Origin: Leifsonia sp. fls2-241-R2A-40a
Lineage (GTDB): Bacteria > Actinomycetota > Actinomycetes > Actinomycetales > Microbacteriaceae
NCBI RefSeq assembly: GCF_030209575.1
Contig: NZ_JARVRS010000001.1
Location: forward strand, 2,170,001-2,234,000
Direction: 5' to 3'
Length of the DNA: 64,000 nt
Below the pieces are notes generated by a model. That model was given only the letters and a program-made list of their open reading frames with translations. It searched no databases and was not told the DNA's origin. Below are positions 1-64,000 of this stretch, piece by piece. The position numbers were made by a program, and so were the translations under genes. Position 1 is the stretch's first letter, and every line of letters starts with the position of its first letter.

Positions 1-1
1 C

Positions 2-235
2 TACGAGCTCGCCCGGGCGCCGTTCGAGGAGAACTGGGTCAGCTTCGGCGAGAAGAACCAGGCGGCGTTCGACCTCGACCTCATGTACTTCGGCGACGAC
101 GGCAAGCCCGTCTTCATGCCGCCCGCCGACGAGCCCGTGCCGAGTGAGAACCATCCGTACAGCCCGTCGACCGTGCAGAAGCTCGAGCCCGAGCCTCCCG
201 CGCCGTACGACACGTTCGTCGACACCTTCGAGTAG
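2..235 (+). CDS. C-terminal end of a gene cut by the window edge; possible C-glycoside deglycosidase alpha subunit
   Basis: Only the last 77 codons are present; the frame is open from the left edge to a TAG stop. The visible tail is acidic and proline-rich (VFMPPADEPVPSENHPY) and ends FVDTFE, with no catalytic motif. Eight bases separate it from the DUF6379 gene, so the two are probably co-transcribed. In characterised C-glycoside deglycosidases (the CarBC and DfgAB types) the beta subunit is encoded beside a TIM-barrel alpha subunit. Position therefore suggests this is that alpha subunit. This is inference from context only; the missing upstream sequence would decide it. Confidence 0.45.
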   Translation, partial: YELARAPFEENWVSFGEKNQAAFDLDLMYFGDDGKPVFMPPADEPVPSENHPYSPSTVQKLEPEPPAPYDTFVDTFE

Positions 236-243
236 GAGCAGCC

Positions 244-660
244 ATGGCCACCCACAATTCGCTCTTCGCCGAGAAGGACGTGCGGCGCACCGCCGACGGC
301 ATCGCCGTCTCGGTGCAGCTGCCCTGGTACCGCAGCCTGTGGCTGTCCGCGGTCGACGACGTGGCGGCGACCGTCGACGGCGTGCCGATTCCGCGCGAGG
401 ACCTGCGCTTCGAGCTCGGTGGCAGGAGCTACCGCATCGAGGAGCTGCCCGAGCAGTCCGAGACGCTGTGGTTCGTCGCGGACCGCCCCGACGTCGTCAT
501 CCCGCTGGGCCACGCGCCGGAGGCGGGCGAGAAGCTGACCGTGGAGGTCGTGCTCACCATGCGCCTGCTGTACATGCAGATCATGCCGGGTGCCGACGGA
601 GGCCCCGGCCGTTACGTGACCAACCGCGTCCCGGTCGAGCGGGAGCTGGTGCTGGCGTGA
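244..660 (+). CDS. DUF6379 protein, C-glycoside deglycosidase beta-subunit-like
   Basis: A 138-residue protein matching the small beta subunit of C-glycoside deglycosidases (DUF6379). These enzymes cleave the C-C bond between a 3-keto-sugar and an aromatic aglycone after the sugar has been oxidised. Visible hallmarks are the N-terminal 'VSVQLPWYRSLWLSAVDDV' stretch, a VDG turn, and the strand TMRLLYMQIMPG near the C-terminus. The family is an all-beta domain that packs on a TIM-barrel alpha subunit. Start ATG is preceded by a GGAGCAGCC Shine-Dalgarno. The last bases overlap the next start as GTGA, so translation is probably coupled. Family assignment is by recognition; the substrate is not known. 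Confidence 0.8.
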   Translation: MATHNSLFAEKDVRRTADGIAVSVQLPWYRSLWLSAVDDVAATVDGVPIPREDLRFELGGRSYRIEELPEQSETLWFVADRPDVVIPLGHAPEAGEKLTVEVVLTMRLLYMQIMPGADGGPGRYVTNRVPVERELVLA

Positions 661-1853
661 CCGGTGGCGCCGCCGGCCGGCCGCTCCGCGTGGCGATGAT
701 CGGCTACGGGTTCATGGGCGCCGCCCACTCGGTGGGCTGGCGGCAGGCACCCGCCGTCTTCTCGCTCCCGCGTCCCGTCGAGCTGACCGTCGTCGTCGGC
801 CGCAATCCCGACGCCGTGGCCGAGGCCGCCGAGCACTGGGGATGGGCGGAGTCGGCGACCGACTGGCGCGCGGTGATCGCGCGCGACGACATCGACATCG
901 TGGACATCGTCACGCCCGGCGACTCGCACGCGGAGATCGCCATCGCCGCGCTCGATGCCGGCAAGCACGTGCTCTGCGAGAAGCCGCTCGCCAATACGGT
1001 CGCGGAGGCCGAGGAGATGCTGGCCGCCGCCACCCGCGCGGAGAAGCGCGGCGTCGTCGCCATGGTCGGCTTCACGTACCGTCGCGTCCCGGCCGTGACG
1101 CTGCTCCGCGATCTCATCGCGCAGGGAGCGGTGGGGACGGTGCAGCAGGTGCGCGCGGCCTACCGCCAGGACTGGCTGGTGGATCCGCTCCAGCCGCTCG
1201 CGTGGCGGCTCCAGAAGGAGCACGCCGGCTCCGGTGCTCTCGGCGACATCGGCGCGCACATCGTCGACATGACCCGGTTCGTCACCGGTCAGGACGTCGA
1301 AGCCGTCTCCGGCACGGTCGAGACGATCGTGCGCCGGCGTCCTCTGCTCGGCTCCGGCACCGGGCTGTCGGGCGTCGCCGCGGACGGCTTCGGCGAGGTG
1401 ACCGTCGACGACGCGGCGCTGTTCACCGGACGGCTCTCCGGCGGCGCGCTCGTCTCGTTCGAGGCGACCCGCTTCGCGACCGGGCGCAAGAACGCCCTGA
1501 CGCTGGAGGTGTCCGGTTCCGAAGGGGCGCTCGCCTTCGACCTGGAAGACCTGAACAGCCTCCAGTTCTACGACCGCACGGCCCCGGCGGACCGCCAGGG
1601 ATTCACGAAGATCCTGGTCACCGAGGCGCAGCATCCCTACGTCGCCGCCTGGTGGCCGCCGGGCCACACGCTCGGGTACGAGCACGCTTTCGTCCACCAG
1701 GCGTTCGACCTGGTGTCCGCGATCGCCGACGGATCGCAGCCGCACCCGACGTTCGCGGAAGGCCTCGCCGTCCAGCGCGTGCTCGGCGCGGTCGAGGAGA
1801 GCGCCGCCACCGGTTCCGCCTGGGTGCGCACGGGCTTCCGCGCGCACGTCTGA
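657..1853 (+). CDS. Gfo/Idh/MocA-family NAD(P)-dependent oxidoreductase
   Basis: A 398-residue dehydrogenase. The Rossmann glycine motif GYGFMG lies at residues 16-21, and the family's EKP motif at 108-110 (CEKPLANT). GDIGAHIVD with Asp197 and His201 gives the usual catalytic/sugar-binding pair of the C-terminal domain. The start is a GTG overlapping the stop of the DUF6379 gene (GTGA). A member of this family (DgpA in the puerarin system) oxidises the sugar of C-glucosides at C3, giving the 3-keto intermediate the deglycosidase needs. Given its neighbours, that is the most economical role here (inference). It could instead be a myo-inositol or other sugar dehydrogenase. Confidence 0.85.
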   Translation: MTGGAAGRPLRVAMIGYGFMGAAHSVGWRQAPAVFSLPRPVELTVVVGRNPDAVAEAAEHWGWAESATDWRAVIARDDIDIVDIVTPGDSHAEIAIAALDAGKHVLCEKPLANTVAEAEEMLAAATRAEKRGVVAMVGFTYRRVPAVTLLRDLIAQGAVGTVQQVRAAYRQDWLVDPLQPLAWRLQKEHAGSGALGDIGAHIVDMTRFVTGQDVEAVSGTVETIVRRRPLLGSGTGLSGVAADGFGEVTVDDAALFTGRLSGGALVSFEATRFATGRKNALTLEVSGSEGALAFDLEDLNSLQFYDRTAPADRQGFTKILVTEAQHPYVAAWWPPGHTLGYEHAFVHQAFDLVSAIADGSQPHPTFAEGLAVQRVLGAVEESAATGSAWVRTGFRAHV

Positions 1854-1883
1854 TCCGTCCGCATCCGCTCGAGGAGACAACGC

Positions 1884-2906
1884 ATGACCCGACCGATCAC
1901 ACTCTTCACCGGCCAGTGGGCCGACCTGCCCTTCGAGGAGGTGGCCAGGCTCGCCGGCGAGTGGGGCTACGACGGCCTCGAGATCGCCTGCTGGGGCGAC
2001 CACCTCGACGTCTCCCGCTGGGACGACGCGGACTATGTCCAGTCCCGCCGCGACATCCTGGAGCGCAACGGCCTGAAGGTGTGGACGATCTCCAACCACC
2101 TCGCCGGCCAGGCGGTGTGCGACGACCCGATCGATCAGCGCCATCGCGACATCCTCAACGACCGGGTCTGGGGAGACGGCGACCCCGAGGGCGTACGTAA
2201 GCGCGCCGCCGAAGAGCTAGAACTCACGGCGCGGATGGCCGCGGCCCTCGGCGTGCGGACGGTGACGGGCTTCACCGGATCGTCGATCTGGAAGGCCGTC
2301 GCGATGTTCCCGCCGGCGTCGGACGAGTGGATCGCCGCCGGGTACCAGGACTTCGCCGACCGTTTCCATCCCATCCTCGATGTGTTCGAGGAGGTCGGAG
2401 TGCGATTCGCGCTCGAAGTGCATCCGTCCGAGATCGCCTACGACTACTGGACAGCGAAGGCGACGCTGGAGGCGATCGGGCACCGGGAGAGCTTCGGGAT
2501 CAACTTCGACCCCTCGCACTTCATGTGGCAGCAGCTCGACCCGGTGGCGTTCGTGCTCGACTTCGCGGACCACATCTTCCACGTGCACGTGAAGGAGTCG
2601 ATCACGAACCTCGACGGGCGCAACGGCGTGCTCGGCTCCCACCTCCCCTGGGCGAACCCGCGGCGCGGCTGGACGTTCGTGTCGACCGCGCACGGCGAGG
2701 TGCCGTGGGAGCCGCTGTTCCGCGCGCTCAACGCGATCGGCTACACGGGCCCGACCTCGGTGGAGTGGGAGGACGCGGGGATGGACCGGCTCCAGGGCGC
2801 GCCCGAGGCCATCGCGTTCGTGCGGAAGCTCAACGCGATCACCCCGCCGGAGGCCGCGTTCGACGCCGCCTTCTCCACTAAGCAGGACGGGGACGTGGCC
2901 CGATGA
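1884..2906 (+). CDS. Sugar phosphate isomerase/epimerase-type TIM-barrel protein
   Basis: A 340-residue xylose-isomerase-like TIM barrel (AP endonuclease family 2 fold). Four likely metal ligands sit at the ends of barrel strands: Glu178 (LEVHPSE), Asp209 (NFDPSH), His233/His235 (FHVHVK) and Glu294 (SVEWED). The family includes sugar isomerases, epimerases and 3-keto-sugar processing enzymes. Here it follows the Gfo/Idh/MocA gene by 30 bp and overlaps the ThuA-like gene by four bases (ATGA), so it likely acts on the oxidised sugar. It differs from the beta-alpha fusion encoded at 3802-5114. GAGGAG precedes the ATG. Exact reaction unknown. Confidence 0.8.
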
Positions 2907-3772
2907 GCGACATCCTCGACGTCCTCATCCTCTCCGGGCACATGACCCGCGAGCACGACAACGAGAACCGCAGCTTCCGGCTCCACAACCAGTGGATCAC
3001 GACGCTGCTGGAGGACACCGGGCGGTTCCGGGTGCGCGTGGTCGAGGACCCGCGCGGCCTCGGGGCGGCGGTCATCGACAAGTACGACGTCGTGATCGTC
3101 GTCTTCGAGGGACGCGACGGCTACCACGAGAAGGCCGTCGGCTTCGGGCCGGAAACCGACGCGGCCCTCCTGAGGTTCGTCCACGACGACGGCAAGGGGA
3201 TCGTCTGGTTCCACGGGTCAGCGGCGCAGGAGGATGACTGGGGCTACCCCGACGACTACAACGTCATGCGCGGCTCCCGGCTGACGGTCGCGGGCGGTCT
3301 ACGGCCGCGGCCCTGGGGCGAGGCCCAGCTGGACACGGTCGAGCCGCGGCATCCCATCACCGAGGGCATCAGCGGGCGGTGGACGGTCACCGGCGACGAC
3401 ATCCTCACCGGTGTGGAGATCCTCGACGGCGCCCAGGTACTGCTCACGACGTTCGACGACCTCGAATCGTACGAGAGGGCGCCGATCTGGCCCATGTCGC
3501 ACTACCCGGTCGCCATCCCGGCGGAGGGCGTCGCTGCGCTCCCCGGGATGAACACGGATCAGCCCATCGCGTGGATCAACGAGTACGGCGCAGGCCGCTC
3601 GTTCACCATCACCGTCGGGCACGACATCGACACCTTCCGGCGCATCGAGTTCATCCGGATGTTCCCGCGCGGCGTCGAATGGGCCGCCACCGGCAGCGTC
3701 TCGCTGACCGGCCCCGACCGGCGGGGCGAGCGGCGCTTCCTTCCCTGGCCCTACTACAACCGCGAGGGCTGA
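2903..3772 (+). CDS. ThuA-domain protein (trehalose-utilisation type)
   Basis: A 289-residue ThuA-like protein with a class I glutamine-amidotransferase-like fold. It begins [18 protein letters not shown], followed by [19 protein letters not shown] and [18 protein letters not shown], where the family carries its conserved His. The C-terminal [20 protein letters not shown] is also typical. ThuA proteins work with Gfo/Idh/MocA dehydrogenases (ThuB) in 3-keto-disaccharide metabolism, which fits this operon. The start overlaps the TIM-barrel stop (ATGA). It is the last gene of the operon; a hairpin lies just downstream and the next gene is convergent. The specific reaction is not established. Confidence 0.8.
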
Positions 3773-3789
3773 CCGGCTCCGGAGTCCGC

Positions 3790-3829
3790 CTCCGCCTTCG
3801 CCTAGTCTTCCGACTCTGCGAAGGCGGAG
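3790..3829. terminator. Bidirectional hairpin between convergent operons
   Basis: CTCCGCCTTCG (3790-3800) pairs perfectly with CGAAGGCGGAG (3819-3829) around an 18-base loop. The right arm is inside the last codons of the reverse gene. It lies between the stops of two convergent genes and probably ends both transcripts. There is no U-tract. Confidence 0.55.
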
Positions 3830-5114
3830 CGCGCCAGCGCGAGGTGTTCGCGCGTCATGTCGGCCGGATCGTCATCCAGCCATCCGTGGCCGCCCCACTC
3901 ACTGCAGAGCGTCCCCGCGAAGTCCCACGCCCGCAGGATCGCGCCGAGCTCCCGCAGCGGCTGCGAGACGCGGTGACCGTCGTCATCCAGGTCCCAGAAC
4001 TTGAGATGGAAGGCCCCGACCAGCGGGAGGATGTCGCGCAGGACGCTGACCGGTGAGCGACCGAATCTCACGAGCAGATCCATGTAGAGCGCGTGGACTT
4101 CGGCGGGCACAGAGCCAGACCGGAGGTGGGTGACCACCGCTTCCAGCGTGTCCGGATCGAGCCACCCCTCCGACAGCCGCCGGAGCAGCTCCGCCGGGAG
4201 GCTCGGGCCCAGCGTGTCGAGGTAGCTGATCGGGAGAGCCGGCATGAACATGCTGGTGTCGACCAGGAGCCGGATCCGCGGGTCGTCCAGCGCGGCGATG
4301 TCGTCTATCGCGGCTGCGACGGCGGGGGCGTCCGGTGCCTGCTGGCCCTGCAGCTCTTCGTACAGCGTCAGCTCCAGGTCGTGCAGGACGGTTGCAACCG
4401 GCCCAGGAGCTGCGGTCCGGCCTGGCCGATCGGCAGTCTCACGCCCTCCGCACCGACGTCGTGTGCCGTCCGCAGCTGGGGGAGGAGGAACGCCAGCCGC
4501 TCGTCCTCGTCACGTCGCCGGGTCGGACCGAGCCAGTCGTCGAGGCTGGCTCCGACGATGCTGACGCGACCGCCGACCTCGGCCAGCCTGTCGCGCAGCG
4601 CGGAGGCCTCCGCCGTGGAGGTCTGCGGGAACGAACGCCACAGCTGCCCCGGCTCGAGCTCGATGACGGAGGAGACGCCCGAGCTCACGATGCCGACCAC
4701 GATGTCGGTGGCGGGATGTTCGGCCCGAATGACGTCCGGAGTCCAGTTGAAGGCGCTCGCCGCCAGCGTCCACCGGTCGGTGCGACCGGCATCCACTCGC
4801 CGTTCGGCGTGGAACGGGAGCGTCAGCGCGTCGGGTCCGGACTGGAGGTACGGGATGAGCAGTCGGAACGACACCGCGACCGTGTGCGCACCCGGCGCCA
4901 GGACGGTGTGGCCGCGGAGGGCGAGCCGATCCTGCACGAACCACCAGCCGTCTGCGGCGGGCGCGCTCACCGCGCAGTCCACCCCGTCGACCTGCACGCG
5001 CAGGTCGGACAGGCTCGAGAGGGGGAGGGAGCGGATCCAGGGCAGACTCACCCGCACGGTGAAACCGTCGGAGGTGGTGGTCAGAGCGTCATCGCCCAGG
5101 ATCGGCAGCGTCAT
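3802..5114 (-). pseudogene. Fused beta-alpha C-glycoside deglycosidase-like protein, interrupted by a one-base frameshift
   Basis: Two open frames, 5114-4368 and 4251-3802 with its in-frame upstream extension, form one protein of about 437 residues if one base is restored at 4383-4389. The frame then reads RLQPVLHDLELTLYEELQG instead of RLQPSCTTWS-stop. Residues 1 to about 125 resemble the DUF6379 beta subunit (GFTVRVSLPWIRSLPLSSL, VDGVDC). The rest is a TIM barrel with the four-ligand set Glu (LYEELQG), Asp (LLVDTSM), His (AFHLKFWD) and Glu (CSEWGG). Beta and alpha functions, usually separate polypeptides, are thus joined. ATG 5114 overlaps the ROK stop (ATGA). It may be a real pseudogene or a sequencing error; all metal ligands are intact, which favours recent loss or error. 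Confidence 0.75.
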
Positions 5115-6388
5115 GCCGGGGTCTTGATCCCCTCGATCGTCGGCCGCCCGTCGGCGAACCAGCGCGGGAACGTCGCCTCGAAGAGTTCCTCGATCGCGAG
5201 CTCCGCGCCGCCTCGCAGCGGCTCGCGCTCATCGCCGATCGAACGGACGATCGACAGGTCCCTGGTGGCCAGCGGCAGCGACAGCTCGTACACCCGCTGC
5301 CGGACCTCTGCGAGGAAGATCTCCCCGGCCGAGGACACCGCTCCGCCGATCACGATGACCGCTGGGTTGAACATGTTGACCAGTGCCGCGATGGACTCGC
5401 CGATCATGCGCGCGGAGCGCTGGACGAGCGAGATGGCCAGAGCGTCGCCGTCCATGGCGGCGATGGACACGGCCTCGGGGGTGACCGGCTCCCCGCGCCC
5501 GGTCAGGGCGGCGAGGGCGCCCCCGGCTCCGTCGGCCAGCGCACGCTCGGCGTCCCGCACGATCGCCCAGCCGGAGGCCTCCGCCTCCAGGCAGCCGACC
5601 TTGCCGCAGCGGCAGGGAGCGGTCGAGTCGCGCACGCGCACGTGCCCGATGTCACCCGCCGCGCCGTTCGCGCCCCGATGGATGCGGCCGTGCGAGACGA
5701 GACCGGCGCCGATTCCGCTGCCGACCTTGCAGTAGATCAGGTCGACGTTGTCGTCGCGGCGGTGGCTGCGCTCGGTGAGAGCGAGGAGGTTGACGTCGTT
5801 GTCCACCCACACCGGCGCGTCGAATCGCTGCTCGAAGAGGCGGCGCACGTCGAAACCGTTCCAGCCAGGCATGATGGGCGGCGCGACCGGCGACCCGGTC
5901 TCGAAGTCGACGGGGCCCGGAACGCCGACCGCGACCGCCCAGACCGGGCGGTCGTCGCCGTCGATGAGGGTGTCGATCATCCCGAGCGCCGTCTCGATGG
6001 TCTCGGCCGGGCCCCGGCCGATGTCCCAGGCGCGGTGGTCCTCGGCGAAGACCTCGCCATCGAGGGTGGCGAGACCGACGCGGATGTGGAGGGCGCCGAG
6101 CGCGCAGACGACGATCGTCGCCTGGTCGGCGCGGAAGCGGAGCGTCCGTGGTGCGCGCCCGCCGGAGGAGGGGCCGTAGTCGCCGTCCTCCAGGAAGCCC
6201 ATCTCGATCGCAGCCTCGACGCGCTGCGTGACGACGCCGCGCCCCAGCCCCGTGAGCCGGCCGATCTCCGGCCGAGTGCCCGCTTCGCCGGTGCGGACGA
6301 GGTTGACGACACGGAGCAGGCTCATGACCTCGTCGGTCTGAGCGCCGAAGCGAAGTGCGGAGTCCCTGGCCATGCTTGATTCTGACAC
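5111..6388 (-). CDS. ROK-family transcriptional regulator (NagC/XylR type)
   Basis: About 425 residues: an N-terminal winged helix (RPEIGRLTGLGRGVVTQRVEAA) followed by a sugar-kinase-like ROK domain. The ROK zinc motif is clear (CRCGKVGCLEAEASG), as is the sugar-binding GAAGDIGHVRV stretch, so a sugar ligand is likely. The start is GTG at 6388; an in-frame ATG at 6373 (MARDSAL) is an alternative. It is transcribed divergently from the aromatic-degradation operon and with the fused deglycosidase gene, so it probably represses one or both until a glycoside-derived sugar appears (inference). Confidence 0.9.
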   Translation of the reverse strand: MSESSMARDSALRFGAQTDEVMSLLRVVNLVRTGEAGTRPEIGRLTGLGRGVVTQRVEAAIEMGFLEDGDYGPSSGGRAPRTLRFRADQATIVVCALGALHIRVGLATLDGEVFAEDHRAWDIGRGPAETIETALGMIDTLIDGDDRPVWAVAVGVPGPVDFETGSPVAPPIMPGWNGFDVRRLFEQRFDAPVWVDNDVNLLALTERSHRRDDNVDLIYCKVGSGIGAGLVSHGRIHRGANGAAGDIGHVRVRDSTAPCRCGKVGCLEAEASGWAIVRDAERALADGAGGALAALTGRGEPVTPEAVSIAAMDGDALAISLVQRSARMIGESIAALVNMFNPAVIVIGGAVSSAGEIFLAEVRQRVYELSLPLATRDLSIVRSIGDEREPLRGGAELAIEELFEATFPRWFADGRPTIEGIKTPA

Positions 6389-6598
6389 AACTCCGTCTGC
6401 ATCCGGCGGAATCGCCGCGCACTTGCGCGTGGGCGAGCGGAGCTTGCGCCGTACTACGACGGAAGCCGGTCCGGCGTGGACCTAGGAAATCAGTCTCATT
6501 GATCCCCGGCATAGCCGATACGCGGTTCCCTGATGCGGTGGCCCCCTCGATAGTGGAGACCGGGCAATCACATTCCGCCCGTCTGGAAAGGATCAAGG
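6389..6598. promoter_or_regulatory. Divergent promoter region between ROK regulator and aromatic-degradation operon
   Basis: 210 bp without a gene. A weak sigma-70-like pair TTCCCT (6526-6531), 17 bp spacer, GATAGT (6549-6554) could serve the forward operon. GGAAAGGATCAAGG directly before ATG 6599 is a good ribosome-binding site. A small CGTACTACG palindrome is present, but no strong operator was recognised. Confidence 0.4.
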
Positions 6599-7618
6599 AT
6601 GATCAAGCTTCTCTCCCACCTGTCGTATGTGGAGATCACGTCCCCCGATGTCGAGGCATCTGTGAAGTTCTACGAGGAACAGGTCGGACTCACCGTCGTC
6701 GACCGCATCGATGGATCGGTCTACCTGCGCTGCTGGGGCGACTACTACGCGTACTCCGTCGTCGTCACGCCCGGAACCGAGCCGACCCTCGTGACCATGG
6801 CCTGGCGGACCTCCAGCGCCGAAGCGCTGGAGGAGGCCGCCAAGCGCATCGAGGCCGCGGGCGTCGAGGGCGAATGGCTCGACGACGTGCCCGCCATCGG
6901 CCGCGCGTACCGCTTCACCGGTCCGTGGGGACACTCGATGACCCTGCACTGGGACGTCACGCGTCACCAGGCTCCCGGCCACGTCGCCTCCATCTACCCG
7001 GACCGCCCGGAGAAGCGGAGCAAGGTCGCCGGCGCCCCGCGCCAGCTCGACCACGTCACGATCGCGACCAGCGACGTCGACGCCTTCGCCGCCTGGTACA
7101 ACGACGTGCTCGGGTTCCGGATCATGGCGCGGACCGTGCTCGACGAGGCGCCGATCTCGATCTTCTCGGTGCTGACCACCAACGAGAAGTCGCACGACCT
7201 CGGCGTCGTGCTCGACGGCTCGACCCGTGCCGGCCGCGTCAACCACTACGCCTTCTGGGTCGACACCTACGAGGAGCTCCTCATCGCGGCCGACACCCTG
7301 ATGGAGAACGGCGTGCCGATCGAGTACGGTCCCTCCATCCACGGGATCGGCGAGCAGACGTTCCTCTATTACCGCGAGCCCTCCACACTGCGGATCGAGC
7401 TCAACACCGGCGGCTACCGCAACTACGTGCCCGACTGGCAGCCCAACACCTGGAAGCCGTCGCTCGGCTCGAGCAACTTCTACCGCAACGGCGCCATGCC
7501 GATGTCGATGACCGAGTCGTTCCCCGCAGCCGACGGACCGAGCGCCACCGAGGAGGGCGTGCCTGACGAGATCAAGGAAGCGCTGCTCAACCCGTACGCC
7601 GTGCAGGGTCGCGGCTGA
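6599..7618 (+). CDS. Type I extradiol (catechol 2,3-dioxygenase-like) dioxygenase
   Basis: A 339-residue two-domain VOC protein. The C-terminal domain carries the iron ligands expected of ring-cleaving extradiol dioxygenases: His152 (LDHVTIAT), His216 (VNHYAFWVD) and Glu267 (LRIELNTGG). The spacing matches XylE-type enzymes closely. The N-terminal domain lacks this triad, as usual. It should open a catechol-type ring next to the two hydroxyls. It is the first gene of a six-gene operon with a flavin monooxygenase and an FAH-family hydrolase, the standard context for meta-cleavage. The substrate cannot be told from sequence; a polyphenol aglycone is suggested by the adjacent deglycosidases. Confidence 0.88.
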   Translation: MIKLLSHLSYVEITSPDVEASVKFYEEQVGLTVVDRIDGSVYLRCWGDYYAYSVVVTPGTEPTLVTMAWRTSSAEALEEAAKRIEAAGVEGEWLDDVPAIGRAYRFTGPWGHSMTLHWDVTRHQAPGHVASIYPDRPEKRSKVAGAPRQLDHVTIATSDVDAFAAWYNDVLGFRIMARTVLDEAPISIFSVLTTNEKSHDLGVVLDGSTRAGRVNHYAFWVDTYEELLIAADTLMENGVPIEYGPSIHGIGEQTFLYYREPSTLRIELNTGGYRNYVPDWQPNTWKPSLGSSNFYRNGAMPMSMTESFPAADGPSATEEGVPDEIKEALLNPYAVQGRG

Positions 7619-7620
7619 TC

Positions 7621-8619
7621 ATGGCCGCACCGAGCGAGGATCCCGGCGACCTGGACCGTCGGGATCCGGAGGCGGAGATCGGGGCGAGGGCCGAGGCGTA
7701 CCGCAACTGGGGACGCTGGGGCGACGACGACGTGCTGGGCACGCTCAACCTCATCGATGAGGCGAAGCGCACCGAGGCGGCCGCCCTGGTCCGTGAGGGG
7801 CTGACGATCTCCCTGGCGCAGTCGTTCGACATGAACGGGCCGCAGAAGGGCTGGCGCCGGCGCACCAACCCGGTGCACACCATGCTCGACACCGGGACGG
7901 ACGCCGAGCGCGGCAATCAGGGCTTCCCGCACGGGCTCGGCGGCGCCGACGACGTGATCGCGATGCCGCTCCAGTGCTCGACGCAGTGGGACGGCCTCGG
8001 CCACATCTTCGACCACGGCTCCGCCTGGAACGGGCGGCGCGCGGGAGAGGTGGTGACGAGCGAGGGCGACCTGGTCACCGGGATCGAGCACGCGGCCTCC
8101 GTCATCGTGTCGCGCGGGGTGCTGCTCGACGTCGGACGGCACCTGCAGCCGGAGACCGGTGAGCTGCCCGACGGCTACGCGATCACCGCCGCCGACCTGC
8201 GGTCGTGCGCGGAGGCGCAGGGCCCCACCAGCTCGGTGCGCGCGGGTGACATCGTCCTCGTGCGCACCGGCCAGCTCGCCCGCGCCCGGCGTGACGGCTG
8301 GGGCGAGTACGCGGGCGGTCCGGCGCCCGGCCTCTCCCTGACCACCGCCGGCTGGCTGCACGACACCGGCATCGCTGCGATCGCGACCGATACCTGGGGT
8401 TTCGAGGTGCGCCCGAACGAGTTCGACGTGCCGGCGTTCCAGCCCCTGCATCAGGTCGCGATCCCGAACCTGGGCCTCACCATCGGCGAGATGTGGGACC
8501 TGGAGCAGCTGGCGGTCGAATGCGCCAGGCTCGGCCGATACGATTTCCTCCTCTCGGCCCCGCCGCTGCCGATCACCGCAGCGGTCGGGTCGCCGATCAA
8601 CCCCATCGCGCTGCTCTAG
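7621..8619 (+). CDS. Cyclase-family (kynurenine formamidase fold) hydrolase
   Basis: A 332-residue protein of the cyclase superfamily (metal-dependent hydrolases such as KynB and isatin hydrolase). The usual metal motif HxGTHxDxxxH is altered here to QCSTQWDGLGHIFDHG: the Asp and the later His are kept but the first His positions are not. A second His (PLHQVAIPNLGL) is present downstream. Similar proteins occur in aromatic and lactone degradation clusters. It begins two bases after the dioxygenase stop, so translation is probably coupled. Likely role: hydrolysis of a lactone or amide ring-cleavage product (inference). Confidence 0.8.
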   Translation: MAAPSEDPGDLDRRDPEAEIGARAEAYRNWGRWGDDDVLGTLNLIDEAKRTEAAALVREGLTISLAQSFDMNGPQKGWRRRTNPVHTMLDTGTDAERGNQGFPHGLGGADDVIAMPLQCSTQWDGLGHIFDHGSAWNGRRAGEVVTSEGDLVTGIEHAASVIVSRGVLLDVGRHLQPETGELPDGYAITAADLRSCAEAQGPTSSVRAGDIVLVRTGQLARARRDGWGEYAGGPAPGLSLTTAGWLHDTGIAAIATDTWGFEVRPNEFDVPAFQPLHQVAIPNLGLTIGEMWDLEQLAVECARLGRYDFLLSAPPLPITAAVGSPINPIALL

Positions 8620-8669
8620 CGGACACCATCCGCTGGGGCTGAGCATCCCGAGAACAGAGAGGTTCTTGC

Positions 8670-9803
8670 ATGACCGCCGTACAGAAGGTCGCGATCGCCG
8701 GAAGCGGCGTCGCCGGTCTGGCCGCCGCCATCCAGCTCGCCAAGGCGGGCGTCGAGGTCGACGTCTTCGAATCGAAGGCCGAACTGAGCGCCCTGGGCTC
8801 GGGCATCACCCTGCAAGGCAACGCGCTTCGGGTCTTCGACGCGCTGGGCGTCTGGGACGACGTGCGGGAGGCGGGCTACTTCTTCGAAGGACTGACGCTC
8901 CGGGCTCCCGGACCGGATGCGCCGGTGGTGGCCGAACTGCCCGAGGTGAAGACGGGTGGCCCGGACTTCCCCGCGACCGGCGGCATGTACCGGCCCGACC
9001 TCGCGCGCATCCTCCTCCGGCATGCGGAGGCGGCGGGTGCGACGGTGCGCTTCGGGTCGAAGGTGACCGGGGTGTCGCAGACGGACGGCGGCGTCTCACT
9101 CGACGTGGACGGTGGACCGGCCGGCACCTACGACCTCCTGATCGGAGCGGACGGTCTCAACTCCGTCGTGCGGGACCTGATCGGCATCGAGACGAAGCCG
9201 CAGCCGACCGGGATGGGCATCTGGCGCGCGTTCGTCTCGCGCCCGGCATCGGTCGAGCGCAGCGAGCTCTACTACGGCGGCCCGGTGTACATCGCGGGCT
9301 ACACGCCGACCGGCGAGGACACGATGTACGCCTTCCTGGTCGAGCCGTCCCGCGAGCGCGTCGAGATCACCGACGAGCAGGCGGTCGACATCATGCTGGA
9401 GGAGTCGGCCGCGTACGGCGGCCCGTGGGAGGACATCCGCGCCGACCTGCGGGACGGCGCGCACGTGAACTACACCTGGTTCACCCAGCACCTGGTCCCG
9501 GCCCCGTGGAACCGCGGGCGCGCGGTGGTCATCGGCGACGCCGCGCACAGCTGCCCGCCCACGATCGCTCAGGGCGCCGCGCAGGCGCTGGAGGACGCAC
9601 TCGTCCTCACCGAGTTGCTGGTCGAGAGGGACGTCGTGGACGACTCCTTGTGGGACGAGTTCCACGGCCGTCGACTGCCGCGGGCGCAGGCCGTCGTCGA
9701 GGCGTCCGTGCAGCTCGGTCAGTGGCAGATCGACCACGACCGGGAGGCCGACGCCGCCGGGCTCATCTTCGGCATCTCGCACCGGATGGCGGAGCCCGCA
9801 TGA
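8670..9803 (+). CDS. FAD-dependent aromatic monooxygenase
   Basis: A 377-residue class A flavoprotein hydroxylase (PHBH/salicylate hydroxylase type). FAD-binding GSGVAG is at residues 11-16 with the acidic end of strand 2 (DVFES). The DG motif GADGLNSVVRD is at about 159-169, and the GD motif GDAAHSCPPTIAQGAAQALEDA starts at 289. These enzymes use NAD(P)H and O2 to hydroxylate a phenolic or heteroaromatic ring, here presumably making the substrate for the extradiol dioxygenase. AGAGAGG precedes the ATG; the stop overlaps the next ATG (ATGA). Confidence 0.9.
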   Translation: MTAVQKVAIAGSGVAGLAAAIQLAKAGVEVDVFESKAELSALGSGITLQGNALRVFDALGVWDDVREAGYFFEGLTLRAPGPDAPVVAELPEVKTGGPDFPATGGMYRPDLARILLRHAEAAGATVRFGSKVTGVSQTDGGVSLDVDGGPAGTYDLLIGADGLNSVVRDLIGIETKPQPTGMGIWRAFVSRPASVERSELYYGGPVYIAGYTPTGEDTMYAFLVEPSRERVEITDEQAVDIMLEESAAYGGPWEDIRADLRDGAHVNYTWFTQHLVPAPWNRGRAVVIGDAAHSCPPTIAQGAAQALEDALVLTELLVERDVVDDSLWDEFHGRRLPRAQAVVEASVQLGQWQIDHDREADAAGLIFGISHRMAEPA

Positions 9804-10792
9804 GGATCGCCCGCTGGACCACCGCGGATTCCGGCCTGCGCGAGGGCTTCGTGATCGGGGATCGCGTGGTCCCGTTCCCCGACGGACTCACGGTCGCCGA
9901 CGTCCTGGCCCGCGGGCTGGCCGAAGCGCCGGCCCTCCTCGCCCGGGTCCAGGACGAGCCGGGCGTGCCGCTGTCGGAGGTGCGCCTCCTGGCTCCCCTC
10001 GCCCCCGCATCCATCCGTGACTTCGTCGCCTTCGAGGAGCACGTCGAAGGGGTGAGCGCGTCGGTCGACGGAAAGAGCGAGGTGGTGCCCGAGTGGTACC
10101 AGGCGCCGACCTTCTACTTCACCAACCCGCACACGGTGCTCGGGCCGGACGAGCAGCTGCGGCCCCCCGCCAGTGCGCGCCTCGACTTCGAGCTGGAGGT
10201 CGCCGCCGTGATCGGCGCGGCGCCCGGCACCGACGGCGCGAACCTGAGCCCCGAGGACGCGGCCGGCGTGATCTTCGGCTACACGATCATGAACGACTGG
10301 TCGGCCCGCGACCTGCAGTCCCGCGAGATGAAGGTGCGCCTCGGCCCGGCCAAGGGCAAGGACTTCGGAACGGCACTCGGGCCGTGGATCGTCACCGCCG
10401 ACGAACTGGACCCGTACCTCGACGACGACGGCTTCCTCGCCCTTGAGGCGGAGGTCTCCGTCAACGGCGAGCGGGTGGGCCACGATCTCCTGTCGAACAT
10501 GGGCTGGCCGTTCCCCGAACTCGTCGCCTACGCGTCCCGCAACTCGCGGGTCGTGCCCGGTGACGTGCTCGGCTCCGGGACCACCGGCAACGGGGGCTGC
10601 CTGGCAGAGCTGTGGGGACGACGCGGCGAGTTGGACCCCCGACCACTCGCCGAGGGCGACGCGGTGCGGATGGTCGTCGAGGGGATCGGCGAGCTGGTGG
10701 GTCCTGTCGGGGCGAGCGTGGCCCTCCCGGAGCCGGCCGCGGCCCGGCAGCGCACGCGTGCGCGCAGCCGAGAGGCGCAGGCCGCACTGTGA
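9800..10792 (+). CDS. Fumarylacetoacetate hydrolase (FAH)-family protein
   Basis: A 330-residue FAH-fold enzyme. Metal-binding acids Glu131 and Glu133 (DFELEVAAVIG) and Asp166 (MNDWSARDLQSRE) are in place, with His81 (EEHVEG) as a candidate base. The KGKDFGTALGPW and GSGTTGNGG segments are typical. Members hydrolyse acylpyruvates or hydrate 2-oxo-4-pentenoates after ring fission, which fits its place in the operon. It overlaps the monooxygenase (ATGA) and the SDR (GTGA). The last 25 residues are an Ala/Arg-rich tail unlike the rest. Confidence 0.88.
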   Translation: MRIARWTTADSGLREGFVIGDRVVPFPDGLTVADVLARGLAEAPALLARVQDEPGVPLSEVRLLAPLAPASIRDFVAFEEHVEGVSASVDGKSEVVPEWYQAPTFYFTNPHTVLGPDEQLRPPASARLDFELEVAAVIGAAPGTDGANLSPEDAAGVIFGYTIMNDWSARDLQSREMKVRLGPAKGKDFGTALGPWIVTADELDPYLDDDGFLALEAEVSVNGERVGHDLLSNMGWPFPELVAYASRNSRVVPGDVLGSGTTGNGGCLAELWGRRGELDPRPLAEGDAVRMVVEGIGELVGPVGASVALPEPAAARQRTRARSREAQAAL

Positions 10793-11574
10793 GTCCCATT
10801 GCGAGCCTCGGTGCCGGCCTGGAGGGCGCGACCGTCGTCGTGACCGGCGCCGCTCGCGGCCAGGGCGCCGCCGAGGCGCGCCTGCTCGCCACGTGCGGTG
10901 CGCAGGTCGTCGCGACCGATGCGACCGCCCCGGACGAGCCCCTCGGCGACCGCATCGCCTTCCGGCTGCTCGACGTCACCGACGAGGACGCGTGGGCGGA
11001 ACTCGCGGCGGACCTCGCGACGACGCTGGCCGGAACGCCCCTGCGCGGCCTCGTCAACAACGCCGGCGTCACCCACCGCGCCGGCCTCGCCCAGACCGAG
11101 CGCGCCGACTGGGATCGTGTGCTCGCCGTCAACCTGACCGGCCCCATGCTCGGGATGCGCGCGCTCGCTCCGCTCATGGCCGAGGGCTCCTCGATCGTGA
11201 ACGTCGGCTCCGTTGCGGGACTGACCGGTCACTACACCGCCGCCTACACCGCGTCGAAGTGGGGCCTGCGCGGTCTCTCGCGTGTGGCCGCCACCGAGTT
11301 CGGCCCCCGCGGCATCCGCGTGAACACCATCCACCCCGGCTTCATCGAGACCGGCATGACCGCGAACGCGCCGACGGCGATGCGGGAGGCGCAGCTCGAA
11401 CTGACGCCGCTCCAGCGGCTCGGTGAGCCCTCCGATGTGGCCGGTCTCGCCGTGTTCCTGCTGTCCGATGCGTCTGCGTACCTGTCGGGCGCCGACATCC
11501 CCGTCGACGGAGGGTTCACCTCGTCCGCCGGCGCCAAGTACCTCGCGGACCGCATCGCCGCCGCGACGACGTAA
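10789..11574 (+). CDS. Short-chain dehydrogenase/reductase
   Basis: A classical SDR of 261 residues. Cofactor motif TGAARGQG (19-26), NNAG (90-93) and the catalytic Ser141, Tyr153 and Lys157 (YTASK) are all present. The acidic residue after strand 2 (VVATDAT) favours NAD(H). The C-terminal SGADIPVDGGF is the standard ending. The start is GTG 10789, overlapping the FAH stop by four bases. It likely oxidises or reduces an alcohol/ketone intermediate of the same pathway. Substrate unknown. Confidence 0.9.
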   Translation: MSPIASLGAGLEGATVVVTGAARGQGAAEARLLATCGAQVVATDATAPDEPLGDRIAFRLLDVTDEDAWAELAADLATTLAGTPLRGLVNNAGVTHRAGLAQTERADWDRVLAVNLTGPMLGMRALAPLMAEGSSIVNVGSVAGLTGHYTAAYTASKWGLRGLSRVAATEFGPRGIRVNTIHPGFIETGMTANAPTAMREAQLELTPLQRLGEPSDVAGLAVFLLSDASAYLSGADIPVDGGFTSSAGAKYLADRIAAATT

Positions 11575-11596
11575 GCAACGAGAAGGAGCCCGTTCC

Positions 11597-12781
11597 GTGT
11601 TCATGTACTTCCCCACCAACTACGTGTGGAGCCTCGCCGTGGTCGCGACACTCAACAACGGCGGCTACATCGACGAGGTCGACCGGGCGTGCAAGCCGGT
11701 GCTGCTCGCGTCGCAGAACGGCGACGACGCCGGGACCGCAGAGCTGTACGCCTCGTGGGCGGCCGTCGCCGACCGTCTGGTCGCCAAGGCGGCTGCCGAC
11801 GAGGCCGCCGGCCGCCGGATCGGTGCGGGGGAGACGTACTACCGCGCGTCGCTCTACACGTCCCAGTCGGAGCGGCTGCAGTCGCCGCGGTGGGAGGGTC
11901 GCAACGCGGCGTACCAGAAGTCCATCGACCTGCTGCTCAAGCACGTCGAACTGAGCCGCATCCCGCTCACCCGGGTCGAGGTCCCGTACGAGGGTTCGTC
12001 GCTGCCCGGGTACTTCTACCGCGCACCGGGCGAGGGGCCGCATCCCGTGATCATCCAGTGGAACGGCCTCGATTCGACGAAGGAGATGATGTACTACTCC
12101 GGCTTCCCGAAGATGCTGGCCGAGCGCGGCATCTCCACGCTGATGATCGACACGCCCGGTTCAGGCGAGGCGCTCCGGCTGCGCGGCCTCACCGCGCGCC
12201 ACGACACCGAGGTGTGGGCAGCGGCCATCATCGACTGGATCGAGGAGCACGCCGCCGAATTGGATGCGGATCCCGAGCAGCTCGGGATCGTGGGCTGGTC
12301 GCTGGGCGGCTACTACGCTCCTCGCGCGGCGGCCTTCGAGAAGCGGCTGAAGCTGGCGGTCGCCTGGGGCGCCAACCACGACTGGGCCGCGGTCCAGGAG
12401 GCGCGTCGCAACCGCGAGGGAGAGAACCCGGTGCCGCACTACTGGGACCACGTGTTCTGGGTGTGGGGCGTGGACTCGATGGAGGCGTTCATCGAGAAGA
12501 CCGCGGGGATGCACCTGAACGGCGTCGCGGAGAAGATCACGGTGCCGCTGCTCATCACGCACGGCGCCGGCGACCGGCAGATCCCCGTGAAGTACGCGCA
12601 CGAGACCTACGACCAGGCGGTGAACAGCCCGCGTCGCGAGCTGCGCATCTTCGACGACCCGGAGGGCGGCACCGAGCACATCTCGATCGACAACATGCCG
12701 TACGTCGCCGGCATCATCGCCGACTGGGTGGCCGAGACCTTCGCGGCCGAGAGCGAGGGCGCGGGCGCGGGCGCGGAGTAG
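11597..12781 (+). CDS. Alpha/beta hydrolase with helical N-terminal cap (2,6-dihydroxypseudooxynicotine hydrolase-like)
   Basis: A 394-residue alpha/beta hydrolase whose first 120 or so residues are a helical cap. The nucleophile elbow is GWSLGG (Ser235). Asp326 (THGAGDRQIP) and His361 (GGTEHIS) complete the triad. The architecture resembles 2,6-dihydroxypseudooxynicotine hydrolase, which splits a C-C bond beside a hydroxylated ring, and FrsA-like esterases. It could cleave an acyl-aromatic bond (inference). Start GTG 11597 is chosen because AAGGAG lies eight bases upstream; ATG 11603 is possible. Last gene of the forward operon; a short GAG-rich repetitive tail ends the protein. Confidence 0.8.
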   Translation: MFMYFPTNYVWSLAVVATLNNGGYIDEVDRACKPVLLASQNGDDAGTAELYASWAAVADRLVAKAAADEAAGRRIGAGETYYRASLYTSQSERLQSPRWEGRNAAYQKSIDLLLKHVELSRIPLTRVEVPYEGSSLPGYFYRAPGEGPHPVIIQWNGLDSTKEMMYYSGFPKMLAERGISTLMIDTPGSGEALRLRGLTARHDTEVWAAAIIDWIEEHAAELDADPEQLGIVGWSLGGYYAPRAAAFEKRLKLAVAWGANHDWAAVQEARRNREGENPVPHYWDHVFWVWGVDSMEAFIEKTAGMHLNGVAEKITVPLLITHGAGDRQIPVKYAHETYDQAVNSPRRELRIFDDPEGGTEHISIDNMPYVAGIIADWVAETFAAESEGAGAGAE

Positions 12782-12793
12782 GGCGCCGGTGCG

Positions 12794-12822
12794 CCCTCGC
12801 CCCGGCGGTTCAGCGGCGAGGG
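12794..12822. terminator. Hairpin between convergent alpha/beta hydrolase and GH3 genes
   Basis: CCCTCGCC (12794-12801) pairs with GGCGAGGG (12815-12822) over a 13-base loop in the 28-bp convergent gap. The right arm enters the GH3 coding end. A modest bidirectional terminator candidate without a U-tract. Confidence 0.4.
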
Positions 12823-14567
12823 TGGCCCGCGCGGAAGAGCGGGTCCGGAGTGTCGTCGGGCGCGTCTGGAGCGCTCGCGGCCACCGAGGCCATGTCCCGC
12901 GGCAGGTCGAAGGGAAGCGCTCCCTGCGCGTCCGCCCGGCCGGCGAGCACGGCGAGGAGCACGTCGTCCGCGGCGCCGAACTCGCCGACGAGCGCGGCCA
13001 CCTCTCCGGCGAACGGGGTGAGGATCGCGGGGCGGTTCAGCGTGACTACGAGGACGACCGGCAGGCGGCGAGCGAGCGCGAGCACCCGGTCGATCTCGTC
13101 CGCTCCGAATTCGAGGGACCCCTGCTGCATCCCGGACTCCAGGAAGAAGTGGTCGCGGTACTCGAACGGGGATGCGACCCGGACGACCGCGAAGTCGGCC
13201 GCCTCGGCATCCGCCGCCCGCCAGCCCGGCGGGAGTGCGGCCTCCGCCACTCCGACCAGGTGCACGCGCGCGTCACCACGGACAGGAAGGAACGGCGCGG
13301 CTGTCGTGCCGTTCGCGCGGTTCGTCAGGATGGTGACGGCTCGCGCCTGGGCCTCTCGGCCGAGTGCGACGTCGTCGGGCCGGGGGAGGCGGTCGGCACC
13401 GGGCGCATCCTCGCCGCCGAGGTCGCCGTCGACCAGCTCCAACTCGACCATCAGCCGGACGAGACGAAGTGCCGATTCCGCCAGACGGCCCGGGTCGAGC
13501 CGACCTGAATCCACCGCCTCCCGGATCAGCCGCGTGTCGCTCTCACCGCCGAGCTGGTCGACCCCGGCTTCGAACAGTCGGCATAGCCGTTCCAACGGGG
13601 ACAGCTCCTCGACCCCCCACGCCCGCGCCGGGAACGGCTTCCCGGCGACCTCGATGTCGGTGACGAGCCCGAAATCCGTGAGCACGACGCCGTCGAAGCC
13701 CAGCTCGTCGCGCAGGAGCCCGGTGATGATCCGCCGGTTGAACGAGAACCCGACCGGTTCGACCGGCTCGCCGTCGATCACCAAGCCCACGGGCATCCCG
13801 TAGTACGGCATGATCGCCGCGGCCCCGGCGGCGATGGCCGCACGGAACGGCGCGAGGTGGTCGTCGAACCGTCCCGCCGGGTAGACCTGTTCGCGGCCGT
13901 AGGGGAAGTGCGGATCCTCGCCGTCGAGCTGCGGGCCGCCGCCCGGGAAGTGCTTCACGGTGGCGGCGACGCTCGTTCCATCCAGCCGTGGTCCTTGGAG
14001 CCCTTCGAGGAAGGCGACCACCAGCCGCGACGTCGTCTCGGGGTCCGACCCGAAGCTCTGCGCCTGGCGGGCCCATCGAGGTTCGGTGGCGAGGTCGATC
14101 TGCGGATGCAGGGCCATCCGGATTCCCATCGCCCGGTAGTCGCGGCGGACGGTCTCCGCATAGCGGCGCACCAGGTCTGCATCCCCGATCGCGCCGAGTC
14201 CCAGGTTCTCCGGCCACTGCGAGAGCCCGGCCGCCGTATGGGCGGCGCCGTCGTTCTGCAGGAACGCGTGCCGCGGATCGGTGGAGAAGACGGCGGGGAG
14301 CCTCGATCCGTTCGATCGCGAGATCCCCTGGAGCTCGCGCAGGAATGCGGCGGTGCGCTCCGGGGAGGGGATGCGGCCCAGGCAGAAGAAGCGGAGGCCG
14401 TGGTCGACGATCAGCTCCCGGAAGGTCGGGCCGCCGAATCCGGCGGACGCATCCGGGTCCGGGTTGTCCCCCACCATGATCATCGGATGCAGCAGCAGGC
14501 CGATCCGCTCATCCAGCGTCATCCCCTCGACGATCTCCCGGGCCCGGCTGGTGCTGGCGGTGGTCAC
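12810..14567 (-). CDS. Glycoside hydrolase family 3 (beta-glucosidase/beta-xylosidase type)
   Basis: A cytoplasmic GH3 enzyme of about 585 residues. Substrate-binding Lys-His appears in ATVKHFPGGG, and the catalytic Asp lies in GVVLTDFGLVTD, where the family has SDW or TDW. A shorter C-terminal domain ends without a fibronectin module, and there is no signal peptide. Start GTG 14567 is preferred because GAGGGAGA lies six bases upstream; an ATG at 14600 lacks a ribosome-binding site. A 21-bp palindrome sits 35 bp upstream. It probably removes O-linked sugars from glycosides imported for the adjacent catabolic operons (inference). Confidence 0.88.
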   Translation of the reverse strand: MTTASTSRAREIVEGMTLDERIGLLLHPMIMVGDNPDPDASAGFGGPTFRELIVDHGLRFFCLGRIPSPERTAAFLRELQGISRSNGSRLPAVFSTDPRHAFLQNDGAAHTAAGLSQWPENLGLGAIGDADLVRRYAETVRRDYRAMGIRMALHPQIDLATEPRWARQAQSFGSDPETTSRLVVAFLEGLQGPRLDGTSVAATVKHFPGGGPQLDGEDPHFPYGREQVYPAGRFDDHLAPFRAAIAAGAAAIMPYYGMPVGLVIDGEPVEPVGFSFNRRIITGLLRDELGFDGVVLTDFGLVTDIEVAGKPFPARAWGVEELSPLERLCRLFEAGVDQLGGESDTRLIREAVDSGRLDPGRLAESALRLVRLMVELELVDGDLGGEDAPGADRLPRPDDVALGREAQARAVTILTNRANGTTAAPFLPVRGDARVHLVGVAEAALPPGWRAADAEAADFAVVRVASPFEYRDHFFLESGMQQGSLEFGADEIDRVLALARRLPVVLVVTLNRPAILTPFAGEVAALVGEFGAADDVLLAVLAGRADAQGALPFDLPRDMASVAASAPDAPDDTPDPLFRAGHPRR

Positions 14568-14601
14568 GGATGGTCTCCCTCGACTCGCGGACGGGTCCAT
14601 C

Positions 14602-14622
14602 TTATGTTGAAAACCGACATAA
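14602..14622 (-). promoter_or_regulatory. Palindromic operator candidate upstream of GH3
   Basis: TTATGTTG, five bases, CGACATAA: an eight-base inverted repeat with one mismatch, strikingly AT-rich for this region. It lies between the GH3 start and the DUF2277 gene. Size and symmetry suit a LacI- or ROK-type repressor site. The binding protein is not identified. Confidence 0.5.
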
Positions 14623-14665
14623 CGGTCTCTGGCGATCGGGTCGTCCCCGGGGTTATCGTCGGCGC

Positions 14666-14962
14666 ATGTGCCGCAACATCCGCTGCCTCCACAACTTCGA
14701 GCCGCCGACGACCGACGACGAGGTGCGCGAGGCCGCGCTCCAGTTCGTCCGCAAGGTGAGCGGCTCGACCCGTCCTTCTCGGGCGAACACGGCCGCCTTC
14801 GAGCAGGCGATCGACGAGATCGCCGAGGCCACCCGCCGGATGCTCGACCAGCTCGTCACCAACGCTCCGCCCAAGAGCCGGGAGCTCGAAGCGGTCAAGG
14901 GCCGCGAGCGCCACGAGAAGCGGATGGAGCGCGAGGTCCGGATCCGCACCGCGTCGGTCTGA
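14666..14962 (+). CDS. DUF2277 family protein
   Basis: A 98-residue conserved small protein opening MCRNIRCLHNFEPPTTDDEV and continuing ALQFVRKVSGSTRPSRANTA and LVTNAPPKSRE, the family signature. Function unknown; soluble, helical and charged. The start is ATG 14666. A TATCGT hexamer ends exactly six bases before it and there is no Shine-Dalgarno, so the mRNA is probably leaderless. It stands alone, divergent from GH3. Confidence 0.9.
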   Translation: MCRNIRCLHNFEPPTTDDEVREAALQFVRKVSGSTRPSRANTAAFEQAIDEIAEATRRMLDQLVTNAPPKSRELEAVKGRERHEKRMEREVRIRTASV

Positions 14963-15033
14963 GGGTTCGGGTCGTCGCGCGTCGCCGCCGCGGTGCGGCC
15001 ACGATAGCTCGCCCCTTCCCGATCCACCCACGG

Positions 15034-15062
15034 TGGCCCTCCCCTTCGGGTGGGGAGGGCCA
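15034..15062. terminator. Strong hairpin between DUF2277 and lectin-like genes
   Basis: TGGCCCTCCCC (15034-15044) and GGGGAGGGCCA (15052-15062) form a perfect 11-bp stem with a seven-base loop, followed by GCTTGTTC. A second small hairpin CCACGG-GA-CCGTGG follows at about 15076-15089. It sits in the convergent gap 14963-15186, which holds no gene. Confidence 0.65.
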
Positions 15063-15186
15063 GCTTGTTCCAAGCCACGGGACCGTGGTGAAAGAGCCGA
15101 GCATCCAGACACGACCGAGGTAGTGTCCGCACTGCGGCACGCGGATGCGCAGCCGACGGTGCCGCGCAGTGCGAGCTGAACCGGCC

Positions 15187-16302
15187 TCACGGCCTCCACT
15201 GCAGTTCGACGATGTGATGGGCGTCGCTCAGGTAGAAGACGTTCTGCGTGCCCAGGTCGACCTCGACGAAGGCGGCGGGCTCGCTCCACGCCGGCGGCGC
15301 ACCGACCCGGGCGGCGATGTCGTTGTGGTGCCAGGCGCCGGTGCTCCACCACAGCTCGTGCACGAAGCCGTCGGCGCCGGTGTAGACCACGTGCTGGGTG
15401 GCGACGGGCTGGAACAGCCCCGCCTCGAAGGCGTAGCCGACCGGGGTTCCCGTGCGCGTCGGAGCCGGGGCGTCCGCCGCGACCGTCAGGTCGTTGTGAT
15501 GCCAGCCGTCGGTGCGCCACCACAGCTCGTGGATGTGCCCGTCGACGCCCACGTAGTCGACGTGCTGGGTGCCGTCGCCCCGGAAGACGTAGCCGTGGAA
15601 GAGATCGGAGTCGCTCGCCGCCGGCGCCCCGGTCGCGGCGGTCAGGTCGCCCCAGTGCCAGCCGGAGGCGTCCGCCCAGAACTCGATCACGTGGCCGGCC
15701 TCCGTCCGCGTGAGCACGTGGGCCGTTCGCTGATCCTCGAACGAGTATCCGGTCGCCGCCACGCCCGGCGCACAGGCCGGCGCTCCGGTCGCCCCGGTCA
15801 GATCGAGGTCGTGCCACCCGTTGCCGGAGTTGCTGAGTTCGTGGATGTGACCGCCGCCGCGCGCGTGGTAGACCACCCGCTGGGTGCCGTCGTAATAGGT
15901 CTCGTAGCCGTACGGCTGCGACAGGGTCAGCGGCGCGTGCCCCGCATTGGTGAGGTCGTTCGCGTTCCAGCCGTCGTCCTCCGTGTACCAGAGCTCGTGC
16001 ACGTGACCGTCGAACTGGCGGCCCTGGTACACGACGTGCTGCGAGCCCTGATGCGCCCAGATGTAACCGTTCGCGGTCGTCGCGGCCTCCGCTCCGCCCG
16101 CCTCCGATACCAGGTTCTTGACGTGCCAGTCGTCGCCCTCGCTGCAGTACAGCTCGTACAGCTGGCCGTCGTCCCCGCCCGAGAACGTGAAGCCCTGGAA
16201 CACGACGTGGCGTGTGAACTGCGCGAACAGCCACGCAGTCGGCTGGTAGACGGCGAGCGGCGCCCCCGCTCGTGTCGTGAGGTCTGTGGTACTCCATCCC
16301 AT
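15187..16302 (-). CDS. Seven-repeat beta-propeller, fucose-lectin-like
   Basis: 371 residues made of seven repeats of about 52-58 residues, each built as GTQHVVYxGxDGHIHELW followed by GWHHNDLT and GAPAA. The repeated H-x-x-E-L-W positions are visible seven times (YELY, HELW, HELS, IEFW, HELW, HELW, VELQ). This is the pattern of fucose-specific lectin-like propellers. The N-terminus (MGWSTTDLTTRAGAPLA) supplies the missing half of the last repeat, so the ring closes by strand swapping. No signal peptide is seen, so export, if any, is non-Sec. GGAG lies seven bases before ATG. Sugar specificity cannot be read from sequence. Confidence 0.7.
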   Translation of the reverse strand: MGWSTTDLTTRAGAPLAVYQPTAWLFAQFTRHVVFQGFTFSGGDDGQLYELYCSEGDDWHVKNLVSEAGGAEAATTANGYIWAHQGSQHVVYQGRQFDGHVHELWYTEDDGWNANDLTNAGHAPLTLSQPYGYETYYDGTQRVVYHARGGGHIHELSNSGNGWHDLDLTGATGAPACAPGVAATGYSFEDQRTAHVLTRTEAGHVIEFWADASGWHWGDLTAATGAPAASDSDLFHGYVFRGDGTQHVDYVGVDGHIHELWWRTDGWHHNDLTVAADAPAPTRTGTPVGYAFEAGLFQPVATQHVVYTGADGFVHELWWSTGAWHHNDIAARVGAPPAWSEPAAFVEVDLGTQNVFYLSDAHHIVELQWRP

Positions 16303-16403
16303 GGTGATGCTCCGATCCGTCCGATCGTCGGCGTCGGGATCCGGCGTTGACGCCCTCAGGCTAGACGCGCCCGCGATCTTCCGGGCCTCCCCGATCCGCC
16401 GCA

Positions 16404-16471
16404 GCCGCCGAGCACAGGGAAATTGTCACCAATTCCCGGGAATCGGCGACGGTTTCCCTGTGCTCGGCGGC
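16404..16471. terminator. Long perfect inverted repeat downstream of the membrane-protein gene
   Basis: GCCGCCGAGCACAGGGAAA (16404-16422) is exactly complementary to 16453-16471, a 19-bp perfect stem. The 30-base loop itself contains the palindrome ATTCCCGGGAAT. It lies just past the stop of the reverse gene at 16488 and upstream of the lectin start. Terminator is the simplest reading; a recombination or protein site is possible. Confidence 0.5.
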
Positions 16472-16487
16472 TCGGCGGCTCGACGGC

Positions 16488-17123
16488 TCAGTGCCGGGGG
16501 CGGAGGGCGCTGAACGTGGCGGCGGCGGTCGTCCCGTAGACGAGGTGAGCGGCGAGGTCCTTGCCCAGCGTCTTGGCGTCGTACTCGGTGATCGGCTTGT
16601 AGAGGTGCATCGGCGGCAGGATGATGTAGCCGGACAGCCACATCCCCGCCCCGAGGAGGAGCCCGTACACGGTTCTCGGCCGTCGCAGCGACCCCGCCAG
16701 CACTCCGTACGCCGTCGCGCCCGAGATTCCGTAGACCCAGTGGGCAATGTTGTTGATGGATGCGGCGCGCGAGTCCGGCAGCGGGGTCCCGTAGAGGCCT
16801 TCGATGATGCGCCGTCCGACCTCGGCGGGGGCGGGGGCGGAGTCCCAGCCGGTCACGTCGGCCGAGAACTCCCAGTCAGGGAACGGCTCGGTCCCGCGAC
16901 CCCTCCGGTACTGCAGGTACAGCCAGAGGTCGAAGGCCAGCGTGCCGACGACACCGGCCGCGGCGCCGCGGGCGAGCGCTCCGACCGCTGTGGGCCGCGC
17001 AGGCGCGGACGCCCCGCGGCCGGCGGCGACGCCCCCCAGCGTGATCGCTGCGGCGGCGGAGGAGACCACCGCGGTCAGCACGCGCCTGGTCTTCCGTGCC
17101 GCCCGTTCATCCTGTGCGCTCAT
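16488..17123 (-). CDS. Integral membrane protein of unknown function
   Basis: 211 residues with four or five hydrophobic segments (around LTAVVSSAAAAITLGG, AAAGVVGTLAFDLWLYLQY, IAHWVYGISGATAYGVLAG, YGLLLGAGMWLSGYIILPP and AAHLVYGTTAAATFSAL). The loop between segments two and three is acidic and aromatic (FPDWEFSADVTGWDS). It resembles small YagU/DUF1440-like membrane proteins, but I am not sure of the family. Start ATG 17123 is chosen for the GGGAGG five bases upstream; a longer frame to 17216 lacks a ribosome-binding site. Confidence 0.7.
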   Translation of the reverse strand: MSAQDERAARKTRRVLTAVVSSAAAAITLGGVAAGRGASAPARPTAVGALARGAAAGVVGTLAFDLWLYLQYRRGRGTEPFPDWEFSADVTGWDSAPAPAEVGRRIIEGLYGTPLPDSRAASINNIAHWVYGISGATAYGVLAGSLRRPRTVYGLLLGAGMWLSGYIILPPMHLYKPITEYDAKTLGKDLAAHLVYGTTAAATFSALRPRH

Positions 17124-17229
17124 CCGGTCCTCCCTCGACGCCTCCAGAATGCTCCTCGGCACCGCCGCTCGGGAAGGCCGTCCGCCGCGCGAAACCGCTG
17201 CGGCGAACCTTCGCACTTCCGCAGGGACC

Positions 17230-17269
17230 GTTCACCGGACGGTCACCGCGCCGTCACCGAACCGTCGCC
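17230..17269 (+). promoter_or_regulatory. PHO box: four direct repeats for PhoP binding
   Basis: Four seven-base units GTTCACC, GGTCACC, CGTCACC and CGTCGCC start at 17230, 17241, 17252 and 17263, an exact 11-bp period. This is the arrangement of actinobacterial PhoP direct-repeat operators (GTTCACC consensus). It lies about 70 bp before the secreted metallophosphoesterase start, so that gene is probably induced by phosphate starvation. Confidence 0.75.
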
Positions 17270-17337
17270 CCCGCCTCCGAGGCTCTCGCCACAGGGACCG
17301 CTCGGACGTTCGGCCCCACGGCACAAAGGACAGGTGC

Positions 17338-18525
17338 ATGCGCTCTCGAACCCGCAAGATCTCGCTGCTCGTGGGGGCCGTCGTCGCGACGACCCTCGTC
17401 GGCGCGGCCGCTGCCGTGGCCGCGCCGGCCATCGACAACGGCTGGCCGTACGACTCGGCGCCCACAGCCCACGACGCCGAGACCTACACGCTCGCCGCGG
17501 TCGGCGACATCGCCTGCGAGCCCGACGACGACGAGAACGCGTCGACGCCGGGCTCGCTCAAGTGCGGAAGCCCGAGCCTCGGTGGGTACGACGCCGAGTT
17601 CGCCACGGCGAAGCAGACGGAGGCGATGAAGCCGGATGCGGTCGCCCTGCTCGGTGACGAGCAGTACGAGGTCGGCAAGCTGAGCGACTTCGAGGCGTCG
17701 TTCGAGCAGGCGTGGGGCGGCCTCAAGTTCCTCGAGCGTCCCGCCCCCGGCAATCACGAGTACTACCCCTATGTGAAGAAGGGCGACAACGAGGCGGGCC
17801 AGAACGGCAGCGGCTACTTCGCGTACTTCAACGGTCACGACCAGTCCGGAACGCCCAACACCTCCGGCCAGGCGGGCGACGACACCGAGGGCGCCCAGGG
17901 CTGGTACTCGTACGACCTGGGCAACTGGCACATCGTCTCGCTGAACGTCGAGTGCAACTCTCCCGCGTTCCAGAACGACTGCTCCACCACCGACGGCGGC
18001 CTGCTCGCCCAGGAGACCCGCTGGCTGGCGGCGGACCTGAAGAGCAACCAGCAGCAGTGCACGATCGCGTACTGGCACCAGCCGACCTTCAGCTCGACCA
18101 CCGCATCCACCGCCACCGTCCCCGCTTCCGCCGTCGGAGCGGGAGGCCAGGAGGGTCAGGTCGCCGACGCGTGGTGGAAGCTGCTCTACGCCAACCACGC
18201 GACCCTCGTCCTCAACGGCCACGAGCACGCCTACGCCCGGCTGAAGCCGATGGATCCGACCGGTGCCTACGACCCGAAGAAGGGCATCCCGGAGTTCATC
18301 GTCGGCACCGGCGGTGAGGCGCTCGACACCCTCGCCAAGAACGCCGACGGGAGCTTCGCCAACCCGAACGTGGTCACCGGGTACGACCAGGGCTTCGGGA
18401 CGATGAAGCTCACGCTCAAGCAGCACGGCTACTCGTTCTCGTACGCCCCCGCGCTGCAGGGCCCCGGGCTCGGCACGTCGGCCCTCGCCTACTCCGACTC
18501 CGGCTCCGGCGACTGCCGCGGCTGA
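17338..18525 (+). CDS. Secreted metallophosphoesterase
   Basis: 395 residues. A Sec-type signal peptide (RSRTRK, then a hydrophobic run ending AAVAAPA) precedes a calcineurin-like phosphatase domain. The metal motifs appear in order: VGDIACEP (about residue 55), LLGDEQYEVG (104), GNHEYYPY (139), YWHQPTF (245) and NGHEHAYARL (295). It likely releases phosphate from organic phosphates outside the cell. AAAGGA precedes ATG 17338. A four-unit PHO box upstream ties it to the phosphate regulon. Confidence 0.9.
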   Translation: MRSRTRKISLLVGAVVATTLVGAAAAVAAPAIDNGWPYDSAPTAHDAETYTLAAVGDIACEPDDDENASTPGSLKCGSPSLGGYDAEFATAKQTEAMKPDAVALLGDEQYEVGKLSDFEASFEQAWGGLKFLERPAPGNHEYYPYVKKGDNEAGQNGSGYFAYFNGHDQSGTPNTSGQAGDDTEGAQGWYSYDLGNWHIVSLNVECNSPAFQNDCSTTDGGLLAQETRWLAADLKSNQQQCTIAYWHQPTFSSTTASTATVPASAVGAGGQEGQVADAWWKLLYANHATLVLNGHEHAYARLKPMDPTGAYDPKKGIPEFIVGTGGEALDTLAKNADGSFANPNVVTGYDQGFGTMKLTLKQHGYSFSYAPALQGPGLGTSALAYSDSGSGDCRG

Positions 18526-18536
18526 TCGCCCGCACA

Positions 18537-18576
18537 GAACAGCGGCTCGATTCCCGAGGGAGCCGAGCCGCTGTTC
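18537..18576. terminator. Bidirectional terminator, 13-bp stem
   Basis: GAACAGCGGCTCG (18537-18549) pairs perfectly with CGAGCCGCTGTTC (18564-18576); flanking CGCAC and GTGCG extend it with a small bulge. It is located between two convergent genes (stops at 18525 and 18589). Confidence 0.75.
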
Positions 18577-18588
18577 TCGTGCGGGGCG

Positions 18589-19413
18589 TTACGACTTCAG
18601 CCACTCCAGGAGGTCGGCGTTGATCGTGTCGGCCTGCGTCGTCGGCATCCCGTGCGGGAAGTCCTTGTACGTCTTCAGCGTCCCGTTCTGCACCAGCTTC
18701 GCCGAGAGCGGTCCGGCGTCGGCGTAGGGGACGATCTGGTCGTCCTCGCTGTGCATGACCAGCACCGGGACCGTGATCTTCTTGAGGTCCTCGGTGAAGT
18801 CGGTCTGCGAGAAGGCGACGATTCCGTCGTAGTGCGCCTTCGCGCCGCCCATCATGCCCTGGCGCCACCAGTTCTGGATGATGGCCTCCGACGACTCGAC
18901 CCCCGGCCGGTTGAACCCGTAGAACGGGCCCTCCGGGAGGGCGCGGTAGAACTCCGACCGGTTCTTGGCCAGCTGCGCCTGCAGGTCGTCGAAGACGCTC
19001 TTCGGCAGCCCGCCCGGGTTGTTCTCCGTCTGGACCATCAGCGGGGGAACCGCGCTGATCAGCACGGCTCGCGAGACGCGATCCTCGCCGTAGGTGCCGA
19101 TGTAGTGCGCGACCTCTCCACCGCCGGTCGAGTGACCGACGTGGATGGCGTCGTGCAGGTCGAGTTCTTCGACGACCGCACGCAGGTCGGCGGCGTAGTG
19201 GTCCATGTCGTGGCCCTCGCCGGTCTGTGTGGAGCGGCCGTGGCCGCGCCGGTCGTGCGCGATGACGCGGTAGCCCTGCTGCAGGAAGAACAGCAGCTGG
19301 TTGTCCCAGTCGTCCGCCGAGAGCGGCCAGCCGTGGCTGAAGACGATGGGCTGACCGGTTCCCCAGTCCTTGTAGTAGATCTCGATGCCGTCTGATGTCG
19401 TTACGGTGCCCAT
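18589..19413 (-). CDS. Alpha/beta hydrolase, cofactor-free haloperoxidase/arylesterase type
   Basis: A 274-residue hydrolase close to non-haem chloroperoxidases. The oxyanion motif SHGWPLSADDWDNQ, RRGHGRS, nucleophile GHSTGGGEVAHY, acid HSEDDQIVPY and the His in FPHGMPTT are all in place. Members hydrolyse esters and show perhydrolase side activity. Start ATG 19413 follows GGAAGGA. It stands as its own unit downstream of the cupin gene on the same strand. Confidence 0.9.
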   Translation of the reverse strand: MGTVTTSDGIEIYYKDWGTGQPIVFSHGWPLSADDWDNQLLFFLQQGYRVIAHDRRGHGRSTQTGEGHDMDHYAADLRAVVEELDLHDAIHVGHSTGGGEVAHYIGTYGEDRVSRAVLISAVPPLMVQTENNPGGLPKSVFDDLQAQLAKNRSEFYRALPEGPFYGFNRPGVESSEAIIQNWWRQGMMGGAKAHYDGIVAFSQTDFTEDLKKITVPVLVMHSEDDQIVPYADAGPLSAKLVQNGTLKTYKDFPHGMPTTQADTINADLLEWLKS

Positions 19414-19509
19414 GATTCCTTCCGGGGGTGGCGGGTGGGGATGCTGTGGGACGTGCTGCAGAACAGGTGGCGCTTTTCGACGCTAGCCTGCGCGGAGGGC
19501 GCCACGCCA

Positions 19510-19524
19510 GGGGCGCCGCGCCCC
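19510..19524. terminator. Palindromic GC hairpin downstream of cupin gene
   Basis: GGGGCGC-C-GCGCCCC is a perfect seven-base inverted repeat in the 157-bp gap between the cupin stop and the hydrolase start (both reverse). It may end the cupin transcript. Nothing else is seen in the gap except a TAGCGT hexamer that could be the hydrolase -10. Confidence 0.35.
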
Positions 19525-19570
19525 GTGCCGCTTCTTCGAAGCCGGCGTCCGGTCTCCGTTCATCCGCGGT

Positions 19571-19933
19571 TCACTCCGGGGTCACGAACGTCGCCAGAGC
19601 GGCATCCGGCCGGACGAGATAGGTCGACAGCATCCGCCCGGTGCCCGGACCCAGATCGCGCGCGTTGTGCGGAGTGTCCGGCGGGATGAGGAACCCGTGG
19701 CCGGCCTGGAGCAGCAGCGTCTCGGAGTCCTGGATGCGCATCTCGACCGTGCCGGCGACGATGTAGCCGACCTCCTCGCCCGGGTGCATGTGCCATCCGG
19801 ATTCGACGCCCTCCGGGATCTCGGTGAGCACCTGGACGATGATCCGCCCCGGGATGGACGACTCCGCTCGTTGCACTTCGGTGCGCTTGAGCTTCCCCGC
19901 CAGGGCGTCCGGCTGGGCCGTGTCGTCCGCCAT
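19571..19933 (-). CDS. Cupin-domain protein
   Basis: A single-domain cupin of 120 residues. Motif 1 is WHMHPGEEVGYIVAGTVEM (two His and a Glu) and motif 2 is GHGFLIPPDTPHNA with its His, enough to bind one metal. Such small cupins act as sensors, isomerases or quercetinase-like enzymes; the role here is unknown. ATG 19933 shares its A with the upstream hydrolase stop (TGATG), so the two are translationally coupled. Confidence 0.85.
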   Translation of the reverse strand: MADDTAQPDALAGKLKRTEVQRAESSIPGRIIVQVLTEIPEGVESGWHMHPGEEVGYIVAGTVEMRIQDSETLLLQAGHGFLIPPDTPHNARDLGPGTGRMLSTYLVRPDAALATFVTPE

Positions 19934-20676
19934 CAGCCGACCGATCGGAGGGCTTCGAGGATGACGTCGGCGACCGCCTGCGGCTGCGAGATCATGATCA
20001 GGTGCGATCCCTCGAGGGTCGTCAGCTTCGCTCCCGCGTGCTCGGTCAGCTGCAGGAGGACGTCCGAGCCCGCGGCCTTGTCGCCCGTCGCCACGACCGA
20101 CCACGTGGGCAGTGTCTTCCAGGCGGCGCCGGCCGTCTTCTCGTCGAACGCCGCCGCCGCGATCGGCCGCTGGGCGGAGGCGAGCACCTTCCCCTGCGCG
20201 TCCGGGAGGTCGCCGGCGAAGATGCGGGGGAATTCGTCCTCCTTCACGTACAGCTCGACCGCGGTGTCTCCGCCGTCTCCGACGGGGTATGTCCGCTGCA
20301 CGAGGGCCGGCCCGAGTGCGCTGTCGCGGGACGTGCCCTCGACCTCGCTGAGCGTCTGGCCCTCCTCGGGGAGGAATCCGGAGACCGCGACGAGGCCCTT
20401 CACCTGGTCGACGCCTGCGGCCGCGTTCGTGATCACGGCGCCGCCGTAGGAGTGCCCGACGAGGAGCACCGACCCGTCGACCTGGGCGACCGCACTCTGG
20501 ATGTAGTCGGCGTCCGAGCGCAGCCCGCGCATCGGCAGCGCCGGTGCGAAGACGTGCACGCCCTCTCTCTGAAGGATCTCCGTCAGCGGAGCCCAGCTGC
20601 CTGCGTCGGCGAACGCGCCGTGCACCAGCACGACCGTGATGTCGCTGTTCGGACCGTCGGTCATCATGTCACCCAT
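19933..20676 (-). CDS. Alpha/beta hydrolase (salicylate-esterase-like fold)
   Basis: 247 residues. VVLVHGAFADAGSW, nucleophile GHSYGGAVI and the C-terminal His in LEGSHLIMISQP mark a small-lid alpha/beta hydrolase of the MES/hydroxynitrile-lyase-like group common in actinobacteria. Several possible ATG starts cluster at 20664-20676. It forms a two-gene operon with the cupin. A CTAG-type palindrome lies in the divergent promoter region upstream. Confidence 0.87.
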   Translation of the reverse strand: MGDMMTDGPNSDITVVLVHGAFADAGSWAPLTEILQREGVHVFAPALPMRGLRSDADYIQSAVAQVDGSVLLVGHSYGGAVITNAAAGVDQVKGLVAVSGFLPEEGQTLSEVEGTSRDSALGPALVQRTYPVGDGGDTAVELYVKEDEFPRIFAGDLPDAQGKVLASAQRPIAAAAFDEKTAGAAWKTLPTWSVVATGDKAAGSDVLLQLTEHAGAKLTTLEGSHLIMISQPQAVADVILEALRSVG

Positions 20677-20781
20677 TTCGTGGGGTTCTCAGCGGATTCG
20701 GCTCGCTGACGGGCCGCCGCTGAACGCCCGCCGGTGCCGGGTGAACCGGTCGACGATGCGGTCAGTGTAGGGGTACGAAAG

Positions 20782-20794
20782 CTAGACAGGCTAG
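20782..20794. promoter_or_regulatory. Possible operator in the divergent promoter region
   Basis: CTAGACAGGCTAG is a near-palindrome of the kind bound by TetR-family repressors, in the 199-bp gap between the hydrolase and the TDT transporter gene. No regulator gene is adjacent. A TACACT hexamer on the reverse strand nearby may be the hydrolase -10. Confidence 0.3.
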
Positions 20795-20875
20795 AGGAAC
20801 GAACGGTCGGATTCCGCGGATGTCGCGCGGCCTCTGCCGGGCGGAGTAGCTTGCCTCACGGAACAGGGAGGCACC

Positions 20876-21901
20876 ATGACCGAGACGACCAGCGAGCCCG
20901 GCCGCGGGCGCACGAGCCCGCGCATCCCGCTCAACACCCTGGCCATCGCATTCGGCCTCGCGGGGCTCGCGGGGGTCTGGACCACTGCCGGCCGGCTGCT
21001 CGGCGCGTCCGACGTCGTCGGCCAGGTCCTGTGGATCGTCGCAGCCGTCGCCTGGGTCTGGCTGATCGTCGCGCACCTCCGGCGCGGCGCGCGCAGCGCG
21101 GAGACGCTGAGCCAGCAGCTGCGCCATCCCGCTCAGGGCCCGATCGCTGCCCTCGTGCCGACGGTCGGGATGCTTCTCGGCGCCGATCTGCATCGCTTCG
21201 TCCCCCTGGCCGGGACGGTGCTCGTCCTTGCCTCCCTCGTCGTCACCGCGCTCTTCGCCGGGTGGATCCTCGCCTACTGGCACGCGGGCAACCTCACCCC
21301 GGAGGCATTCCACGGCGGGTACCTGCTGCCGACGGTCGGAGCCGGGCTGATCGCCGCGACGACCTCGTTCCGGATCGGCCTTCCCGTCGTCGCGATCGGC
21401 GCCTTCGCGGTCGGCGTCTTCTTCTGGGTCGTGATCTCGACGGTGCTGCTCGCCCGCCTGGCCTTCTTCCCTCCGCTGCCCGCAGCCCTCACGCCGACCT
21501 GCGCGATCCTCCTCGCGCCGCCGGCGGTCGCCGGGACGGCGTGGTTCACGATCAACGGCGAGAAGCCGGACCTGGTGTCCGTCGCGCTGCTGGGCCTGCT
21601 CGTGCTGATGACGCTCCAGCAGCTGTTCCTCCTCCCGCGGTACCGCGTCCTGCCGTTCTCGCTGGGCTTCTGGTCGTTCACCTTCCCGCTGGCCGCGGCG
21701 GTCGCGTACGGCATCGAGTGGCTGTCGATCGCCGCTTTCGCCGGCTGGCAGGCGGTGGCGTGGGTTCTTGTGGCCCTCGTGACGGTCGTGATCGCCGCAA
21801 TAGGCGTGCGTTCCCTCCTGCTGGTGACGAGCGTCCGGCGCGGCGCCCGCCGTGCGGAGAGCGTGCTGCGCCGCGCGGACAACGCGGTGGAAGGACGCTG
21901 A
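20876..21901 (+). CDS. TDT-family (TehA/SLAC1-like) membrane transporter
   Basis: 341 residues with about ten hydrophobic helices and the family's aromatic segments (FAGWILAYWHAGNL, PEAFHGGYLLPTVGAG, LPFSLGFWSFTFPLAA). The TDT family includes tellurite/dicarboxylate exporters and anion channels. The conserved GxWSFTFP region before helix nine supports the call. GGGAGG lies before the ATG. Substrate not predictable. Confidence 0.87.
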   Translation: MTETTSEPGRGRTSPRIPLNTLAIAFGLAGLAGVWTTAGRLLGASDVVGQVLWIVAAVAWVWLIVAHLRRGARSAETLSQQLRHPAQGPIAALVPTVGMLLGADLHRFVPLAGTVLVLASLVVTALFAGWILAYWHAGNLTPEAFHGGYLLPTVGAGLIAATTSFRIGLPVVAIGAFAVGVFFWVVISTVLLARLAFFPPLPAALTPTCAILLAPPAVAGTAWFTINGEKPDLVSVALLGLLVLMTLQQLFLLPRYRVLPFSLGFWSFTFPLAAAVAYGIEWLSIAAFAGWQAVAWVLVALVTVVIAAIGVRSLLLVTSVRRGARRAESVLRRADNAVEGR

Positions 21902-22000
21902 ACCTTCCGATTCCCTCTTCGCTGCATCCGATCGACCCCTTTCGGGCGAATGCACTTCTGGAAGGTCCACCCGGTCCTTCCACGGAGACGAAGGGGTTTC

Positions 22001-22735
22001 ATGATGAAGAAAGCACAGTGGTGGCGCATCGGGGTGATCGCCGCCGTGGTAGCGGCGCTGATCGGGGTCGCGACTCCGGCGAACGCGTCGCCTCAGCAGT
22101 CCTGGCGTCCGTTCGGGATCTCCCAGGTGTCGGTCTTCCACGGCGTCCCGGCCACACCGGTCGACGTCTACGTGAACGGGCTCCGGGTGCTGAACGACTT
22201 CCAGCCGGGCACCTTCGCCGGTCCCTACCTTCTCCCGTCCGGCACCTACCGGCTGGCGATCACCGCCGCTGACGCCCGCAACGACCGCAACCCGGTGATC
22301 GGCCCGCTGACGGTCTCCTTCGCCCGGAACACCAGCTACACCGTCGCCGCGCACCTCACCCCGGCGGGTGCACCCACCGCCACCGTCTTCACGAACGACA
22401 TCTCCCGGACACCCCAGGGCACCGGACGGCTGATCGTGCGACACACCGCAGCCGCTCCGGCGGTGGACGTGCTGGCGGGCGGCGCGCCGGTCATCAAGAA
22501 CCTGACCAATCCCCACCAGGTGGCTCTCGTGCTGCCGGCGGGCACCGTGAACGCGGCGGTCGCGCTCGCCGGGACCACCGCGCCGGTCATCGGGCCGGCG
22601 GCCGTTCCCGTCAAGGCCGGCACCGACACGATCGTCTACGCCTGGGGGAGTGCAGCGGCCGGCAATCTGACCGTCGCCGTGCAGTCGCTCCGGCAGGGGA
22701 CCCTGTTCGACGTCCCCTGGATGAGCCGGCACTGA
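22001..22735 (+). CDS. Secreted DUF4397 protein
   Basis: 244 residues. The signal peptide (MMKKAQWWR plus hydrophobic core, ending ANASPQQ) is followed by two DUF4397 beta-sandwich repeats (QVSVFHGVPATPVDVYVNG and RLIVRHTAAAPAVDVLAGG). These extracellular proteins have no known enzymatic role. AAGGGG lies before ATG 22001. It is nine bases from the next small gene. In actinobacteria such proteins often sit beside RskA/SigK-type systems, as here. Confidence 0.85.
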   Translation: MMKKAQWWRIGVIAAVVAALIGVATPANASPQQSWRPFGISQVSVFHGVPATPVDVYVNGLRVLNDFQPGTFAGPYLLPSGTYRLAITAADARNDRNPVIGPLTVSFARNTSYTVAAHLTPAGAPTATVFTNDISRTPQGTGRLIVRHTAAAPAVDVLAGGAPVIKNLTNPHQVALVLPAGTVNAAVALAGTTAPVIGPAAVPVKAGTDTIVYAWGSAAAGNLTVAVQSLRQGTLFDVPWMSRH

Positions 22736-22744
22736 TCGGACGCG

Positions 22745-23164
22745 ATGCGAGTCGTCGAGGAGCACGTCGGTGCAGCGGTCCACGCCTTCTTCGGGCGGAA
22801 GTGGACGATGGCGCTCGCGGCCCGGGTGTCGACGCGCGGCCGACGGGAGTTCCGGAGCCGGCTCACGGGTCCGGTCGAGCTCCGGGAGGACTGCTGCCTG
22901 GATGTGGGCGGCCTCCCGGAGCACCAGATCTACGAGCTCCTCGTCGCCCACGGGGCTCCGGACGGCTGCGTGCTGGTCAAGGACGGACTCGTCGACGACG
23001 AGATCACCGGCCTCCGGTCGGCACTGCACCGCGTGTTCCTCAGCCGCGAGGGGGCGCTCATCTCCTGCCTCCCCGGCCGGCTCGCCTTCCTGCAGTGCGA
23101 TTCCGGGCGGACCCGACTGGTGCTCGTGAACCCGAAGCACCCCGATGAAAGAGGAACCTCATGA
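22745..23164 (+). CDS. Unknown small protein
   Basis: 139 residues, not recognised. Basic N-terminal half (AARVSTRGRREFRSRLTG), acidic centre with a Cys-Cys pair (REDCCLDVGGLP) and a hydrophobic C-terminal part (ISCLPGRLAFLQCDSG). No signal peptide or membrane span. The stop overlaps the next gene's start (ATGA), so the two are translated together, and it follows the DUF4397 gene by nine bases. No strong ribosome-binding site was seen. Confidence 0.55.
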   Translation: MRVVEEHVGAAVHAFFGRKWTMALAARVSTRGRREFRSRLTGPVELREDCCLDVGGLPEHQIYELLVAHGAPDGCVLVKDGLVDDEITGLRSALHRVFLSREGALISCLPGRLAFLQCDSGRTRLVLVNPKHPDERGTS

Positions 23165-23394
23165 CCCGTACTGCCGATGACGTCGCGCTGGCGGTCTCCC
23201 TGCTGGCCGACGCTCTGCCGGACGTCCCCACCGCCGAGCAGGTGGTGCCGATCGTCGCTCGACTGAGCCGCCGGGAGCGCGCGGTGCTCGCCCTGTTCTT
23301 CGAACGTCTCGCCGGCGCGGACGGCGACCCGGTGACCGGGTCAGGCCGGCCGCGGCTCGAGATCGTGAAGCAGCCGGCCCACATCTTCGGGTAG
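23161..23394 (+). CDS. Unknown small acidic-helical protein
   Basis: 77 residues, not recognised. Predicted mostly helical (VALAVSLLADALPDVPTAEQ, IVARLSRRERAVLALFFERL), ending KQPAHIFG. The SRRERAVL stretch resembles a sigma-region-4-like turn, but it is too short to assign. Overlaps the preceding gene by four bases. Confidence 0.6.
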   Translation: MTRTADDVALAVSLLADALPDVPTAEQVVPIVARLSRRERAVLALFFERLAGADGDPVTGSGRPRLEIVKQPAHIFG

Positions 23395-23434
23395 CACCCC
23401 GGGAGCGGCGCCCGGTGGCGCGGACTGCTCGGGA

Positions 23435-24187
23435 TCAGCGGGTCGCGGACAGAGTCCCGCGCACGATGCTGTCGCCGGAATGCGCGGGATCGCCGTTCAG
23501 GGGCTGTTGCGAGATGTCGATGACCGGGTAGTCGGCGGCGGCGATGTTCGGCGGCATCGTGAAGCGGCCGGTTCCCCCATCCAACAAGCCCACGCTGATC
23601 GCCTTCGTGAGGTCGCTGCTCATCAGCCAGACCTCGCGGTAGTCGGAGGTCCCGGAGTGCACGGCGGGCGAGTCGAGTTGGACGGCCAGGACCGTGGTCC
23701 CGTCCGACTCGCGCTCCATGGTGGCCTGACCGTTCGAGGTCGACCAGGCCGGGAGCCCGGACAGCGTCGCCTGTGCCTGCACCTCCGGCCCGCCCGGCCG
23801 GAACGAGACGACCAGGGCGATGCCTGCCAGGATCACCAGCGCCGCTGCGGCGGCCGCGAGCACCGGCCACCGGCGGCGGGCGCGCGCCGGCGTGCGCACC
23901 GGAAGCTCGGTCAGGGCTGCCGCCGGGACGGCTGCGGGGGCCGCTTCGGAGACGGCCGGCGGCGTCGCCGTCAGTTGGTCGCGGATGCTCTCCCAGACCC
24001 GGGGGGAGGGCTCCTGCAACTCGAAGTCGACCGGTCCGTTCTCACGGGCCGCACGCGTGACCCGCGTGAGGCGCTCGAGCTCCGCCCGGCACTCCGGGCA
24101 GGTGGCCACGTGCCCGATGTCGGCGTCGTCCACGTCCGGGTCACCCAGGGCGAGCATGGCGAGGACGTCCGCGTCGCTATGCGTCAT
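23435..24187 (-). CDS. Anti-sigma-K-type factor (RskA-like)
   Basis: 250 residues. The N-terminal zinc-finger-type anti-sigma domain carries HVATCPECRAEL. A single transmembrane helix (WPVLAAAAAALVILAGIALVV) separates it from an extracellular RskA domain. It should hold the sigma factor at the membrane until released by proteolysis. The start overlaps the sigma gene's end by 11 bp, tightly coupling their synthesis. Confidence 0.88.
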   Translation of the reverse strand: MTHSDADVLAMLALGDPDVDDADIGHVATCPECRAELERLTRVTRAARENGPVDFELQEPSPRVWESIRDQLTATPPAVSEAAPAAVPAAALTELPVRTPARARRRWPVLAAAAAALVILAGIALVVSFRPGGPEVQAQATLSGLPAWSTSNGQATMERESDGTTVLAVQLDSPAVHSGTSDYREVWLMSSDLTKAISVGLLDGGTGRFTMPPNIAAADYPVIDISQQPLNGDPAHSGDSIVRGTLSATR

Positions 24188-24719
24188 CGGCGTCCTCCAA
24201 TCGTGCTCGCAGTCTCAGCAGGCTGCGTCGGATGTGACTCTTGACCGTACCCAGCGGAAGGTCCAGTTTGGCTGCGATCTGGGTATGACTCAGCCGGTCG
24301 TAGAAGGCGAGGCGCATGATCTGCTGGGCGACGGGCTCCAGCCGGTCGAGTTCCTGGCTCATCGTGACGCTGTCGGCGATCTGGTCGGTCCAGCTCAGCG
24401 ACTGCAGGTAGACGCTCTCCATCAGCGCCTCGAGTTCGCGCTGCCGTTTCGCACGCGCCTCGTACGCATCCACGATCTTGTGCCGCGTGATCGCCATCAG
24501 CCAGGTGCTCAGCTTCGCCCGCTCCGAGTCGAACCCCGCGCGACCCTGCCAGGCGGCGACGAACACCTGCTGCGTCACGTCCTCCGCGTCGGAGACGTTG
24601 CCGAGCGACCGCAGCGCGAGCGTGTAGACCAGGCGTCCCCAGCGCTGGTACAGCCGTTCGATCGCGGACACGTCACCCGACCGGAGGTCGGTGATCAGTG
24701 AACGCTCGGTGTCATCCAC
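24177..24719 (-). CDS. ECF sigma factor, SigK-like
   Basis: 180 residues with sigma region 2 (LYQRWGRLVYTLALRSLGNVSDAEDVTQQVFVAAW) and region 4 with helix-turn-helix (LSHTQIAAKLDLPLGTVKSHIRRSLLRLR). The pairing with an RskA-like anti-sigma factor points to the SigK group. Likely targets are cell-envelope genes, possibly including the nearby secreted DUF4397 gene (inference). Confidence 0.88.
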   Translation of the reverse strand: MDDTERSLITDLRSGDVSAIERLYQRWGRLVYTLALRSLGNVSDAEDVTQQVFVAAWQGRAGFDSERAKLSTWLMAITRHKIVDAYEARAKRQRELEALMESVYLQSLSWTDQIADSVTMSQELDRLEPVAQQIMRLAFYDRLSHTQIAAKLDLPLGTVKSHIRRSLLRLRARLEDADDA

Positions 24720-24782
24720 GGTGTCATCATCGCTCGCCGCGCTTCGGATAGCCAGAGCGCCGCGTCAGGATGGAGCACCCGC

Positions 24783-25049
24783 TCAGCGCCGCGCCCTCCG
24801 GGCCGCCCGGTTGCGCGCGAGGATCCAGCCGGTGACGCCGCCGATCAGGAACACGACGAGGACGAGCAGCCAGGTCGGCAGCTGCAGCTGACCCCAGAGG
24901 ACGTAGATGGTCGCCTGATCGTTGCCGACCCCGTTCTGGATGGCGACGATCACCAGGACGGCGATCAGCACGATCGCAAGCCACTTGCGCTTCAGGAAGC
25001 GGACGAATCCGCTCTCGCCGGTGGCGTGCGCGGATCCCCTGTCGCTCAT
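24783..25049 (-). CDS. LapA-domain (DUF1049) membrane protein
   Basis: 88 residues with two transmembrane helices (WLAIVLIAVLVIVAIQNG and WLLVLVVFLIGGVTGWILA) separated by VGNDQATIYVLWGQLQLP, the LapA-domain layout, and a basic C-terminus (RNRAARRARR). Start ATG 25049 is within a longer open frame that is not coding. Four bases follow the upstream small gene, so the two form an operon. Confidence 0.85.
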   Translation of the reverse strand: MSDRGSAHATGESGFVRFLKRKWLAIVLIAVLVIVAIQNGVGNDQATIYVLWGQLQLPTWLLVLVVFLIGGVTGWILARNRAARRARR

Positions 25050-25053
25050 GGGG

Positions 25054-25341
25054 TCAGTATGGCGCTGCGTCGTCCGCCGCGTCCATGTCCAGGTTGTACT
25101 CGGGCGCCGGGTGCTCGCGGAGGCTTCCGACGATCGACTGCGTGTAGGTGTAGGTCGCGGCGGCCGGCCACGGCTCCGAATCGCTGAGCAGGTATACGTC
25201 GTGGGCGGGCATCCCCGCCAGCGAGCTGGGCCGGCGGATGCTGGCCGGCGGGTACTCGCGGCCGCTCGCGAACTCATGCGCGAAGTCGCGCCAGGGATGC
25301 TGCGGGTGGTGGAACTCCGCACGCCAGGTCTCGTCGCTCAA
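25054..25341 (-). CDS. Unknown small protein
   Basis: 95 residues, not recognised. Rich in His, Pro and Trp at the N-terminus (ETWRAEFHHPQHPWRDFAHE) and acidic at the end (EYNLDMDAADDAAPY). No signal or membrane span. Upstream of and four bases from the LapA-type gene. Confidence 0.55.
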   Translation of the reverse strand: MSDETWRAEFHHPQHPWRDFAHEFASGREYPPASIRRPSSLAGMPAHDVYLLSDSEPWPAAATYTYTQSIVGSLREHPAPEYNLDMDAADDAAPY

Positions 25342-25464
25342 TCGGTCCTTCGGGTGGCAGCGGGGCCGGCCCCTCGAGCGGCGGAGACGGTTCGGGACGT
25401 GACGACCATCGGGGCGGACGTCATCGGTTCTATCACGCCCCGCGCCCCGCGCAGGGGAGGGGTA

Positions 25465-25478
25465 TTCGGTTTACCGAA
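25465..25478. promoter_or_regulatory. Palindrome TTCGGT-TT-ACCGAA
   Basis: Perfect six-base inverted repeat in the 243-bp divergent gap 25342-25584, a possible repressor site for the reverse pair or the forward nitronate-monooxygenase unit. No regulator assigned. Confidence 0.4.
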
Positions 25479-25533
25479 CATGTTGCGCAGCCGTGATCGG
25501 CTTGTACGGCGCGTCGGTGGGAGGCATGCCGCT

Positions 25534-25548
25534 TGGACGCTGTGTCCA
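25534..25548 (+). promoter_or_regulatory. Palindrome TGGAC-N5-GTCCA and downstream -10
   Basis: A perfect five-base inverted repeat 24 bp before a TAGCAT hexamer (25572-25577). That hexamer ends seven bases before ATG 25585, consistent with a leaderless transcript controlled at this site. Confidence 0.4.
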
Positions 25549-25584
25549 GTCGGATGTGCGCGGGAGCGCCCTAGCATCCGAGAC

Positions 25585-25713
25585 ATGACCGCGAGCGTCA
25601 CCGCCGAGACGATGCAGAACCACCCGCATCGCGAACCCCGCCACGACCCGTTGTGGGCGCCGCTCGCGGGTGTCCCCGACGGCCTCGACGCGGTTATCCT
25701 CGGCTACGACTGA
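25585..25713 (+). CDS. Small ORF (42 codons), probably leaderless
   Basis: Encodes 42 residues beginning MTASVTAETMQNHPHREP and ending GLDAVILGYD. The middle is rich in His, Pro and Arg. TAGCAT ends seven bases before the ATG. The stop lies 14 bases before the nitronate monooxygenase ATG, so the two are co-transcribed. No family recognised; it may be a real small protein or a leader peptide. Confidence 0.5.
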   Translation: MTASVTAETMQNHPHREPRHDPLWAPLAGVPDGLDAVILGYD

Positions 25714-25727
25714 GTGGGAGGTCTCGG

Positions 25728-26795
25728 ATGGATCTGCGCACCCTGCTGGACATCGACGCTCCGATCGTGCTCGGGCCGTTCGGCGGGATGTCGTCCGTCG
25801 AGCTGACCGTGGCCGTGAGCGAAGCGGGCGGACTGGGCTCGTTCGGGCTCTACGGCCTCGGGCCCGATCGCATCGCCGCCGTCGCGGCCGAGCTGCGGCA
25901 GCGCACCTCGCGACCGTTCAACCTCAACCTCTGGCTGCCGTTCCAGGGTCCCGGAGAGCGTGCCGTCCGTGACGGCTTCGACCGCGGCGAGTTCGACCGC
26001 GCGATCGCGGCTCTCTTCGAGCTGTTCGCGGAGGCGCGCATCGAACCGTCCGCGTGGCCGGTCGCCCCGCTGCCCGACTTCTCGGAGCAGCTCGAGGCGG
26101 CGTTCGACGCCGAGCCGGCCGTCCTCAGCTTCGTCTTCGGCGTGCCCGGTCCGGCGATCGTCGAGGAGGCCCACAGCCGGGGCATCCTCGTCTTCGGCGC
26201 GGCGACGACCGTTCCCGAGGCCCGGGCGCTGGCGGCCGGCGGCGTGGATGCGGTGGTCGCGTCGGGCCTGGAGGCGGCCGGGCACCGGCCGTCGTTCCTC
26301 GCCGAGCCCGAGTCGAGTCTTGTCGGCTCCCTGGCGCTCATCCCGCAGGTGGTCGATGCCGTCGACGTTCCGGTGATCGCGGCCGGCGGAATCGCCGACC
26401 GGCGCGGAGTTGCCGCGGCCTTCGCCCTCGGCGCCGGCGCCGCTCAGGTCGGATCGGCGTTCCTCGCGACGCGGCAGTCGGTCGCTCCGCCGGTGCACCG
26501 CGAGCGGATCCGTGCTGCCGAGGCGCACGAGACGGTCCTCACGCGGGCGATGAGCGGGCGGGCGGCGCGCGGGCTGCCGAACCATGCGGTGCGGGCGATC
26601 GAGCAGAGCGGCGGCCAGGCATCGTTCCCGCTGCAGAACATCCTCACGGGCGTGTTCCGCCGTCGGGCTGCAGAGGACGGACGCGCCGACCTGCTCTCGT
26701 TGTGGATGGGCCAGAGCGCCGGGCTGTCCCGGTTCGACGACGCGGCGGAGGTGTTCGCCGAGCTCGCGGCGGGGGTCCCGGGCCGACGCCACTGA
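25728..26795 (+). CDS. Nitronate monooxygenase (FMN, NMO class)
   Basis: 355-residue TIM-barrel flavoenzyme. PIVLGPFGGMSSVELTVAVSEAGGLGSFG is the class N-terminus, VVASGLEAAGHRP carries the catalytic His, and VPVIAAGGIADRRGVAAAFALGAGAAQVGSAF binds the FMN phosphate. It oxidises nitronates such as propionate-3-nitronate to carbonyl and nitrite, giving protection from nitro toxins. GGGAGG precedes ATG 25728. Confidence 0.9.
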   Translation: MDLRTLLDIDAPIVLGPFGGMSSVELTVAVSEAGGLGSFGLYGLGPDRIAAVAAELRQRTSRPFNLNLWLPFQGPGERAVRDGFDRGEFDRAIAALFELFAEARIEPSAWPVAPLPDFSEQLEAAFDAEPAVLSFVFGVPGPAIVEEAHSRGILVFGAATTVPEARALAAGGVDAVVASGLEAAGHRPSFLAEPESSLVGSLALIPQVVDAVDVPVIAAGGIADRRGVAAAFALGAGAAQVGSAFLATRQSVAPPVHRERIRAAEAHETVLTRAMSGRAARGLPNHAVRAIEQSGGQASFPLQNILTGVFRRRAAEDGRADLLSLWMGQSAGLSRFDDAAEVFAELAAGVPGRRH

Positions 26796-26843
26796 CCCTC
26801 GTCCTCCTATGACGTGTGCGCAGGGCACGGCCACAATGGAGGC

Positions 26844-27881
26844 GTGCAGCAGCACCTCACGCGCGTCACCACGGCCGACGGCACCGAGCTCGCGGTCGCC
26901 TCGGTGGGTGAGGGCCGTCCGGTTGTCTACGTCTCCGGCTGGCTCAGTCACCTCCGGCTCGGCTGGGAGTTGCGGGAGGAGCGCTCCTTCTACGAAGGCC
27001 TGGCCGACGGTGCCCGGCTGATCCGCTACGACCGGGCCGGTTGCGGTCTCTCCGGTCCGGCCCGGCGACCGCCGTCTCTCGACTACGAGCTGGAGCAGCT
27101 CGCCGCGGTCGTCGCGGCGGCGGGTCCGGGCCCGGTCGACCTGATCGGGACATCGCTGGGGGCGCTGGTCGCCGTCGCGTGGGCCGCCGCGCATCCCGAG
27201 ACCGTGCGCCGCCTGGTGCTGTACGGCGGCTGGGTGTCGGGGGAGCAGGTGTCGCCGCCCAGCGCACGTGAGCATGTCCTGGCGCTGGTCGGCGCGCACT
27301 GGGGGCTCGGCTCGGGCCTGCTCACGGATCTCTTCGCGCCGGATGCGCCCGCCGCCACACGCGCCGGGTTCGGTCGCTACCAGCGCGCCTCCTCCGACGC
27401 CGCCACCGCGCAGGCCCTGCTCGCGCTGAGCTACCGGCTCGACGTGTCCGCGCTGCTCACGCAGGTGCGCACTCCGACGCTGGTCGTCCACCGGGCCGAC
27501 GACCGCGCGGCGCCGGTCGCGCAGGCGGAGGCGCTCGCCGCGGGAATCGAGGGTGCGCGCCTGGTCGTGCTGCCCGGGCGGTCGCACCTGCCGTGGGCGG
27601 GCGACGCCCACGAGCTGGCGTCGGCCATCCGCCGGTTCCTCGGCCTCCGGGTGGCGCGGACCGCGCCCGGGATGCTGACCCCGCGTCAACGGGAGGTCGC
27701 CGCGCTCATCGGAGAGGGACGCACCAACCGCGAGATCGGCGCCCTCCTCGGCATCGACGAACGGTCGGCGGAGGGTCATGTGGAGCGCATCCTGCTCCGT
27801 CTCGGCTTCCGCTCGCGGGCGCAGATCGCCGCCTGGTACGCCGGTGGGCGGGAGGGAACGGACGCGGGCGGAGTGGGGTGA
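26844..27881 (+). CDS. Alpha/beta hydrolase fused to a LuxR-type HTH domain
   Basis: 345 residues. The first 265 or so form a hydrolase with nucleophile IGTSLGALVAV, acid in VHRADDRAAP and His in PGRSHLPW. The last 60 are a LuxR/GerE DNA-binding domain (TPRQREVAALIGEGRTNREIGALLGIDERSAEGHVERIL). This suggests a regulator that senses, or once hydrolysed, a small ester or lactone ligand; the triad looks intact. Start GTG 26844: CACAAT ends six bases upstream and GGAGG overlaps that spacer. Confidence 0.87.
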   Translation: MQQHLTRVTTADGTELAVASVGEGRPVVYVSGWLSHLRLGWELREERSFYEGLADGARLIRYDRAGCGLSGPARRPPSLDYELEQLAAVVAAAGPGPVDLIGTSLGALVAVAWAAAHPETVRRLVLYGGWVSGEQVSPPSAREHVLALVGAHWGLGSGLLTDLFAPDAPAATRAGFGRYQRASSDAATAQALLALSYRLDVSALLTQVRTPTLVVHRADDRAAPVAQAEALAAGIEGARLVVLPGRSHLPWAGDAHELASAIRRFLGLRVARTAPGMLTPRQREVAALIGEGRTNREIGALLGIDERSAEGHVERILLRLGFRSRAQIAAWYAGGREGTDAGGVG

Positions 27882-27944
27882 TTCCCCGCCTGACGTGCCG
27901 CAGGCGCCGCTGCAGAGTGGAAGGACATCCACGAAGGAGCGGCA

Positions 27945-28610
27945 ATGAGCGACACGACCACCGGTGACCCAGCGGCGACGGGCTTCGAACTCCATCCCGG
28001 CCGAGGTCGCTTCAACGCGGCGTTCTTCGGAGCGATGGGGCCCGTCCTCGACTCGGCCATGGGCCCGCGAAAGCGACGCGTGTTCGCCGGGCTGCGCGGC
28101 ACCGTGGTGGAGATCGGCCCCGGAGTCGGCGCCAACCTCCCGTACCTTCCGCACGGCTCGACCCTGATCGGGATCGAGCCCAACCGCTACATGCACGCCG
28201 GGTTGCGTGCCGCGGCCGAGCGCCACGGCGTGGAACTCGACCTGCGGGAGCGCGTGGCCGAGAGCACCGGGCTGCCGGACGGCAGCGCCGATGCGGTCAT
28301 CTCCTCACTGGTGCTCTGCTCGGTGCGGGATCCGGAGGCGGTGCTCGCGGAGGTGCGCCGCATCCTGCGACCCGGCGGCTCGTTCCGCTTCCTGGAGCAC
28401 GTGCGCGCGCCGGAAGGGACTCCGACCCGCGCCGCACAGCGGGCGCTGCGGCGCCCGTGGGCCTGGACCTTCGAGGGATGCTCGTGCGAGCGCGACCTCG
28501 AACGGGCGGTCCGCGACGCCGGCTTCCGGACCGTCGAGGTCGAGCACTACCGGGTGCACACCCCGTTCCTCCCGTTCAACACCCACATCGCGGGAGTCGC
28601 GGGCGTCTAG
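27945..28610 (+). CDS. Class I SAM-dependent methyltransferase
   Basis: 221 residues. Motif I is VVEIGPGVGANLPYL; the acidic end of strand 2 is GIEPNRYM; LRPGGSFRFLEHVRAP is the post-motif region seen in UbiE/thiol-methyltransferase-like enzymes. A C-terminal FEGCSCERDLERAV segment and FLPFNTHIAG are found in METTL7-like relatives. Substrate unknown. Confidence 0.87.
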   Translation: MSDTTTGDPAATGFELHPGRGRFNAAFFGAMGPVLDSAMGPRKRRVFAGLRGTVVEIGPGVGANLPYLPHGSTLIGIEPNRYMHAGLRAAAERHGVELDLRERVAESTGLPDGSADAVISSLVLCSVRDPEAVLAEVRRILRPGGSFRFLEHVRAPEGTPTRAAQRALRRPWAWTFEGCSCERDLERAVRDAGFRTVEVEHYRVHTPFLPFNTHIAGVAGV

Positions 28611-28654
28611 GCCGCACGGCGGCTCACGATCCGTGATCGGGGTAGACCACTCAG

Positions 28655-28660
28655 TACGAT
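28655..28660 (+). promoter_or_regulatory. -10 hexamer TACGAT of a probable leaderless transcript
   Basis: Ends six bases before ATG 28667 of the phosphatase gene; no Shine-Dalgarno is present. The position fits transcription starting at the A of the ATG. Confidence 0.5.
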
Positions 28661-28666
28661 GTGAGC

Positions 28667-29842
28667 ATGGTCGTCGACACGGAGTCGCTGCAGCACACGG
28701 AATCGCGTCGGCAACGCGCGCTCACGGGACTCGGGATCCTCGATTCCGGGCCGGAAGCCCGGTTCGACCGGGTCACCCGGCTGGCCCAGCAGCTGTTCGG
28801 AGTGCCGATGGTGAGCGTCACCCTGATCGACGGCAACCGGCAGTGGCGGAAGTCCCACATCGGCCTCACCTCCGAAGCGCCGCGCGAGGGCGCATTCTGC
28901 GACGCGACGGTGCAGCAGGATGCCGCGCTGATCGTCTCCGACGCGAGCGCGGACGAGCGGTTCCGCGACAACCCCTTCGTTGTCGGCGACCCGCACCTGC
29001 GGTTCTACGCGGGCGAGCCGCTGCACGCCCCAGGCGGCGAGGCCGTCGGAACACTGTGCGTACTCGACACGGTGCCCAGGGAGCTCACCCCCCAGCAGGC
29101 GCGCGTGCTCCGCGATCTCGCCGATTGGGTGCAGGCGGAACTCGAGCGCGACGACGAGCTCGACCGGGCCGCGATCGCTCAGAAGGGGCTCCTGCCCCGG
29201 CGCAAGCCGCGCGCCCCCGGCTACGACGTCGCCGCGGCGTGCGAGCCCTCCCGCGGAGTGTCCGGCGACTTCTACGACTGGTACGACGTGGACGACGACT
29301 TCTGCGTCTCCGTCGCCGACGTGATGGGCAAGGGGATGGCCGCGGCGATCGTCGCCGCCTCCGTCCGGACGGCGTTGCGCAGCGCGATGGACCTCGCCGA
29401 CCTGGAGGCGTCGGTGGATGCCGCTTCCCGTGTGGTCGAGGAGGACCTCGACCAGCTCGCCACCTTCGTGACCCTGTTCCACGCCCGGGTGCATCCGGAC
29501 GGAGCCGTCGACTACGTCGACGCCGGCCATGGACTCGCCCTCATCGTGCGTGCATCGGGACGGTTCGAGAGGCTCCCCGCGACGTCGCTGCCGCTCGGCG
29601 TCCCATCGTTCGGTCCGCGCGAACCCGGGCGGGTGCAGTTGGGCCCGAAGGATGCGCTGCTCTGCGTCAGCGACGGCATCCTGGATGCCCTGGGCGGCGA
29701 CTCGGCGCTGTCGCGGCTGGAGGCGATCGTGCGGGGGTCCGCGACCTCCGCAGGCGCGGTGTCGCGGATCGTGGGCGCAGCGCGCTCGGGGGTCCCGATC
29801 GATGACCTGACCGCCGTGGTCGTGCGCCGGAGCGATAGGTGA
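28667..29842 (+). CDS. GAF-PP2C (SpoIIE/RsbU-type) serine phosphatase
   Basis: 391 residues: an N-terminal GAF sensor (FDRVTRLAQQLFGVPMVSVTLIDG to about residue 165), then a SpoIIE-type PP2C domain with metal Asp residues in GVSGDFYDWYDV, VADVMGKGMAAAIVAASVR and the final IDDLTAVVV. It would dephosphorylate the STAS protein encoded next, switching on a sigma factor in response to a GAF-sensed signal. ATG 28667 is preferred over an in-frame GTG at 28661 because of the -10 position. Confidence 0.88.
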   Translation: MVVDTESLQHTESRRQRALTGLGILDSGPEARFDRVTRLAQQLFGVPMVSVTLIDGNRQWRKSHIGLTSEAPREGAFCDATVQQDAALIVSDASADERFRDNPFVVGDPHLRFYAGEPLHAPGGEAVGTLCVLDTVPRELTPQQARVLRDLADWVQAELERDDELDRAAIAQKGLLPRRKPRAPGYDVAAACEPSRGVSGDFYDWYDVDDDFCVSVADVMGKGMAAAIVAASVRTALRSAMDLADLEASVDAASRVVEEDLDQLATFVTLFHARVHPDGAVDYVDAGHGLALIVRASGRFERLPATSLPLGVPSFGPREPGRVQLGPKDALLCVSDGILDALGGDSALSRLEAIVRGSATSAGAVSRIVGAARSGVPIDDLTAVVVRRSDR

Positions 29843-30174
29843 TGAACATCACCACGAGCATCCGTGACGACGGAGTCGCCGTGCTTGCGGCGGAGGGACG
29901 GATCAGCTTGGTCACCGCGCCGGAGCTCCGCCGGGAGGTGCAGCGCGTCGTGGACGACGGTCACACCCGGGTGGCGATGGACCTCAGTGCCGTGGCGTTC
30001 ATCGACTCGTCCGGGCTCGGCGCCCTGATCAGCGGGCTCAAGACCGCCCGCGCCGCCGGTGGGGACTTGCGGCTCGCCGGGGCCGGGGACCACGTCACGA
30101 GGGTGCTCCGTCTGACCAACCTGGACCGCATCCTCCGCGTCTTCCCCTCCTCCGACGACACCTACCGTGACTGA
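29842..30174 (+). CDS. STAS-domain anti-anti-sigma factor
   Basis: 110 residues. The phosphorylation site is the Ser in VAFIDSSGLGALIS, typical of SpoIIAA/RsbV. The ATG at 29842 shares its A with the phosphatase stop (TGATG); an in-frame GTG at 29839 also exists. It should bind the adjacent RsbW-like kinase when unphosphorylated. Confidence 0.9.
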   Translation: MNITTSIRDDGVAVLAAEGRISLVTAPELRREVQRVVDDGHTRVAMDLSAVAFIDSSGLGALISGLKTARAAGGDLRLAGAGDHVTRVLRLTNLDRILRVFPSSDDTYRD

Positions 30175-30577
30175 GCCCTTCCGCGACTCCTTCCGTGCAT
30201 CGGCCGACATCGAGGCGATCGGGCGCGTGCACGAGGTGTTCGAACGGCTGGGGGAGCGACGGCCGGACCTTCCCGAGCGGCTGCGCGGCGGGTTCGAACT
30301 CGCGGTGGTCGAGGTCGTCACCAACGTGGTGACGCACAGTCAGGCCGAGCGCCCGGTGCAGGTCGAGCTGATCATCCGCACGAACCTGGGTGGCCTGGAG
30401 GCGGTCGTCATCGACGACGCTCCTCCTGCCGAGGTCGACATCGTCGATGCGACCACGCCCGATCCCGAGGCGATGACCGAGTCGGGCCGCGGCCTCGCGC
30501 TGGTGAACCTGCTCGTCGACCGCTTCGAGCACGCGGCCGTCGACGGCGGCAACCGGTGGACGCTTTCGGTCGGGTGA
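30167..30577 (+). CDS. RsbW-like ATP-binding anti-sigma factor/kinase
   Basis: 136 residues with a GHKL ATPase fold: N-box in ELAVVEVVTNVVTHSQ, a G1-like VVIDDAPPAE in which the usual DxGxG is changed, and G2 ESGRGLALVNLLVD. GTG 30167 overlaps the STAS gene by eight bases. It completes a three-gene partner-switching module. The target sigma factor is not encoded beside it. Confidence 0.85.
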   Translation: MTEPFRDSFRASADIEAIGRVHEVFERLGERRPDLPERLRGGFELAVVEVVTNVVTHSQAERPVQVELIIRTNLGGLEAVVIDDAPPAEVDIVDATTPDPEAMTESGRGLALVNLLVDRFEHAAVDGGNRWTLSVG

Positions 30578-30587
30578 ACCGGACGCT

Positions 30588-30761
30588 TCAGTAGTCCTCG
30601 CGCCGGTCGCGTTCCGCGTCGAGCTCGGGCTCGGCCTCGGCCAGTTCCTGCAGTGTCGATCGCAGGTGCCGCGCCAGCCACTCGTTCGACACCTCCTCGC
30701 TCGCCGTGATGGCGTCGAGCTGCGCGAGGCGCTCTGCTGCCGAACCGCGAAGGTCGTCCAT
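30588..30761 (-). CDS. Unknown small charged helical protein
   Basis: 57 residues, highly charged and helical (MDDLRGSAAERLAQLDAI), ending AERDRREDY. Start ATG 30761 is chosen because GGGAGGA lies five bases upstream. Not recognised; convergent with the partner-switching operon, with only ten bases between the stops. Confidence 0.6.
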   Translation of the reverse strand: MDDLRGSAAERLAQLDAITASEEVSNEWLARHLRSTLQELAEAEPELDAERDRREDY

Positions 30762-30854
30762 GATGTCCTCCCACCTGCGATGCACGGCGGCCCCTGGGAC
30801 CGTCTCCTGCCGAGGGTAGTGCTCCGGTGCCCGTGTGGCTATGGCCGCCGGGCG

Positions 30855-31232
30855 TCAGCCCCGCGCGGGGCTCGGAACCTCGTCGCCGCGCAGGATGGAC
30901 GACATCTTCTTACCCCGCGCGACCTCGTCGACGAGCTTGTCCATGTACCGGATCCGCTGCATCAGCGGGTCGTCGATCTCCTCCACCCGGATCCCGCAGA
31001 TCACGCCGGTGATGAGCGATGCGTTCGGGTTCATCCGGGGGGCGGCGGCGAAGAATCCCTCCAGGTCGACGCCGTCGGCGATCGTCGCTGCGAGCCCCGC
31101 CTCGTCGTAGCCCGTGAGCCAGCGGATCACGGTGTCCACATCGTCGCGGCTCCTGCCCTTGCGCTCGACCTTCGCCACGTAGAGCGGGTGGATCGAGGCG
31201 AAGGGCATCCGTTTGAGGCGGTCCTGGGTCAT
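30855..31232 (-). CDS. DUF2200 family protein
   Basis: 125 residues matching DUF2200: RMPFASIHPLYVAKVERKGR, VIRWLTGYDEAGL, APRMNPNASLITGVICGIRVEEIDDPLMQ and RYMDKLVDEVARGK. Small soluble protein of unknown function. Ten bases downstream of the TelA gene on the same strand. Confidence 0.92.
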   Translation of the reverse strand: MTQDRLKRMPFASIHPLYVAKVERKGRSRDDVDTVIRWLTGYDEAGLAATIADGVDLEGFFAAAPRMNPNASLITGVICGIRVEEIDDPLMQRIRYMDKLVDEVARGKKMSSILRGDEVPSPARG

Positions 31233-31241
31233 GACATCAGC

Positions 31242-32411
31242 CTAGGAGCGGGGCTCAGTCGGGCGCGAGCGCTTGAGGTAGTCGCGCGAGCGGGCGACCT
31301 GGTGGTCGAGGGCGTCCACGGTCTTCGCCATGTTGGCGATCGCACCGGTGCGGTAGGCGTCGATGCTGTCCATGGTGGCGAACACGTTGTCGAACGCGCG
31401 CTGCAGCACCTCCACGTCGACCGCGGTCGACGTCTGCTCCTTCTGCACCTGCTCGGTCTGCGTCCGCAGCACCTCGCCGGTCCGGCCGATGAGCGCGTTC
31501 GTGCTGTCGTGCAGCGCGGCGAGCTGGTCGATCACGAGTCGCTGGTTCTCGAGCGCCTGCGCGACCACGACCGCTGTGCGCAGAGCGGAGACGGTGGTGG
31601 TCTTGGCGCGCTCCACTCCCTTGATCAGCTCGACGTTGTTCTTCTTGATCACGTCGAGCGCCAGGTACGCCTGCACGCTCACGGCGATCTGCGCGGTGAG
31701 GTCCTGGCGGCGCTGACGGATCGGGTACAGCGCCTCCTTCTCGAGCAGTGTCGCGCGCTCGGGATCGGTCATCCGGATGTCGGCGGCGGCGTCGACGGTG
31801 GCGCGATCGAGGGCGGCGGTGAGCACGACGTACTCGTTCAGCCGCTCGGTGGTCTTCCAGAGCGAGGCCCGCTCCTTCTCGATCTCGACGTTGTCGCGGG
31901 CGAGCCATTCCTCGCCGTGGTCGAGGGCCGAGACGATGCCGTCGAGCTGCTTCTGGGCCGACTCGAAGCGCTGCACGTATTGCCGCAGCCGGCGGCCGCC
32001 GGGGACCCGCGCGAGCATCCGGTTGCGGCCGGTCAGGTGCTGCGGATCGAAGTCGCTGACCGTCGCACGGAGGTCCTGCAGGGTGCGGATCACGCCGTAC
32101 TGCGGGTCGCTGCGCACCACCTTGCCGCGCGCCGCGGCGAGCGAGGAGGCGGGGCGGCTGAGCAGCTGGCGGGATGCGTCGCTCGATGCGCGCATCTCGG
32201 CGTCTCCGAGGTGCGAGAATCCGGTGATCTTGCGGGTGAACGCATCGGTGCCGGGCTCGGCGGCGGCGAGTTCGCGGATGAAGTCCCGCGCCCGGTTCGC
32301 GAGCTCCTGTTCCCGCTCGGCGGAGACGGCGACCATGCTCACCGCTTGGTCCTCCGGCAACTCGGGCACGGCCTCCGGTGGCCGCAGGTCGTCCTCGGAC
32401 GTGTCGTTCAT
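31242..32411 (-). CDS. Toxic anion resistance protein, TelA family
   Basis: 389 residues, mainly long helices, with TelA hallmarks (FRxG-like LARVPGGRRLRQYVQRFESAQKQLD, LTGRNRML, DIRMTDPERATLLEKEALYPIRQRRQDL, VIKKNNVELIKGVERAKTTTVSALRTAV). Members confer tellurite resistance or affect envelope stress; the mechanism is unclear. GGGAGGAG precedes the ATG. A CGATATATCG palindrome lies upstream. Confidence 0.92.
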   Translation of the reverse strand: MNDTSEDDLRPPEAVPELPEDQAVSMVAVSAEREQELANRARDFIRELAAAEPGTDAFTRKITGFSHLGDAEMRASSDASRQLLSRPASSLAAARGKVVRSDPQYGVIRTLQDLRATVSDFDPQHLTGRNRMLARVPGGRRLRQYVQRFESAQKQLDGIVSALDHGEEWLARDNVEIEKERASLWKTTERLNEYVVLTAALDRATVDAAADIRMTDPERATLLEKEALYPIRQRRQDLTAQIAVSVQAYLALDVIKKNNVELIKGVERAKTTTVSALRTAVVVAQALENQRLVIDQLAALHDSTNALIGRTGEVLRTQTEQVQKEQTSTAVDVEVLQRAFDNVFATMDSIDAYRTGAIANMAKTVDALDHQVARSRDYLKRSRPTEPRS

Positions 32412-32449
32412 GAACTGCTCCTCCCACCCGGCGACAGTCGGTCCTCACA

Positions 32450-32459
32450 CGATATATCG
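32450..32459. promoter_or_regulatory. AT-rich palindrome CGATATATCG upstream of telA
   Basis: A ten-base perfect palindrome, unusual in this GC-rich context, 39 bp before the TelA start. It may be a repressor site (PadR-like operators contain ATATATCGCGATATAT-type cores) or contain the -10 (TATCGT on the reverse strand). Confidence 0.35.
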
Positions 32460-32564
32460 CGAGACGCCGAAGGTGGAGGGGGTCGCAGGGAACCTTCAGG
32501 AGAGGATGACGGAATCGCGGCGGTGCGCGTAGCGTTCTCCCGAGTGGATCAGAAGGGGTGCACC

Positions 32565-33044
32565 ATGACCGACACCGGAGTGGACGCGGAGACGCGCGAG
32601 TTCTACGCGGGGCTGGCCGCCGAGTTCCTGCAGCACTACGTGCGCGGGCCGCGGTTCGTCGCCGTGACGGGCGTGCCCGACGCCGATCCGGCACGCGTGG
32701 CCGAGTCGTTCGCCACGGCGCTGCGCGACGCAGGCCAGGAGGCCGAGCGGGCTTCGGTCGAGACGGGGACGACGCCGGATGCGTTCCGCGAGGAGGTCGT
32801 CGCGCCCTTCCGCTCCCGCGACGCCGCCCTGGTGGTGGACGGTGCGGGCCTGCTCGGGCCGGACTTCCGCGGCTTCTGGAACTTCTCGCTGTGGGTCGAG
32901 CACGACCCGGAGCGGAGTCCCGACTGGTCGTTCGTGACCACGGGGCAGAAGGATCCGCTCGGCGCGCCGCGCGAGGTGGCGTCCGTCCTGCTGGACGACA
33001 CCGACCCCGAGCGGCCGCGCCGGCTGTGGGCCGACTCCTGCTGA
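32565..33044 (+). CDS. Uridine-kinase-like P-loop fold protein lacking Walker A (tentative)
   Basis: 159 residues. PRFVAVTGVPDADPARVAESFATALRDAG occupies the place of a P-loop but lacks the GxxxxGK[ST] motif. DAALVVDGAGLLGPDFRGFWNFSLWVEHD resembles the Walker-B region of small actinobacterial uridine-kinase-like proteins. If that relation is right it cannot bind nucleotide normally. GAAGGGG precedes the ATG. Alternative: an unrelated unknown family. Confidence 0.55.
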   Translation: MTDTGVDAETREFYAGLAAEFLQHYVRGPRFVAVTGVPDADPARVAESFATALRDAGQEAERASVETGTTPDAFREEVVAPFRSRDAALVVDGAGLLGPDFRGFWNFSLWVEHDPERSPDWSFVTTGQKDPLGAPREVASVLLDDTDPERPRRLWADSC

Positions 33045-33063
33045 GGCGCCGGCCGTTCGCGCG

Positions 33064-33549
33064 CTAGGCGCGGGGGCGGTCGAAGCGCGCGCCCTCGGGC
33101 TTCGAGGGCAGCAGGACCAGCACCAGCACGATGATGCCGCCGACGAACGGGATCAGGCCGAGGAAGAAGAACGGCCCGGCCAGGTTGACGTCGTGGAGGC
33201 GGCGCCAGGTGAGCGCCAGGTGCGGGACGATGGTCGCGAGACCCCAGACGATGATCAGCAGCACCGGCAGCCAGAACAGCGGGCCGGGCGTGGAGGTGCC
33301 GTCGGCGTTCACGGTCGCGCCCGCGTTGCCGAGTGTCAGCGCCAGGACCTCGAGCACGATGGCGACGATGATGGTGACGAGGTACCACCACCAGTATTCG
33401 CTGCGGCTGGCGCGGCCGGTGAAGTCCGCATACTTCTTGAAGAAGCGCTGGACGGCCTGCCCGAGCGACGCGCCGTAGAGCGGCGCCCACAGGGGAGCCT
33501 CGCCGGCCGGTTGGGCGGGGGGAGCGGTCGGATACTGCGGAGACGTCAC
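33064..33549 (-). CDS. DUF805 membrane protein
   Basis: About 161 residues. A proline-rich cytoplasmic N-terminus precedes FFKKYADFTGRASRSEYWWWYL, the DUF805 signature, then three or four transmembrane helices and LTWRRLHDVNLAGPFFFLGLIP. Function unknown. Start GTG 33549 is chosen because GGAAAGGA lies seven bases upstream; GTG 33570 is possible. Confidence 0.88.
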   Translation of the reverse strand: MTSPQYPTAPPAQPAGEAPLWAPLYGASLGQAVQRFFKKYADFTGRASRSEYWWWYLVTIIVAIVLEVLALTLGNAGATVNADGTSTPGPLFWLPVLLIIVWGLATIVPHLALTWRRLHDVNLAGPFFFLGLIPFVGGIIVLVLVLLPSKPEGARFDRPRA

Positions 33550-33664
33550 GAGGAGTCCTTTCCCAGACACGTGTTCGGTGAGGTGGAGCGGCCACAGTCA
33601 ACCGCATGAAAGCCCGCTGTGGGTCTTTCGTGACGCGGCGTGTCCTGCGTGGCCCACCGGGTGA

Positions 33665-34552
33665 TCACCCCAGCGAGTCGAGTTCCTCGCGGACGAAGCG
33701 TGCGAACTGGGCGGCGGCGGCCGACTGCGAACGGGCGCGGTTGCGGGCGAGCCCGATGATGCGCGTCGCCTCGTCGCGCAGCGGTACGGCGACGATGCCC
33801 GGCTCGGCAGGGGTGTCGGGGATGAGAGCGACCCCGACGCCGTCGCGCACCAGGCCGCGCAGGGTGGAGAGCTCGGTGACCTCGATGACGGGGTTCATGA
33901 CGACGCCGTGCGCTGAGAAGTAGGCGTCCGCGATGTGACGCAGGCCCGAGCCGGTGCGCAGGGCGACGAGGTCGTACGGCTCCAGGTCGGGAACGCTCAC
34001 CGCATCCTGGCCGGCCAGTGGATGCCCCTCCGGCACTCCGAGGACCAGCTTCTCCGCGGTCAGGGGCTCCCACTCGATCTCGGGGTCGCGCGGGTCGGGA
34101 CTCAGGAACGCCAGGTCGGCCGCACCGTCGCGGAGCGCATCCAGGACCGTGTCCGCCGTGCCGCCGCGGAGCACGAACCGGATGTCGGGGAAGAGCCCGC
34201 GGTACTCGCTGATGACGCGGGGGATGAGCCAGCCGCCGAACGACGAGACGTACGCCACGGACACGATCCCGCCCGACGGGTCGCGCAGCGCCTCGATGCG
34301 AGCGCGGGCGTTCTCCAGTTCCGACTCGGCGCGGACGGCGTGGGCCAGCAGGATCTCGCCGTACTGGTTCAGCTCGAGGTGGCCGCGCCGGCGGTCGAAC
34401 AGCTCGACGCCCATCTCCTGCTCCAGCCGCGCGAGAGAGCGGGTGAGGGTCGACTGTGAGACGCCGAGGGTCTCGGCGGCGAGGGCGGGATGGCCCTCGG
34501 CGGCCAGGGCCCGGAAGTGGGCGATCTCGTCGATCCGCATGCCTCTCATCAT
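33665..34552 (-). CDS. LysR-family transcriptional regulator
   Basis: About 295 residues: winged helix (DEIAHFRALAAEGHPALAAETLGVSQSTLTRSLARLEQEMGVELFDRR) and a periplasmic-binding-like effector domain. Several ATGs exist (34567, 34552, 34549, 34540); 34552 has AGGG at suitable spacing. It is divergent from the large nuclease gene but no target is evident. Confidence 0.88.
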   Translation of the reverse strand: MMRGMRIDEIAHFRALAAEGHPALAAETLGVSQSTLTRSLARLEQEMGVELFDRRRGHLELNQYGEILLAHAVRAESELENARARIEALRDPSGGIVSVAYVSSFGGWLIPRVISEYRGLFPDIRFVLRGGTADTVLDALRDGAADLAFLSPDPRDPEIEWEPLTAEKLVLGVPEGHPLAGQDAVSVPDLEPYDLVALRTGSGLRHIADAYFSAHGVVMNPVIEVTELSTLRGLVRDGVGVALIPDTPAEPGIVAVPLRDEATRIIGLARNRARSQSAAAAQFARFVREELDSLG

Positions 34553-34705
34553 GGCGCATCCCTGCACACCCCCCGTCGGTGCTCAAATGAGCGGTCTACC
34601 CCTGAACGAGTTTTCTGTACGTTCACACAGGAGAAACAGTCCCGTTCCATGTCGTCTCTAGCGTGAGCGCGGACTCATCCCGCACCTCACCGACCGAGGA
34701 GAACA

Positions 34706-37700
34706 ATGTCAATCAGTTTCGGCAGGCTGGCGCGCGTCGCCGCCGCCGCCGTGGCGGGAGCCGGCCTCGCCGCCGGTGCGCTCGTCGCGACCCCCGCATA
34801 CGCCAGCACGGACGGCACCGGTGTCGTCATCAACGAGGCCTATCTCTCCGGCGGCAGCGCCGGTGCGGCCTTCACGAACAAGTTCGTCGAGCTCTACAAC
34901 CCGGGCGACAGCGCGGTCAGCCTGGCCGGCTGGAGCATCCAGTACCGACCGGCGACCGGGACCGGTGCCTCGACGGGTGTCGTCCCGCTGACCGGCTCCA
35001 TCGGTGCGAAGGGCTACTACCTCGTCGGCGGAGGCTCGAACGGTACCAACGGGCAGGCCCTGCCGACGCCGGACGTGGCGAGCAACGCGCTCAACCCGAG
35101 CGGGACGACCGGCACGCTGATCCTCGCCAAGAGCGCGTCCGCACTCACCCTGCCGGCCGGCTCGGTCACCGGCAACGCGAGCGTCGCGGACCTCCTCGGC
35201 TACGGCACCTCGAACACGTTCGAGACGGCGAAGGCCACCGCGCCGTCGGGCAACACCGACGTCAAGTCGCTCGTGCGCACGAACGCGAAGGACGCCGACG
35301 ACAACAGCGCCGACTTCACGCTCAGCGCCACGATCACGCCGCAGAACGCGGCGTCCGCCCCCGGCGACCCGGGCACGGGCGACCCCGGCACGGGCGACCC
35401 AGGCACACCGGGTGACGGCACCACTACGCCGATCGCCGATATCCAGGGCACGGGGGACACCAGCCCGAAGGCCGGGGCCACGGTCACCACGACCGGAGTC
35501 GTCACCGCGCAGTACGCGACGGGCGGCTTCAACGGCTTCTACATCCAGACCCCGGGCACCGGCGGCGCGGTCGACCTCGCGACGCACACGGCGTCCGACG
35601 CGGTCTTCGTCTACGGATCGTCCTTCGCGGGCACGGTCGCCGTGGGCGACTACGTGAAGGTCACCGGCGCGGTCAGCGAGTTCGCCGGCCTCACCGAGGT
35701 CACGGCGACGGGAGTGACGAAGCTCGACGCCTCCACCGTCACCGCTCCGGTCCCCGCGACGGTCGCTCTCCCGGCCACGGCGGCCCAGCGCGAAAGCCTC
35801 GAGGGGATGCTGCTGGCTCCGCAGGGCGCCTTCACCGTGACGGATGTCTACTCGGCGAACCAGTACGGCGAGATCGCGCTCGCGGCCGGCGACAAGCCGC
35901 TCGTGCAGCCGACTGAGGGCGCGCGACCCGGCACGCCCGAGTACACGGCGGTCCTCGCGGACAACGCGGCTCGCGCGGTCACCCTGGACGATGGCGCCTC
36001 GACGAACTTCCTGAGCGCGGCGAACAAGTCCAAGCCGCTCCCGTACCTCTCGCTGAGCAACCCGGTCCGGGTCGGCGAGCCGGTCGCCTTCACCAAGCCG
36101 GTCGTGCTCGACTACCGCAACAACACGTGGAAGTTCCAGCCCACCAGCGAGCTCACCCCCGCGAACGCCGCGACGGTCCAGCCGGTCACGTTCACCAACA
36201 CCCGGACGGCCGCCCCCGAGAACGTCGGCGGCGACCTGCGCCTGGCGACCTTCAACGTGCTGAACTACTTCACCACGACGGGCGACCAGCTCAGCGGCTG
36301 CACGTTCTACACCGACCGCGACGGCAACCCGATCACGGTCAACACGGGATGCGACGCCCGCGGCGCCGCGAACGCGGAGAACCTCAAGCGCCAGCAGGAC
36401 AAGATCGTCGCGGCGATCAACGGCCTGACCGCCGACGTGGTCTCGCTCGAGGAGATCGAGAACTCGGCCCGCTTCGGCGAGGACCGCGACTCCGCTCTCG
36501 CCACGCTGGTCGGCGCCCTCAATGCCGCCGCCGGCTCCGAGGTGTGGGCGTACGTGAAGTCGCCCTCGACGCTCCCGGCGACGGAGGACGTCATCCGCAC
36601 CGCGTTCATCTACAAGAAGGCGAACGCCGTCCCGGTCGGCGACGCGAAGATCCTCGACGACCCGGCGTTCTCGAACGCCCGCCAGCCGCTCGCGCAGGCC
36701 TTCAAGAAGGTCGGCACCAAGGACTCGTCGGCGTTCCTCGCGATCGTCAACCACTTCAAGTCCAAGGGATCCGGCACCGGCGCAGACGCGGACCAGGGCG
36801 ACGGGCAAGGCGCATCAAACGCCTCGCGCGTCAAGCAGGCGAACGCGCTCGTGGCCTTCGCCGACGAGCGGAAGGCCGCGCTCAAGACCGACAAGGTTCT
36901 GCTGATCGGCGACTTCAACGCCTACCTCAAGGAGGACCCGATCAAGGTCCTCACCGACGCAGGCTACGTCGACCAGGTCAGCACGCGTACGTCGAAGGCG
37001 ACCTACTCCTTCGGCGGCACGGTCGGCTCGCTCGACCACGTGCTCGCCTCGCCGGCGCTGAACAGCGCGATCACCGGCGCCGACGTCTGGAACATCAACT
37101 CGGGCGAGTCGGTGGCGCTGGAGTACAGCCGCTACAACTACAATGTCACGAACCTCTACGCGGCCGACCAGTACCGGTCGAGCGATCACGACCCGATCGT
37201 CGTGGGCCTCGGCCTCGCCGCAAAGCCGGTGACGTTGAACCTGCTGAACATCAACGACTTCCACGGCAGGATCGACGCCAACACCGTGAAGTTCGCCGGC
37301 ACGATCGAGAAGCTGCGCGCCGACGGCGGCGAGGCGAACTCGCTGTTCCTCTCCAGCGGCGACAACATCGGCGCCTCCTTGTTCGCCTCGGCCACGGCCG
37401 GCGACATCCCAACGATCGACGTGCTGGACGCCCTCGAGCTCAAGACGAGCGCGGTCGGCAACCACGAGTTCGACAAGGGATACGCCGATCTCACCGGACG
37501 AGTGAAGGATGCGGCCGACTTCTCCTACCTCGGAGCGAACGTCTACCAGAAGGGCACCACGACCCCGGCGCTGCCGGAGTACGCGCTCTTCGACGTGGAC
37601 GGCCTGAAGGTCGGCGTCATCGGCGCGGTCACGCAGGAGACCCCGACCCTGGTCTCGCCGGCCGGCGTCTCGACGCTCGACTTCGGCGACCCGGTGGCGG

Positions 37701-39481
37701 CGGTCAACCGCGTCGCCGGTGAGCTCACCGACGGCGACACCGCCAATGGCGAGGCCGACGTGCTCATCGCGGAGTACCACGAGGGTGCCGGCTTCGGCAC
37801 TCCCGAGGGTGCGACCCTCGAGCAGGAGGTCGCCGCGGGCGGCGCCTTCGCCGACATCGTCACCAAGACGAGCGCGAAGGTCTCGGCCATCTTCACCGGT
37901 CACACGCACAAGCAGTACGCGTGGGACGGCCCGGTTCCCGGTGTCGCGGGCAAGACGCGCCCCGTCCTGCAGACCGGCAGCTACGGCGAGAACATCGGCC
38001 AGGTGAAGCTGACGGTGGACCCGGAGACCGACACGGTCACCGCGTACACGGCCCGCAACGTCGCCCGGACGACCGACGCCGACAGTGCGCTGGTCGCTGC
38101 ATACCCGCGGGTCGCCGCCGTCAAGACGATCGTCGACAAGGCGCTCGCGGACGCGGCGGTCATCGGCAACCAGAAGGTCGGCTCGGTGACGAAGGACATC
38201 ACCACCGCCTACCTCAACGGTGCGCGGGATGACCGGATGAGCGAGTCCACCCTCGGCAACCTCGTCGCGGACTCGCTGCTGTCGAGCCTGTCGTCGCAGG
38301 AGCTCGGCGGCGCCGAGATCGGCGTCGTCAACCCGGGCGGCCTGCGCGCGGAGCTGCTGTACGGCACCGACGGAAGCGTCACCTACGCCCAGGCCAACGC
38401 GGTGCTGCCGTTCGTGAACAACCTGTGGACCACGTCCCTCACCGGGGCGCAGTTCAAGCAGGCGCTCGAGCAGCAGTGGCAGCGGAACGCCGACGGCACC
38501 GTGCCGAGCCGCCCGTTCCTGAACCTGGGACTGTCGAAGAACGTCAGCTACACCTACGACGCGACCCGGCCGGAGGGCGACCGCATCACGAGCATCCTCG
38601 TGAACGGCGTGCCCATCGACCCGGCGAAGTCGTACCGGATCGGCTCGTTCTCCTTCCTCCTCCAGGGCGGTGACAACTTCCGGGCCTTCGCGGCCGGGAG
38701 CAACACCAAGGACTCGGGCCTGATCGACCGGGACGCGTGGATCAGCTACCTCCAGAAGAACAGCCCGTTGTCGCCGAGCTTCGAGAAGCGCGGCGTCGGG
38801 GTCAGCGGCGTGCCGGCCGGCACCCTGCAGCGCGGACAGCAGGTCACCCTCCAGGTGTCCAAGCTGAACCTCACCTCCCTCGGCAGCCCGGCTAACGCGA
38901 AGCTGGACCTCTCCTGGAACGGCTCGGCCGCGATCGGCTCGGTGCCGGTGGATGCCGCGGGCAACGCGGCCGTCACCTTCACCGTCCCGGCGAATGCAGC
39001 GGGCGGCAGCACCCTCGTGCTGACCGCTCCCGACTCGGGGACCACGGTCCGCGTCCCGCTCACCGTGGCGGACGCGCCGTCGAACCCGAAGCCGGGCACC
39101 GACCCGAAGGCGGCCAAGGAGTCGGCGCTCACGAAGGCGCTCCAGGACGTGGTGACCGTCGACAAGGACACGTACCGTCCCGGCGATGCCGTCCTGGTCA
39201 CCGTCGGAGCCAAGCACGCCGGTGAGTGGGTCTCGGTCTGGCTGTACTCGAAGCCGCAGAACATCAGCGGCGGCTGGGTGCAGGTGCCCGCCAACGGTGT
39301 GGTGAAGCTGACGCTTCCGAAGGACGCGGACAACGGCCAGCACAAGCTGTCCGTCCAGAACGCCTCCAACGGCGTGATCGGCTGGACCACCCTGAAGGTC
39401 AAGGCGGACAAGCCGCACACCGGCATCCCGGTCATCGACTGGCTGATCGACCTGCTGGACCGCATCTTCGGCTGGTTCTGA
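34706..39481 (+). CDS. Secreted nuclease/5'-nucleotidase fusion (ExeM/NucH-UshA type)
   Basis: 1591 residues. Signal peptide to about residue 34 (TPAYAS); lamin-tail-like domain (about 36-215); Gly-Asp-Pro linker; OB-like domain from 243; endonuclease/exonuclease/phosphatase domain (about 511-830) with ATFNVLNYF, SLEEIENS, LLIGDFNAYL and SSDHDPIVVGL; UshA-type metallophosphatase (about 845-1140) with NINDFHGR, GNHEFDKG and FTGHTHKQ; 5'-nucleotidase C-terminal domain (about 1150-1350); Ig-like region; hydrophobic amphipathic end IDWLIDLLDRIFGWF. It could degrade extracellular DNA and strip phosphate from the nucleotides. No LPXTG. GGAG precedes the ATG. Confidence 0.9.
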   Translation: MSISFGRLARVAAAAVAGAGLAAGALVATPAYASTDGTGVVINEAYLSGGSAGAAFTNKFVELYNPGDSAVSLAGWSIQYRPATGTGASTGVVPLTGSIGAKGYYLVGGGSNGTNGQALPTPDVASNALNPSGTTGTLILAKSASALTLPAGSVTGNASVADLLGYGTSNTFETAKATAPSGNTDVKSLVRTNAKDADDNSADFTLSATITPQNAASAPGDPGTGDPGTGDPGTPGDGTTTPIADIQGTGDTSPKAGATVTTTGVVTAQYATGGFNGFYIQTPGTGGAVDLATHTASDAVFVYGSSFAGTVAVGDYVKVTGAVSEFAGLTEVTATGVTKLDASTVTAPVPATVALPATAAQRESLEGMLLAPQGAFTVTDVYSANQYGEIALAAGDKPLVQPTEGARPGTPEYTAVLADNAARAVTLDDGASTNFLSAANKSKPLPYLSLSNPVRVGEPVAFTKPVVLDYRNNTWKFQPTSELTPANAATVQPVTFTNTRTAAPENVGGDLRLATFNVLNYFTTTGDQLSGCTFYTDRDGNPITVNTGCDARGAANAENLKRQQDKIVAAINGLTADVVSLEEIENSARFGEDRDSALATLVGALNAAAGSEVWAYVKSPSTLPATEDVIRTAFIYKKANAVPVGDAKILDDPAFSNARQPLAQAFKKVGTKDSSAFLAIVNHFKSKGSGTGADADQGDGQGASNASRVKQANALVAFADERKAALKTDKVLLIGDFNAYLKEDPIKVLTDAGYVDQVSTRTSKATYSFGGTVGSLDHVLASPALNSAITGADVWNINSGESVALEYSRYNYNVTNLYAADQYRSSDHDPIVVGLGLAAKPVTLNLLNINDFHGRIDANTVKFAGTIEKLRADGGEANSLFLSSGDNIGASLFASATAGDIPTIDVLDALELKTSAVGNHEFDKGYADLTGRVKDAADFSYLGANVYQKGTTTPALPEYALFDVDGLKVGVIGAVTQETPTLVSPAGVSTLDFGDPVAAVNRVAGELTDGDTANGEADVLIAEYHEGAGFGTPEGATLEQEVAAGGAFADIVTKTSAKVSAIFTGHTHKQYAWDGPVPGVAGKTRPVLQTGSYGENIGQVKLTVDPETDTVTAYTARNVARTTDADSALVAAYPRVAAVKTIVDKALADAAVIGNQKVGSVTKDITTAYLNGARDDRMSESTLGNLVADSLLSSLSSQELGGAEIGVVNPGGLRAELLYGTDGSVTYAQANAVLPFVNNLWTTSLTGAQFKQALEQQWQRNADGTVPSRPFLNLGLSKNVSYTYDATRPEGDRITSILVNGVPIDPAKSYRIGSFSFLLQGGDNFRAFAAGSNTKDSGLIDRDAWISYLQKNSPLSPSFEKRGVGVSGVPAGTLQRGQQVTLQVSKLNLTSLGSPANAKLDLSWNGSAAIGSVPVDAAGNAAVTFTVPANAAGGSTLVLTAPDSGTTVRVPLTVADAPSNPKPGTDPKAAKESALTKALQDVVTVDKDTYRPGDAVLVTVGAKHAGEWVSVWLYSKPQNISGGWVQVPANGVVKLTLPKDADNGQHKLSVQNASNGVIGWTTLKVKADKPHTGIPVIDWLIDLLDRIFGWF

Positions 39482-39490
39482 CCCTCTGAA

Positions 39491-39530
39491 CACGGATGCC
39501 GGGCACGCGAGGGCGTGCCCGGCATCCGTG
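39491..39530 (+). terminator. Very strong terminator hairpin after the nuclease gene
   Basis: An 18-bp perfect stem (39491-39508 with 39513-39530) and a four-base GAGG loop, ten bases after the stop. No U-tract follows. Confidence 0.75.
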
Positions 39531-39560
39531 CGTCCGCCCTCGACTGCATCCGTCGCCGCG

Positions 39561-39679
39561 AACGAAATGGAGGAGGGTCCGCCCGACCCCATGGCGAAAC
39601 TCCTCCGTTCCGCACGACATGCCGCCGGCCGACGCACCCTCTCCTCCCTGCGTCACCGTGAACGGAACGGAGGAGGGGG
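39561..39679. repeat. Intergenic GGAGGAG repeats with inverted copy
   Basis: AACGAAATGGAGGAGGG (39561) recurs exactly 100 bp later as AACGGAACGGAGGAGGG (39661). CTCCTCCGTTCCG (39600-39612) is the exact reverse complement of 39663-39675. The 222-bp gap between the nuclease terminator and the CHY gene holds no other feature. Confidence 0.5.
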
Positions 39680-39703
39680 ATCCGGGGGCCTATCGGCCGG
39701 GAG

Positions 39704-40024
39704 TCAGGCCTCGAAGTAGAGGTGGGCGTGGAGGCTGCAGCCCGGGTTGAACGGGGCGGCGCAGCGCGGACAGTCGTCGGTGGCGAGGTACTCGGCGATG
39801 GTCAGCTCGCTCCCGCAGACGCCGCAGAGCACGGCCTCGCGGTCGCGGTCGTGGCGTGGCCACTGCTGCGCCGGGTGCCCTGCCGCCTCCGCATGGCACA
39901 GATGGCACGGGTAGTACTCGCCGCAGCACGCGAACCGGATCGCGATGACGTCGAGCGGCGACCGGTAGTGGATGCAGCGGGTCTCGTCGTCGACGACCGG
40001 CCCGAGCACCCGCGGTCGCGTCAC
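39704..40024 (-). CDS. CHY-type zinc-finger protein
   Basis: 106 residues with the CHY pattern: CIHY, then CCGEYYPCHLCH, H, and two CxxC pairs (CGVCG, CPRC), enough for two or three zinc ions. GTG 40024 overlaps the bioN stop (GTGA), making it the last gene of the biotin-uptake operon. Any link to biotin is unknown; it may be a zinc-dependent chaperone or regulator. Confidence 0.85.
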   Translation of the reverse strand: MTRPRVLGPVVDDETRCIHYRSPLDVIAIRFACCGEYYPCHLCHAEAAGHPAQQWPRHDRDREAVLCGVCGSELTIAEYLATDDCPRCAAPFNPGCSLHAHLYFEA

Positions 40025-40632
40025 CGGACGCCCCGCGCGGACAGCGCCTCGCCGAGCTGGTCGGCGTGCTTGAGCGACAGGATGAGGAACGGCACCGCGA
40101 AGAAGCGTACGCCGGGGCGCACGCCCCGCGCCCGCTGCGCCTCGCGCACCTCACCGGCGAGGCGGGCGAGCACCGGGACCGTCGTGATGGTCACGGTGAG
40201 CAGGACCGCAGCCCGCTCCGAGTCGAAACGCAGGCGGTCGAGCGGGCGGAGGCCGCGCTCCACCGCATCCAGCAGGTCGGTCACCCGGGTCGTCAGGGAC
40301 AGCAGCCCGGCGAGCAGGACCGCTGCCGTCACACGGGTCGTATTGGCGACCGCCGGCTCCGGCCCCAGGAAGATCAGCTGCAGGGCGAGGGTGACGACGA
40401 TCAGCCAACGCAGCGCCACCGTCTGGCGTGCCAGCTCCCGCATCCCGAGCATCCCGTCCCGCAACCCGGCCGCGGCGTAGACGACCACGACGACCGCGGC
40501 GGCCACGGCCGCCGCCCACCAGCGCGACGGCAGCAGTGAGACGCCGAGGACGAGCACCAGGAGGATGAGCAGCTTGGGCCCCGCAGGCATCCGGTGCAGG
40601 AGGCCGTTGCCCGGCCGGTAGAGGCTCAGCAC
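40021..40632 (-). CDS. bioN: ECF transporter T component, BioN
   Basis: 203 residues, five hydrophobic segments and the coupling motif region ending AQRARGVRPG. The second A-R-G motif occurs at the C-terminus as LSARGVR. It links the ATPase to the BioY substrate-binding subunit. It overlaps bioM by seven bases. Confidence 0.88.
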   Translation of the reverse strand: MLSLYRPGNGLLHRMPAGPKLLILLVLVLGVSLLPSRWWAAAVAAAVVVVVYAAAGLRDGMLGMRELARQTVALRWLIVVTLALQLIFLGPEPAVANTTRVTAAVLLAGLLSLTTRVTDLLDAVERGLRPLDRLRFDSERAAVLLTVTITTVPVLARLAGEVREAQRARGVRPGVRFFAVPFLILSLKHADQLGEALSARGVR

Positions 40633-41318
40633 GCGAGCGCCGCCTCGTACTCTGCGATCACCTCGGCGGGCCCGCCGACCGCCTCCACGCGCCCGCCGGC
40701 GAACAGGACCGCGACCTCGCAGCGCGCCGCCAGGCCGAGGTCGTGGGTCACCAACAGCAGCCGATGACCCTCGTCCGCCAGCAGGTGGTCGGCCACGAGC
40801 CGGGCGTTGCGGGCGTCCAGGTACGTCGTCGGTTCGTCGGCGATCACGAGGTCCGGACGGCGCACGAACGCACCCGCCAGCGCGAGCAGCTGCTTCTGAC
40901 CGCCGGACAGCTCGTGCGACGACCGCTCACGAAGTCCGCTGAGGCCGAAGCGGTCGAGCGTCTCGTCAACGCGCCGGCGCGTCTCGTCCCGGCCGAGCCG
41001 GTCGGGACGCAGTGAGAAGGCGACGTCCTCGGCGACGGTCGGCATGACGATCTGCGCGTCGGGATTGCTGAACACGACGGCGACACGGCGCCGCAGCTCG
41101 GCCGCCTGCCGCACCGGGTCGAGGCCCAGGATGCGCGTGGTGCCCGCGGTCGGCGGCACCAGGCCGGCCGCCAGTCGCGCGAACGTCGACTTGCCCGACC
41201 CGTTCTCTCCCACGACGGCGATGGTCCGCGCATCCAGGTCGAGGTCGACGCCGCGCAGCGCATCGACGTCGCCCAGGCGGACGCCGACCTCGTCGAGCAG
41301 CAGGGCCCGCTGCGTCAC
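40626..41318 (-). CDS. bioM: ECF transporter ATPase, BioM
   Basis: 230-residue ABC ATPase: Walker A GENGSGKST, Q-loop VFSNPDAQIVMPTVAEDVAF (ECF-type), signature ELSGGQKQ, Walker B LVIADEPT and switch His VTHD. GTG 41318 overlaps the bioY stop (GTGA). Single ATPase, so it probably works as a homodimer, as in BioMNY. Confidence 0.92.
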   Translation of the reverse strand: MTQRALLLDEVGVRLGDVDALRGVDLDLDARTIAVVGENGSGKSTFARLAAGLVPPTAGTTRILGLDPVRQAAELRRRVAVVFSNPDAQIVMPTVAEDVAFSLRPDRLGRDETRRRVDETLDRFGLSGLRERSSHELSGGQKQLLALAGAFVRRPDLVIADEPTTYLDARNARLVADHLLADEGHRLLLVTHDLGLAARCEVAVLFAGGRVEAVGGPAEVIAEYEAALAC

Positions 41319-41974
41319 GGCACCCGGCGCTCTGCCGGCTCCGGGGCGGCGGGCGCGCCGGCGCCCGCACCGTTCGCCCCGCGCGGGCTCGCCCACGTCC
41401 GCCGGAACGCGCGCGGGTACGCCCGGACCAGGGTCATCACGATGACTGTCGCGATCACGGCCTTGGCCAGGTCGCCGGGGACGAACACGAGACTGGACTT
41501 CGCGATCACGTCGAGCGGCAGCCGCAATACCAGGCTCGTCACCGGCACCCCGAACGCATAGACGACGAGGATGCCGCCCACGATCATCCCGACCAGGGTC
41601 CGCCACCACACCGGCTTGCGGTTGCCTGCGTGGACGATGAGCCCGATGACGAAGGCGCCGGCGATCCAGCCGAAGAGGTAGCCGGCGGTCGGGCCGACGA
41701 AGACGCCCAGGCCGCCCGTCCCGCCGGAGAGGAGCGGGAGCCCGAGGGCGACGAGGGCGAGGAGCACGGCCATCGAGAGAGCGCCGAGCCAGGGTCCGAG
41801 GATCGCGCCGGCGAGCATCACGCCGAGGGTCTGCGCCGTGATGGGCACCGAGCCGAAGACGCTGATGCCGCCCGGCAGCCCGAGCACGGCGACGATGGCC
41901 GCGAAGACCGCGACGCGGGCGAGGTCGGTGGCGTCGAGACGGCGGCGCGGGGCGGAGGGAGCGGGGAGGGTCAT
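41315..41974 (-). CDS. bioY: Biotin ECF transporter S component, BioY
   Basis: 219 residues with six transmembrane helices and the BioY signature (FGSVPITAQTLGVMLAGAILGPWLGALSM, GPTAGYLFGW). High-affinity biotin binding subunit. First gene of bioYMN plus CHY. Its promoter region carries three tandem BioQ-type operators, so it should be repressed when biotin is sufficient. Confidence 0.94.
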   Translation of the reverse strand: MTLPAPSAPRRRLDATDLARVAVFAAIVAVLGLPGGISVFGSVPITAQTLGVMLAGAILGPWLGALSMAVLLALVALGLPLLSGGTGGLGVFVGPTAGYLFGWIAGAFVIGLIVHAGNRKPVWWRTLVGMIVGGILVVYAFGVPVTSLVLRLPLDVIAKSSLVFVPGDLAKAVIATVIVMTLVRAYPRAFRRTWASPRGANGAGAGAPAAPEPAERRVP

Positions 41975-41989
41975 TCGAGCATCCTTACC

Positions 41990-42032
41990 TGAACGGTGTT
42001 CACCTGAACGGTGTTCACCTGAACGGTGTTCA
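41990..42032. promoter_or_regulatory. Triple tandem BioQ-type operator
   Basis: TGAACGGTGTTCA occurs three times, starting at 41990, 42005 and 42020, an exact 15-bp period. Each copy is a palindrome TGAAC-N3-GTTCA, matching the TGAAC-N3-GTT type site known for actinobacterial BioQ. It lies between bioY and bioQ, directly against the bioQ -10, and so can control both directions. Confidence 0.85.
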
Positions 42033-42033
42033 C

Positions 42034-42039
42034 TATAGT
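42034..42039 (+). promoter_or_regulatory. -10 hexamer TATAGT of leaderless bioQ
   Basis: Ends six bases before GTG 42046 and abuts the third BioQ operator (which ends at 42032). There is no Shine-Dalgarno, so bioQ mRNA probably starts at its GTG and is autorepressed. Confidence 0.6.
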
Positions 42040-42045
42040 GAGAAC

Positions 42046-42648
42046 GTGGCAGCGAACGAAACCGGACGACGGCACACCCGCGACGACGTGGTGGAGGCGG
42101 CCCTCCGCATCCTCGACGACCTCGGACTGCCCGACCTCACGATGCGCCGCCTCGCCGCCTCCCTCGACGTGCAGCCCAGTGCGCTGTACTGGCACTTCCC
42201 GAACAAGCAGACCCTGCTCGCGGAGCTGTCCGACCGCATCGCGGCCGCGCGCCCGGCCGCGCCCGTGGAAACCGACGACTGGCAGGATGCCGTTCGGGCC
42301 GAGGCGGCGGCGCTCCGGGATGCGCTGCTCGCCTACCGCGACGGCGCCGAGGTGGTCTCCAGCACCCTCGCGCTGGGGCTCGGCTCGCCGGAGCCCGTCG
42401 ACCGCCTGGCCCGAGCCGTCGCCCGCGGCGGGTTCGACGCCGAGACATCACGGCGTGCGGCGACCGCGCTGCTCCACTTCGTGCTCGGGCACGTCTCGCA
42501 CGAGCAGCAGCGGCTCCAGTACGACTCGCTCGGGGTGCTCGCCGACGGCGAGACCTCGCCCCTGGACGAGGACGACCCGGCTGCGGCCTTCGCCTTCGGC
42601 GTCGGGCTGCTCGTCGGCGGCCTGGAGCTCAGTCGCTCCCGAACGTGA
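42046..42648 (+). CDS. bioQ: TetR-family biotin regulator BioQ
   Basis: 200 residues. HTH in LTMRRLAASLDVQPSALYWHFPNKQTLLAEL, with a TetR_C domain (GVLADGETSPLDEDDPAAAFAFGVGLLVGGLEL). Divergent from bioYMN with its operators between. Symbol given from operator type and synteny. Its end overlaps the convergent DUF3566 gene by 20 bp. Confidence 0.85.
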   Translation: MAANETGRRHTRDDVVEAALRILDDLGLPDLTMRRLAASLDVQPSALYWHFPNKQTLLAELSDRIAAARPAAPVETDDWQDAVRAEAAALRDALLAYRDGAEVVSSTLALGLGSPEPVDRLARAVARGGFDAETSRRAATALLHFVLGHVSHEQQRLQYDSLGVLADGETSPLDEDDPAAAFAFGVGLLVGGLELSRSRT

Positions 42649-43009
42649 CCTTCCAGCCGCCCACGACGTGGACGGCCAGATTGAACAGGGCGGCGAAGAT
42701 CGCTCCCAGCGCCGAGACGACGATGACTTCGAGCAGCGCCACCACGAGCGTGAAGGTCATCACGTTCGGGAAGGTGAGCCCCGCCACCAGGTCGGCACCC
42801 TGGGCGCCCGCGATGTCCTCGAGGAAGCTGCTGGCGGTCGCGACCACGCCGAAGCGCTCCAGTGCCGCCCAGAGGGCGAGGCCGATCACGACGGTGATGG
42901 CGGCCACGATGATGCTGACGAGGAATGACATCTTCAATGCGGACCAGAAGTCGACATAGACCAGCCGCATCGTCGCGCGCTTCTTCTGCTTCGTGCCCCG
43001 TGACGGCAT
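42629..43009 (-). CDS. DUF3566 membrane protein
   Basis: 126 residues. A basic N-terminus (KQKKRATMRLVYVDFWSALKMSFLVS) is followed by two transmembrane helices and ALFNLAVHVVGGWKVTFGSD, the DUF3566 pattern. The family gene usually follows gyrA near the origin; here it is convergent with bioQ, so it may be a paralogue. Start ATG 43009 is chosen for the GGGGAGGGG upstream; ATG 43024 is an alternative. Confidence 0.85.
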   Translation of the reverse strand: MPSRGTKQKKRATMRLVYVDFWSALKMSFLVSIIVAAITVVIGLALWAALERFGVVATASSFLEDIAGAQGADLVAGLTFPNVMTFTLVVALLEVIVVSALGAIFAALFNLAVHVVGGWKVTFGSD

Positions 43010-43024
43010 GCGGCCCCTCCCCAT

Positions 43025-43243
43025 GATGCTTACGCCGTCGCCGGCGCTCCCCGCCGGGCAAGTCTATGGGACGGCACCGGGTCGCCCGCGCCGCCCGCGC
43101 CGGAGCGCGCTGGGCGTCGGCCGAGAGTCCATACCGATCGTCCGGTTATGGCGTAGAATGCAGGTAAACCTCCGACGCGGCCGTAGCGGATTGGGGGCGC
43201 TGCGGCCGGGTCGGTTCGGTTGTCTGCGGTCTGCGTCGTCGGG
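43025..43243. other. Intergenic region, no gene seen
   Basis: 219 bp between DUF3566 and the TetR gene. A TAGAAT hexamer (about 43153-43158) in an unusually AT-rich patch could be a forward -10, but no credible downstream ORF or RNA was recognised. Confidence 0.35.
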
Positions 43244-43873
43244 TCAGCGGACCAGCTGCGGCAGACTTCGCAGCCGCTCGAAGCGCGACGCGGGCACGAT
43301 CCCGGGCAGCAGCACCGTCCACAGGTCCCTGACCCGATCCATCAGATCCGCGCGTCGCGACACCGTCTCCGACAGGAGCTGCACGCCGGTGTAGGCCGGC
43401 ACGATGACACCGGCGAGCATCCCCGGGTCGATCTCGGGACGCAGGTCGCCCTCGTCCGCCGCCTGCCGGAACAGCGCCTCCGCCGTCCGCAACCAGTCCT
43501 GATAGGGCTCGGTCACCGGCGGGTCGAACGACGAGACGTCCGTCGTCAGCCGGATGCCCGCGTGCACCACCGGGTCGTTCAGCAGCTGCCGCGCGAGCAC
43601 GACGCTGAGCAGGACCATCGTCTCGAGCCCGGGGCGCCCCTCCTCGATCACCGCGGCCGACGCGGTCATCGTCCTGCGGTGCTGCTCGGCGATCACCGCG
43701 CGGGCGAGCTCGTCTTTCGACGGGAAGTGGAAGTACAGCGCCCCCTTGGTCACGCCGGACTCCGTGGCGATGTCCGCGATCGAGGCGAGACCGTAGCCAC
43801 GACGGCCGAACACGGCGGCGGCACCGGCAACGATCATCTCGCGCGTGACCTGCGCTCGCACCTGCTTGACCAT
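43244..43873 (-). CDS. TetR-family regulator resembling gamma-butyrolactone receptors
   Basis: 209 residues. The N-terminus (VKQVRAQVTREMIV, IADIATESGVTKGALYFHFPSKDELA) and the ligand domain (LARQLLNDPVVHAGIRLTTD, GVIVPAYTGVQLLSETVSRRADL) closely follow ScbR/ArpA-type receptors. The 104-bp gap to poxB is divergent, so poxB is a candidate target. No butyrolactone synthase gene is in the window; ligand unknown. Confidence 0.82.
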   Translation of the reverse strand: MVKQVRAQVTREMIVAGAAAVFGRRGYGLASIADIATESGVTKGALYFHFPSKDELARAVIAEQHRRTMTASAAVIEEGRPGLETMVLLSVVLARQLLNDPVVHAGIRLTTDVSSFDPPVTEPYQDWLRTAEALFRQAADEGDLRPEIDPGMLAGVIVPAYTGVQLLSETVSRRADLMDRVRDLWTVLLPGIVPASRFERLRSLPQLVR

Positions 43874-43977
43874 GATGCGCTCACGTTAACCCACAGTTGC
43901 TATGCGGTGGATGAACGATTCACGTCCCCGGCGTAGCGTTGCCCCTGCACGCACCGCCTTTTCGAGGGGAGACCGCC

Positions 43978-45711
43978 ATGCCCACCGTCGCCGACACGAC
44001 CGTCGAGATATTGCGGGATGCGGGGGTCACCCGTGTCTACGGGATCCCCGGAGACTCGCTCAACGGCTTCACCGACGCGATCCGCCGCAACGACGGCGTG
44101 ACGTGGGAGCACGTCCGGCACGAGGAGGCGGCGGCGTTCGCGGCCTCGGCGGAGGCTGCGCTGACCGGCGAGCTCGCGGTGTGCGCCGGAAGCTGCGGAC
44201 CGGGCAACACGCACCTCATCAACGGGCTCTACGACGCCAATCGCAGCCGCGTGCCCGTGCTCGCCATCGCGGCGCAGATCCCCGGCGCGGAGATCGGCAG
44301 CGGCTACTTCCAGGAGACGCACCCGCAGGAGCTGTTCCGCGAAGCCAGCGTCTACACCGAGCTCGTCAGCCAGGCCGACCAGATGCCGCGCATCCTCGAG
44401 ATCGCCATGCGGACCGCGATCGAGCGCCGCGGGGTGGCGGTCGTGGTCGTCCCCGGCGAGATCTTCCTCGCCGACAGCGCCGGCCGCCGCAAGTCGGCGC
44501 CCATCACGTTCTCGCCGCGGGTCACCCGGCCGACCGATCCCGAGCTGCAGGCGGCGGCCGACATCCTCAACGACGCCAAGCGCGTCACCATCCTCTCCGG
44601 CGCCGGTGCGGAGGGTGCGCACACGCAGCTCGTCTCCCTCGCCGCAGCGCTGCAGGCACCGATCGTGCACGCCATGCGCGGCAAGGAGTTCATCGAGTAC
44701 GACAATCCCTACGACGTCGGGATGACCGGACTCCTCGGCTTCTCCTCCGGCTACCGGGCGATGGAGTCGTGCGACGCGCTGCTCATGCTCGGGACGGACT
44801 TCCCGTACCAGCAGTTCTTCCCGTCGAAGGCGAAGATCGTCCAGGTCGACATCCGCGGCGAGAATCTCGGGCGCCGCGTCCCGCTCGACCTCGGGCTGGT
44901 CGGAAGCGTCAAGGACACGGCGGAGGCGCTGCTGCCGCTGCTGAAGGAGCGCAAGGACCGCAAGCACCTCGACGCCTCGCTCTCGCACTACTCGAAGGCG
45001 CGGAAGAGCCTCGACGACCTCGCGGTCAACGACCGCAACCGCACGCCGATCCACCCGCAGTACGTCGCCCGGCTGGTGAGCGAGCTCGCCGCCGAGGACG
45101 CGGTGTTCATCCCGGACGTGGGATCACCGGTCGTCTGGGCCGCCCGTTACCTGCGCATGAACGGCCGGCGCCGACTGATCGGATCCTTCACCCACGGCAG
45201 CATGGCCAACGCGCTGCCCCAGTCGATCGGCGCCCAGACGGCGTTCCCCGGACGGCAGGTGGTCGCGCTCGCCGGAGACGGCGGCCTCGCCATGCTGCTC
45301 GGCGAGCTCCTGACGCTGCGGCAGAACAAGCTGCCGGTGAAGATCGTGGTCTTCAACAACTCGTCGCTCAACTTCGTCGAGGTCGAGATGAAGGCCGCCG
45401 GTTTCGTGACCTTCGGCACGGGCCTCGAGAATCCTGACTTCGCGCAGATCGCTCAGGCCGCCGGGTTGCACGGACAGCGGGTGGAGAAGCCGGATGAGCT
45501 CGAGAGCGCCCTGCGGACCGCGTTCGCGCACGACGGCCCCGCGCTGGTGGATGTGGTGACCGCGCGTCAGGAGCTGAGCATCCCGCCGGCGATCACCGCC
45601 AAGCAGGTCGCCGGCTTCACGCTGTACGCGCTGCGCACCATCATGAACGGCCGCGGCGACGAGCTCATCGACCTCGCCGACACGAACGTCTTCCGCCGCC
45701 TCTTCGACTGA
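43978..45711 (+). CDS. poxB: Pyruvate dehydrogenase (quinone)/pyruvate oxidase, ThDP-dependent
   Basis: 577 residues. N-terminal PYR domain with the catalytic Glu in VRHEEAAAFAASAEAALTG, central FAD-binding domain, and C-terminal PP domain with GDGGLAMLLGELLTLRQNKLPVKIVVFNNSSLN for ThDP/Mg binding. The GIPGDSLNGFTDAIRR opening is characteristic of PoxB. It would decarboxylate pyruvate to acetate with electrons to menaquinone. GAGGGGAGA precedes ATG 43978. Confidence 0.88.
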   Translation: MPTVADTTVEILRDAGVTRVYGIPGDSLNGFTDAIRRNDGVTWEHVRHEEAAAFAASAEAALTGELAVCAGSCGPGNTHLINGLYDANRSRVPVLAIAAQIPGAEIGSGYFQETHPQELFREASVYTELVSQADQMPRILEIAMRTAIERRGVAVVVVPGEIFLADSAGRRKSAPITFSPRVTRPTDPELQAAADILNDAKRVTILSGAGAEGAHTQLVSLAAALQAPIVHAMRGKEFIEYDNPYDVGMTGLLGFSSGYRAMESCDALLMLGTDFPYQQFFPSKAKIVQVDIRGENLGRRVPLDLGLVGSVKDTAEALLPLLKERKDRKHLDASLSHYSKARKSLDDLAVNDRNRTPIHPQYVARLVSELAAEDAVFIPDVGSPVVWAARYLRMNGRRRLIGSFTHGSMANALPQSIGAQTAFPGRQVVALAGDGGLAMLLGELLTLRQNKLPVKIVVFNNSSLNFVEVEMKAAGFVTFGTGLENPDFAQIAQAAGLHGQRVEKPDELESALRTAFAHDGPALVDVVTARQELSIPPAITAKQVAGFTLYALRTIMNGRGDELIDLADTNVFRRLFD

Positions 45712-45733
45712 CGCCACGGGGCCTGGCGCGGGG

Positions 45734-47497
45734 CTAGTTGATGCAGACCTGGGAGCTGTAGTTGCTGGCCGGGCCGGACGGGGTCGCGCTCGGGGCCGGC
45801 GCCGCAGGAGCGGCAGGGGCCGCGCCGGGCGCGGCGGGAGCGGTGGGCATGATGCCGTCGTCGCCGAGCACGACGGTGACGGTGCTCACCGAGTCCGTCT
45901 GCTGAACCGACGCACCCGGGAGGAAGGCCGCGACCGCCTTGGCCTGCGCCTCCTGGCCGGACTTGTACTGGATCACCGTCGTGGCGCGGGTGTCCGCATC
46001 GCCCGCGGGACCCGTCTTGAAGCCCGCAGCCGCGAGGGCCTGCGTCGCCGTGGTCGCGGCGCCGTTCGCGCTGCCACCGTTCAGCACCGTGACTGTAGTG
46101 TCGGCCGGCTTCGCGGCCGTGGCGTTGTCGTACGCGCTCGGCGTGCCCATCAGGCTCTGGATGAACGCAGGCATCGCCGCCGTGTCGACCTCGACGATCG
46201 AGATGTCGTCGCCGTCCACCGTGATCGTCGGAGTCCCCGAGATCGGGATGGTCGCCGACTGGATCTTGCCGCCGGTGAGCCCCTGCAGTTGCGCGCCGAG
46301 CTGTAGGAAGTTGAGTCCGGGGTCGGTCTCCAGGGAGCCGCTCACCGCATCCAGCACGTTCGTCAGCTTGCTCGGGTTCAGCAGCGTTCCCGCGGACAGG
46401 AACTTGTGCGCCTCGACCGACAGGAAGTACTGCTGGCGCACGACACGGTCGAGGTCGCCGCGAGGAAGGCCGTGCCGCTGGCGCACGAACGACAGGGCCT
46501 GCTTGGCATCGAGCGTCGAGACGCCGGCCGGGAAGTTCGCCCCGGAGTACGGGTCGTCCACGGCGTTGTTGAGACACACCTGCACCGGGCCCAGCGCCTG
46601 CGCGATCGTGTAGAAGCCGAGCAGCGACACGCGGACGTAGTGATCGATGCTCAGCCCGGTGAGATTCTGCACGGTCTGGATGAGCAGCTTGGCGCCGCTC
46701 GCCGCATCCGTCCCGCCGCCGCCCAGCGAGAAGGCCGCGTTCAGCTTGTTCATGCCGTGGCCGGGCACATCCACCCACGAGTCACGCGGCAGCGAGATGA
46801 GCGTCGCCGATTTCCCGTTGGCGGGGATGTGCAGCACCATCATCGTGTCGGTGTTCGTACCGCCGCCGTCGTCGGTCGTGCTCAGCTGGTCGAGTTCGGC
46901 CTGGCTCGCGCCGTCCGGTCGGTGGTCGTCGCCGACCAGCAGGATGTTCTGGTCCTGCCCGTCGACGTCGTTCGCGGGCTTGGAGATCACGTCGACGTGC
47001 TTGACGCCGCCGACGAACCGGAAGTAGCTGTACGCGGCGTACCCACCGAGGACGATGAGCAGCACCGCCAGCGCGCCGGCCGTCCAGGCGATGATGCGCT
47101 TGGTGCGACGGCGCTTGCGCGGGGCCGTGCCGCGGCCACCGGGTGTGCCGGGGCCGCCGGTGGTGTCCCCGTCGTTTCCGCCGTTTCCGTTGCCGCCGCC
47201 GTTTCCGCCGCTCCCGTTGCCGCCGCGCCGGCCCGCGCCGTCGCCGCCGAGCCCCGGGGCATCGCCGCCGAGGCCGAACGGGTCGAACGGCGCGCCGCCG
47301 CTGCCCGCTGCGCCGCCGCCCGCTGAACCTCTGCCCGTTGCGCCTCCGCCGGTCGGCACTCCCGAGGCCGGTCGGGTGGCGCGCACGGGGCGGCGCGGGT
47401 CCGCGGACGGCACACGTCCGAAGACCTCGGTCGGGGGCAGCTGCTCATCGCTGCCGCCTGCACCGGGTTCTGGGGCGGGGATATTCGGGCGTCGCAC
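45734..47497 (-). CDS. LytR-CpsA-Psr (LCP) family protein with LytR_C domain
   Basis: 587 residues. A long Gly/Asn/Pro-rich cytoplasmic N-terminus (to about 125), basic KRRRTKR, one transmembrane helix, then the LCP domain (NILLVGDDHRPDG, NTDTMMVLHIPANGKSATLISLPRDSWVDVPGHGMNKLNAAF, RQRHGLPRGDLDRVVRQQYFL) with the conserved Arg/Asp set. A LytR_C domain (TVTVLNGGSANGAA) and a Pro/Ala-rich tail follow. Such enzymes attach polymers to peptidoglycan. Confidence 0.92.
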   Translation of the reverse strand: MRRPNIPAPEPGAGGSDEQLPPTEVFGRVPSADPRRPVRATRPASGVPTGGGATGRGSAGGGAAGSGGAPFDPFGLGGDAPGLGGDGAGRRGGNGSGGNGGGNGNGGNDGDTTGGPGTPGGRGTAPRKRRRTKRIIAWTAGALAVLLIVLGGYAAYSYFRFVGGVKHVDVISKPANDVDGQDQNILLVGDDHRPDGASQAELDQLSTTDDGGGTNTDTMMVLHIPANGKSATLISLPRDSWVDVPGHGMNKLNAAFSLGGGGTDAASGAKLLIQTVQNLTGLSIDHYVRVSLLGFYTIAQALGPVQVCLNNAVDDPYSGANFPAGVSTLDAKQALSFVRQRHGLPRGDLDRVVRQQYFLSVEAHKFLSAGTLLNPSKLTNVLDAVSGSLETDPGLNFLQLGAQLQGLTGGKIQSATIPISGTPTITVDGDDISIVEVDTAAMPAFIQSLMGTPSAYDNATAAKPADTTVTVLNGGSANGAATTATQALAAAGFKTGPAGDADTRATTVIQYKSGQEAQAKAVAAFLPGASVQQTDSVSTVTVVLGDDGIMPTAPAAPGAAPAAPAAPAPSATPSGPASNYSSQVCIN

Positions 47498-47627
47498 ACG
47501 GAAACGCTAGGCGGCGCCGCCTTGGAAGGGCCTGGTTTCCCGCGGTGTTCCCGACGAATCGCCAGGATTTCCGTGTCCGTCTCCCAGCGGAACCTCGGAT
47601 GCGGTCGCCCCGGCCCTGCGAGAACCT

Positions 47628-48134
47628 TCAGTCGTCGCAGTCCTCCGGTGGTGCGCAGTCCTCGCCGTCGATCGCCGCGTTCATTGTCTGGGCGATGCCG
47701 AGCAGCGCCTCCTGCTGGTCCGGTGTGAGGGCGTCGAACAGGATGCGCCGGATCGTGGCCGAGTGCTCGGGGAGCGCGCGCACCACGACTCGGCGGCCCT
47801 CGCCGGTGAGGTGGACCCAGCTGGCCCGGCGGTCCTCCGCGCACTCCTGCCGGTCCACGAAACCGCGCGCCGCCATCCGCGTCACCTGGTGGGACACGCG
47901 GCTCTTCTCCCAGCCGGTCGAGTCGACGAGATCGCGCACCCGCAGCCGCCGGCCCGGCGAGCGGACCAACGCCATCAGCACCTCGAGCTCGGAGATGGAG
48001 ATGCCCTCGTCGTGCTGCAGCTGCGCATCCAGCGTGCGATCGAAGCCACGGCGCATCAGGTGGAAGGCGCGGAACAGCTCCAACTCGTCATCCGAGAGCT
48101 TCCGTGGATCGGGACGGGTGCGCACGGTGGCCAT
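47628..48134 (-). CDS. MarR-family transcriptional regulator
   Basis: 168 residues with the winged-helix core (ISISELEVLMALVRSPGRRLRVRDLVDSTGWEKSRVSHQVTRMAARGFVDRQECAEDRRASWVHLTGEGRRV). An acidic, Cys-containing C-terminus (DGEDCAPPEDCDD) could make it redox-sensitive (inference). Target unknown. Confidence 0.9.
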   Translation of the reverse strand: MATVRTRPDPRKLSDDELELFRAFHLMRRGFDRTLDAQLQHDEGISISELEVLMALVRSPGRRLRVRDLVDSTGWEKSRVSHQVTRMAARGFVDRQECAEDRRASWVHLTGEGRRVVVRALPEHSATIRRILFDALTPDQQEALLGIAQTMNAAIDGEDCAPPEDCDD

Positions 48135-48174
48135 ACTTCATCCTGACACGCCCGGGAGGGGTGCACGAGGAGGC

Positions 48175-48720
48175 TCAGTGCACGAGTGCTTCGAGGAAGA
48201 CGACGAGCACGCCGAGCGCGACGAGGACGAGAAGGACGGCGAGCTGCCGCCATCCCGAGAGCCCGGTTCGTGCGACGGCGATGCGCGCGATCACGGCGAG
48301 GGAGGCGATGAGAGCCGCGATCGCGACGATCAGCCCGGTGCGGTCCTCGATGACGTCGAACACGGCCAGCCCGACGGCGATCAGCGGCACCACCAGTACG
48401 CCGAGGGCGCGGGATGACACCGCGAGCATGTGCCGGAACTCTGCGGCGGAGGGGAGGGTGTTGTGCACGATCATGTGCGAGACGAGGTCGGAGGCGAGGC
48501 CCGCCAGCAGCACGCCGATGACTGAGATGACGAGCGTCCACAGCACGGTGGGGGAGTCGAGCGCTTCGCCGTGGGAGTTCATCGCCATCAGGATCGCCAG
48601 GGCGGTGAAGGTGACGTAGATGCGTTCCCGCAGCCGGTCGCCGGCCTGGCGCCGCTCCTCCTCGCTGGCGTCGACCGGGAGATGGATGTCGTCGCTGCGG
48701 TGAGCTCGCTCGTCGGACAT
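48175..48720 (-). CDS. Unknown integral membrane protein
   Basis: 181 residues, not recognised. Cytoplasmic charged N-terminus (DASEEERRQAGDRLRERIYVTF), then about four or five hydrophobic helices (LWTLVISVIGVLLAGLA, ALGVLVVPLIAVGLAVFDV, LIVAIAALIASLAVIARIAV, LAVLLVLVALGVLVVFLEAL). Forty bases upstream of marR on the same strand. Confidence 0.7.
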   Translation of the reverse strand: MSDERAHRSDDIHLPVDASEEERRQAGDRLRERIYVTFTALAILMAMNSHGEALDSPTVLWTLVISVIGVLLAGLASDLVSHMIVHNTLPSAAEFRHMLAVSSRALGVLVVPLIAVGLAVFDVIEDRTGLIVAIAALIASLAVIARIAVARTGLSGWRQLAVLLVLVALGVLVVFLEALVH

Positions 48721-48799
48721 GCGGCGAGCCTAGCGGGAATGATCCACGCCCCGGCGTGGTTCCAGGTGGGTGACACGTCATCAAATCGGAAAGGCTGAC

Positions 48800-49396
48800 A
48801 TGACGAAGATCGCCATCATCATCGGTAGCACGCGCCCCGGGCGCAACGGCGAGGCTGTCGCCCGCTGGGTCTACGACAACGCCACGAAGCGCGACGGCGT
48901 GGAGTACGAGCTGGTCGACCTGAAGGACTGGGACCTCCCGCACCTCGACGAGGCCATGCCTGCCGCCATGGGCCAGTACGCGGGCGAGCACACCAAGGCG
49001 TGGGCGGCGAAGATCGCCGAGTTCGACGGCTTCGTGTTCGTGACGCCGGAGTACAACCACAGCACCTCTGGCGCGCTCAAGAACGCGATCGACTACGTCG
49101 GCGCCGAGTGGTACAACAAGGCCGCCGGTTTCGTGAGCTACGGCGTCTTCGGTGGCGCACGCGCCGTCGAGCACCTGCGCCTCGTTCTCTCGCAGCTGCA
49201 GGTCGCCACGGTCAGCGCCCACGTGGGCCTGAGCCTCGCACACGACTTCGAGAACTGGCAGCTGAAGCCGACCGACCAGCAGACCGCGGCCCTCACCCCG
49301 CTGTTCGACCAGGTCGAGTCGTGGTCCGCCGCCCTGCAGACGGTTCGCGCCGATGCCGAGCTCGCTGACCAGGACGAGGAGGAGGCCGCCGCCTAA
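48800..49396 (+). CDS. NADPH-dependent FMN reductase
   Basis: 198-residue flavodoxin-like reductase: IIIGSTRPGRNGEAVARW binds the FMN phosphate, VFVTPEYNHSTSGALKNAIDY is the class motif, and FVSYGVFGGARAVEHLR follows. Likely reduces quinones, azo compounds or flavin. GGAAAGGCTGAC precedes ATG. Single-gene unit ending at a shared terminator. Confidence 0.92.
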   Translation: MTKIAIIIGSTRPGRNGEAVARWVYDNATKRDGVEYELVDLKDWDLPHLDEAMPAAMGQYAGEHTKAWAAKIAEFDGFVFVTPEYNHSTSGALKNAIDYVGAEWYNKAAGFVSYGVFGGARAVEHLRLVLSQLQVATVSAHVGLSLAHDFENWQLKPTDQQTAALTPLFDQVESWSAALQTVRADAELADQDEEEAAA

Positions 49397-49422
49397 GGCG
49401 CCCTCTACCGTCATAGCGTCGT

Positions 49423-49460
49423 TTCTGCCCGGTCTGCTATTTCTGGCAGACCGGGCAGAA
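49423..49460. terminator. Bidirectional terminator overlapping the nei 3' end
   Basis: TTCTGCCCGGTCTGC (49423-49437) pairs perfectly with GCAGACCGGGCAGAA (49446-49460), a 15-bp stem. The right arm encodes the last zinc-finger residues of Nei, so the hairpin serves both convergent genes. Confidence 0.7.
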
Positions 49461-50213
49461 GTACGTCACCCGCTCTTCCAGCTCGGTGCGCCCGAGCGAG
49501 CCGCTCTGGATGGGCGTGCCGCAGCGGCGGCAGGGCTGTCCACGTCTTCCGTAGACCCAGGTGTTCCGTCCGCGACGGGTGTCGCCTGTGGTGACCCGCA
49601 GGCTGCGGTCGCGGTTCGCCGTGATGAGGCGACGCCCGAGGTCGACGGCCGCCGGGAGGTCCGCCTCCCGCGTCGGGCGCGTGGGCAGCATCCCGCGCAG
49701 GAAGCACAGCTCGTTCGCGTAGACGTTGCCGAGGCCGGCCAGGTTGCGCTGGTCGAGCAGGGTGACGGCGATGGGGACGTCCGGGTGCTCGGCGAGCCGG
49801 CGAAGCGCTTCGTCGGCGTCCCAGTCCGGGCCCAGCAGATCGGGACCGAGGTACCCGACCACGTCGTCTTCCCGGTCGCGCGGGATCACCTCGAGCACGC
49901 CGAGCTGGAATCCGACCGCCTGGGCGTCCTCCGTCCGGAGCACCGCGCGTGCCTGGTAGCCGGGATGCCGCCACCGGCCGTCCGGCGCGTACACCTCCCA
50001 GGTGCCCTCCATCTTGAGGTGGCTGTGGATGGTGTGGTCGCCGACGTGCATCAGCAGGTGCTTGCCGCGACTCACCACCTCGTCCATCCGCTGGCCGGAG
50101 AGGTCGACCGTCGCGTAGGCGGGCACACGGAAGTCGGTCTCAGTGAGGATGCGGCCGCCGAGCGCACGGTGGAGGCGCTGCGCCGCCTGGTAGACGGTGT
50201 CGCCTTCAGGCAC
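49437..50213 (-). CDS. nei: Fpg/Nei-family DNA glycosylase (Nei2-like endonuclease VIII)
   Basis: 258 residues. N-terminal MPEGDTVYQAAQRLH gives the catalytic Pro2 and Glu3, with the MPEGDTV form of Nei2 rather than Fpg. H2TH region VTLLDQRNLAGLGNVYANELCF. C-terminal zinc finger CRRCG...CPVC with the Arg/Asn loop. Removes oxidised pyrimidines. Lies 84 bp downstream of lhr on the same strand. Confidence 0.92.
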   Translation of the reverse strand: MPEGDTVYQAAQRLHRALGGRILTETDFRVPAYATVDLSGQRMDEVVSRGKHLLMHVGDHTIHSHLKMEGTWEVYAPDGRWRHPGYQARAVLRTEDAQAVGFQLGVLEVIPRDREDDVVGYLGPDLLGPDWDADEALRRLAEHPDVPIAVTLLDQRNLAGLGNVYANELCFLRGMLPTRPTREADLPAAVDLGRRLITANRDRSLRVTTGDTRRGRNTWVYGRRGQPCRRCGTPIQSGSLGRTELEERVTYFCPVCQK

Positions 50214-50297
50214 CCGCGCCTCCTCGGCTCGCGGCTCCCCGCCTGGCGGCTCCCCGGCTCGCGCTTTCCCGGCTCGCGGGCCGTGCGATCGCGGCTG
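50214..50297. repeat. Short GCTCGCGG/GGCTCCCC repeats between lhr and nei
   Basis: Several near-copies of 'cggctcgcggctccc' and 'ggcggctccccggctcgcg' fill the 84-bp gap. Low-complexity, possibly slippage-derived; no gene or clear promoter seen. Confidence 0.35.
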
Positions 50298-53200
50298 TCA
50301 TCCGCGCAACCTCAGCCCGCGTGGTGTCGCCAGGAAGCCCGCCTCCGAGAGCGCGTCGCCGAGCGGTGAGCCGAGCACGAAGCCGCCGTTGACGGTCTCG
50401 ACGGCGACCTTGTCCACGCGGCGCGAGGTGACGAGGGCCGCGAGGGCGCGTGCGGCCGCCCGAAGCACCTGGGCGGAGTCCTCCTCGCCGGGCTGGCTGT
50501 TGTCGGCGGCAGCGTTCCTACCGTCGACGCCCGCCTCGGCTCCGCCGCCCGCCCCGGCGACGAAGCACAGCAGGCTCTTGCCGCCGCGCTCGACGTAGAT
50601 GGCCAGCTCGCCGTCGACCAGCACGACGAGCGCTCCCGCCTTGCGTCCAGGGCGGTGCCCCGTGCCCGCCTCACCGGGGATGGCCGGCCAGGGGAGCGCC
50701 GCGCCGTAGGCGTTGGCCGGATCGGTCGCCGCGAGCGCGACCGCCTCGTAGGGCCGCTCCTGCGTGTGGTCGCGCGAGTAGGAGCGGAGCCGGTCGACGG
50801 TCGCACCACTGGCGAACTGCGCGCCGCCGAGCGTCTCGATGAAGTAGCCGCGACGGGCGCGTCCGGTCTCCTCGAATCCGCTGAGCACTTTGTACGCGAG
50901 GGCGAACCCGCCGGGCGTGCCCTCGTTCATGACCGAGCCGCGCGTGACGACGCCGTACCGATCGAGCAGGGTCTCCGCCTGGCCGTGGGCGCGGACGGTG
51001 GACTCGAGGTCGCGCTCGGGCAGCAGCGACCAGCGCCCGGCGACCGTCGGCGGACCCATGCGCGTGACCATCGCCGACCGCGTCGCGGCCCGGCCCCGGT
51101 ACATCCGCGCCCGGGTCGGCTGGCGGGGACGCTTGTGCGCGCCGGACCCACCGGCCGTCAGCGTGCGCAGCGGCGCGAGGGTGTCGTTGGTGACGCGCCC
51201 GGCCCAGACCAGGTCCCACAGCGCGGTGACCAGTTCGGAGTCGTCGATCGCCGAGCCGCGCTCGCTGCCCAGCGTGTCGGAGAGCTGCCGGAAGAAGTAG
51301 CCGCCGCCGCGCGCGAGTGCTTCCAGGATGCCGCGCTGCAGCTCGTCGGGCTCGTGATCGGAGGGCGGGGCCAGGGTCAGCGGGGCCGAGTCGGCCAGGT
51401 GCAGGCTGATCCACCCGTCGTCGCCGGGGAGGCTGCCGTCGCCCGCCCAGATCACCTCGCCGGTCGCGGTGAGCTCGTCGAGCATCGCCGGACTGTAATC
51501 GGCGACCCGGCTCGGAAGGATGAGCGACTCCCACGCCGACGCCGGGATGCGCGCGCCGGCCAGTTGCTCGATCACGGAGGCGACCGCATCCACCCCGCGC
51601 AGAGTGGAGCCGACGTGCTGCCACTCGGGCAGGAACCGCCCGAAGGTGGTCGTGTCGACCGGCTCGACTTCGTGACGCAGGGCGGCGAGCGACATCCGCC
51701 GGAGGCGCCGCAGCACCTCGGCGTCGCTCCACTCGCTGCCGTGCGCATGCGGACGGAACTCCCCCTCGACCACCCGGCCGTCCCGGGCCAGACGGCGCAG
51801 AGCGTCATGGATGATCGCGGGACCGAGCCCCAGCCGCGAGGCGATGTCGGCCGTTTCGAACGGACCGTGCGTGCGCGCGTACCGGCTGACCAGGTCGCCG
51901 AGGGGGTCGTCCACCGGTTCGACGAAGGCGATCGGCACGCCGATCGGAAGCGGGACGCCCAGCGCGTCACGGAGCCGGCTGGCGTCCTCGATCGCCGCGA
52001 AGCGCTCCACTCCGGCGATCGTGACGGCCAGCGCACGCCGGGTGTCGACCAGGGTCGCGAGGTGCGCCCCGGCCGTCGCACGGTCGGCGTGCGGCGCGGA
52101 GAGCAGCGCCTCGTCGCTCGTGGCGTCGTCCGTCCCGGCCTGGGCGGCCGCCTCCACCGCCACATCCCCTTGCAGCCGCTCGGCCACCTCGTCCACGGTC
52201 AGCGGCCCGAGCAGGCGCAGCAGATCGGCGACCCCTTCGACTCCGCGCACGCGCCGGTCGGGAGCGAGCCGCTGCAGCTGCAGCTCAACGCGTTCGATCA
52301 CCACCGGGTCGAGCAGCTCGCGCAGCTCCGCCCGGCCCAGCAACTCGGCCAGCAGGCCGGCGTCGAGCGACAGTGCGGCGGCCCGTCGCTCGGCGAGCGG
52401 ACTGTCGCCTTCGTACATGAACGCAGCGACATATCCGAACAGGAGCGACCGCGCGAACGGCGACGCCGTCTCGGTCGCCGCCTCCACGATCCGGATGCTG
52501 CGCTGCTCGATCTGCTTCGCCACCTCGGTCAGCGCGGGAAGATCGTAGACGTCTTGCAGGACCTCGCGGATGGTCTCGAGGATGATCGGGAAGCTCGGAT
52601 ACTTGCGTGCGACATCCAGCAGCTGGGCGGCCTTCTGCCGCTGCTGCCAGAGCGGCGACCGCTTCCCCGGGTTGTACTTCGGCAGCAGCAGCGCCCGTGC
52701 GGCCGACTCCCGGAAGCGCGACGCGAACAGCGCGGAACCACCCACTTCGGCGGTCACGAGCTCGTCGAGTTCCTGCGGCTCGAAGACGAACAACTCTCCG
52801 CCCGGGGGCTGCGCCTCGGTGTCGGGGATGCGCACCACGATGCCGTCGTCCGCCGCCATCGCGCCCGCGTCGATCCCGTACCGCTCTCGTACCCGCGCCT
52901 GCACCGCCAGCGCCCACGGCGAGTGAACCGGCATGCCGAAGGGGGAATGCAGCACGACCCGCCAGTCGCCGAGCTCGTCGCGGAAGCGCTCGACCACCAG
53001 CGTTCGGTCGGTCGGGACGTGGCCGGTCGACTCCTTCTGCTCCCGCAGGAACGCGAGCAGGTTCGAGGTCGCCCAGGCATCCAGCCCGGCCTCGACGCAG
53101 CGCAGTTCGGCGTCGGCGGGGGATGCGGTGCTCAGCTCGCGCACGAAGGCGCCGACCGCCCGGCCGAGCTCGGCGGGCCGGCCGATCCCGTCGCCCTTCC

Positions 53201-55043
53201 AGAACGGCAGACGCCCGGGCTCGCCGAACGCCGGCGTGACGAGCACGCGGTCGTGGGTGATCTCCTGGATGCGCCAGCTGGTCGAGCCGAGCGCGAAGAC
53301 GTCACCGACCCGCGACTCGTAGACCATCTCCTCGTCGAGTTCGCCGACGCGGCTGGCCTTCTCGCCGACCATGTACACGCCGAACATCCCGCGATCCGGG
53401 ATGGTGCCGCCGCTCGTCACGGCGAGCCGCTGCGCACCGGGCCGACCGGTGATCACCCCGGTGTCGCGGTCCCAGACCACACGAGGACGCAGTTCGGCGA
53501 ACTCGTCAGACGGATAGCGACCGGCTAGGAGGTCGAGCGTGGCGTCGTACGCGCTCCGCGGCAGCGTCGCGAAGGGCGCGCTGCGCCGCACCGTGTCGTA
53601 CCAGTCGTCGGCGTCTATCGGCTCGAGCGCCGTCGCGGCGACCGTCTGTTGCGCCAGGATGTCGAGTGGGTTGGCGGGCACCTTCAGGGACTCGATCAGC
53701 CCGGCCGTCATCCGCTCCGTGGCGACCGTCGAGTGGATGAGGTCGGCGCGATGCTTCGGGAACACCACGCCGCGGGAGATCTCGCCCACCTGGTGGCCGG
53801 CGCGGCCGACCCGCTGCAGTCCGCTCGCCACGGACGGCGGCGCCTCCACCTGGACGACCAGGTCGACCGCCCCCATGTCGATGCCGAGCTCGAGGCTGGA
53901 GGTCGCGACGACGCAGCGCAGCCGCCCGGACTTGAGGTCGTCCTCGATGAGGGCCCGCTGCTCCTTGCTCACGGAGCCGTGGTGAGCGCGGGCGAGCACC
54001 AGCGCGTCGGCGTCGGCGTCGGCGACGGTCCGCGATCCCTGGGTCTGCCCGGAGCCGCCCATGAGTTCGGCGGGCGCGCGGCGAGGTGCGTCGTCGGCGG
54101 TTCCGCCGAGCACCCGCTCCTCGTAGATCTCGTTCAGTCGCGCGGTCAGCCGCTCGGCGAGGCGCCGGGAGTTCGCGAACACGATCGTCGAGCGGTTCTC
54201 CAGCACCCGGTCGACGATGGCCTCTTCGACGTGCGGCCAGATCGAGCCGGCCTGCGGCGGGGAGCCGTCGCCGGGGTTCTCGCTCGCGTACGTCGAGGTG
54301 CCGAGCTCGCTCATGTCTTCCACCGGGACGACGACGCGGAGGTCGAACCGTTTCCCGGCGGGAGGCGCCACCACCTCCACAGGCGCACTTCCGGCCAGGA
54401 ATCGGGCCACCTCCTCCGGTGGCCGCACCGTCGCCGACAGGCCGATGCGCTGCGCCGGCCGCTCGAGCAATTGGTCGAGGCGTTCGAGCGACAGCGCCAG
54501 ATGCGCCCCGCGCTTCGTGGAGGCGACGGCGTGCACCTCGTCGACGATGACCGTCTCGACGGAGGTGAGCGTCTCCCGCGCTTGCGACGTCAGCATGAGG
54601 AACAGCGATTCGGGAGTGGTGATCAGGATGTCCGGGGGGTTCGACACCAGCGCGCGACGGTCGGAGGCGGGGGTGTCTCCGGAGCGGACGCCAACGCTCA
54701 CATGCGGCGGCTCGGCTCCGAGGCGCTTCGCCGTCTGCGTGACGCCGACCAGCGGGGCGCGGAGGTTGCGCTCGACGTCGACTCCGAGCGCCTTCAGCGG
54801 CGAGATGTACAGCACGCGCGTGCCGGGCTTGCCGTCGGCCGGCCGCGGTTCGTTTGCGAGCCGGTCGATCGCCCAGAGGAACGACGCCAGCGTCTTGCCC
54901 GAGCCGGTGGGGGCGATGACGAGCGCGTGCTTGCCGTGAGAGATCGCCTCCCAGGCGCCTTCCTGCGCGGCCGTGGGCGCGGCGAACGCCCCACGGAACC
55001 ATTCTCTGGTCGCCGGGGAGAACCGATCGAGGACGTCGCCCAT
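50298..55043 (-). CDS. lhr: Lhr-type ATP-dependent DNA/RNA helicase
   Basis: 1581 residues. Helicase core: Walker A APTGSGKTLASFLWAID, DEVH box VIVDEVHAVAS, motif III SATVRPPEEVA, motif VI QRVGRAGHQ. A winged-helix region and the long Lhr-specific C-terminal part follow, as in mycobacterial Lhr (about 1500 residues). It unwinds RNA-DNA hybrids and is implicated in DNA repair. ATG 55043 or 55058 could be the start; neither has a well-spaced ribosome-binding site. Proximity to nei suggests a repair gene pair. Confidence 0.93.
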   Translation of the reverse strand: MGDVLDRFSPATREWFRGAFAAPTAAQEGAWEAISHGKHALVIAPTGSGKTLASFLWAIDRLANEPRPADGKPGTRVLYISPLKALGVDVERNLRAPLVGVTQTAKRLGAEPPHVSVGVRSGDTPASDRRALVSNPPDILITTPESLFLMLTSQARETLTSVETVIVDEVHAVASTKRGAHLALSLERLDQLLERPAQRIGLSATVRPPEEVARFLAGSAPVEVVAPPAGKRFDLRVVVPVEDMSELGTSTYASENPGDGSPPQAGSIWPHVEEAIVDRVLENRSTIVFANSRRLAERLTARLNEIYEERVLGGTADDAPRRAPAELMGGSGQTQGSRTVADADADALVLARAHHGSVSKEQRALIEDDLKSGRLRCVVATSSLELGIDMGAVDLVVQVEAPPSVASGLQRVGRAGHQVGEISRGVVFPKHRADLIHSTVATERMTAGLIESLKVPANPLDILAQQTVAATALEPIDADDWYDTVRRSAPFATLPRSAYDATLDLLAGRYPSDEFAELRPRVVWDRDTGVITGRPGAQRLAVTSGGTIPDRGMFGVYMVGEKASRVGELDEEMVYESRVGDVFALGSTSWRIQEITHDRVLVTPAFGEPGRLPFWKGDGIGRPAELGRAVGAFVRELSTASPADAELRCVEAGLDAWATSNLLAFLREQKESTGHVPTDRTLVVERFRDELGDWRVVLHSPFGMPVHSPWALAVQARVRERYGIDAGAMAADDGIVVRIPDTEAQPPGGELFVFEPQELDELVTAEVGGSALFASRFRESAARALLLPKYNPGKRSPLWQQRQKAAQLLDVARKYPSFPIILETIREVLQDVYDLPALTEVAKQIEQRSIRIVEAATETASPFARSLLFGYVAAFMYEGDSPLAERRAAALSLDAGLLAELLGRAELRELLDPVVIERVELQLQRLAPDRRVRGVEGVADLLRLLGPLTVDEVAERLQGDVAVEAAAQAGTDDATSDEALLSAPHADRATAGAHLATLVDTRRALAVTIAGVERFAAIEDASRLRDALGVPLPIGVPIAFVEPVDDPLGDLVSRYARTHGPFETADIASRLGLGPAIIHDALRRLARDGRVVEGEFRPHAHGSEWSDAEVLRRLRRMSLAALRHEVEPVDTTTFGRFLPEWQHVGSTLRGVDAVASVIEQLAGARIPASAWESLILPSRVADYSPAMLDELTATGEVIWAGDGSLPGDDGWISLHLADSAPLTLAPPSDHEPDELQRGILEALARGGGYFFRQLSDTLGSERGSAIDDSELVTALWDLVWAGRVTNDTLAPLRTLTAGGSGAHKRPRQPTRARMYRGRAATRSAMVTRMGPPTVAGRWSLLPERDLESTVRAHGQAETLLDRYGVVTRGSVMNEGTPGGFALAYKVLSGFEETGRARRGYFIETLGGAQFASGATVDRLRSYSRDHTQERPYEAVALAATDPANAYGAALPWPAIPGEAGTGHRPGRKAGALVVLVDGELAIYVERGGKSLLCFVAGAGGGAEAGVDGRNAAADNSQPGEEDSAQVLRAAARALAALVTSRRVDKVAVETVNGGFVLGSPLGDALSEAGFLATPRGLRLRG

Positions 55044-55106
55044 CCCTCCATCCTGCACCCGGCCACCGACACTGTCAGGGGCCGGGTGCAGACCTGTGGA
55101 GAACGC

Positions 55107-55757
55107 TCAGCGAGGCAGGTTGCCGCGGATGAACGTCGAGATGTCGCCCAGTTCGAGCGGCGAGATCGCGTGCCCCATCCCCTCGTAGATCCGCGCGTCG
55201 AGGGCGGTGTGGTCGGGCAGCCACTCGCTGGTCCGGTCGAGCGACGCCACGGGGATGGTGTCGTCGAGCGTGCCGCGGCCCCAGAACACCGGGACGCGGG
55301 CGTCCGCGAGTTCGGCGTCGCCGGGCTGCGCGCCCTTCACGACGAAGCCGGACAGCTGCACGGCGTAGTCGAAGCGCTCGGGGGCGAGCCGGAGGAGCTG
55401 CAGCGCCATCGCGCCGCCCTGGGAGAAGCCGAGCAGGCCGGTGGGGACGTTCGGCTGCTCGTCGAGCCAGTCCAGGACCGCCCGAGCCGCCGCGTCGGCA
55501 TTGCCCGCGAGAGGGTCGCCCGGCACGTTGGTGAAGCGCGAGAACCACGCGAAGCCCGGGCCCTCGGGGATGGGCGCCCGCAACGAGGCGATCACCGGCT
55601 CGAGCGGCAGGTAGGCGGCGATGCCGAAGAGGTCGGCCTCGTCGGATGCGTAGCCGTGCAGGAGGACGAGGAGGGGCCGGCCTACGCGGTCGCGTTCTGA
55701 GGCGGACCAGAGGACGGCGTCGCGGTCGATACGCAGGTCGGGAGCGGGAAACGGCAC
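55107..55757 (-). CDS. Phospholipase/carboxylesterase (alpha/beta hydrolase)
   Basis: 216 residues of the PF02230 type: LLVLLHGYASDEADLFG, nucleophile LLGFSQGGAMALQL, acid in WGRGTLDDTIP, and His in YEGMGHAISPLEL. Probably a broad esterase. Its stop lies 48 bp past the lhr start; divergent from the DUF4916 gene. Confidence 0.9.
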   Translation of the reverse strand: MPFPAPDLRIDRDAVLWSASERDRVGRPLLVLLHGYASDEADLFGIAAYLPLEPVIASLRAPIPEGPGFAWFSRFTNVPGDPLAGNADAAARAVLDWLDEQPNVPTGLLGFSQGGAMALQLLRLAPERFDYAVQLSGFVVKGAQPGDAELADARVPVFWGRGTLDDTIPVASLDRTSEWLPDHTALDARIYEGMGHAISPLELGDISTFIRGNLPR

Positions 55758-55860
55758 CCTCCATTCTGTCCCTGGATGCCGAACCGTCCACAGCCCCCGT
55801 CGGAGTGGCGCTCATCCACAGATCGTTCCGCCCTTCGTAGGCCCCAGCGGTGGACGTCCG

Positions 55861-55866
55861 TAGGAT
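55861..55866 (+). promoter_or_regulatory. -10 hexamer TAGGAT of a probable leaderless transcript
   Basis: Ends exactly six bases before ATG 55873; no Shine-Dalgarno precedes the gene. Confidence 0.55.
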
Positions 55867-55872
55867 TCATGC

Positions 55873-56454
55873 ATGAGCGTTCGCACCCCGGATCCGGACC
55901 CGACTCCCGACCCGCTGCCCGGCGACGGCCCCCAGCCGGGTCCCGCGTGGCTGTCCGACATCGAGTTGGAGCAGATCCGCCGTCGGCTTCCGCTCCTGTA
56001 CGTCGAAGCGGTGCCCGTGCGGGTGGACGGACTCGGGCAGGTGACCGAGGTGGGCATCCTGTTGCGCGCGAACGCCGTCGGCCAGATCACCCGCACTCTG
56101 GTGTCCGGGCGTGTGCTGTACGGCGAGACGTTGAGGGAGGCGCTCTTCCGCCACCTCGAGAAAGACCTCGGGCCGATGGCGTTCCCGCAGCTTCCTGCGA
56201 GCCCCGTCCCCTTCCAGGTCGCCGAGTACTTCCCCATGCCGGGCGTCTCCCAGTACACCGACGAGCGCCAGCACGCCGTGTCCCTGGCCTACGTCGTTCC
56301 GGTGACCGGCACATGCGACCCCCGGCAGGACGCTCTCGAGCTGACCTGGATGACGCCGGAGGAGGCGACGTCGCTGACGGTCTCCGAGGAGTTGGAGGGC
56401 GGCCGCGGCGCGCTCGTGAAGGCCGCGATGGCCTCGCTCGGCCGCATCGCCTGA
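55873..56454 (+). CDS. DUF4916 (NUDIX-fold) protein with degenerate Nudix box
   Basis: 193 residues. A proline-rich start (TPDPDPTPDPLPGDGPQPGP) precedes a NUDIX fold. The Nudix box region GRVLYGETLREALFRHLEKDLG keeps the first Gly and Glu but has RHLEKD where REUxEE is expected, so metal-dependent hydrolysis may be weak or lost. Typical of the actinobacterial DUF4916 family. Likely leaderless. Confidence 0.85.
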   Translation: MSVRTPDPDPTPDPLPGDGPQPGPAWLSDIELEQIRRRLPLLYVEAVPVRVDGLGQVTEVGILLRANAVGQITRTLVSGRVLYGETLREALFRHLEKDLGPMAFPQLPASPVPFQVAEYFPMPGVSQYTDERQHAVSLAYVVPVTGTCDPRQDALELTWMTPEEATSLTVSEELEGGRGALVKAAMASLGRIA

Positions 56455-56505
56455 CGGGCCTCCCGCGACGTCTCCCGGGTTTTGGGAAATGTCTTGTGCT
56501 TTATG

Positions 56506-56520
56506 GCTAATGGTATTAGC
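56506..56520. promoter_or_regulatory. TetR-type operator over a leaderless promoter
   Basis: GCTAAT-GGT-ATTAGC is a perfect six-base inverted repeat. It overlaps the -35/-10 pair TTGTGC (56494-56499), 17 bp, TAGCTT (56517-56522), whose -10 ends seven bases before ATG 56530. The repressor is probably the TetR gene downstream in the same unit. Confidence 0.6.
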
Positions 56521-56529
56521 TTTACGGCT

Positions 56530-57393
56530 ATGAACACGTCAGTCGAGTCGCAGGTCCACTTCCTGCAGCGCCCGGAAGGGCGCGTGAGCTACACCGTCGA
56601 GGGCACAGGCCCTCTCGTGGTCGCCGTTCCCGGCATGGGCGACCTCCGCTCCAGCTTCCGCGAGCTCGTCGCCCCGCTGCTCCAGGCGGGTTACCGCGTG
56701 GCCGTCACCGACCTCCGGGCGCATGGCCAGTCGGACACCACCTTCCGCGAGTTCGGCGACATCGCCACGGCGCGCGACCTGATCGCGCTGATCGAGGAAC
56801 TCGGCGGCCCCGCCGTCGTGCTCGGTAACTCCATGGGTTCGGCTGCCGCTGCCTGGGCCGCGGCGGAGCGACCGGACCTGGTCGCCGGGCTGGTGTTCTA
56901 CGGGCCGCTCCTGCGCGACCCCGCGATGGGCCGCGCCGCGACCGGCGGGCTGCACCTCCTCTACCGGGGCATGTTCGCGAAGCCTTGGGGCGCCGGGGCC
57001 TGGGCCGGCTACTACCGCAAGACGCTCAACCGCGGGCGGACGGCGCCGTGGCTGGATGCGCACACCGCGAGCATCCGTGCGTCGCTCTCCGAACCGGGCC
57101 GGCTGCGCAGCTTCCGGCACCTGACCCTCCAGCTCACCCACTCGGTGGTCGAGCCCCGGCTGGCCGAAGTGAAGGTCCCGATGCTCGCCTTCGTGGGCGA
57201 TCTCGACCCGGACTACCGGGACGTCGCGGCCGAGCGCGAGTGGATGCGGTCCGTCGGCGTCGAGGTCGTCCCGGTCGCCGAGGCCGCACACTACCCGCAC
57301 ACGCAGCGCCCGGATGTCACCGTTCCCGGCACGCTCGCGTACCTCGCGAAGCGCCGCACGTCGGACGGCTCGGCGTGGGCGGCTCGTGCCTAG
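56530..57393 (+). CDS. Alpha/beta hydrolase
   Basis: About 287 residues. VVAVPGMGDLRSSFRE (oxyanion region), DLRAHGQSD, nucleophile GNSMGSAAAAWAA, acid in VGDLDPDYRD and His in EAAHYPHTQ. Start ATG 56530 is chosen over an upstream ATG because the promoter lies between them. The end overlaps the TetR gene by eight bases, so the pair is one operon. Substrate unknown. Confidence 0.88.
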   Translation: MNTSVESQVHFLQRPEGRVSYTVEGTGPLVVAVPGMGDLRSSFRELVAPLLQAGYRVAVTDLRAHGQSDTTFREFGDIATARDLIALIEELGGPAVVLGNSMGSAAAAWAAAERPDLVAGLVFYGPLLRDPAMGRAATGGLHLLYRGMFAKPWGAGAWAGYYRKTLNRGRTAPWLDAHTASIRASLSEPGRLRSFRHLTLQLTHSVVEPRLAEVKVPMLAFVGDLDPDYRDVAAEREWMRSVGVEVVPVAEAAHYPHTQRPDVTVPGTLAYLAKRRTSDGSAWAARA

Positions 57394-57970
57394 GGCCGGA
57401 CTGACGAGGGCGGCCGTCGCCTCGGTCGCCGTCGAGCTGGTCGACGAGGGCGGCACGGACGGGTTCGACCGGCTCACCCTCGCGGCGGTCGCCGGGCGGG
57501 CGGGCGTCGCCGTCCCCAGCCTGTACAAGCACGTCGCGTCGCTGGGGGACCTGCGTCGCGCAGTGTCGACCGAGGCGATCACGGAGCTGACCCGGGTCCT
57601 GGCCGCGGCGACGATCGGCCGCGCCGGGCCGGACGCGGTGCGCGCGGCGGCGGACGCCATGCGTGCATTCGCCCACCAGCATCCCGGCCGCTATGCGGCG
57701 ACACAGGTGGCGCCCGACCCGGACGACCCCGCCGATGCCGAATTGCGCGCCCGTGCGGCCGAAACGCTCACCGTGCTGTCCGGCGTCCTGCGCGGGTTCG
57801 GCCTCCCCGAAGACGAGCTGGTCGATGCGATCCGGATGCTGCGGAGCGCCGTCCACGGTTTCGTCACCCTCGAACTCGGCGGCGGCTTTGGCCTCCCGGA
57901 CGACCTCGACCGCAGCTACGCCGTCCTGATCGAGGGCATCATCGCCGGCGTCGAGCGCCTGGCGGCGTAA
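57386..57970 (+). CDS. TetR-family regulator with WHG-type C-terminal domain
   Basis: 194 residues. HTH LTLAAVAGRAGVAVPSLYKHVASLGDLRRAV; the C-terminal domain contains the HGFVTLELGGGFG motif. Start GTG 57386 lies inside the hydrolase end. Probably autoregulates through the GCTAAT-GGT-ATTAGC operator (inference). Confidence 0.87.
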   Translation: MPRAGLTRAAVASVAVELVDEGGTDGFDRLTLAAVAGRAGVAVPSLYKHVASLGDLRRAVSTEAITELTRVLAAATIGRAGPDAVRAAADAMRAFAHQHPGRYAATQVAPDPDDPADAELRARAAETLTVLSGVLRGFGLPEDELVDAIRMLRSAVHGFVTLELGGGFGLPDDLDRSYAVLIEGIIAGVERLAA

Positions 57971-57990
57971 CCAGCGGACGTTCGGCAGGA

Positions 57991-58198
57991 CCGCCGCCCT
58001 CCGACCCACCGCGGCACAGCAGGAGTCTCGCGGCGAACGAGCCCATCCCTCCGACGTTGGGTCGCGGATCTCCGACGGTGGCTCGGGATGGGCGTTGCGT
58101 CGGAGCATGGCCGCCGATCCTCCGACGTACCGCGGTGTGGCAGGTGTTTTGGGGCGGAGACGCGCATCCGTCCGACGTTGTGTGGCGGATCTCCGACG
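57991..58198. repeat. Two imperfect 87-88 bp direct repeats in a gene-free stretch
   Basis: Copy A (57991-58077) and copy B (58111-58198) both run CCGCCG, CTCCGAC, CCGCGG, CATCC, TCCGACGTTG, GCGGATCTCCGACG. Seven TCCGAC/GTCGGA motifs occur in total, some inverted. The 331-bp gap 57971-58301 has no plausible ORF; these repeats and the terminator are its only visible content. Confidence 0.6.
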
Positions 58199-58254
58199 AT
58201 CGCGCCGCGCCGCACCGCCCACATCCATTCACCCGCCGCCCCCGAAACGCAAAC

Positions 58255-58284
58255 GAGCGCCCGGCCCCGAAGGGCCGGACGCTC
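58255..58284 (-). terminator. Terminator of the DEAD-box helicase gene
   Basis: GAGCGCCCGGCCC and GGGCCGGACGCTC form a 13-bp stem (one mismatch) with a CGAA loop. On the reverse strand it is followed by GTTTGCGTTTCG, mildly T-rich. Located 18 bp past the helicase stop. Confidence 0.7.
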
Positions 58285-58301
58285 GCCGGAAGGGTAGGGC
58301 C

Positions 58302-59939
58302 TCAGCCCTGGGCGCGACGCGAACCGTTGCCGCGACGCACCGAGCCGTCGCCGCGCGCTGCGGTCGCGCGCGGAGCGCCGCCCGAGCGGGCGCCGCCGTC
58401 GCGTTGGCCCGCGGGCTGCGCGCTGCGCTGGCCGCCGCCGGTGCGCGAACCCGCGCCCTGCGCTGCGCCTGCGGGGCGCTGGCCCCCGCGGCGACGCGAA
58501 CCGCCGGTCGCACCGGTCGCCGAGTCGCCTCCGCGCGAACCGTAGCCCGAGCCGCCCTGGCCGCCCCGACCACCGTCGCCGCGACCACCGTCGCCACGAC
58601 CCGAGCCGCCCCGACCCGAACCGCCGCCGTTGCCGACAGCGGCGCCGCCGCCGTTGCCGCCGCCGTTGCCGCCCCCGCGCCGAGCGCGCTTGCGCTGCGC
58701 GTTGGCGCCCTGCGACGTTCCGCCGCCGGTGGCCGGACGCTGCTCCTGCAGCGACGGCGCGACGCGCGGTGCCACATCGCCGACGAGCGTGACGACGGCG
58801 GCGGAGGAGGCGGTGACCCGCTGCGGCGTGGCCGCGATCGCGGCCTTGCGCAGCAGGGTCTTCACGTCGTCGGCCTGCGACGACATCATGACGGTGACCA
58901 CGTCACCGGCGCTGCCGGCGCGAGCCGTGCGGCCCGAGCGGTGCAGGTACGCCTTGTGCTCCGCCGGCGGGTCGACGTGGACGACCAGTTCGACGTTGTC
59001 GACGTGGACTCCGCGGGCGGCGACGTCCGTTGCGACGAGCACCTTCACGCTTCCGTCGCCGAAGGCGGCCAGGTTGCGGTCGCGGGCGCCCTGCGCAAGG
59101 TTGCCGTGCAGGTCGACGGCCGGGATGCCGGACGCGGTCAGCTGCTTGGCGAGCTTCTTCGCCTGGTGCTTGGTGCGCGTGAAGAGGATGCGGCGGCTGG
59201 TGCCCGAGGCGAGCGCCTCCACCAGGGCCTTCTTCTCGTCGGCGCTGTCCACCTGGAGCACGTGGTGGGTCATCGCCTCGACCGGGCTGTTCTCGTCGTC
59301 GACGGAGTGCAGAACGGGGGAGTGCAGGAAGCGGGTGACGAGCTTGTCCACGCCGTTGTCGAGGGTGGCCGAGAACAGCAGTCGCTGGCCGTCCTTCGGG
59401 GTGGCGGACATGATGCGGGTGACGACCGGCAGGAAGCCGAGGTCGGCCATGTGGTCGGCCTCATCGAGCACGGTGATCTCGACCGCGTCGAGGGAGACGA
59501 AGCCCTGCTTCATCAGGTCTTCGAGGCGGCCGGGGCAGGCGACGAGCACGTCGACGCCGGCCTTGAGCTCGGCGACCTGCTTGTTCTGCGAGACGCCGCC
59601 GAAGACGGTCGAGACGCGCATCCCGTACGCGTCGGCCAGCGGGCGGAAGGTCGCAGCGATCTGCGTGGCGAGCTCGCGGGTGGGTGCGAGCACCAGGGCC
59701 AGCGGGCGTCCGGGGCGGCGACGGCCACCGGCGAGCACGGTGCCGAGGCGCGCGACGAGGGGGAGGGCGAAGGCGATGGTCTTGCCGGAGCCGGTCTTGC
59801 CGCGGCCCAGCACGTCCTTGCCCGCGAGGGCGTCGGGGAGCGTGTCGGCCTGGATGGGGAACGCCGTGGTCTTGCCGTCGGCCGCGAGGACCGCGACGAG
59901 AGGGGTGGGTACGCCGAGTTCGGCGAAAGTCTGAGTCAA
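58302..59939 (-). CDS. DEAD-box RNA helicase with Gly/Arg-rich tail
   Basis: 545 residues. Motif I GRGKTGSGKT, Ia PTRELATQI, II LDEADHMADLG, III FSATLDNG, and C-terminal VATDVAARGVHVDNV and HRSGRTARAG. The last 130 residues are a Gly/Arg/Asn-rich tail (RGGG, NGGG, GRGD repeats) likely to bind RNA. Start TTG 59939 is chosen because AAAGG lies eight bases upstream and homology begins there (LTQTFAELGVPTPLV); upstream frame is non-coding. The family acts in ribosome assembly and RNA decay. Confidence 0.9.
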   Translation of the reverse strand: MTQTFAELGVPTPLVAVLAADGKTTAFPIQADTLPDALAGKDVLGRGKTGSGKTIAFALPLVARLGTVLAGGRRRPGRPLALVLAPTRELATQIAATFRPLADAYGMRVSTVFGGVSQNKQVAELKAGVDVLVACPGRLEDLMKQGFVSLDAVEITVLDEADHMADLGFLPVVTRIMSATPKDGQRLLFSATLDNGVDKLVTRFLHSPVLHSVDDENSPVEAMTHHVLQVDSADEKKALVEALASGTSRRILFTRTKHQAKKLAKQLTASGIPAVDLHGNLAQGARDRNLAAFGDGSVKVLVATDVAARGVHVDNVELVVHVDPPAEHKAYLHRSGRTARAGSAGDVVTVMMSSQADDVKTLLRKAAIAATPQRVTASSAAVVTLVGDVAPRVAPSLQEQRPATGGGTSQGANAQRKRARRGGGNGGGNGGGAAVGNGGGSGRGGSGRGDGGRGDGGRGGQGGSGYGSRGGDSATGATGGSRRRGGQRPAGAAQGAGSRTGGGQRSAQPAGQRDGGARSGGAPRATAARGDGSVRRGNGSRRAQG

Positions 59940-60209
59940 GGGGGGTGCCTTTCGGGCATCGTCCCGGTCGGCATACGGCGGACCGGGCTGGGTGGCGAGC
60001 GCACCGAGCGGCGCGATCGTTCGCCGTATGAAGAGAAGCGTGCGGGGCGGGGGTCGAAACGACAGAGCCCTGCGCGACGCGAAGCGTTCTACGACGCAGC
60101 GGGCAACATGACCCGCAGCCTCCAGCCTAGGGCATACCGCCGTGCGAGTGCTGTGAGCGCGTTCACAACCGGAGGTCGTAGACTGTCGGCCCGGAATCGA
60201 GAGGTGGCC
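59940..60209. promoter_or_regulatory. Divergent promoter region between two helicase genes
   Basis: 270 bp without a gene. TAGACT (60179-60184) is a candidate forward -10 for the HelD-like gene. No recognised riboswitch or rifamycin-associated element. Confidence 0.35.
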
Positions 60210-62441
60210 ATGGGCGTGCTGGAGTCGGAGCTCGAACGCGAGCGCGCCGTGGTGTCGGGGCTGTATCAGCGGCTCGACGAACTGCGTGCGGAGACGGAGG
60301 AACGGCTCGCGCGGGTGCGTCGCGACAGCGTCGGAAGCAACCACCAGGCGCGCAGCGAGCGGGATGCGTTCGCGAGGCTCTACGAAGATCAGCTGACGCA
60401 GCTCCGCGACGTGGATGCGCGACTCGTGTTCGGGCGGTTGCTGCTGGAGGAGCCCGTGGACGGCTCCGACCACCGCTACATCGGCCGCGTGGGCCTGCGG
60501 GATGAGGACCAGCGGTCGCTGCTCGTGGACTGGCGCGCGCAGCAGGCGGGTGCCTTCTACCAGGCGACGGCGAGCGAGCGGATGGGCGTCCGGGCGCGGC
60601 GCCACCTGACCATGTCGGGGCGCCAGGTGACCCGGATCGACGACGAGGTGTTCGACGAGGCGCTGCTCGAGGGCGATCGCGGCGGGGAGCGGGTTCAGGG
60701 CGAGGGAGCGCTGCTGGCTGCTCTGACGGCGCAGCGCACCGGCCGGATGCACGACATCGTCGCGACCATCCAGGCCGAGCAGGACCGCATCATCCGTTCC
60801 GACCTCCGCGGCGCGCTGGTCGTGCAGGGCGGTCCCGGTACCGGCAAGACGGCGGTCGCCCTCCACCGCGCGGCCTACCTGCTCTACGCCAACCGCCAGC
60901 GGCTGAGCGCATCCGGTGTCCTGGTGGTCGGGCCGTCGACGGCCTTCCTGCGGTACATCGAGGCCGTGCTGCCCTCCCTCGGAGAGACCGGTGTCGTCAT
61001 GTCCACGCTCGGCGAGCTGTTCCCCGGTGTGGAGGCGACGGCGGAGGATGCGCCGGAGGCCGCCGTCCTGAAGGGCTCGGCGCAGATGGCGCGGCTGCTC
61101 TCACGGGCGGTGAAGTCGCGGCAGAAGGCTCCGGAGCAGGAGCAGACGATCGTCGTCGACAACGAACGCCTCGTCGTGTCGCCCGAACTCGTCCACCGCG
61201 CGATCACCCGGGCGCAGCGCACCGGCAAGCCGCACAACGTCGCCCGGGTGACGTTCGTGAAGCACGCGCTCGCCGAGCTGACGGATCAGCTCGCGGCGCA
61301 GCTGCGCGCATCCGGTTCGACGATCGATGAGGCGGACATGAAGGTGCTGCGGGAGGACCTCCGCACCTCCTACGACGTCCGCGTGCTGCTCAACACGGCC
61401 TGGCTTCCGCTGACCCCGCAGAAGCTCCTGCAGGACCTGTACGCACGGCCCTCGTGGCTCGCCGAACTGGCGCCGCGCTGGTCGCAGCAGCAGCGGGATG
61501 CGCTGCGCCGCGACCGCACCGAGCCGTTCACGGTCTCGGACGTCCCGCTGCTCGACGAGGCCGCCGAGCTGCTCGGAGACTTCCCCGGCCGGGCGGATGC
61601 GGCGGATCGCGAGCGCGACCGGCAGCGGAAGCGCGACCTCGAGAACGCCAAGGCGGCCATCCGGAACATGGGCGTCCAGGGCCTGGTCAGCGCGGAGCAG
61701 CTCGCGGACGGTTTCGCCGAGCAGCCGGACCGCGGGACCACCGCCGAGCGGGCAGCGGCCGACCGCAGCTGGACGTACGGCCATGTCGTCGTCGACGAGG
61801 CGCAGGAGCTCTCGCCGATGCAGTGGCGGGTGCTGGTGCGCCGGTGCCCGATGAAGTCGTTCACGATCGTGGGCGACATCGCCCAGGTCGCGTCGGCCGC
61901 GGGCGCCACGAGCTGGCAAGATGCGCTGGACCCGGTGTTCAAGGACGCCTGGCGCCTGGAGGAGCTGACGGTCAACTACCGCACGCCCGCTCAGATCACC
62001 CGCGAGGCCGAGCGCATCGCCTCCGAGGCGGGCCTGCCGATCACGCCCACTCGTGCGGTGCGCGAGGGGGAGTGGCCGATCCGACGGGTGCAGGCGGCGA
62101 CCGCAGGGCCGGACGCCCTGGGAGATGCCGTCGCCGAGGCCGTCGCGGGCGACCGGGCGATCGATGACGGCGGAACGCTCGCCGTCATCACGACGAAGGC
62201 CGACCTCCCTGCCGTCTCGGATGCTGTGCTGCAGCGATTCGGGGATGCGGCCGGTCGCGGCGCCAACGGGCTCGGACGGCCGATCGCGGTCCTGACGGGC
62301 TTCGAGGCGAAGGGCCTCGAGTTCGATGCCGTCGTGCTGGCCGACCCGGACGCGCTGGCCTCCGAGTCTCCGCGCGGGGCCGCATCCCTTTACGTCGCGA
62401 TGACCCGCCCCACACAGCGCCTCACCCTCGTCTCCCGCTGA
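60210..62441 (+). CDS. HelD/HelR-type superfamily 1 helicase (RNA polymerase-associated)
   Basis: 743 residues. N-terminal antiparallel coiled coil (about 1-65), Walker A QGGPGTGKTAVALHRAAYLLY (207-215), Walker B HVVVDEAQELSPMQWR, and motif VI YVAMTRPTQRL. The size and the N-terminal coil match actinobacterial HelD/HelR, which enters RNA polymerase channels, releases stalled complexes, and can displace rifamycins. GAGGTGG precedes ATG 60210. Confidence 0.9.
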   Translation: MGVLESELERERAVVSGLYQRLDELRAETEERLARVRRDSVGSNHQARSERDAFARLYEDQLTQLRDVDARLVFGRLLLEEPVDGSDHRYIGRVGLRDEDQRSLLVDWRAQQAGAFYQATASERMGVRARRHLTMSGRQVTRIDDEVFDEALLEGDRGGERVQGEGALLAALTAQRTGRMHDIVATIQAEQDRIIRSDLRGALVVQGGPGTGKTAVALHRAAYLLYANRQRLSASGVLVVGPSTAFLRYIEAVLPSLGETGVVMSTLGELFPGVEATAEDAPEAAVLKGSAQMARLLSRAVKSRQKAPEQEQTIVVDNERLVVSPELVHRAITRAQRTGKPHNVARVTFVKHALAELTDQLAAQLRASGSTIDEADMKVLREDLRTSYDVRVLLNTAWLPLTPQKLLQDLYARPSWLAELAPRWSQQQRDALRRDRTEPFTVSDVPLLDEAAELLGDFPGRADAADRERDRQRKRDLENAKAAIRNMGVQGLVSAEQLADGFAEQPDRGTTAERAAADRSWTYGHVVVDEAQELSPMQWRVLVRRCPMKSFTIVGDIAQVASAAGATSWQDALDPVFKDAWRLEELTVNYRTPAQITREAERIASEAGLPITPTRAVREGEWPIRRVQAATAGPDALGDAVAEAVAGDRAIDDGGTLAVITTKADLPAVSDAVLQRFGDAAGRGANGLGRPIAVLTGFEAKGLEFDAVVLADPDALASESPRGAASLYVAMTRPTQRLTLVSR

Positions 62442-62465
62442 CGCGCCGCTCCCGCCGCATCCCGT

Positions 62466-62521
62466 GAGGTGCTCGCAAATACACCTGACACGCCGCCCGG
62501 CAACGCAACGACGAGCACCTC
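62466..62521. terminator. Inverted repeat between convergent genes
   Basis: GAGGTGCTCG (62466-62475) is the exact reverse complement of 62512-62521, with a 36-base AT-richer loop. Probably terminates the HelD-like and DUF1684 transcripts. Confidence 0.45.
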
Positions 62522-62528
62522 GCCGAGG

Positions 62529-63212
62529 TCACTCCCCGGCGTAGCGCTCCCCGACGGGCACCTCGACCCCGAGCGTGTTGCCGGCCTGCGCGAGCGGGCA
62601 CGCCCACGCCGGGTCGTACGCGCACGACGGGTTGTAGGCGAAGTTGAAGTCGAGCACGAGGGACGCCTCGCCGTCGTCCGTGTCGAGCCCCAGGTCGGCG
62701 CCCTTGATCGTGTCGATCAGGTAGCGGCCTCCGCCGTAGGTCCCGCCGGGCCGCCCGGCCAGCGCATCCTTCACCGGCACGAACAGCCCGCCGCCGTAGG
62801 ACGACAGCCGCCACACGTCGAGCGTCCCGGCGAGGGGGATGCGCACCGTGCCGAGCAGCTCGAAGGGCACCACGCCGTCCGTGCCGGTCTCCACGTCCAT
62901 CCGCCTGGCCTCGGCGGCAGGGTGGATGGGCAGCTCGAACCGCCAGTCCGGGTCGTACGGCACCACAGGCAGCCCGGTGAAGCGGTCGCGGTCCTCCGGC
63001 AGCAGCGGCGACGCGGGATGCGACGAGAACAGGTCGTTGCGACACGAGATCCAGTGCGCGTGCGCCTCCGCCGGGTCGTGACCGGCGAGCCGTCGCACCG
63101 ATGCGTACAGCGCGAAGACGCGCCGCCGCCAGTCCGCCGTCTGCACCGCCGTGACGGCGCGCGCCGGCCGGTCCTGCGTGTCTCCGGTCGTGACCGGCTC
63201 CGCGTGCGTCAT
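62529..63212 (-). CDS. DUF1684 family protein
   Basis: 227 residues with DUF1684 hallmarks: WRRRVFALYASVR, FSSHPASPLLPEDRDRFTGLPVVPYDPDWRFE, VPVKDALAGRPGGTYGGGRYLIDTIKGAD and LDFNFAYNPSCAYDPAWACPLA (conserved NPSCAYD). Function unknown. ATG overlaps the upstream stop (ATGA). Confidence 0.92.
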   Translation of the reverse strand: MTHAEPVTTGDTQDRPARAVTAVQTADWRRRVFALYASVRRLAGHDPAEAHAHWISCRNDLFSSHPASPLLPEDRDRFTGLPVVPYDPDWRFELPIHPAAEARRMDVETGTDGVVPFELLGTVRIPLAGTLDVWRLSSYGGGLFVPVKDALAGRPGGTYGGGRYLIDTIKGADLGLDTDDGEASLVLDFNFAYNPSCAYDPAWACPLAQAGNTLGVEVPVGERYAGE

Positions 63213-63778
63213 GTCTCCTCCACGGTGCTGCTCTGCTGGGTCGCGGGAGCGTCGTCGCCGACCTCCCGCACTTCGGGATCGTAGGCCCAGGTGGGCGCCA
63301 GGCGCCGCAGGCGCACGCCGCGCCACTGCCAGAACGCCCAGAAGGCGTACCAGGCGAACGGCGTCAGGGCGCCGGCGCGCACGATCAGCTGGTCCCGGTA
63401 GAGCGTCCGGAGCCGTCCGTTCTCGTCCGGGCCTGCCGGGTCGGGAGCGATCGCCATTCGGTGGTCGAGGTGGGGGATCGCGGAGAGCACGCCGCCCGTC
63501 CCGCCGCCGGTGTCGTGGAGGATGCGGGTCGCCTGCTCGCGGGGATCGGTCGACCGCAGGGTATCGAGCTTGATCGCCTGCGTACCGACGGTGAATGCGC
63601 CGAGCGCCTTCACCCGGACCCGGTGCTCGGAGCCCCAGGTCGTCGGGAACCCGGCGGGCTCGTCGGACCGGAAGTCGAGCCACGGCATCGCGACCTCGCG
63701 GAACGCGGTGGGGCTCTGCAGGGCGCGCCAGGCCGCATCCGGGTCGCAGTCGAGCGTCAGCTTGAGGAGCACGCGCAT
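63209..63778 (-). CDS. SRPBCC-like (START-fold) protein
   Basis: 189 residues. The opening MRVLLKLTLDCDPDAAWRALQSPTAFREVAMPWLDF is typical of polyketide-cyclase/lipid-transport-like SRPBCC domains, followed by beta strands and RTLYRDQLIVRAGALTPFAWYAFWAFWQWRG near the end. Translationally coupled to DUF1684. Ligand unknown. Confidence 0.8.
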   Translation of the reverse strand: MRVLLKLTLDCDPDAAWRALQSPTAFREVAMPWLDFRSDEPAGFPTTWGSEHRVRVKALGAFTVGTQAIKLDTLRSTDPREQATRILHDTGGGTGGVLSAIPHLDHRMAIAPDPAGPDENGRLRTLYRDQLIVRAGALTPFAWYAFWAFWQWRGVRLRRLAPTWAYDPEVREVGDDAPATQQSSTVEET

Positions 63779-63828
63779 GACCCCAGTCTCACCCCGATCG
63801 CGCGTCCGGGAAGCCGGGGATGCACGAC

Positions 63829-64000
63829 TCAGAGGCATTCCTCGGCTCGCGCAAGCAGCAGCTCGCGCTCCCGGAGGTTGCCCGTCATCGCGGCAGCGCG
63901 GCGGAACTCGTGCCCGGCTTCGGCGCGGCGCCCCAGCCGCATCAGCAGGTCGGCGCGCACCGACGGGAGCAGGTGGTACGACTCCAGCGCGCCGTCGATC
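63829..64000 (-). CDS. C-terminal end of an ECF sigma factor (DUF6596 type), cut by the window edge
   Basis: Only 56 codons are visible: IDGALESYHLLPSVRADLL, then MRLGRRAEAGHEFRRAAAMTG, then NLRERELLLARAEECL and TGA. The TPR-like YHLLPSVRADLLxRLGR pattern is the extension of SigJ-like/DUF6596 sigma factors. The sigma regions lie outside the window. Confidence 0.75.
   Translation of the reverse strand, partial: IDGALESYHLLPSVRADLLMRLGRRAEAGHEFRRAAAMTGNLRERELLLARAEECL

Follow-up and report, generated by a model that had tools for sequence, protein, structure and literature searches.

An island of Leifsonia sp. fls2-241-R2A-40a that joins C-glycoside deglycosidase genes to a ring-cleavage operon and probably serves the catabolism of flavonoid aryl-C-glycosides

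At about 45 kb (genome 2138407–2182781), an island in Leifsonia sp. fls2-241-R2A-40a combines genes for C-glycoside deglycosylation with an operon for aromatic ring cleavage, and probably represents a catabolon for flavonoid aryl-C-glycosides, its likeliest substrates being C-glycosyl flavonoids (vitexin, isovitexin, orientin, or isoorientin, for example), to be degraded in a predicted order of steps. This assignment draws on the observed gene content, the conserved joining of the modules, the family membership of their products, and the active-site residues that these have kept. C-glycosides resist ordinary glycosidases; the island names candidates for the steps after sugar removal and shows that these genes travel jointly with the deglycosidases. 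Many relatives carry modules of these kinds close to one another, and so do members of two further phyla of bacteria.

Gene content of the island

The window, a 64,000-nucleotide stretch from genome position 2170001 onward, holds only the right-hand end of the island. Some 32 kb lie upstream: starting at about 2138407 with the pob/pca genes, this part also carries two GMC genes of the C-glycoside-3-oxidase type, four CGD alpha genes, one of which is fused to its own beta, and a sugar importer. The pob/pca set (genome 2139257–2146691) looks complete by Pfam families and gene order (pcaH, G, B, D/C, I, J, F), with pcaI assigned by position alone and pobA named from FAD_binding_3 and gene order. 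These 32 kb extend the picture given by the initial annotation with C3-oxidases, which would start the reaction, and pob/pca genes, which would finish it.

In the first 14.6 kb of the window, Pfam searches found each of the gene families listed in that annotation where it had placed them, and gap measurement verified the four strand blocks; corrections concern a split deglycosidase gene and the name "DgpA-like", both discussed below. The first block is the tail of a 17-kb same-strand run (window −13209 to 3772, genome 2156791–2173772) in which no gap exceeds 68 nt, and the first CGDB gene of the window sits near the end of this operon.

1..235, plus strand: 3' part of a SnoaL_4 gene (whole gene at genome 2169450–2170235; PF13577, E 1.3e-16), inside the 17-kb operon that the left edge of the window cuts
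244..660, plus strand: CGDB/DUF6379, C-glycoside deglycosidase beta subunit (PF19906, E 8.6e-15)
651..1853, start at 651 or 696, plus strand: Gfo/Idh/MocA dehydrogenase (PF22725, 1e-29; PF01408, 4.6e-27)
1884..2906, plus strand: xylose-isomerase-like TIM barrel (PF01261, 9.6e-41), putative isomerase or hydratase
2903..3772, plus strand: ThuA-family protein (PF06283, 5.2e-26)
3802..5114, minus strand: split fused beta-alpha CGD-like gene, ORFs 4368–5114 and 3802–4251 with a frameshift between them
5111..6388, minus strand: ROK-family regulator (PF00480, 8.9e-56), divergent from the ring-cleavage operon
6389..6598, no strand: ROK–EDO intergenic region, with conserved blocks in five close relatives
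6599..7618, plus strand: EDO, VOC-type extradiol dioxygenase, presumed active-site residues kept
7621..8619, plus strand: CYC, cyclase family PF04199 (E 4.9e-21)
8670..9803, plus strand: FMO, FAD monooxygenase, probable ring hydroxylase (PF01494, 5.2e-37)
9800..10792, plus strand: FAH-family hydrolase (PF01557, 7.2e-48)
10762..11574, start at 10762 or 10840, plus strand: SDR dehydrogenase (PF13561, 3.7e-58)
11597..12781, plus strand: DHPH, alpha/beta-hydrolase related to 2,6-dihydroxypseudooxynicotine hydrolase (2jbw, E 6.7e-25)
12810..14600, minus strand: GH3 glycosidase, accessory (PF00933, 3.4e-38)

Deglycosidase and 3-oxidase genes

One gene upstream of CGDB 244–660 lies an AgCGD2-alpha-like gene (genome 2168397–2169434; E 1.7e-190 to 7dnm_A), which gene order suggests to be the probable partner of this beta subunit. 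PF19906 scores above its cut-off at four loci, two of which adjoin an alpha gene, one is fused, and one is separated from its likely alpha by a single gene. The metal ligands E147, D179, H269, K271, and E305 and the residues H149/E307, taken in AgCGD2 numbering from PMC8563793 and mapped onto the island alphas with an assumed offset of 2, are unchanged in three of the four, namely TIMc, TIMb, and the alpha moiety of CGDba; in CGDa1, position 269 is Q, so that one metal ligand differs.

The GMC2 protein (3.5e-249 to 7qf8, 2.4e-234 to 7dve) is close to characterised C-glycoside 3-oxidases (CarA/CGOx). It is 73% identical to a Microbacterium trichothecenolyticum protein that matches 7DVE (MtCarA) with zero mismatches over 505 residues and is encoded 13 kb from EDO in that organism. 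Clade IV motifs of the types (G/A)AHW and LDASPVPL(A/G)(D/E)DD have been described (PMC10807413); GMC2 carries GAHW at 123 and LDASPIPLADD at 356 (Ile for Val), and GMC1 has GAHW and lacks the second loop. GMC2 is an orthologue of MtCarA and a candidate C3-oxidase of C-glycosides. The very close AgCGD2 alpha match and the MtCarA orthologue among the neighbours strengthen the earlier suggestion of a possibly C-glycosylated substrate. The dehydrogenase at 651–1853 does belong to the Gfo/Idh/MocA family, but "DgpA-like" is a loose label for it, as among solved structures it matches an unnamed oxidoreductase best (4h3v, 1.7e-154), and the chains named DgpA score lower (9m3d, 2.3e-24; 7xr9, 4.3e-23).

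It is improbable that O-glycosides of flavonoids or phenylpropanoids are the main natural substrates and C-deglycosylation is incidental. GH43, a weak GH106-like match, and GH3 do lie in or beside the island, and C3-oxidised O-glycosides shed their sugar enzyme-free, as described in PMC12724307. For such substrates, however, CGD complexes would be unneeded, yet four alphas have been kept, three of them with all tested residues and one with a single ligand changed. GH3, moreover, is seldom conserved with the island: it was found at 45% identity or more in only 3 of the 79 named loci introduced below (stretches of at most ±10 kb), which rules it out as a core member of the island, although it had been listed among its genes.

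The gene at 3802–5114 had been read as a second fused deglycosidase. Its two ORFs lie in different frames, whereas 41 of the 43 relatives that have both parts possess a single open frame, and the CGDB match of ORF 4368–5114 (6.8e-5) falls under Pfam's cut-off. The intact relatives retain the metal ligands; Gln replaces His149 in 41/41 and Gly replaces Glu307 in 40/41, with a gap in the remaining one. The apparent frameshift here and the loss of the catalytic His and Glu across the family speak against a working second fused deglycosidase. Since Gln stands where the catalytic base should be, the fused CGD-like protein linked to ROK might, on the tentative reading given below, bind a ligand or act in a different way.

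Co-occurrence, linkage, and regulators in relatives

Of 199 genomes of the family Microbacteriaceae, 27 had dioxygenase matches; six with distant ones only (32–38%) were excluded, leaving 21 with an EDO orthologue (at least 64% identity). CGDB occurs in 15 of the 199 genomes, all within these 21; counted by genus, it is found in 10 of 14 genera with EDO versus 0 of 71 without. GMC2 at 60% identity or more is present in exactly the 15 CGDB genomes and in no other. Fisher tests of this co-occurrence count genomes as independent, with relatedness ignored. CGDB and EDO are 1.9–16.5 kb apart in 12 of the 15 genomes; in the other three they are separated by 788 kb (G143) or 85 kb (G073) or lie on separate contigs (G188), and in two of these three the CGD block adjoins FAH-FMO-CYC. 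Chance adjacency of two unrelated operons is a poor account of the co-occurrence in 15/15 and the linkage in 12/15. The joining of deglycosidase genes and ring-cleavage operon, which the initial annotation had proposed to check by co-occurrence in relatives, is thus borne out, also by similar junctions far away. Six of the EDO genomes lack CGDB, so the ring-cleavage operon must have further inputs as well. PcaH was detected in 20 of the 21 EDO genomes versus 29 of the 178 others; of the 20 genomes with both, just 9 have PcaH and EDO no more than 40 kb apart.

Among 396 genomes of the phylum, both modules were found only in the window genome and in a member of another family (G373), in which PobA-Pca-DHPH(28%)-FAH-FMO-EDO(47%)-CGD-importer form one stretch. 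Two phylum genomes depart from this pattern, one with CGDB over the cut-off and no EDO at 1e-90 (G407) and one with EDO and no CGDB (G164), and two more (G288 and G515) have weak CGDB matches and no EDO. Farther away, a Deinococcus aetherius plasmid carries importer-TIM-DUF6379-GMC-EDO-cyclase-FAH-DHPH. On a Croceicoccus marinus plasmid, two TIM-DUF6379 pairs flank GMC-MFS-VOC-DHPH-cupin-FAH; no FAD monooxygenase was found in this stretch, and EDO and the VOC gene there are only 21% alike. Agromyces terreus (L105) encodes GMC2-CGDb1-CGDa1-...-EDO-FAH-CYC-FMO-FAH-IclR-PobA-PcaHGB within 21 kb.

The 79 named loci, from the best 80 of 211 relatives (79–98% identity, at most ±10 kb, some contigs short), represent close relatives only, and at least nine of them are also within the 199-genome sample (G125, for instance, is L108), which makes the two sets partly dependent. 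ROK is present in 48 of the 79, always upstream on the opposite strand, directly beside EDO (217–228 bp) in 8 and with 1.9–2.2 kb between them in 40. C-glycoside genes accompany it in 45 loci, and the three loci without them are contigs of only 4–11 kb. None of the 17 LysR loci has C-glycoside genes within the stretch covered. By the chosen cut-offs neither regulator occurs in 14 loci, 8 with and 6 without C-glycoside genes. In the island itself, ROK, LysR, IclR, and TetR genes are all present, and a 9-mer word search of the ROK–EDO promoter against the other island promoters gave scattered matches only and no clear common operator; these four regulator families and the search result lend no support to the single regulator proposed earlier.

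These distributions bear on a quite different reading, that the ring-cleavage operon is a general one, for another phenol or flavonoid aglycone, which settled near deglycosidase genes with no common substrate. We consider it unlikely. The six of 21 family genomes with EDO and no CGDB speak for it, as do the 17 named loci where EDO lies beside LysR. CGDB, however, never occurs without an EDO orthologue among the 199 family genomes, the regulator tracks the context (ROK 45:3 versus LysR 0:17, 14 neither), and similar junctions are made of diverged genes in Deinococcus and Croceicoccus.

Proposed route and comparison with known systems

Residues H152, H216, and E267 of EDO, which we take to be the 2-His-1-Glu triad of the extradiol dioxygenase family, are invariant in eight aligned sequences. 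FMO is 35–38% identical to the enzymes that occupy the place of FdeE in three plasmid clusters of Fde order, and DHPH is 49–51% identical to its counterparts there. EDO gave no reported match to the VOC gene in two of these clusters, and in the third a match of 27% that spans 37% of the query. No Rieske gene of the FdeD type and no cupin gene are among the six operon genes. In most of the close relatives DHPH was not found and a second FAH-family gene stands in its stead: DHPH, second FAH, both, and neither were seen in 14, 58, 0, and 7 of the 79 loci, respectively.

Degradation of a flavonoid C-glycoside would begin with trimming of outer sugars by GH43 and the GH106-like enzyme and import through the ABC importer. 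The C-linked glucose would be oxidised at C3 by the GMC-type 3-oxidases, as their close homology to the characterised MtCarA suggests, and CGD alpha/beta complexes, including the natural beta-alpha fusion, are predicted from homology and active-site residues to break the sugar–aryl C–C bond by metal-assisted elimination. The Gfo dehydrogenase (in 3-keto-sugar redox), the TIM-barrel protein, ThuA, and SnoaL may then route the 3-keto-glucal into sugar metabolism. Through the ROK-linked operon, the freed A ring, the presumed substrate, would be hydroxylated by FMO and opened by EDO, with CYC, FAH, and DHPH hydrolysing the products. DHPH (the second FAH in relatives) might cleave the C–C bond next to the ketone, so that the B ring leaves as either 4-hydroxybenzoate or protocatechuate, and PobA and the Pca enzymes, judging by gene content, would lead these to the TCA cycle. 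The DHPH step is weakened by the Variovorax Ifc cluster, where, according to PMC11069340, disruption of a DHPONH-like gene left daidzein degradation unaffected.

We tentatively suggest, as a possibility short of an even chance, that the island is a self-contained aerobic catabolon leading from C-glycosyl flavones to the TCA cycle, in which a hydrolase of the DHPONH type (of the FAH type in relatives) would split an aroyl diketone; 4-hydroxybenzoate or protocatechuate would be set free at once, with no coumarate on the way, and pass to PobA/Pca. As part of this, the A-ring module may be portable and change its master, from LysR alone (aglycone sensing) to ROK with C-deglycosylation genes (sugar-type sensing). 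Falsifiable predictions follow from the ROK/LysR switch and from the mutual exclusion of DHPH and the second FAH. Of the whole C-glycoside catabolon envisaged earlier, from sugar removal to ring opening, the joined modules stand; the one regulator, the working second fused deglycosidase, and GH3 as a regular member are not supported.

A C-glycoside catabolon for another aglycone, that is, an isoflavone (puerarin), a xanthone (mangiferin), a dihydrochalcone (nothofagin, aspalathin), or an anthraquinone (carminic acid), is possible, if less probable. The link with PobA speaks for an aglycone whose B ring is 4-hydroxyphenyl, and neither xanthones nor carminic acid have such a ring; four CGD alpha genes point to several C6 and C8 substrates, not one. 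In favour of such aglycones, the characterised relatives have broad substrate ranges: MiCGD prefers carminic acid, AgCGD2 took one C8-glycoside, and AgCGD1 and MtCGD acted on C6-glycosylated flavonoids as well as on a xanthone glycoside, as reported in PMC8563793, and isoflavones are hydroxylated by IfcA in the account of PMC11069340.

The flavonoid C-glycoside route proposed here shares an FAD-dependent 3-oxidase and a metal-dependent alpha/beta CGD with CarABC of Microbacterium 5-2b, MtCarA/MtCGD, AgCGD1/2, and PurABC of Paenarthrobacter No. 37. As far as the main texts go, the published accounts of these soil systems stop at the aglycone, whereas the island adds ring-cleavage genes and a beta-alpha CGD fusion. 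We know of no aerobic ring cleavage in the gut Dgp/Dfg clusters. Like the island, these encode CGD alpha/beta, and their route, too, has a 3-keto intermediate (PMC8563793, PMC12724307); it begins with NAD-dependent DgpA in the description of PMC12724307. The main text of PMC8563793 does not contain the word "dioxygenase", nor that of PMC12724307 "gene cluster"; the Discussion of the former calls for work on the remaining enzymes encoded in the soil deglycosidase clusters. At the level of protein families, the ring-cleavage operon resembles the Fde (naringenin, Herbaspirillum) and Ifc (isoflavones, Variovorax) systems in its FAD monooxygenase, glyoxalase-type dioxygenase, and, for Ifc, DHPONH-like hydrolase (PMC11069340); FdeE is described as acting on the A ring (PMC8552027), and fde products as passing to protocatechuate and pca (PMC11303751). 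Unlike Fde and Ifc, the island operon has neither Rieske gene nor cupin, its EDO is not clearly related, ROK replaces LysR, and C-deglycosylation genes are attached. The beta-ketoadipate pathway (pobA, pcaGHBDCIJF) is complete-looking here, but lies near flavonoid-type genes.

In the M. trichothecenolyticum genome that encodes MtCarA, nearly the same island was found, with no pob/pca genes in the 60 kb examined. The gene of a structurally solved enzyme is thereby placed inside such an island, so that the fate of the aglycone after deglycosylation can be tested in M. trichothecenolyticum DSM 8608.

Organization of the island in and beyond the window

The gene families named in the initial annotation are present in the window and form four blocks. 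The labels EDO (extradiol dioxygenase), CYC (cyclase), FMO (FAD monooxygenase), FAH (FAH-family hydrolase), DHPH (alpha/beta-hydrolase), GMC1/2 (C-glycoside-3-oxidase type), TIMa-d and CGDb1-4 were coined in this analysis; CGD alpha (TIM barrel) and CGDB (DUF6379) denote deglycosidase subunits.

Genes of the island within the window
244-660, +, CGDB (block 1)
651-1853, +, Gfo/Idh/MocA dehydrogenase (block 1)
1884-2906, +, TIM barrel (block 1)
2903-3772, +, ThuA (block 1)
3802-5114, -, split CGD-like gene (block 2)
5111-6388, -, ROK (block 2)
6599-12781, +, EDO, cyclase, FAD monooxygenase, FAH, SDR and alpha/beta-hydrolase (block 3; intergenic gaps of at most 50 nt)
12810-14600, -, GH3 (block 4)

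A 371-aa ORF of repetitive appearance by eye (15187-16302, -) adjoins the island.

Upstream stretches of the contig show that the edge of the window (genome 2170001-2234000) cuts the island. Block 1 is the end of a same-strand run (genome 2156791-2173772) that opens, in order, with an ABC sugar importer, GH43, a GH106-like gene (weak match, 2.8e-7), SnoaL and a TIM barrel, and continues with the GMC2 oxidase, CGDB, two TIM barrels and SnoaL_4 before the window genes. Ahead of this run lie LysR (-), an alpha/beta-hydrolase, a fused CGD beta-alpha gene, a CGD alpha gene, CGDB and GMC1, as well as an MFS transporter (named from its sequence), TetR, an FAD monooxygenase and an IclR-pobA-pcaHGB-pcaDC-pcaIJF set. 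We favour the reading of a flavonoid C-glycoside catabolon leading from import to central metabolism, with a putative substrate, step order and regulation.

Linkage of deglycosidase and ring-cleavage genes

Among 199 family genomes, an EDO orthologue (at least 64%) occurs in 21 and CGDB in 15, all 15 falling inside the 21 (Fisher p 4e-18 by genome; 3e-10 by genus, 10/14 versus 0/71; both values ignore kinship). The co-occurrence of DUF6379 and extradiol dioxygenase genes that the initial annotation had proposed to look for is found in all 15 CGDB genomes, at a distance of 1.9-16.5 kb in 12 of them. The three exceptions are G073 (85 kb), G143 (788 kb) and G188 (separate contigs); in G073 and G188, FAH-FMO-CYC adjoins the CGD block. 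GMC2 (at least 60%) is encoded in exactly the 15 CGDB genomes and in no other of the 199. One of its orthologues (G028:C1:3959249-3960780) lies in two overlapping frames and is possibly frameshifted. PcaH is present in 20 of the 21 EDO genomes versus 29 of the 178 others; in 9 of those 20, PcaH and EDO are no more than 40 kb apart.

In 396 phylum genomes, EDO (1e-90 or better) was detected in three and CGDB in five, of which three over the cut-off; both occur together in the window genome and in G373, a member of another family that carries PobA, Pca, DHPH, FAH, FMO, EDO, CGD genes and an importer in a single stretch (28-64% identity). A Deinococcus aetherius plasmid consecutively encodes an importer, TIM, DUF6379, GMC, EDO (65%), cyclase, FAH, DHPH (52%) and two FAD oxidoreductases. 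On a Croceicoccus marinus plasmid, two TIM-DUF6379 pairs flank GH3, Gfo, TIM, GMC, MFS, VOC, DHPH (48%), cupin and FAH; FAD monooxygenase is absent from the stretch examined. An Arthrobacter plasmid carries most of the island, pob/pca being absent from the 41 kb examined. With the co-occurrence in the family and these comparable junctions, the proposed joining of deglycosidase and ring-cleavage genes is well supported. Rhizobium rhizogenes K84 pAtK84c has a cluster with EDO (45%), DHPH (48%), FMO (34%) and several SDR genes.

In openly licensed PubMed Central we found no paper on C-glycosides, extradiol dioxygenase and deglycosylation together, and among titles and abstract openings none linking C-deglycosylation to ring cleavage, which does not prove absence; nor was any paper on DUF6379 found there.

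Sugar-side enzymes

GMC2 matches 7qf8 (3.5e-249) and 7dve (2.4e-234) and contains clade IV motifs given in PMC10807413, which identifies 7DVE as MtCarA. The orthologue of M. trichothecenolyticum DSM 8608 (73%) has 0 mismatches to 7dve over 505 residues and is encoded 13 kb from the EDO orthologue on the same contig, in an island whose content between GMC1 and LysR is about the same.

AgCGD2 alpha is matched by the TIM barrel at genome 2168397-2169434 (1.7e-190), the fused CGD gene (2.2e-128; 5.8e-27 to AgCGD2 beta) and a third CGD alpha (2.8e-54). All three conserve the metal ligands and His/Glu described in PMC8563793. A further alpha subunit, CGDa1, has 8qrz (2.1e-97) and 7bvs (3.1e-57) as its closest matches and one metal ligand of that set changed. 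According to the same paper, AgCGD2 took only one C8-glycoside, marked 2. PMC10628242 reports preliminary evidence that in Agrobacterium the released keto-sugar is handled by a hydratase together with a Gfo-type reductase; the TIM-barrel and Gfo genes present here could have the same role.

The initial annotation also listed a second fused deglycosidase. A CGD-like gene is indeed present, at 3802-5114, but it is in two frames (4368-5114 and 3802-4251), which form a single open frame in 41 of the 43 relatives that have the two parts. These 41 intact relatives carry Gln in place of His149 (41/41) and Gly in place of Glu307 (40/41, one gap); the metal ligands are conserved. Orthologues of the AgCGD2-like alpha keep both His149 and Glu307 (10/10). 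The family is therefore unlikely to be a standard deglycosidase and is possibly a sensor or an altered enzyme. Among the best 80 of 211 relatives, ROK is present in all 43 loci with this family.

Ring cleavage, regulators and hydrolases

Two A-ring cleavage systems served for comparison: Fde (naringenin), in which the FAD monooxygenase FdeE acts on the A ring with the Rieske protein FdeD (PMC8552027), and Ifc (isoflavone), for which PMC11069340 describes IfcA, IfcB and a DHPONH-like hydrolase. Plasmid clusters of Diaphorobacter, Massilia and Azospirillum, read as Fde-type from gene content and order, encode LysR, VOC, Rieske, an FAD enzyme, a DHPH-type hydrolase and FAH. The window FMO and DHPH share 35-38% and 49-51% identity, respectively, with their counterparts there, and EDO shows no clear relation; the ring-cleavage operon thus seems to work like Fde but is not classed as a member.

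The best 80 of 211 relatives gave 79 named loci. FMO is present in 73 of them, FAH in 70 and CYC in 67; 53 have a C-glycoside gene. ROK loci number 45 with C-glycoside genes and three without (short contigs); LysR loci, 17 without and none with; 14 of the 79 have neither regulator. In 40 of the 48 ROK loci, 1.9-2.2 kb separate ROK and EDO, a stretch absent in the window; L124 has a Gfo-like ORF by eye between them (8087-9894). Of the 79 loci, 14 contain DHPH and 58 a second FAH-like gene close to EDO; no locus has both, and seven have neither. The second FAH-like gene of the Arthrobacter plasmid is an FAA_hydrolase with 31% identity to the window FAH. DHPH matches 2,6-dihydroxypseudooxynicotine hydrolase, which cleaves a C-C bond according to PMC11069340. 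The ROK/LysR and DHPH/second-FAH swaps suggest function, and these unrelated hydrolases, never found together in this sample, may perform the same step. Against this, the same paper states that disruption of a similar Variovorax gene left daidzein degradation unaffected.

A second FAD monooxygenase, FMOx (genome 2146789-2148015), lies upstream of the window; L106 and L108 (genome G125) are also concerned. In L108, where FMO was undetected, an FMOx relative directly precedes EDO. FMOx is perhaps an alternative A-ring hydroxylase.
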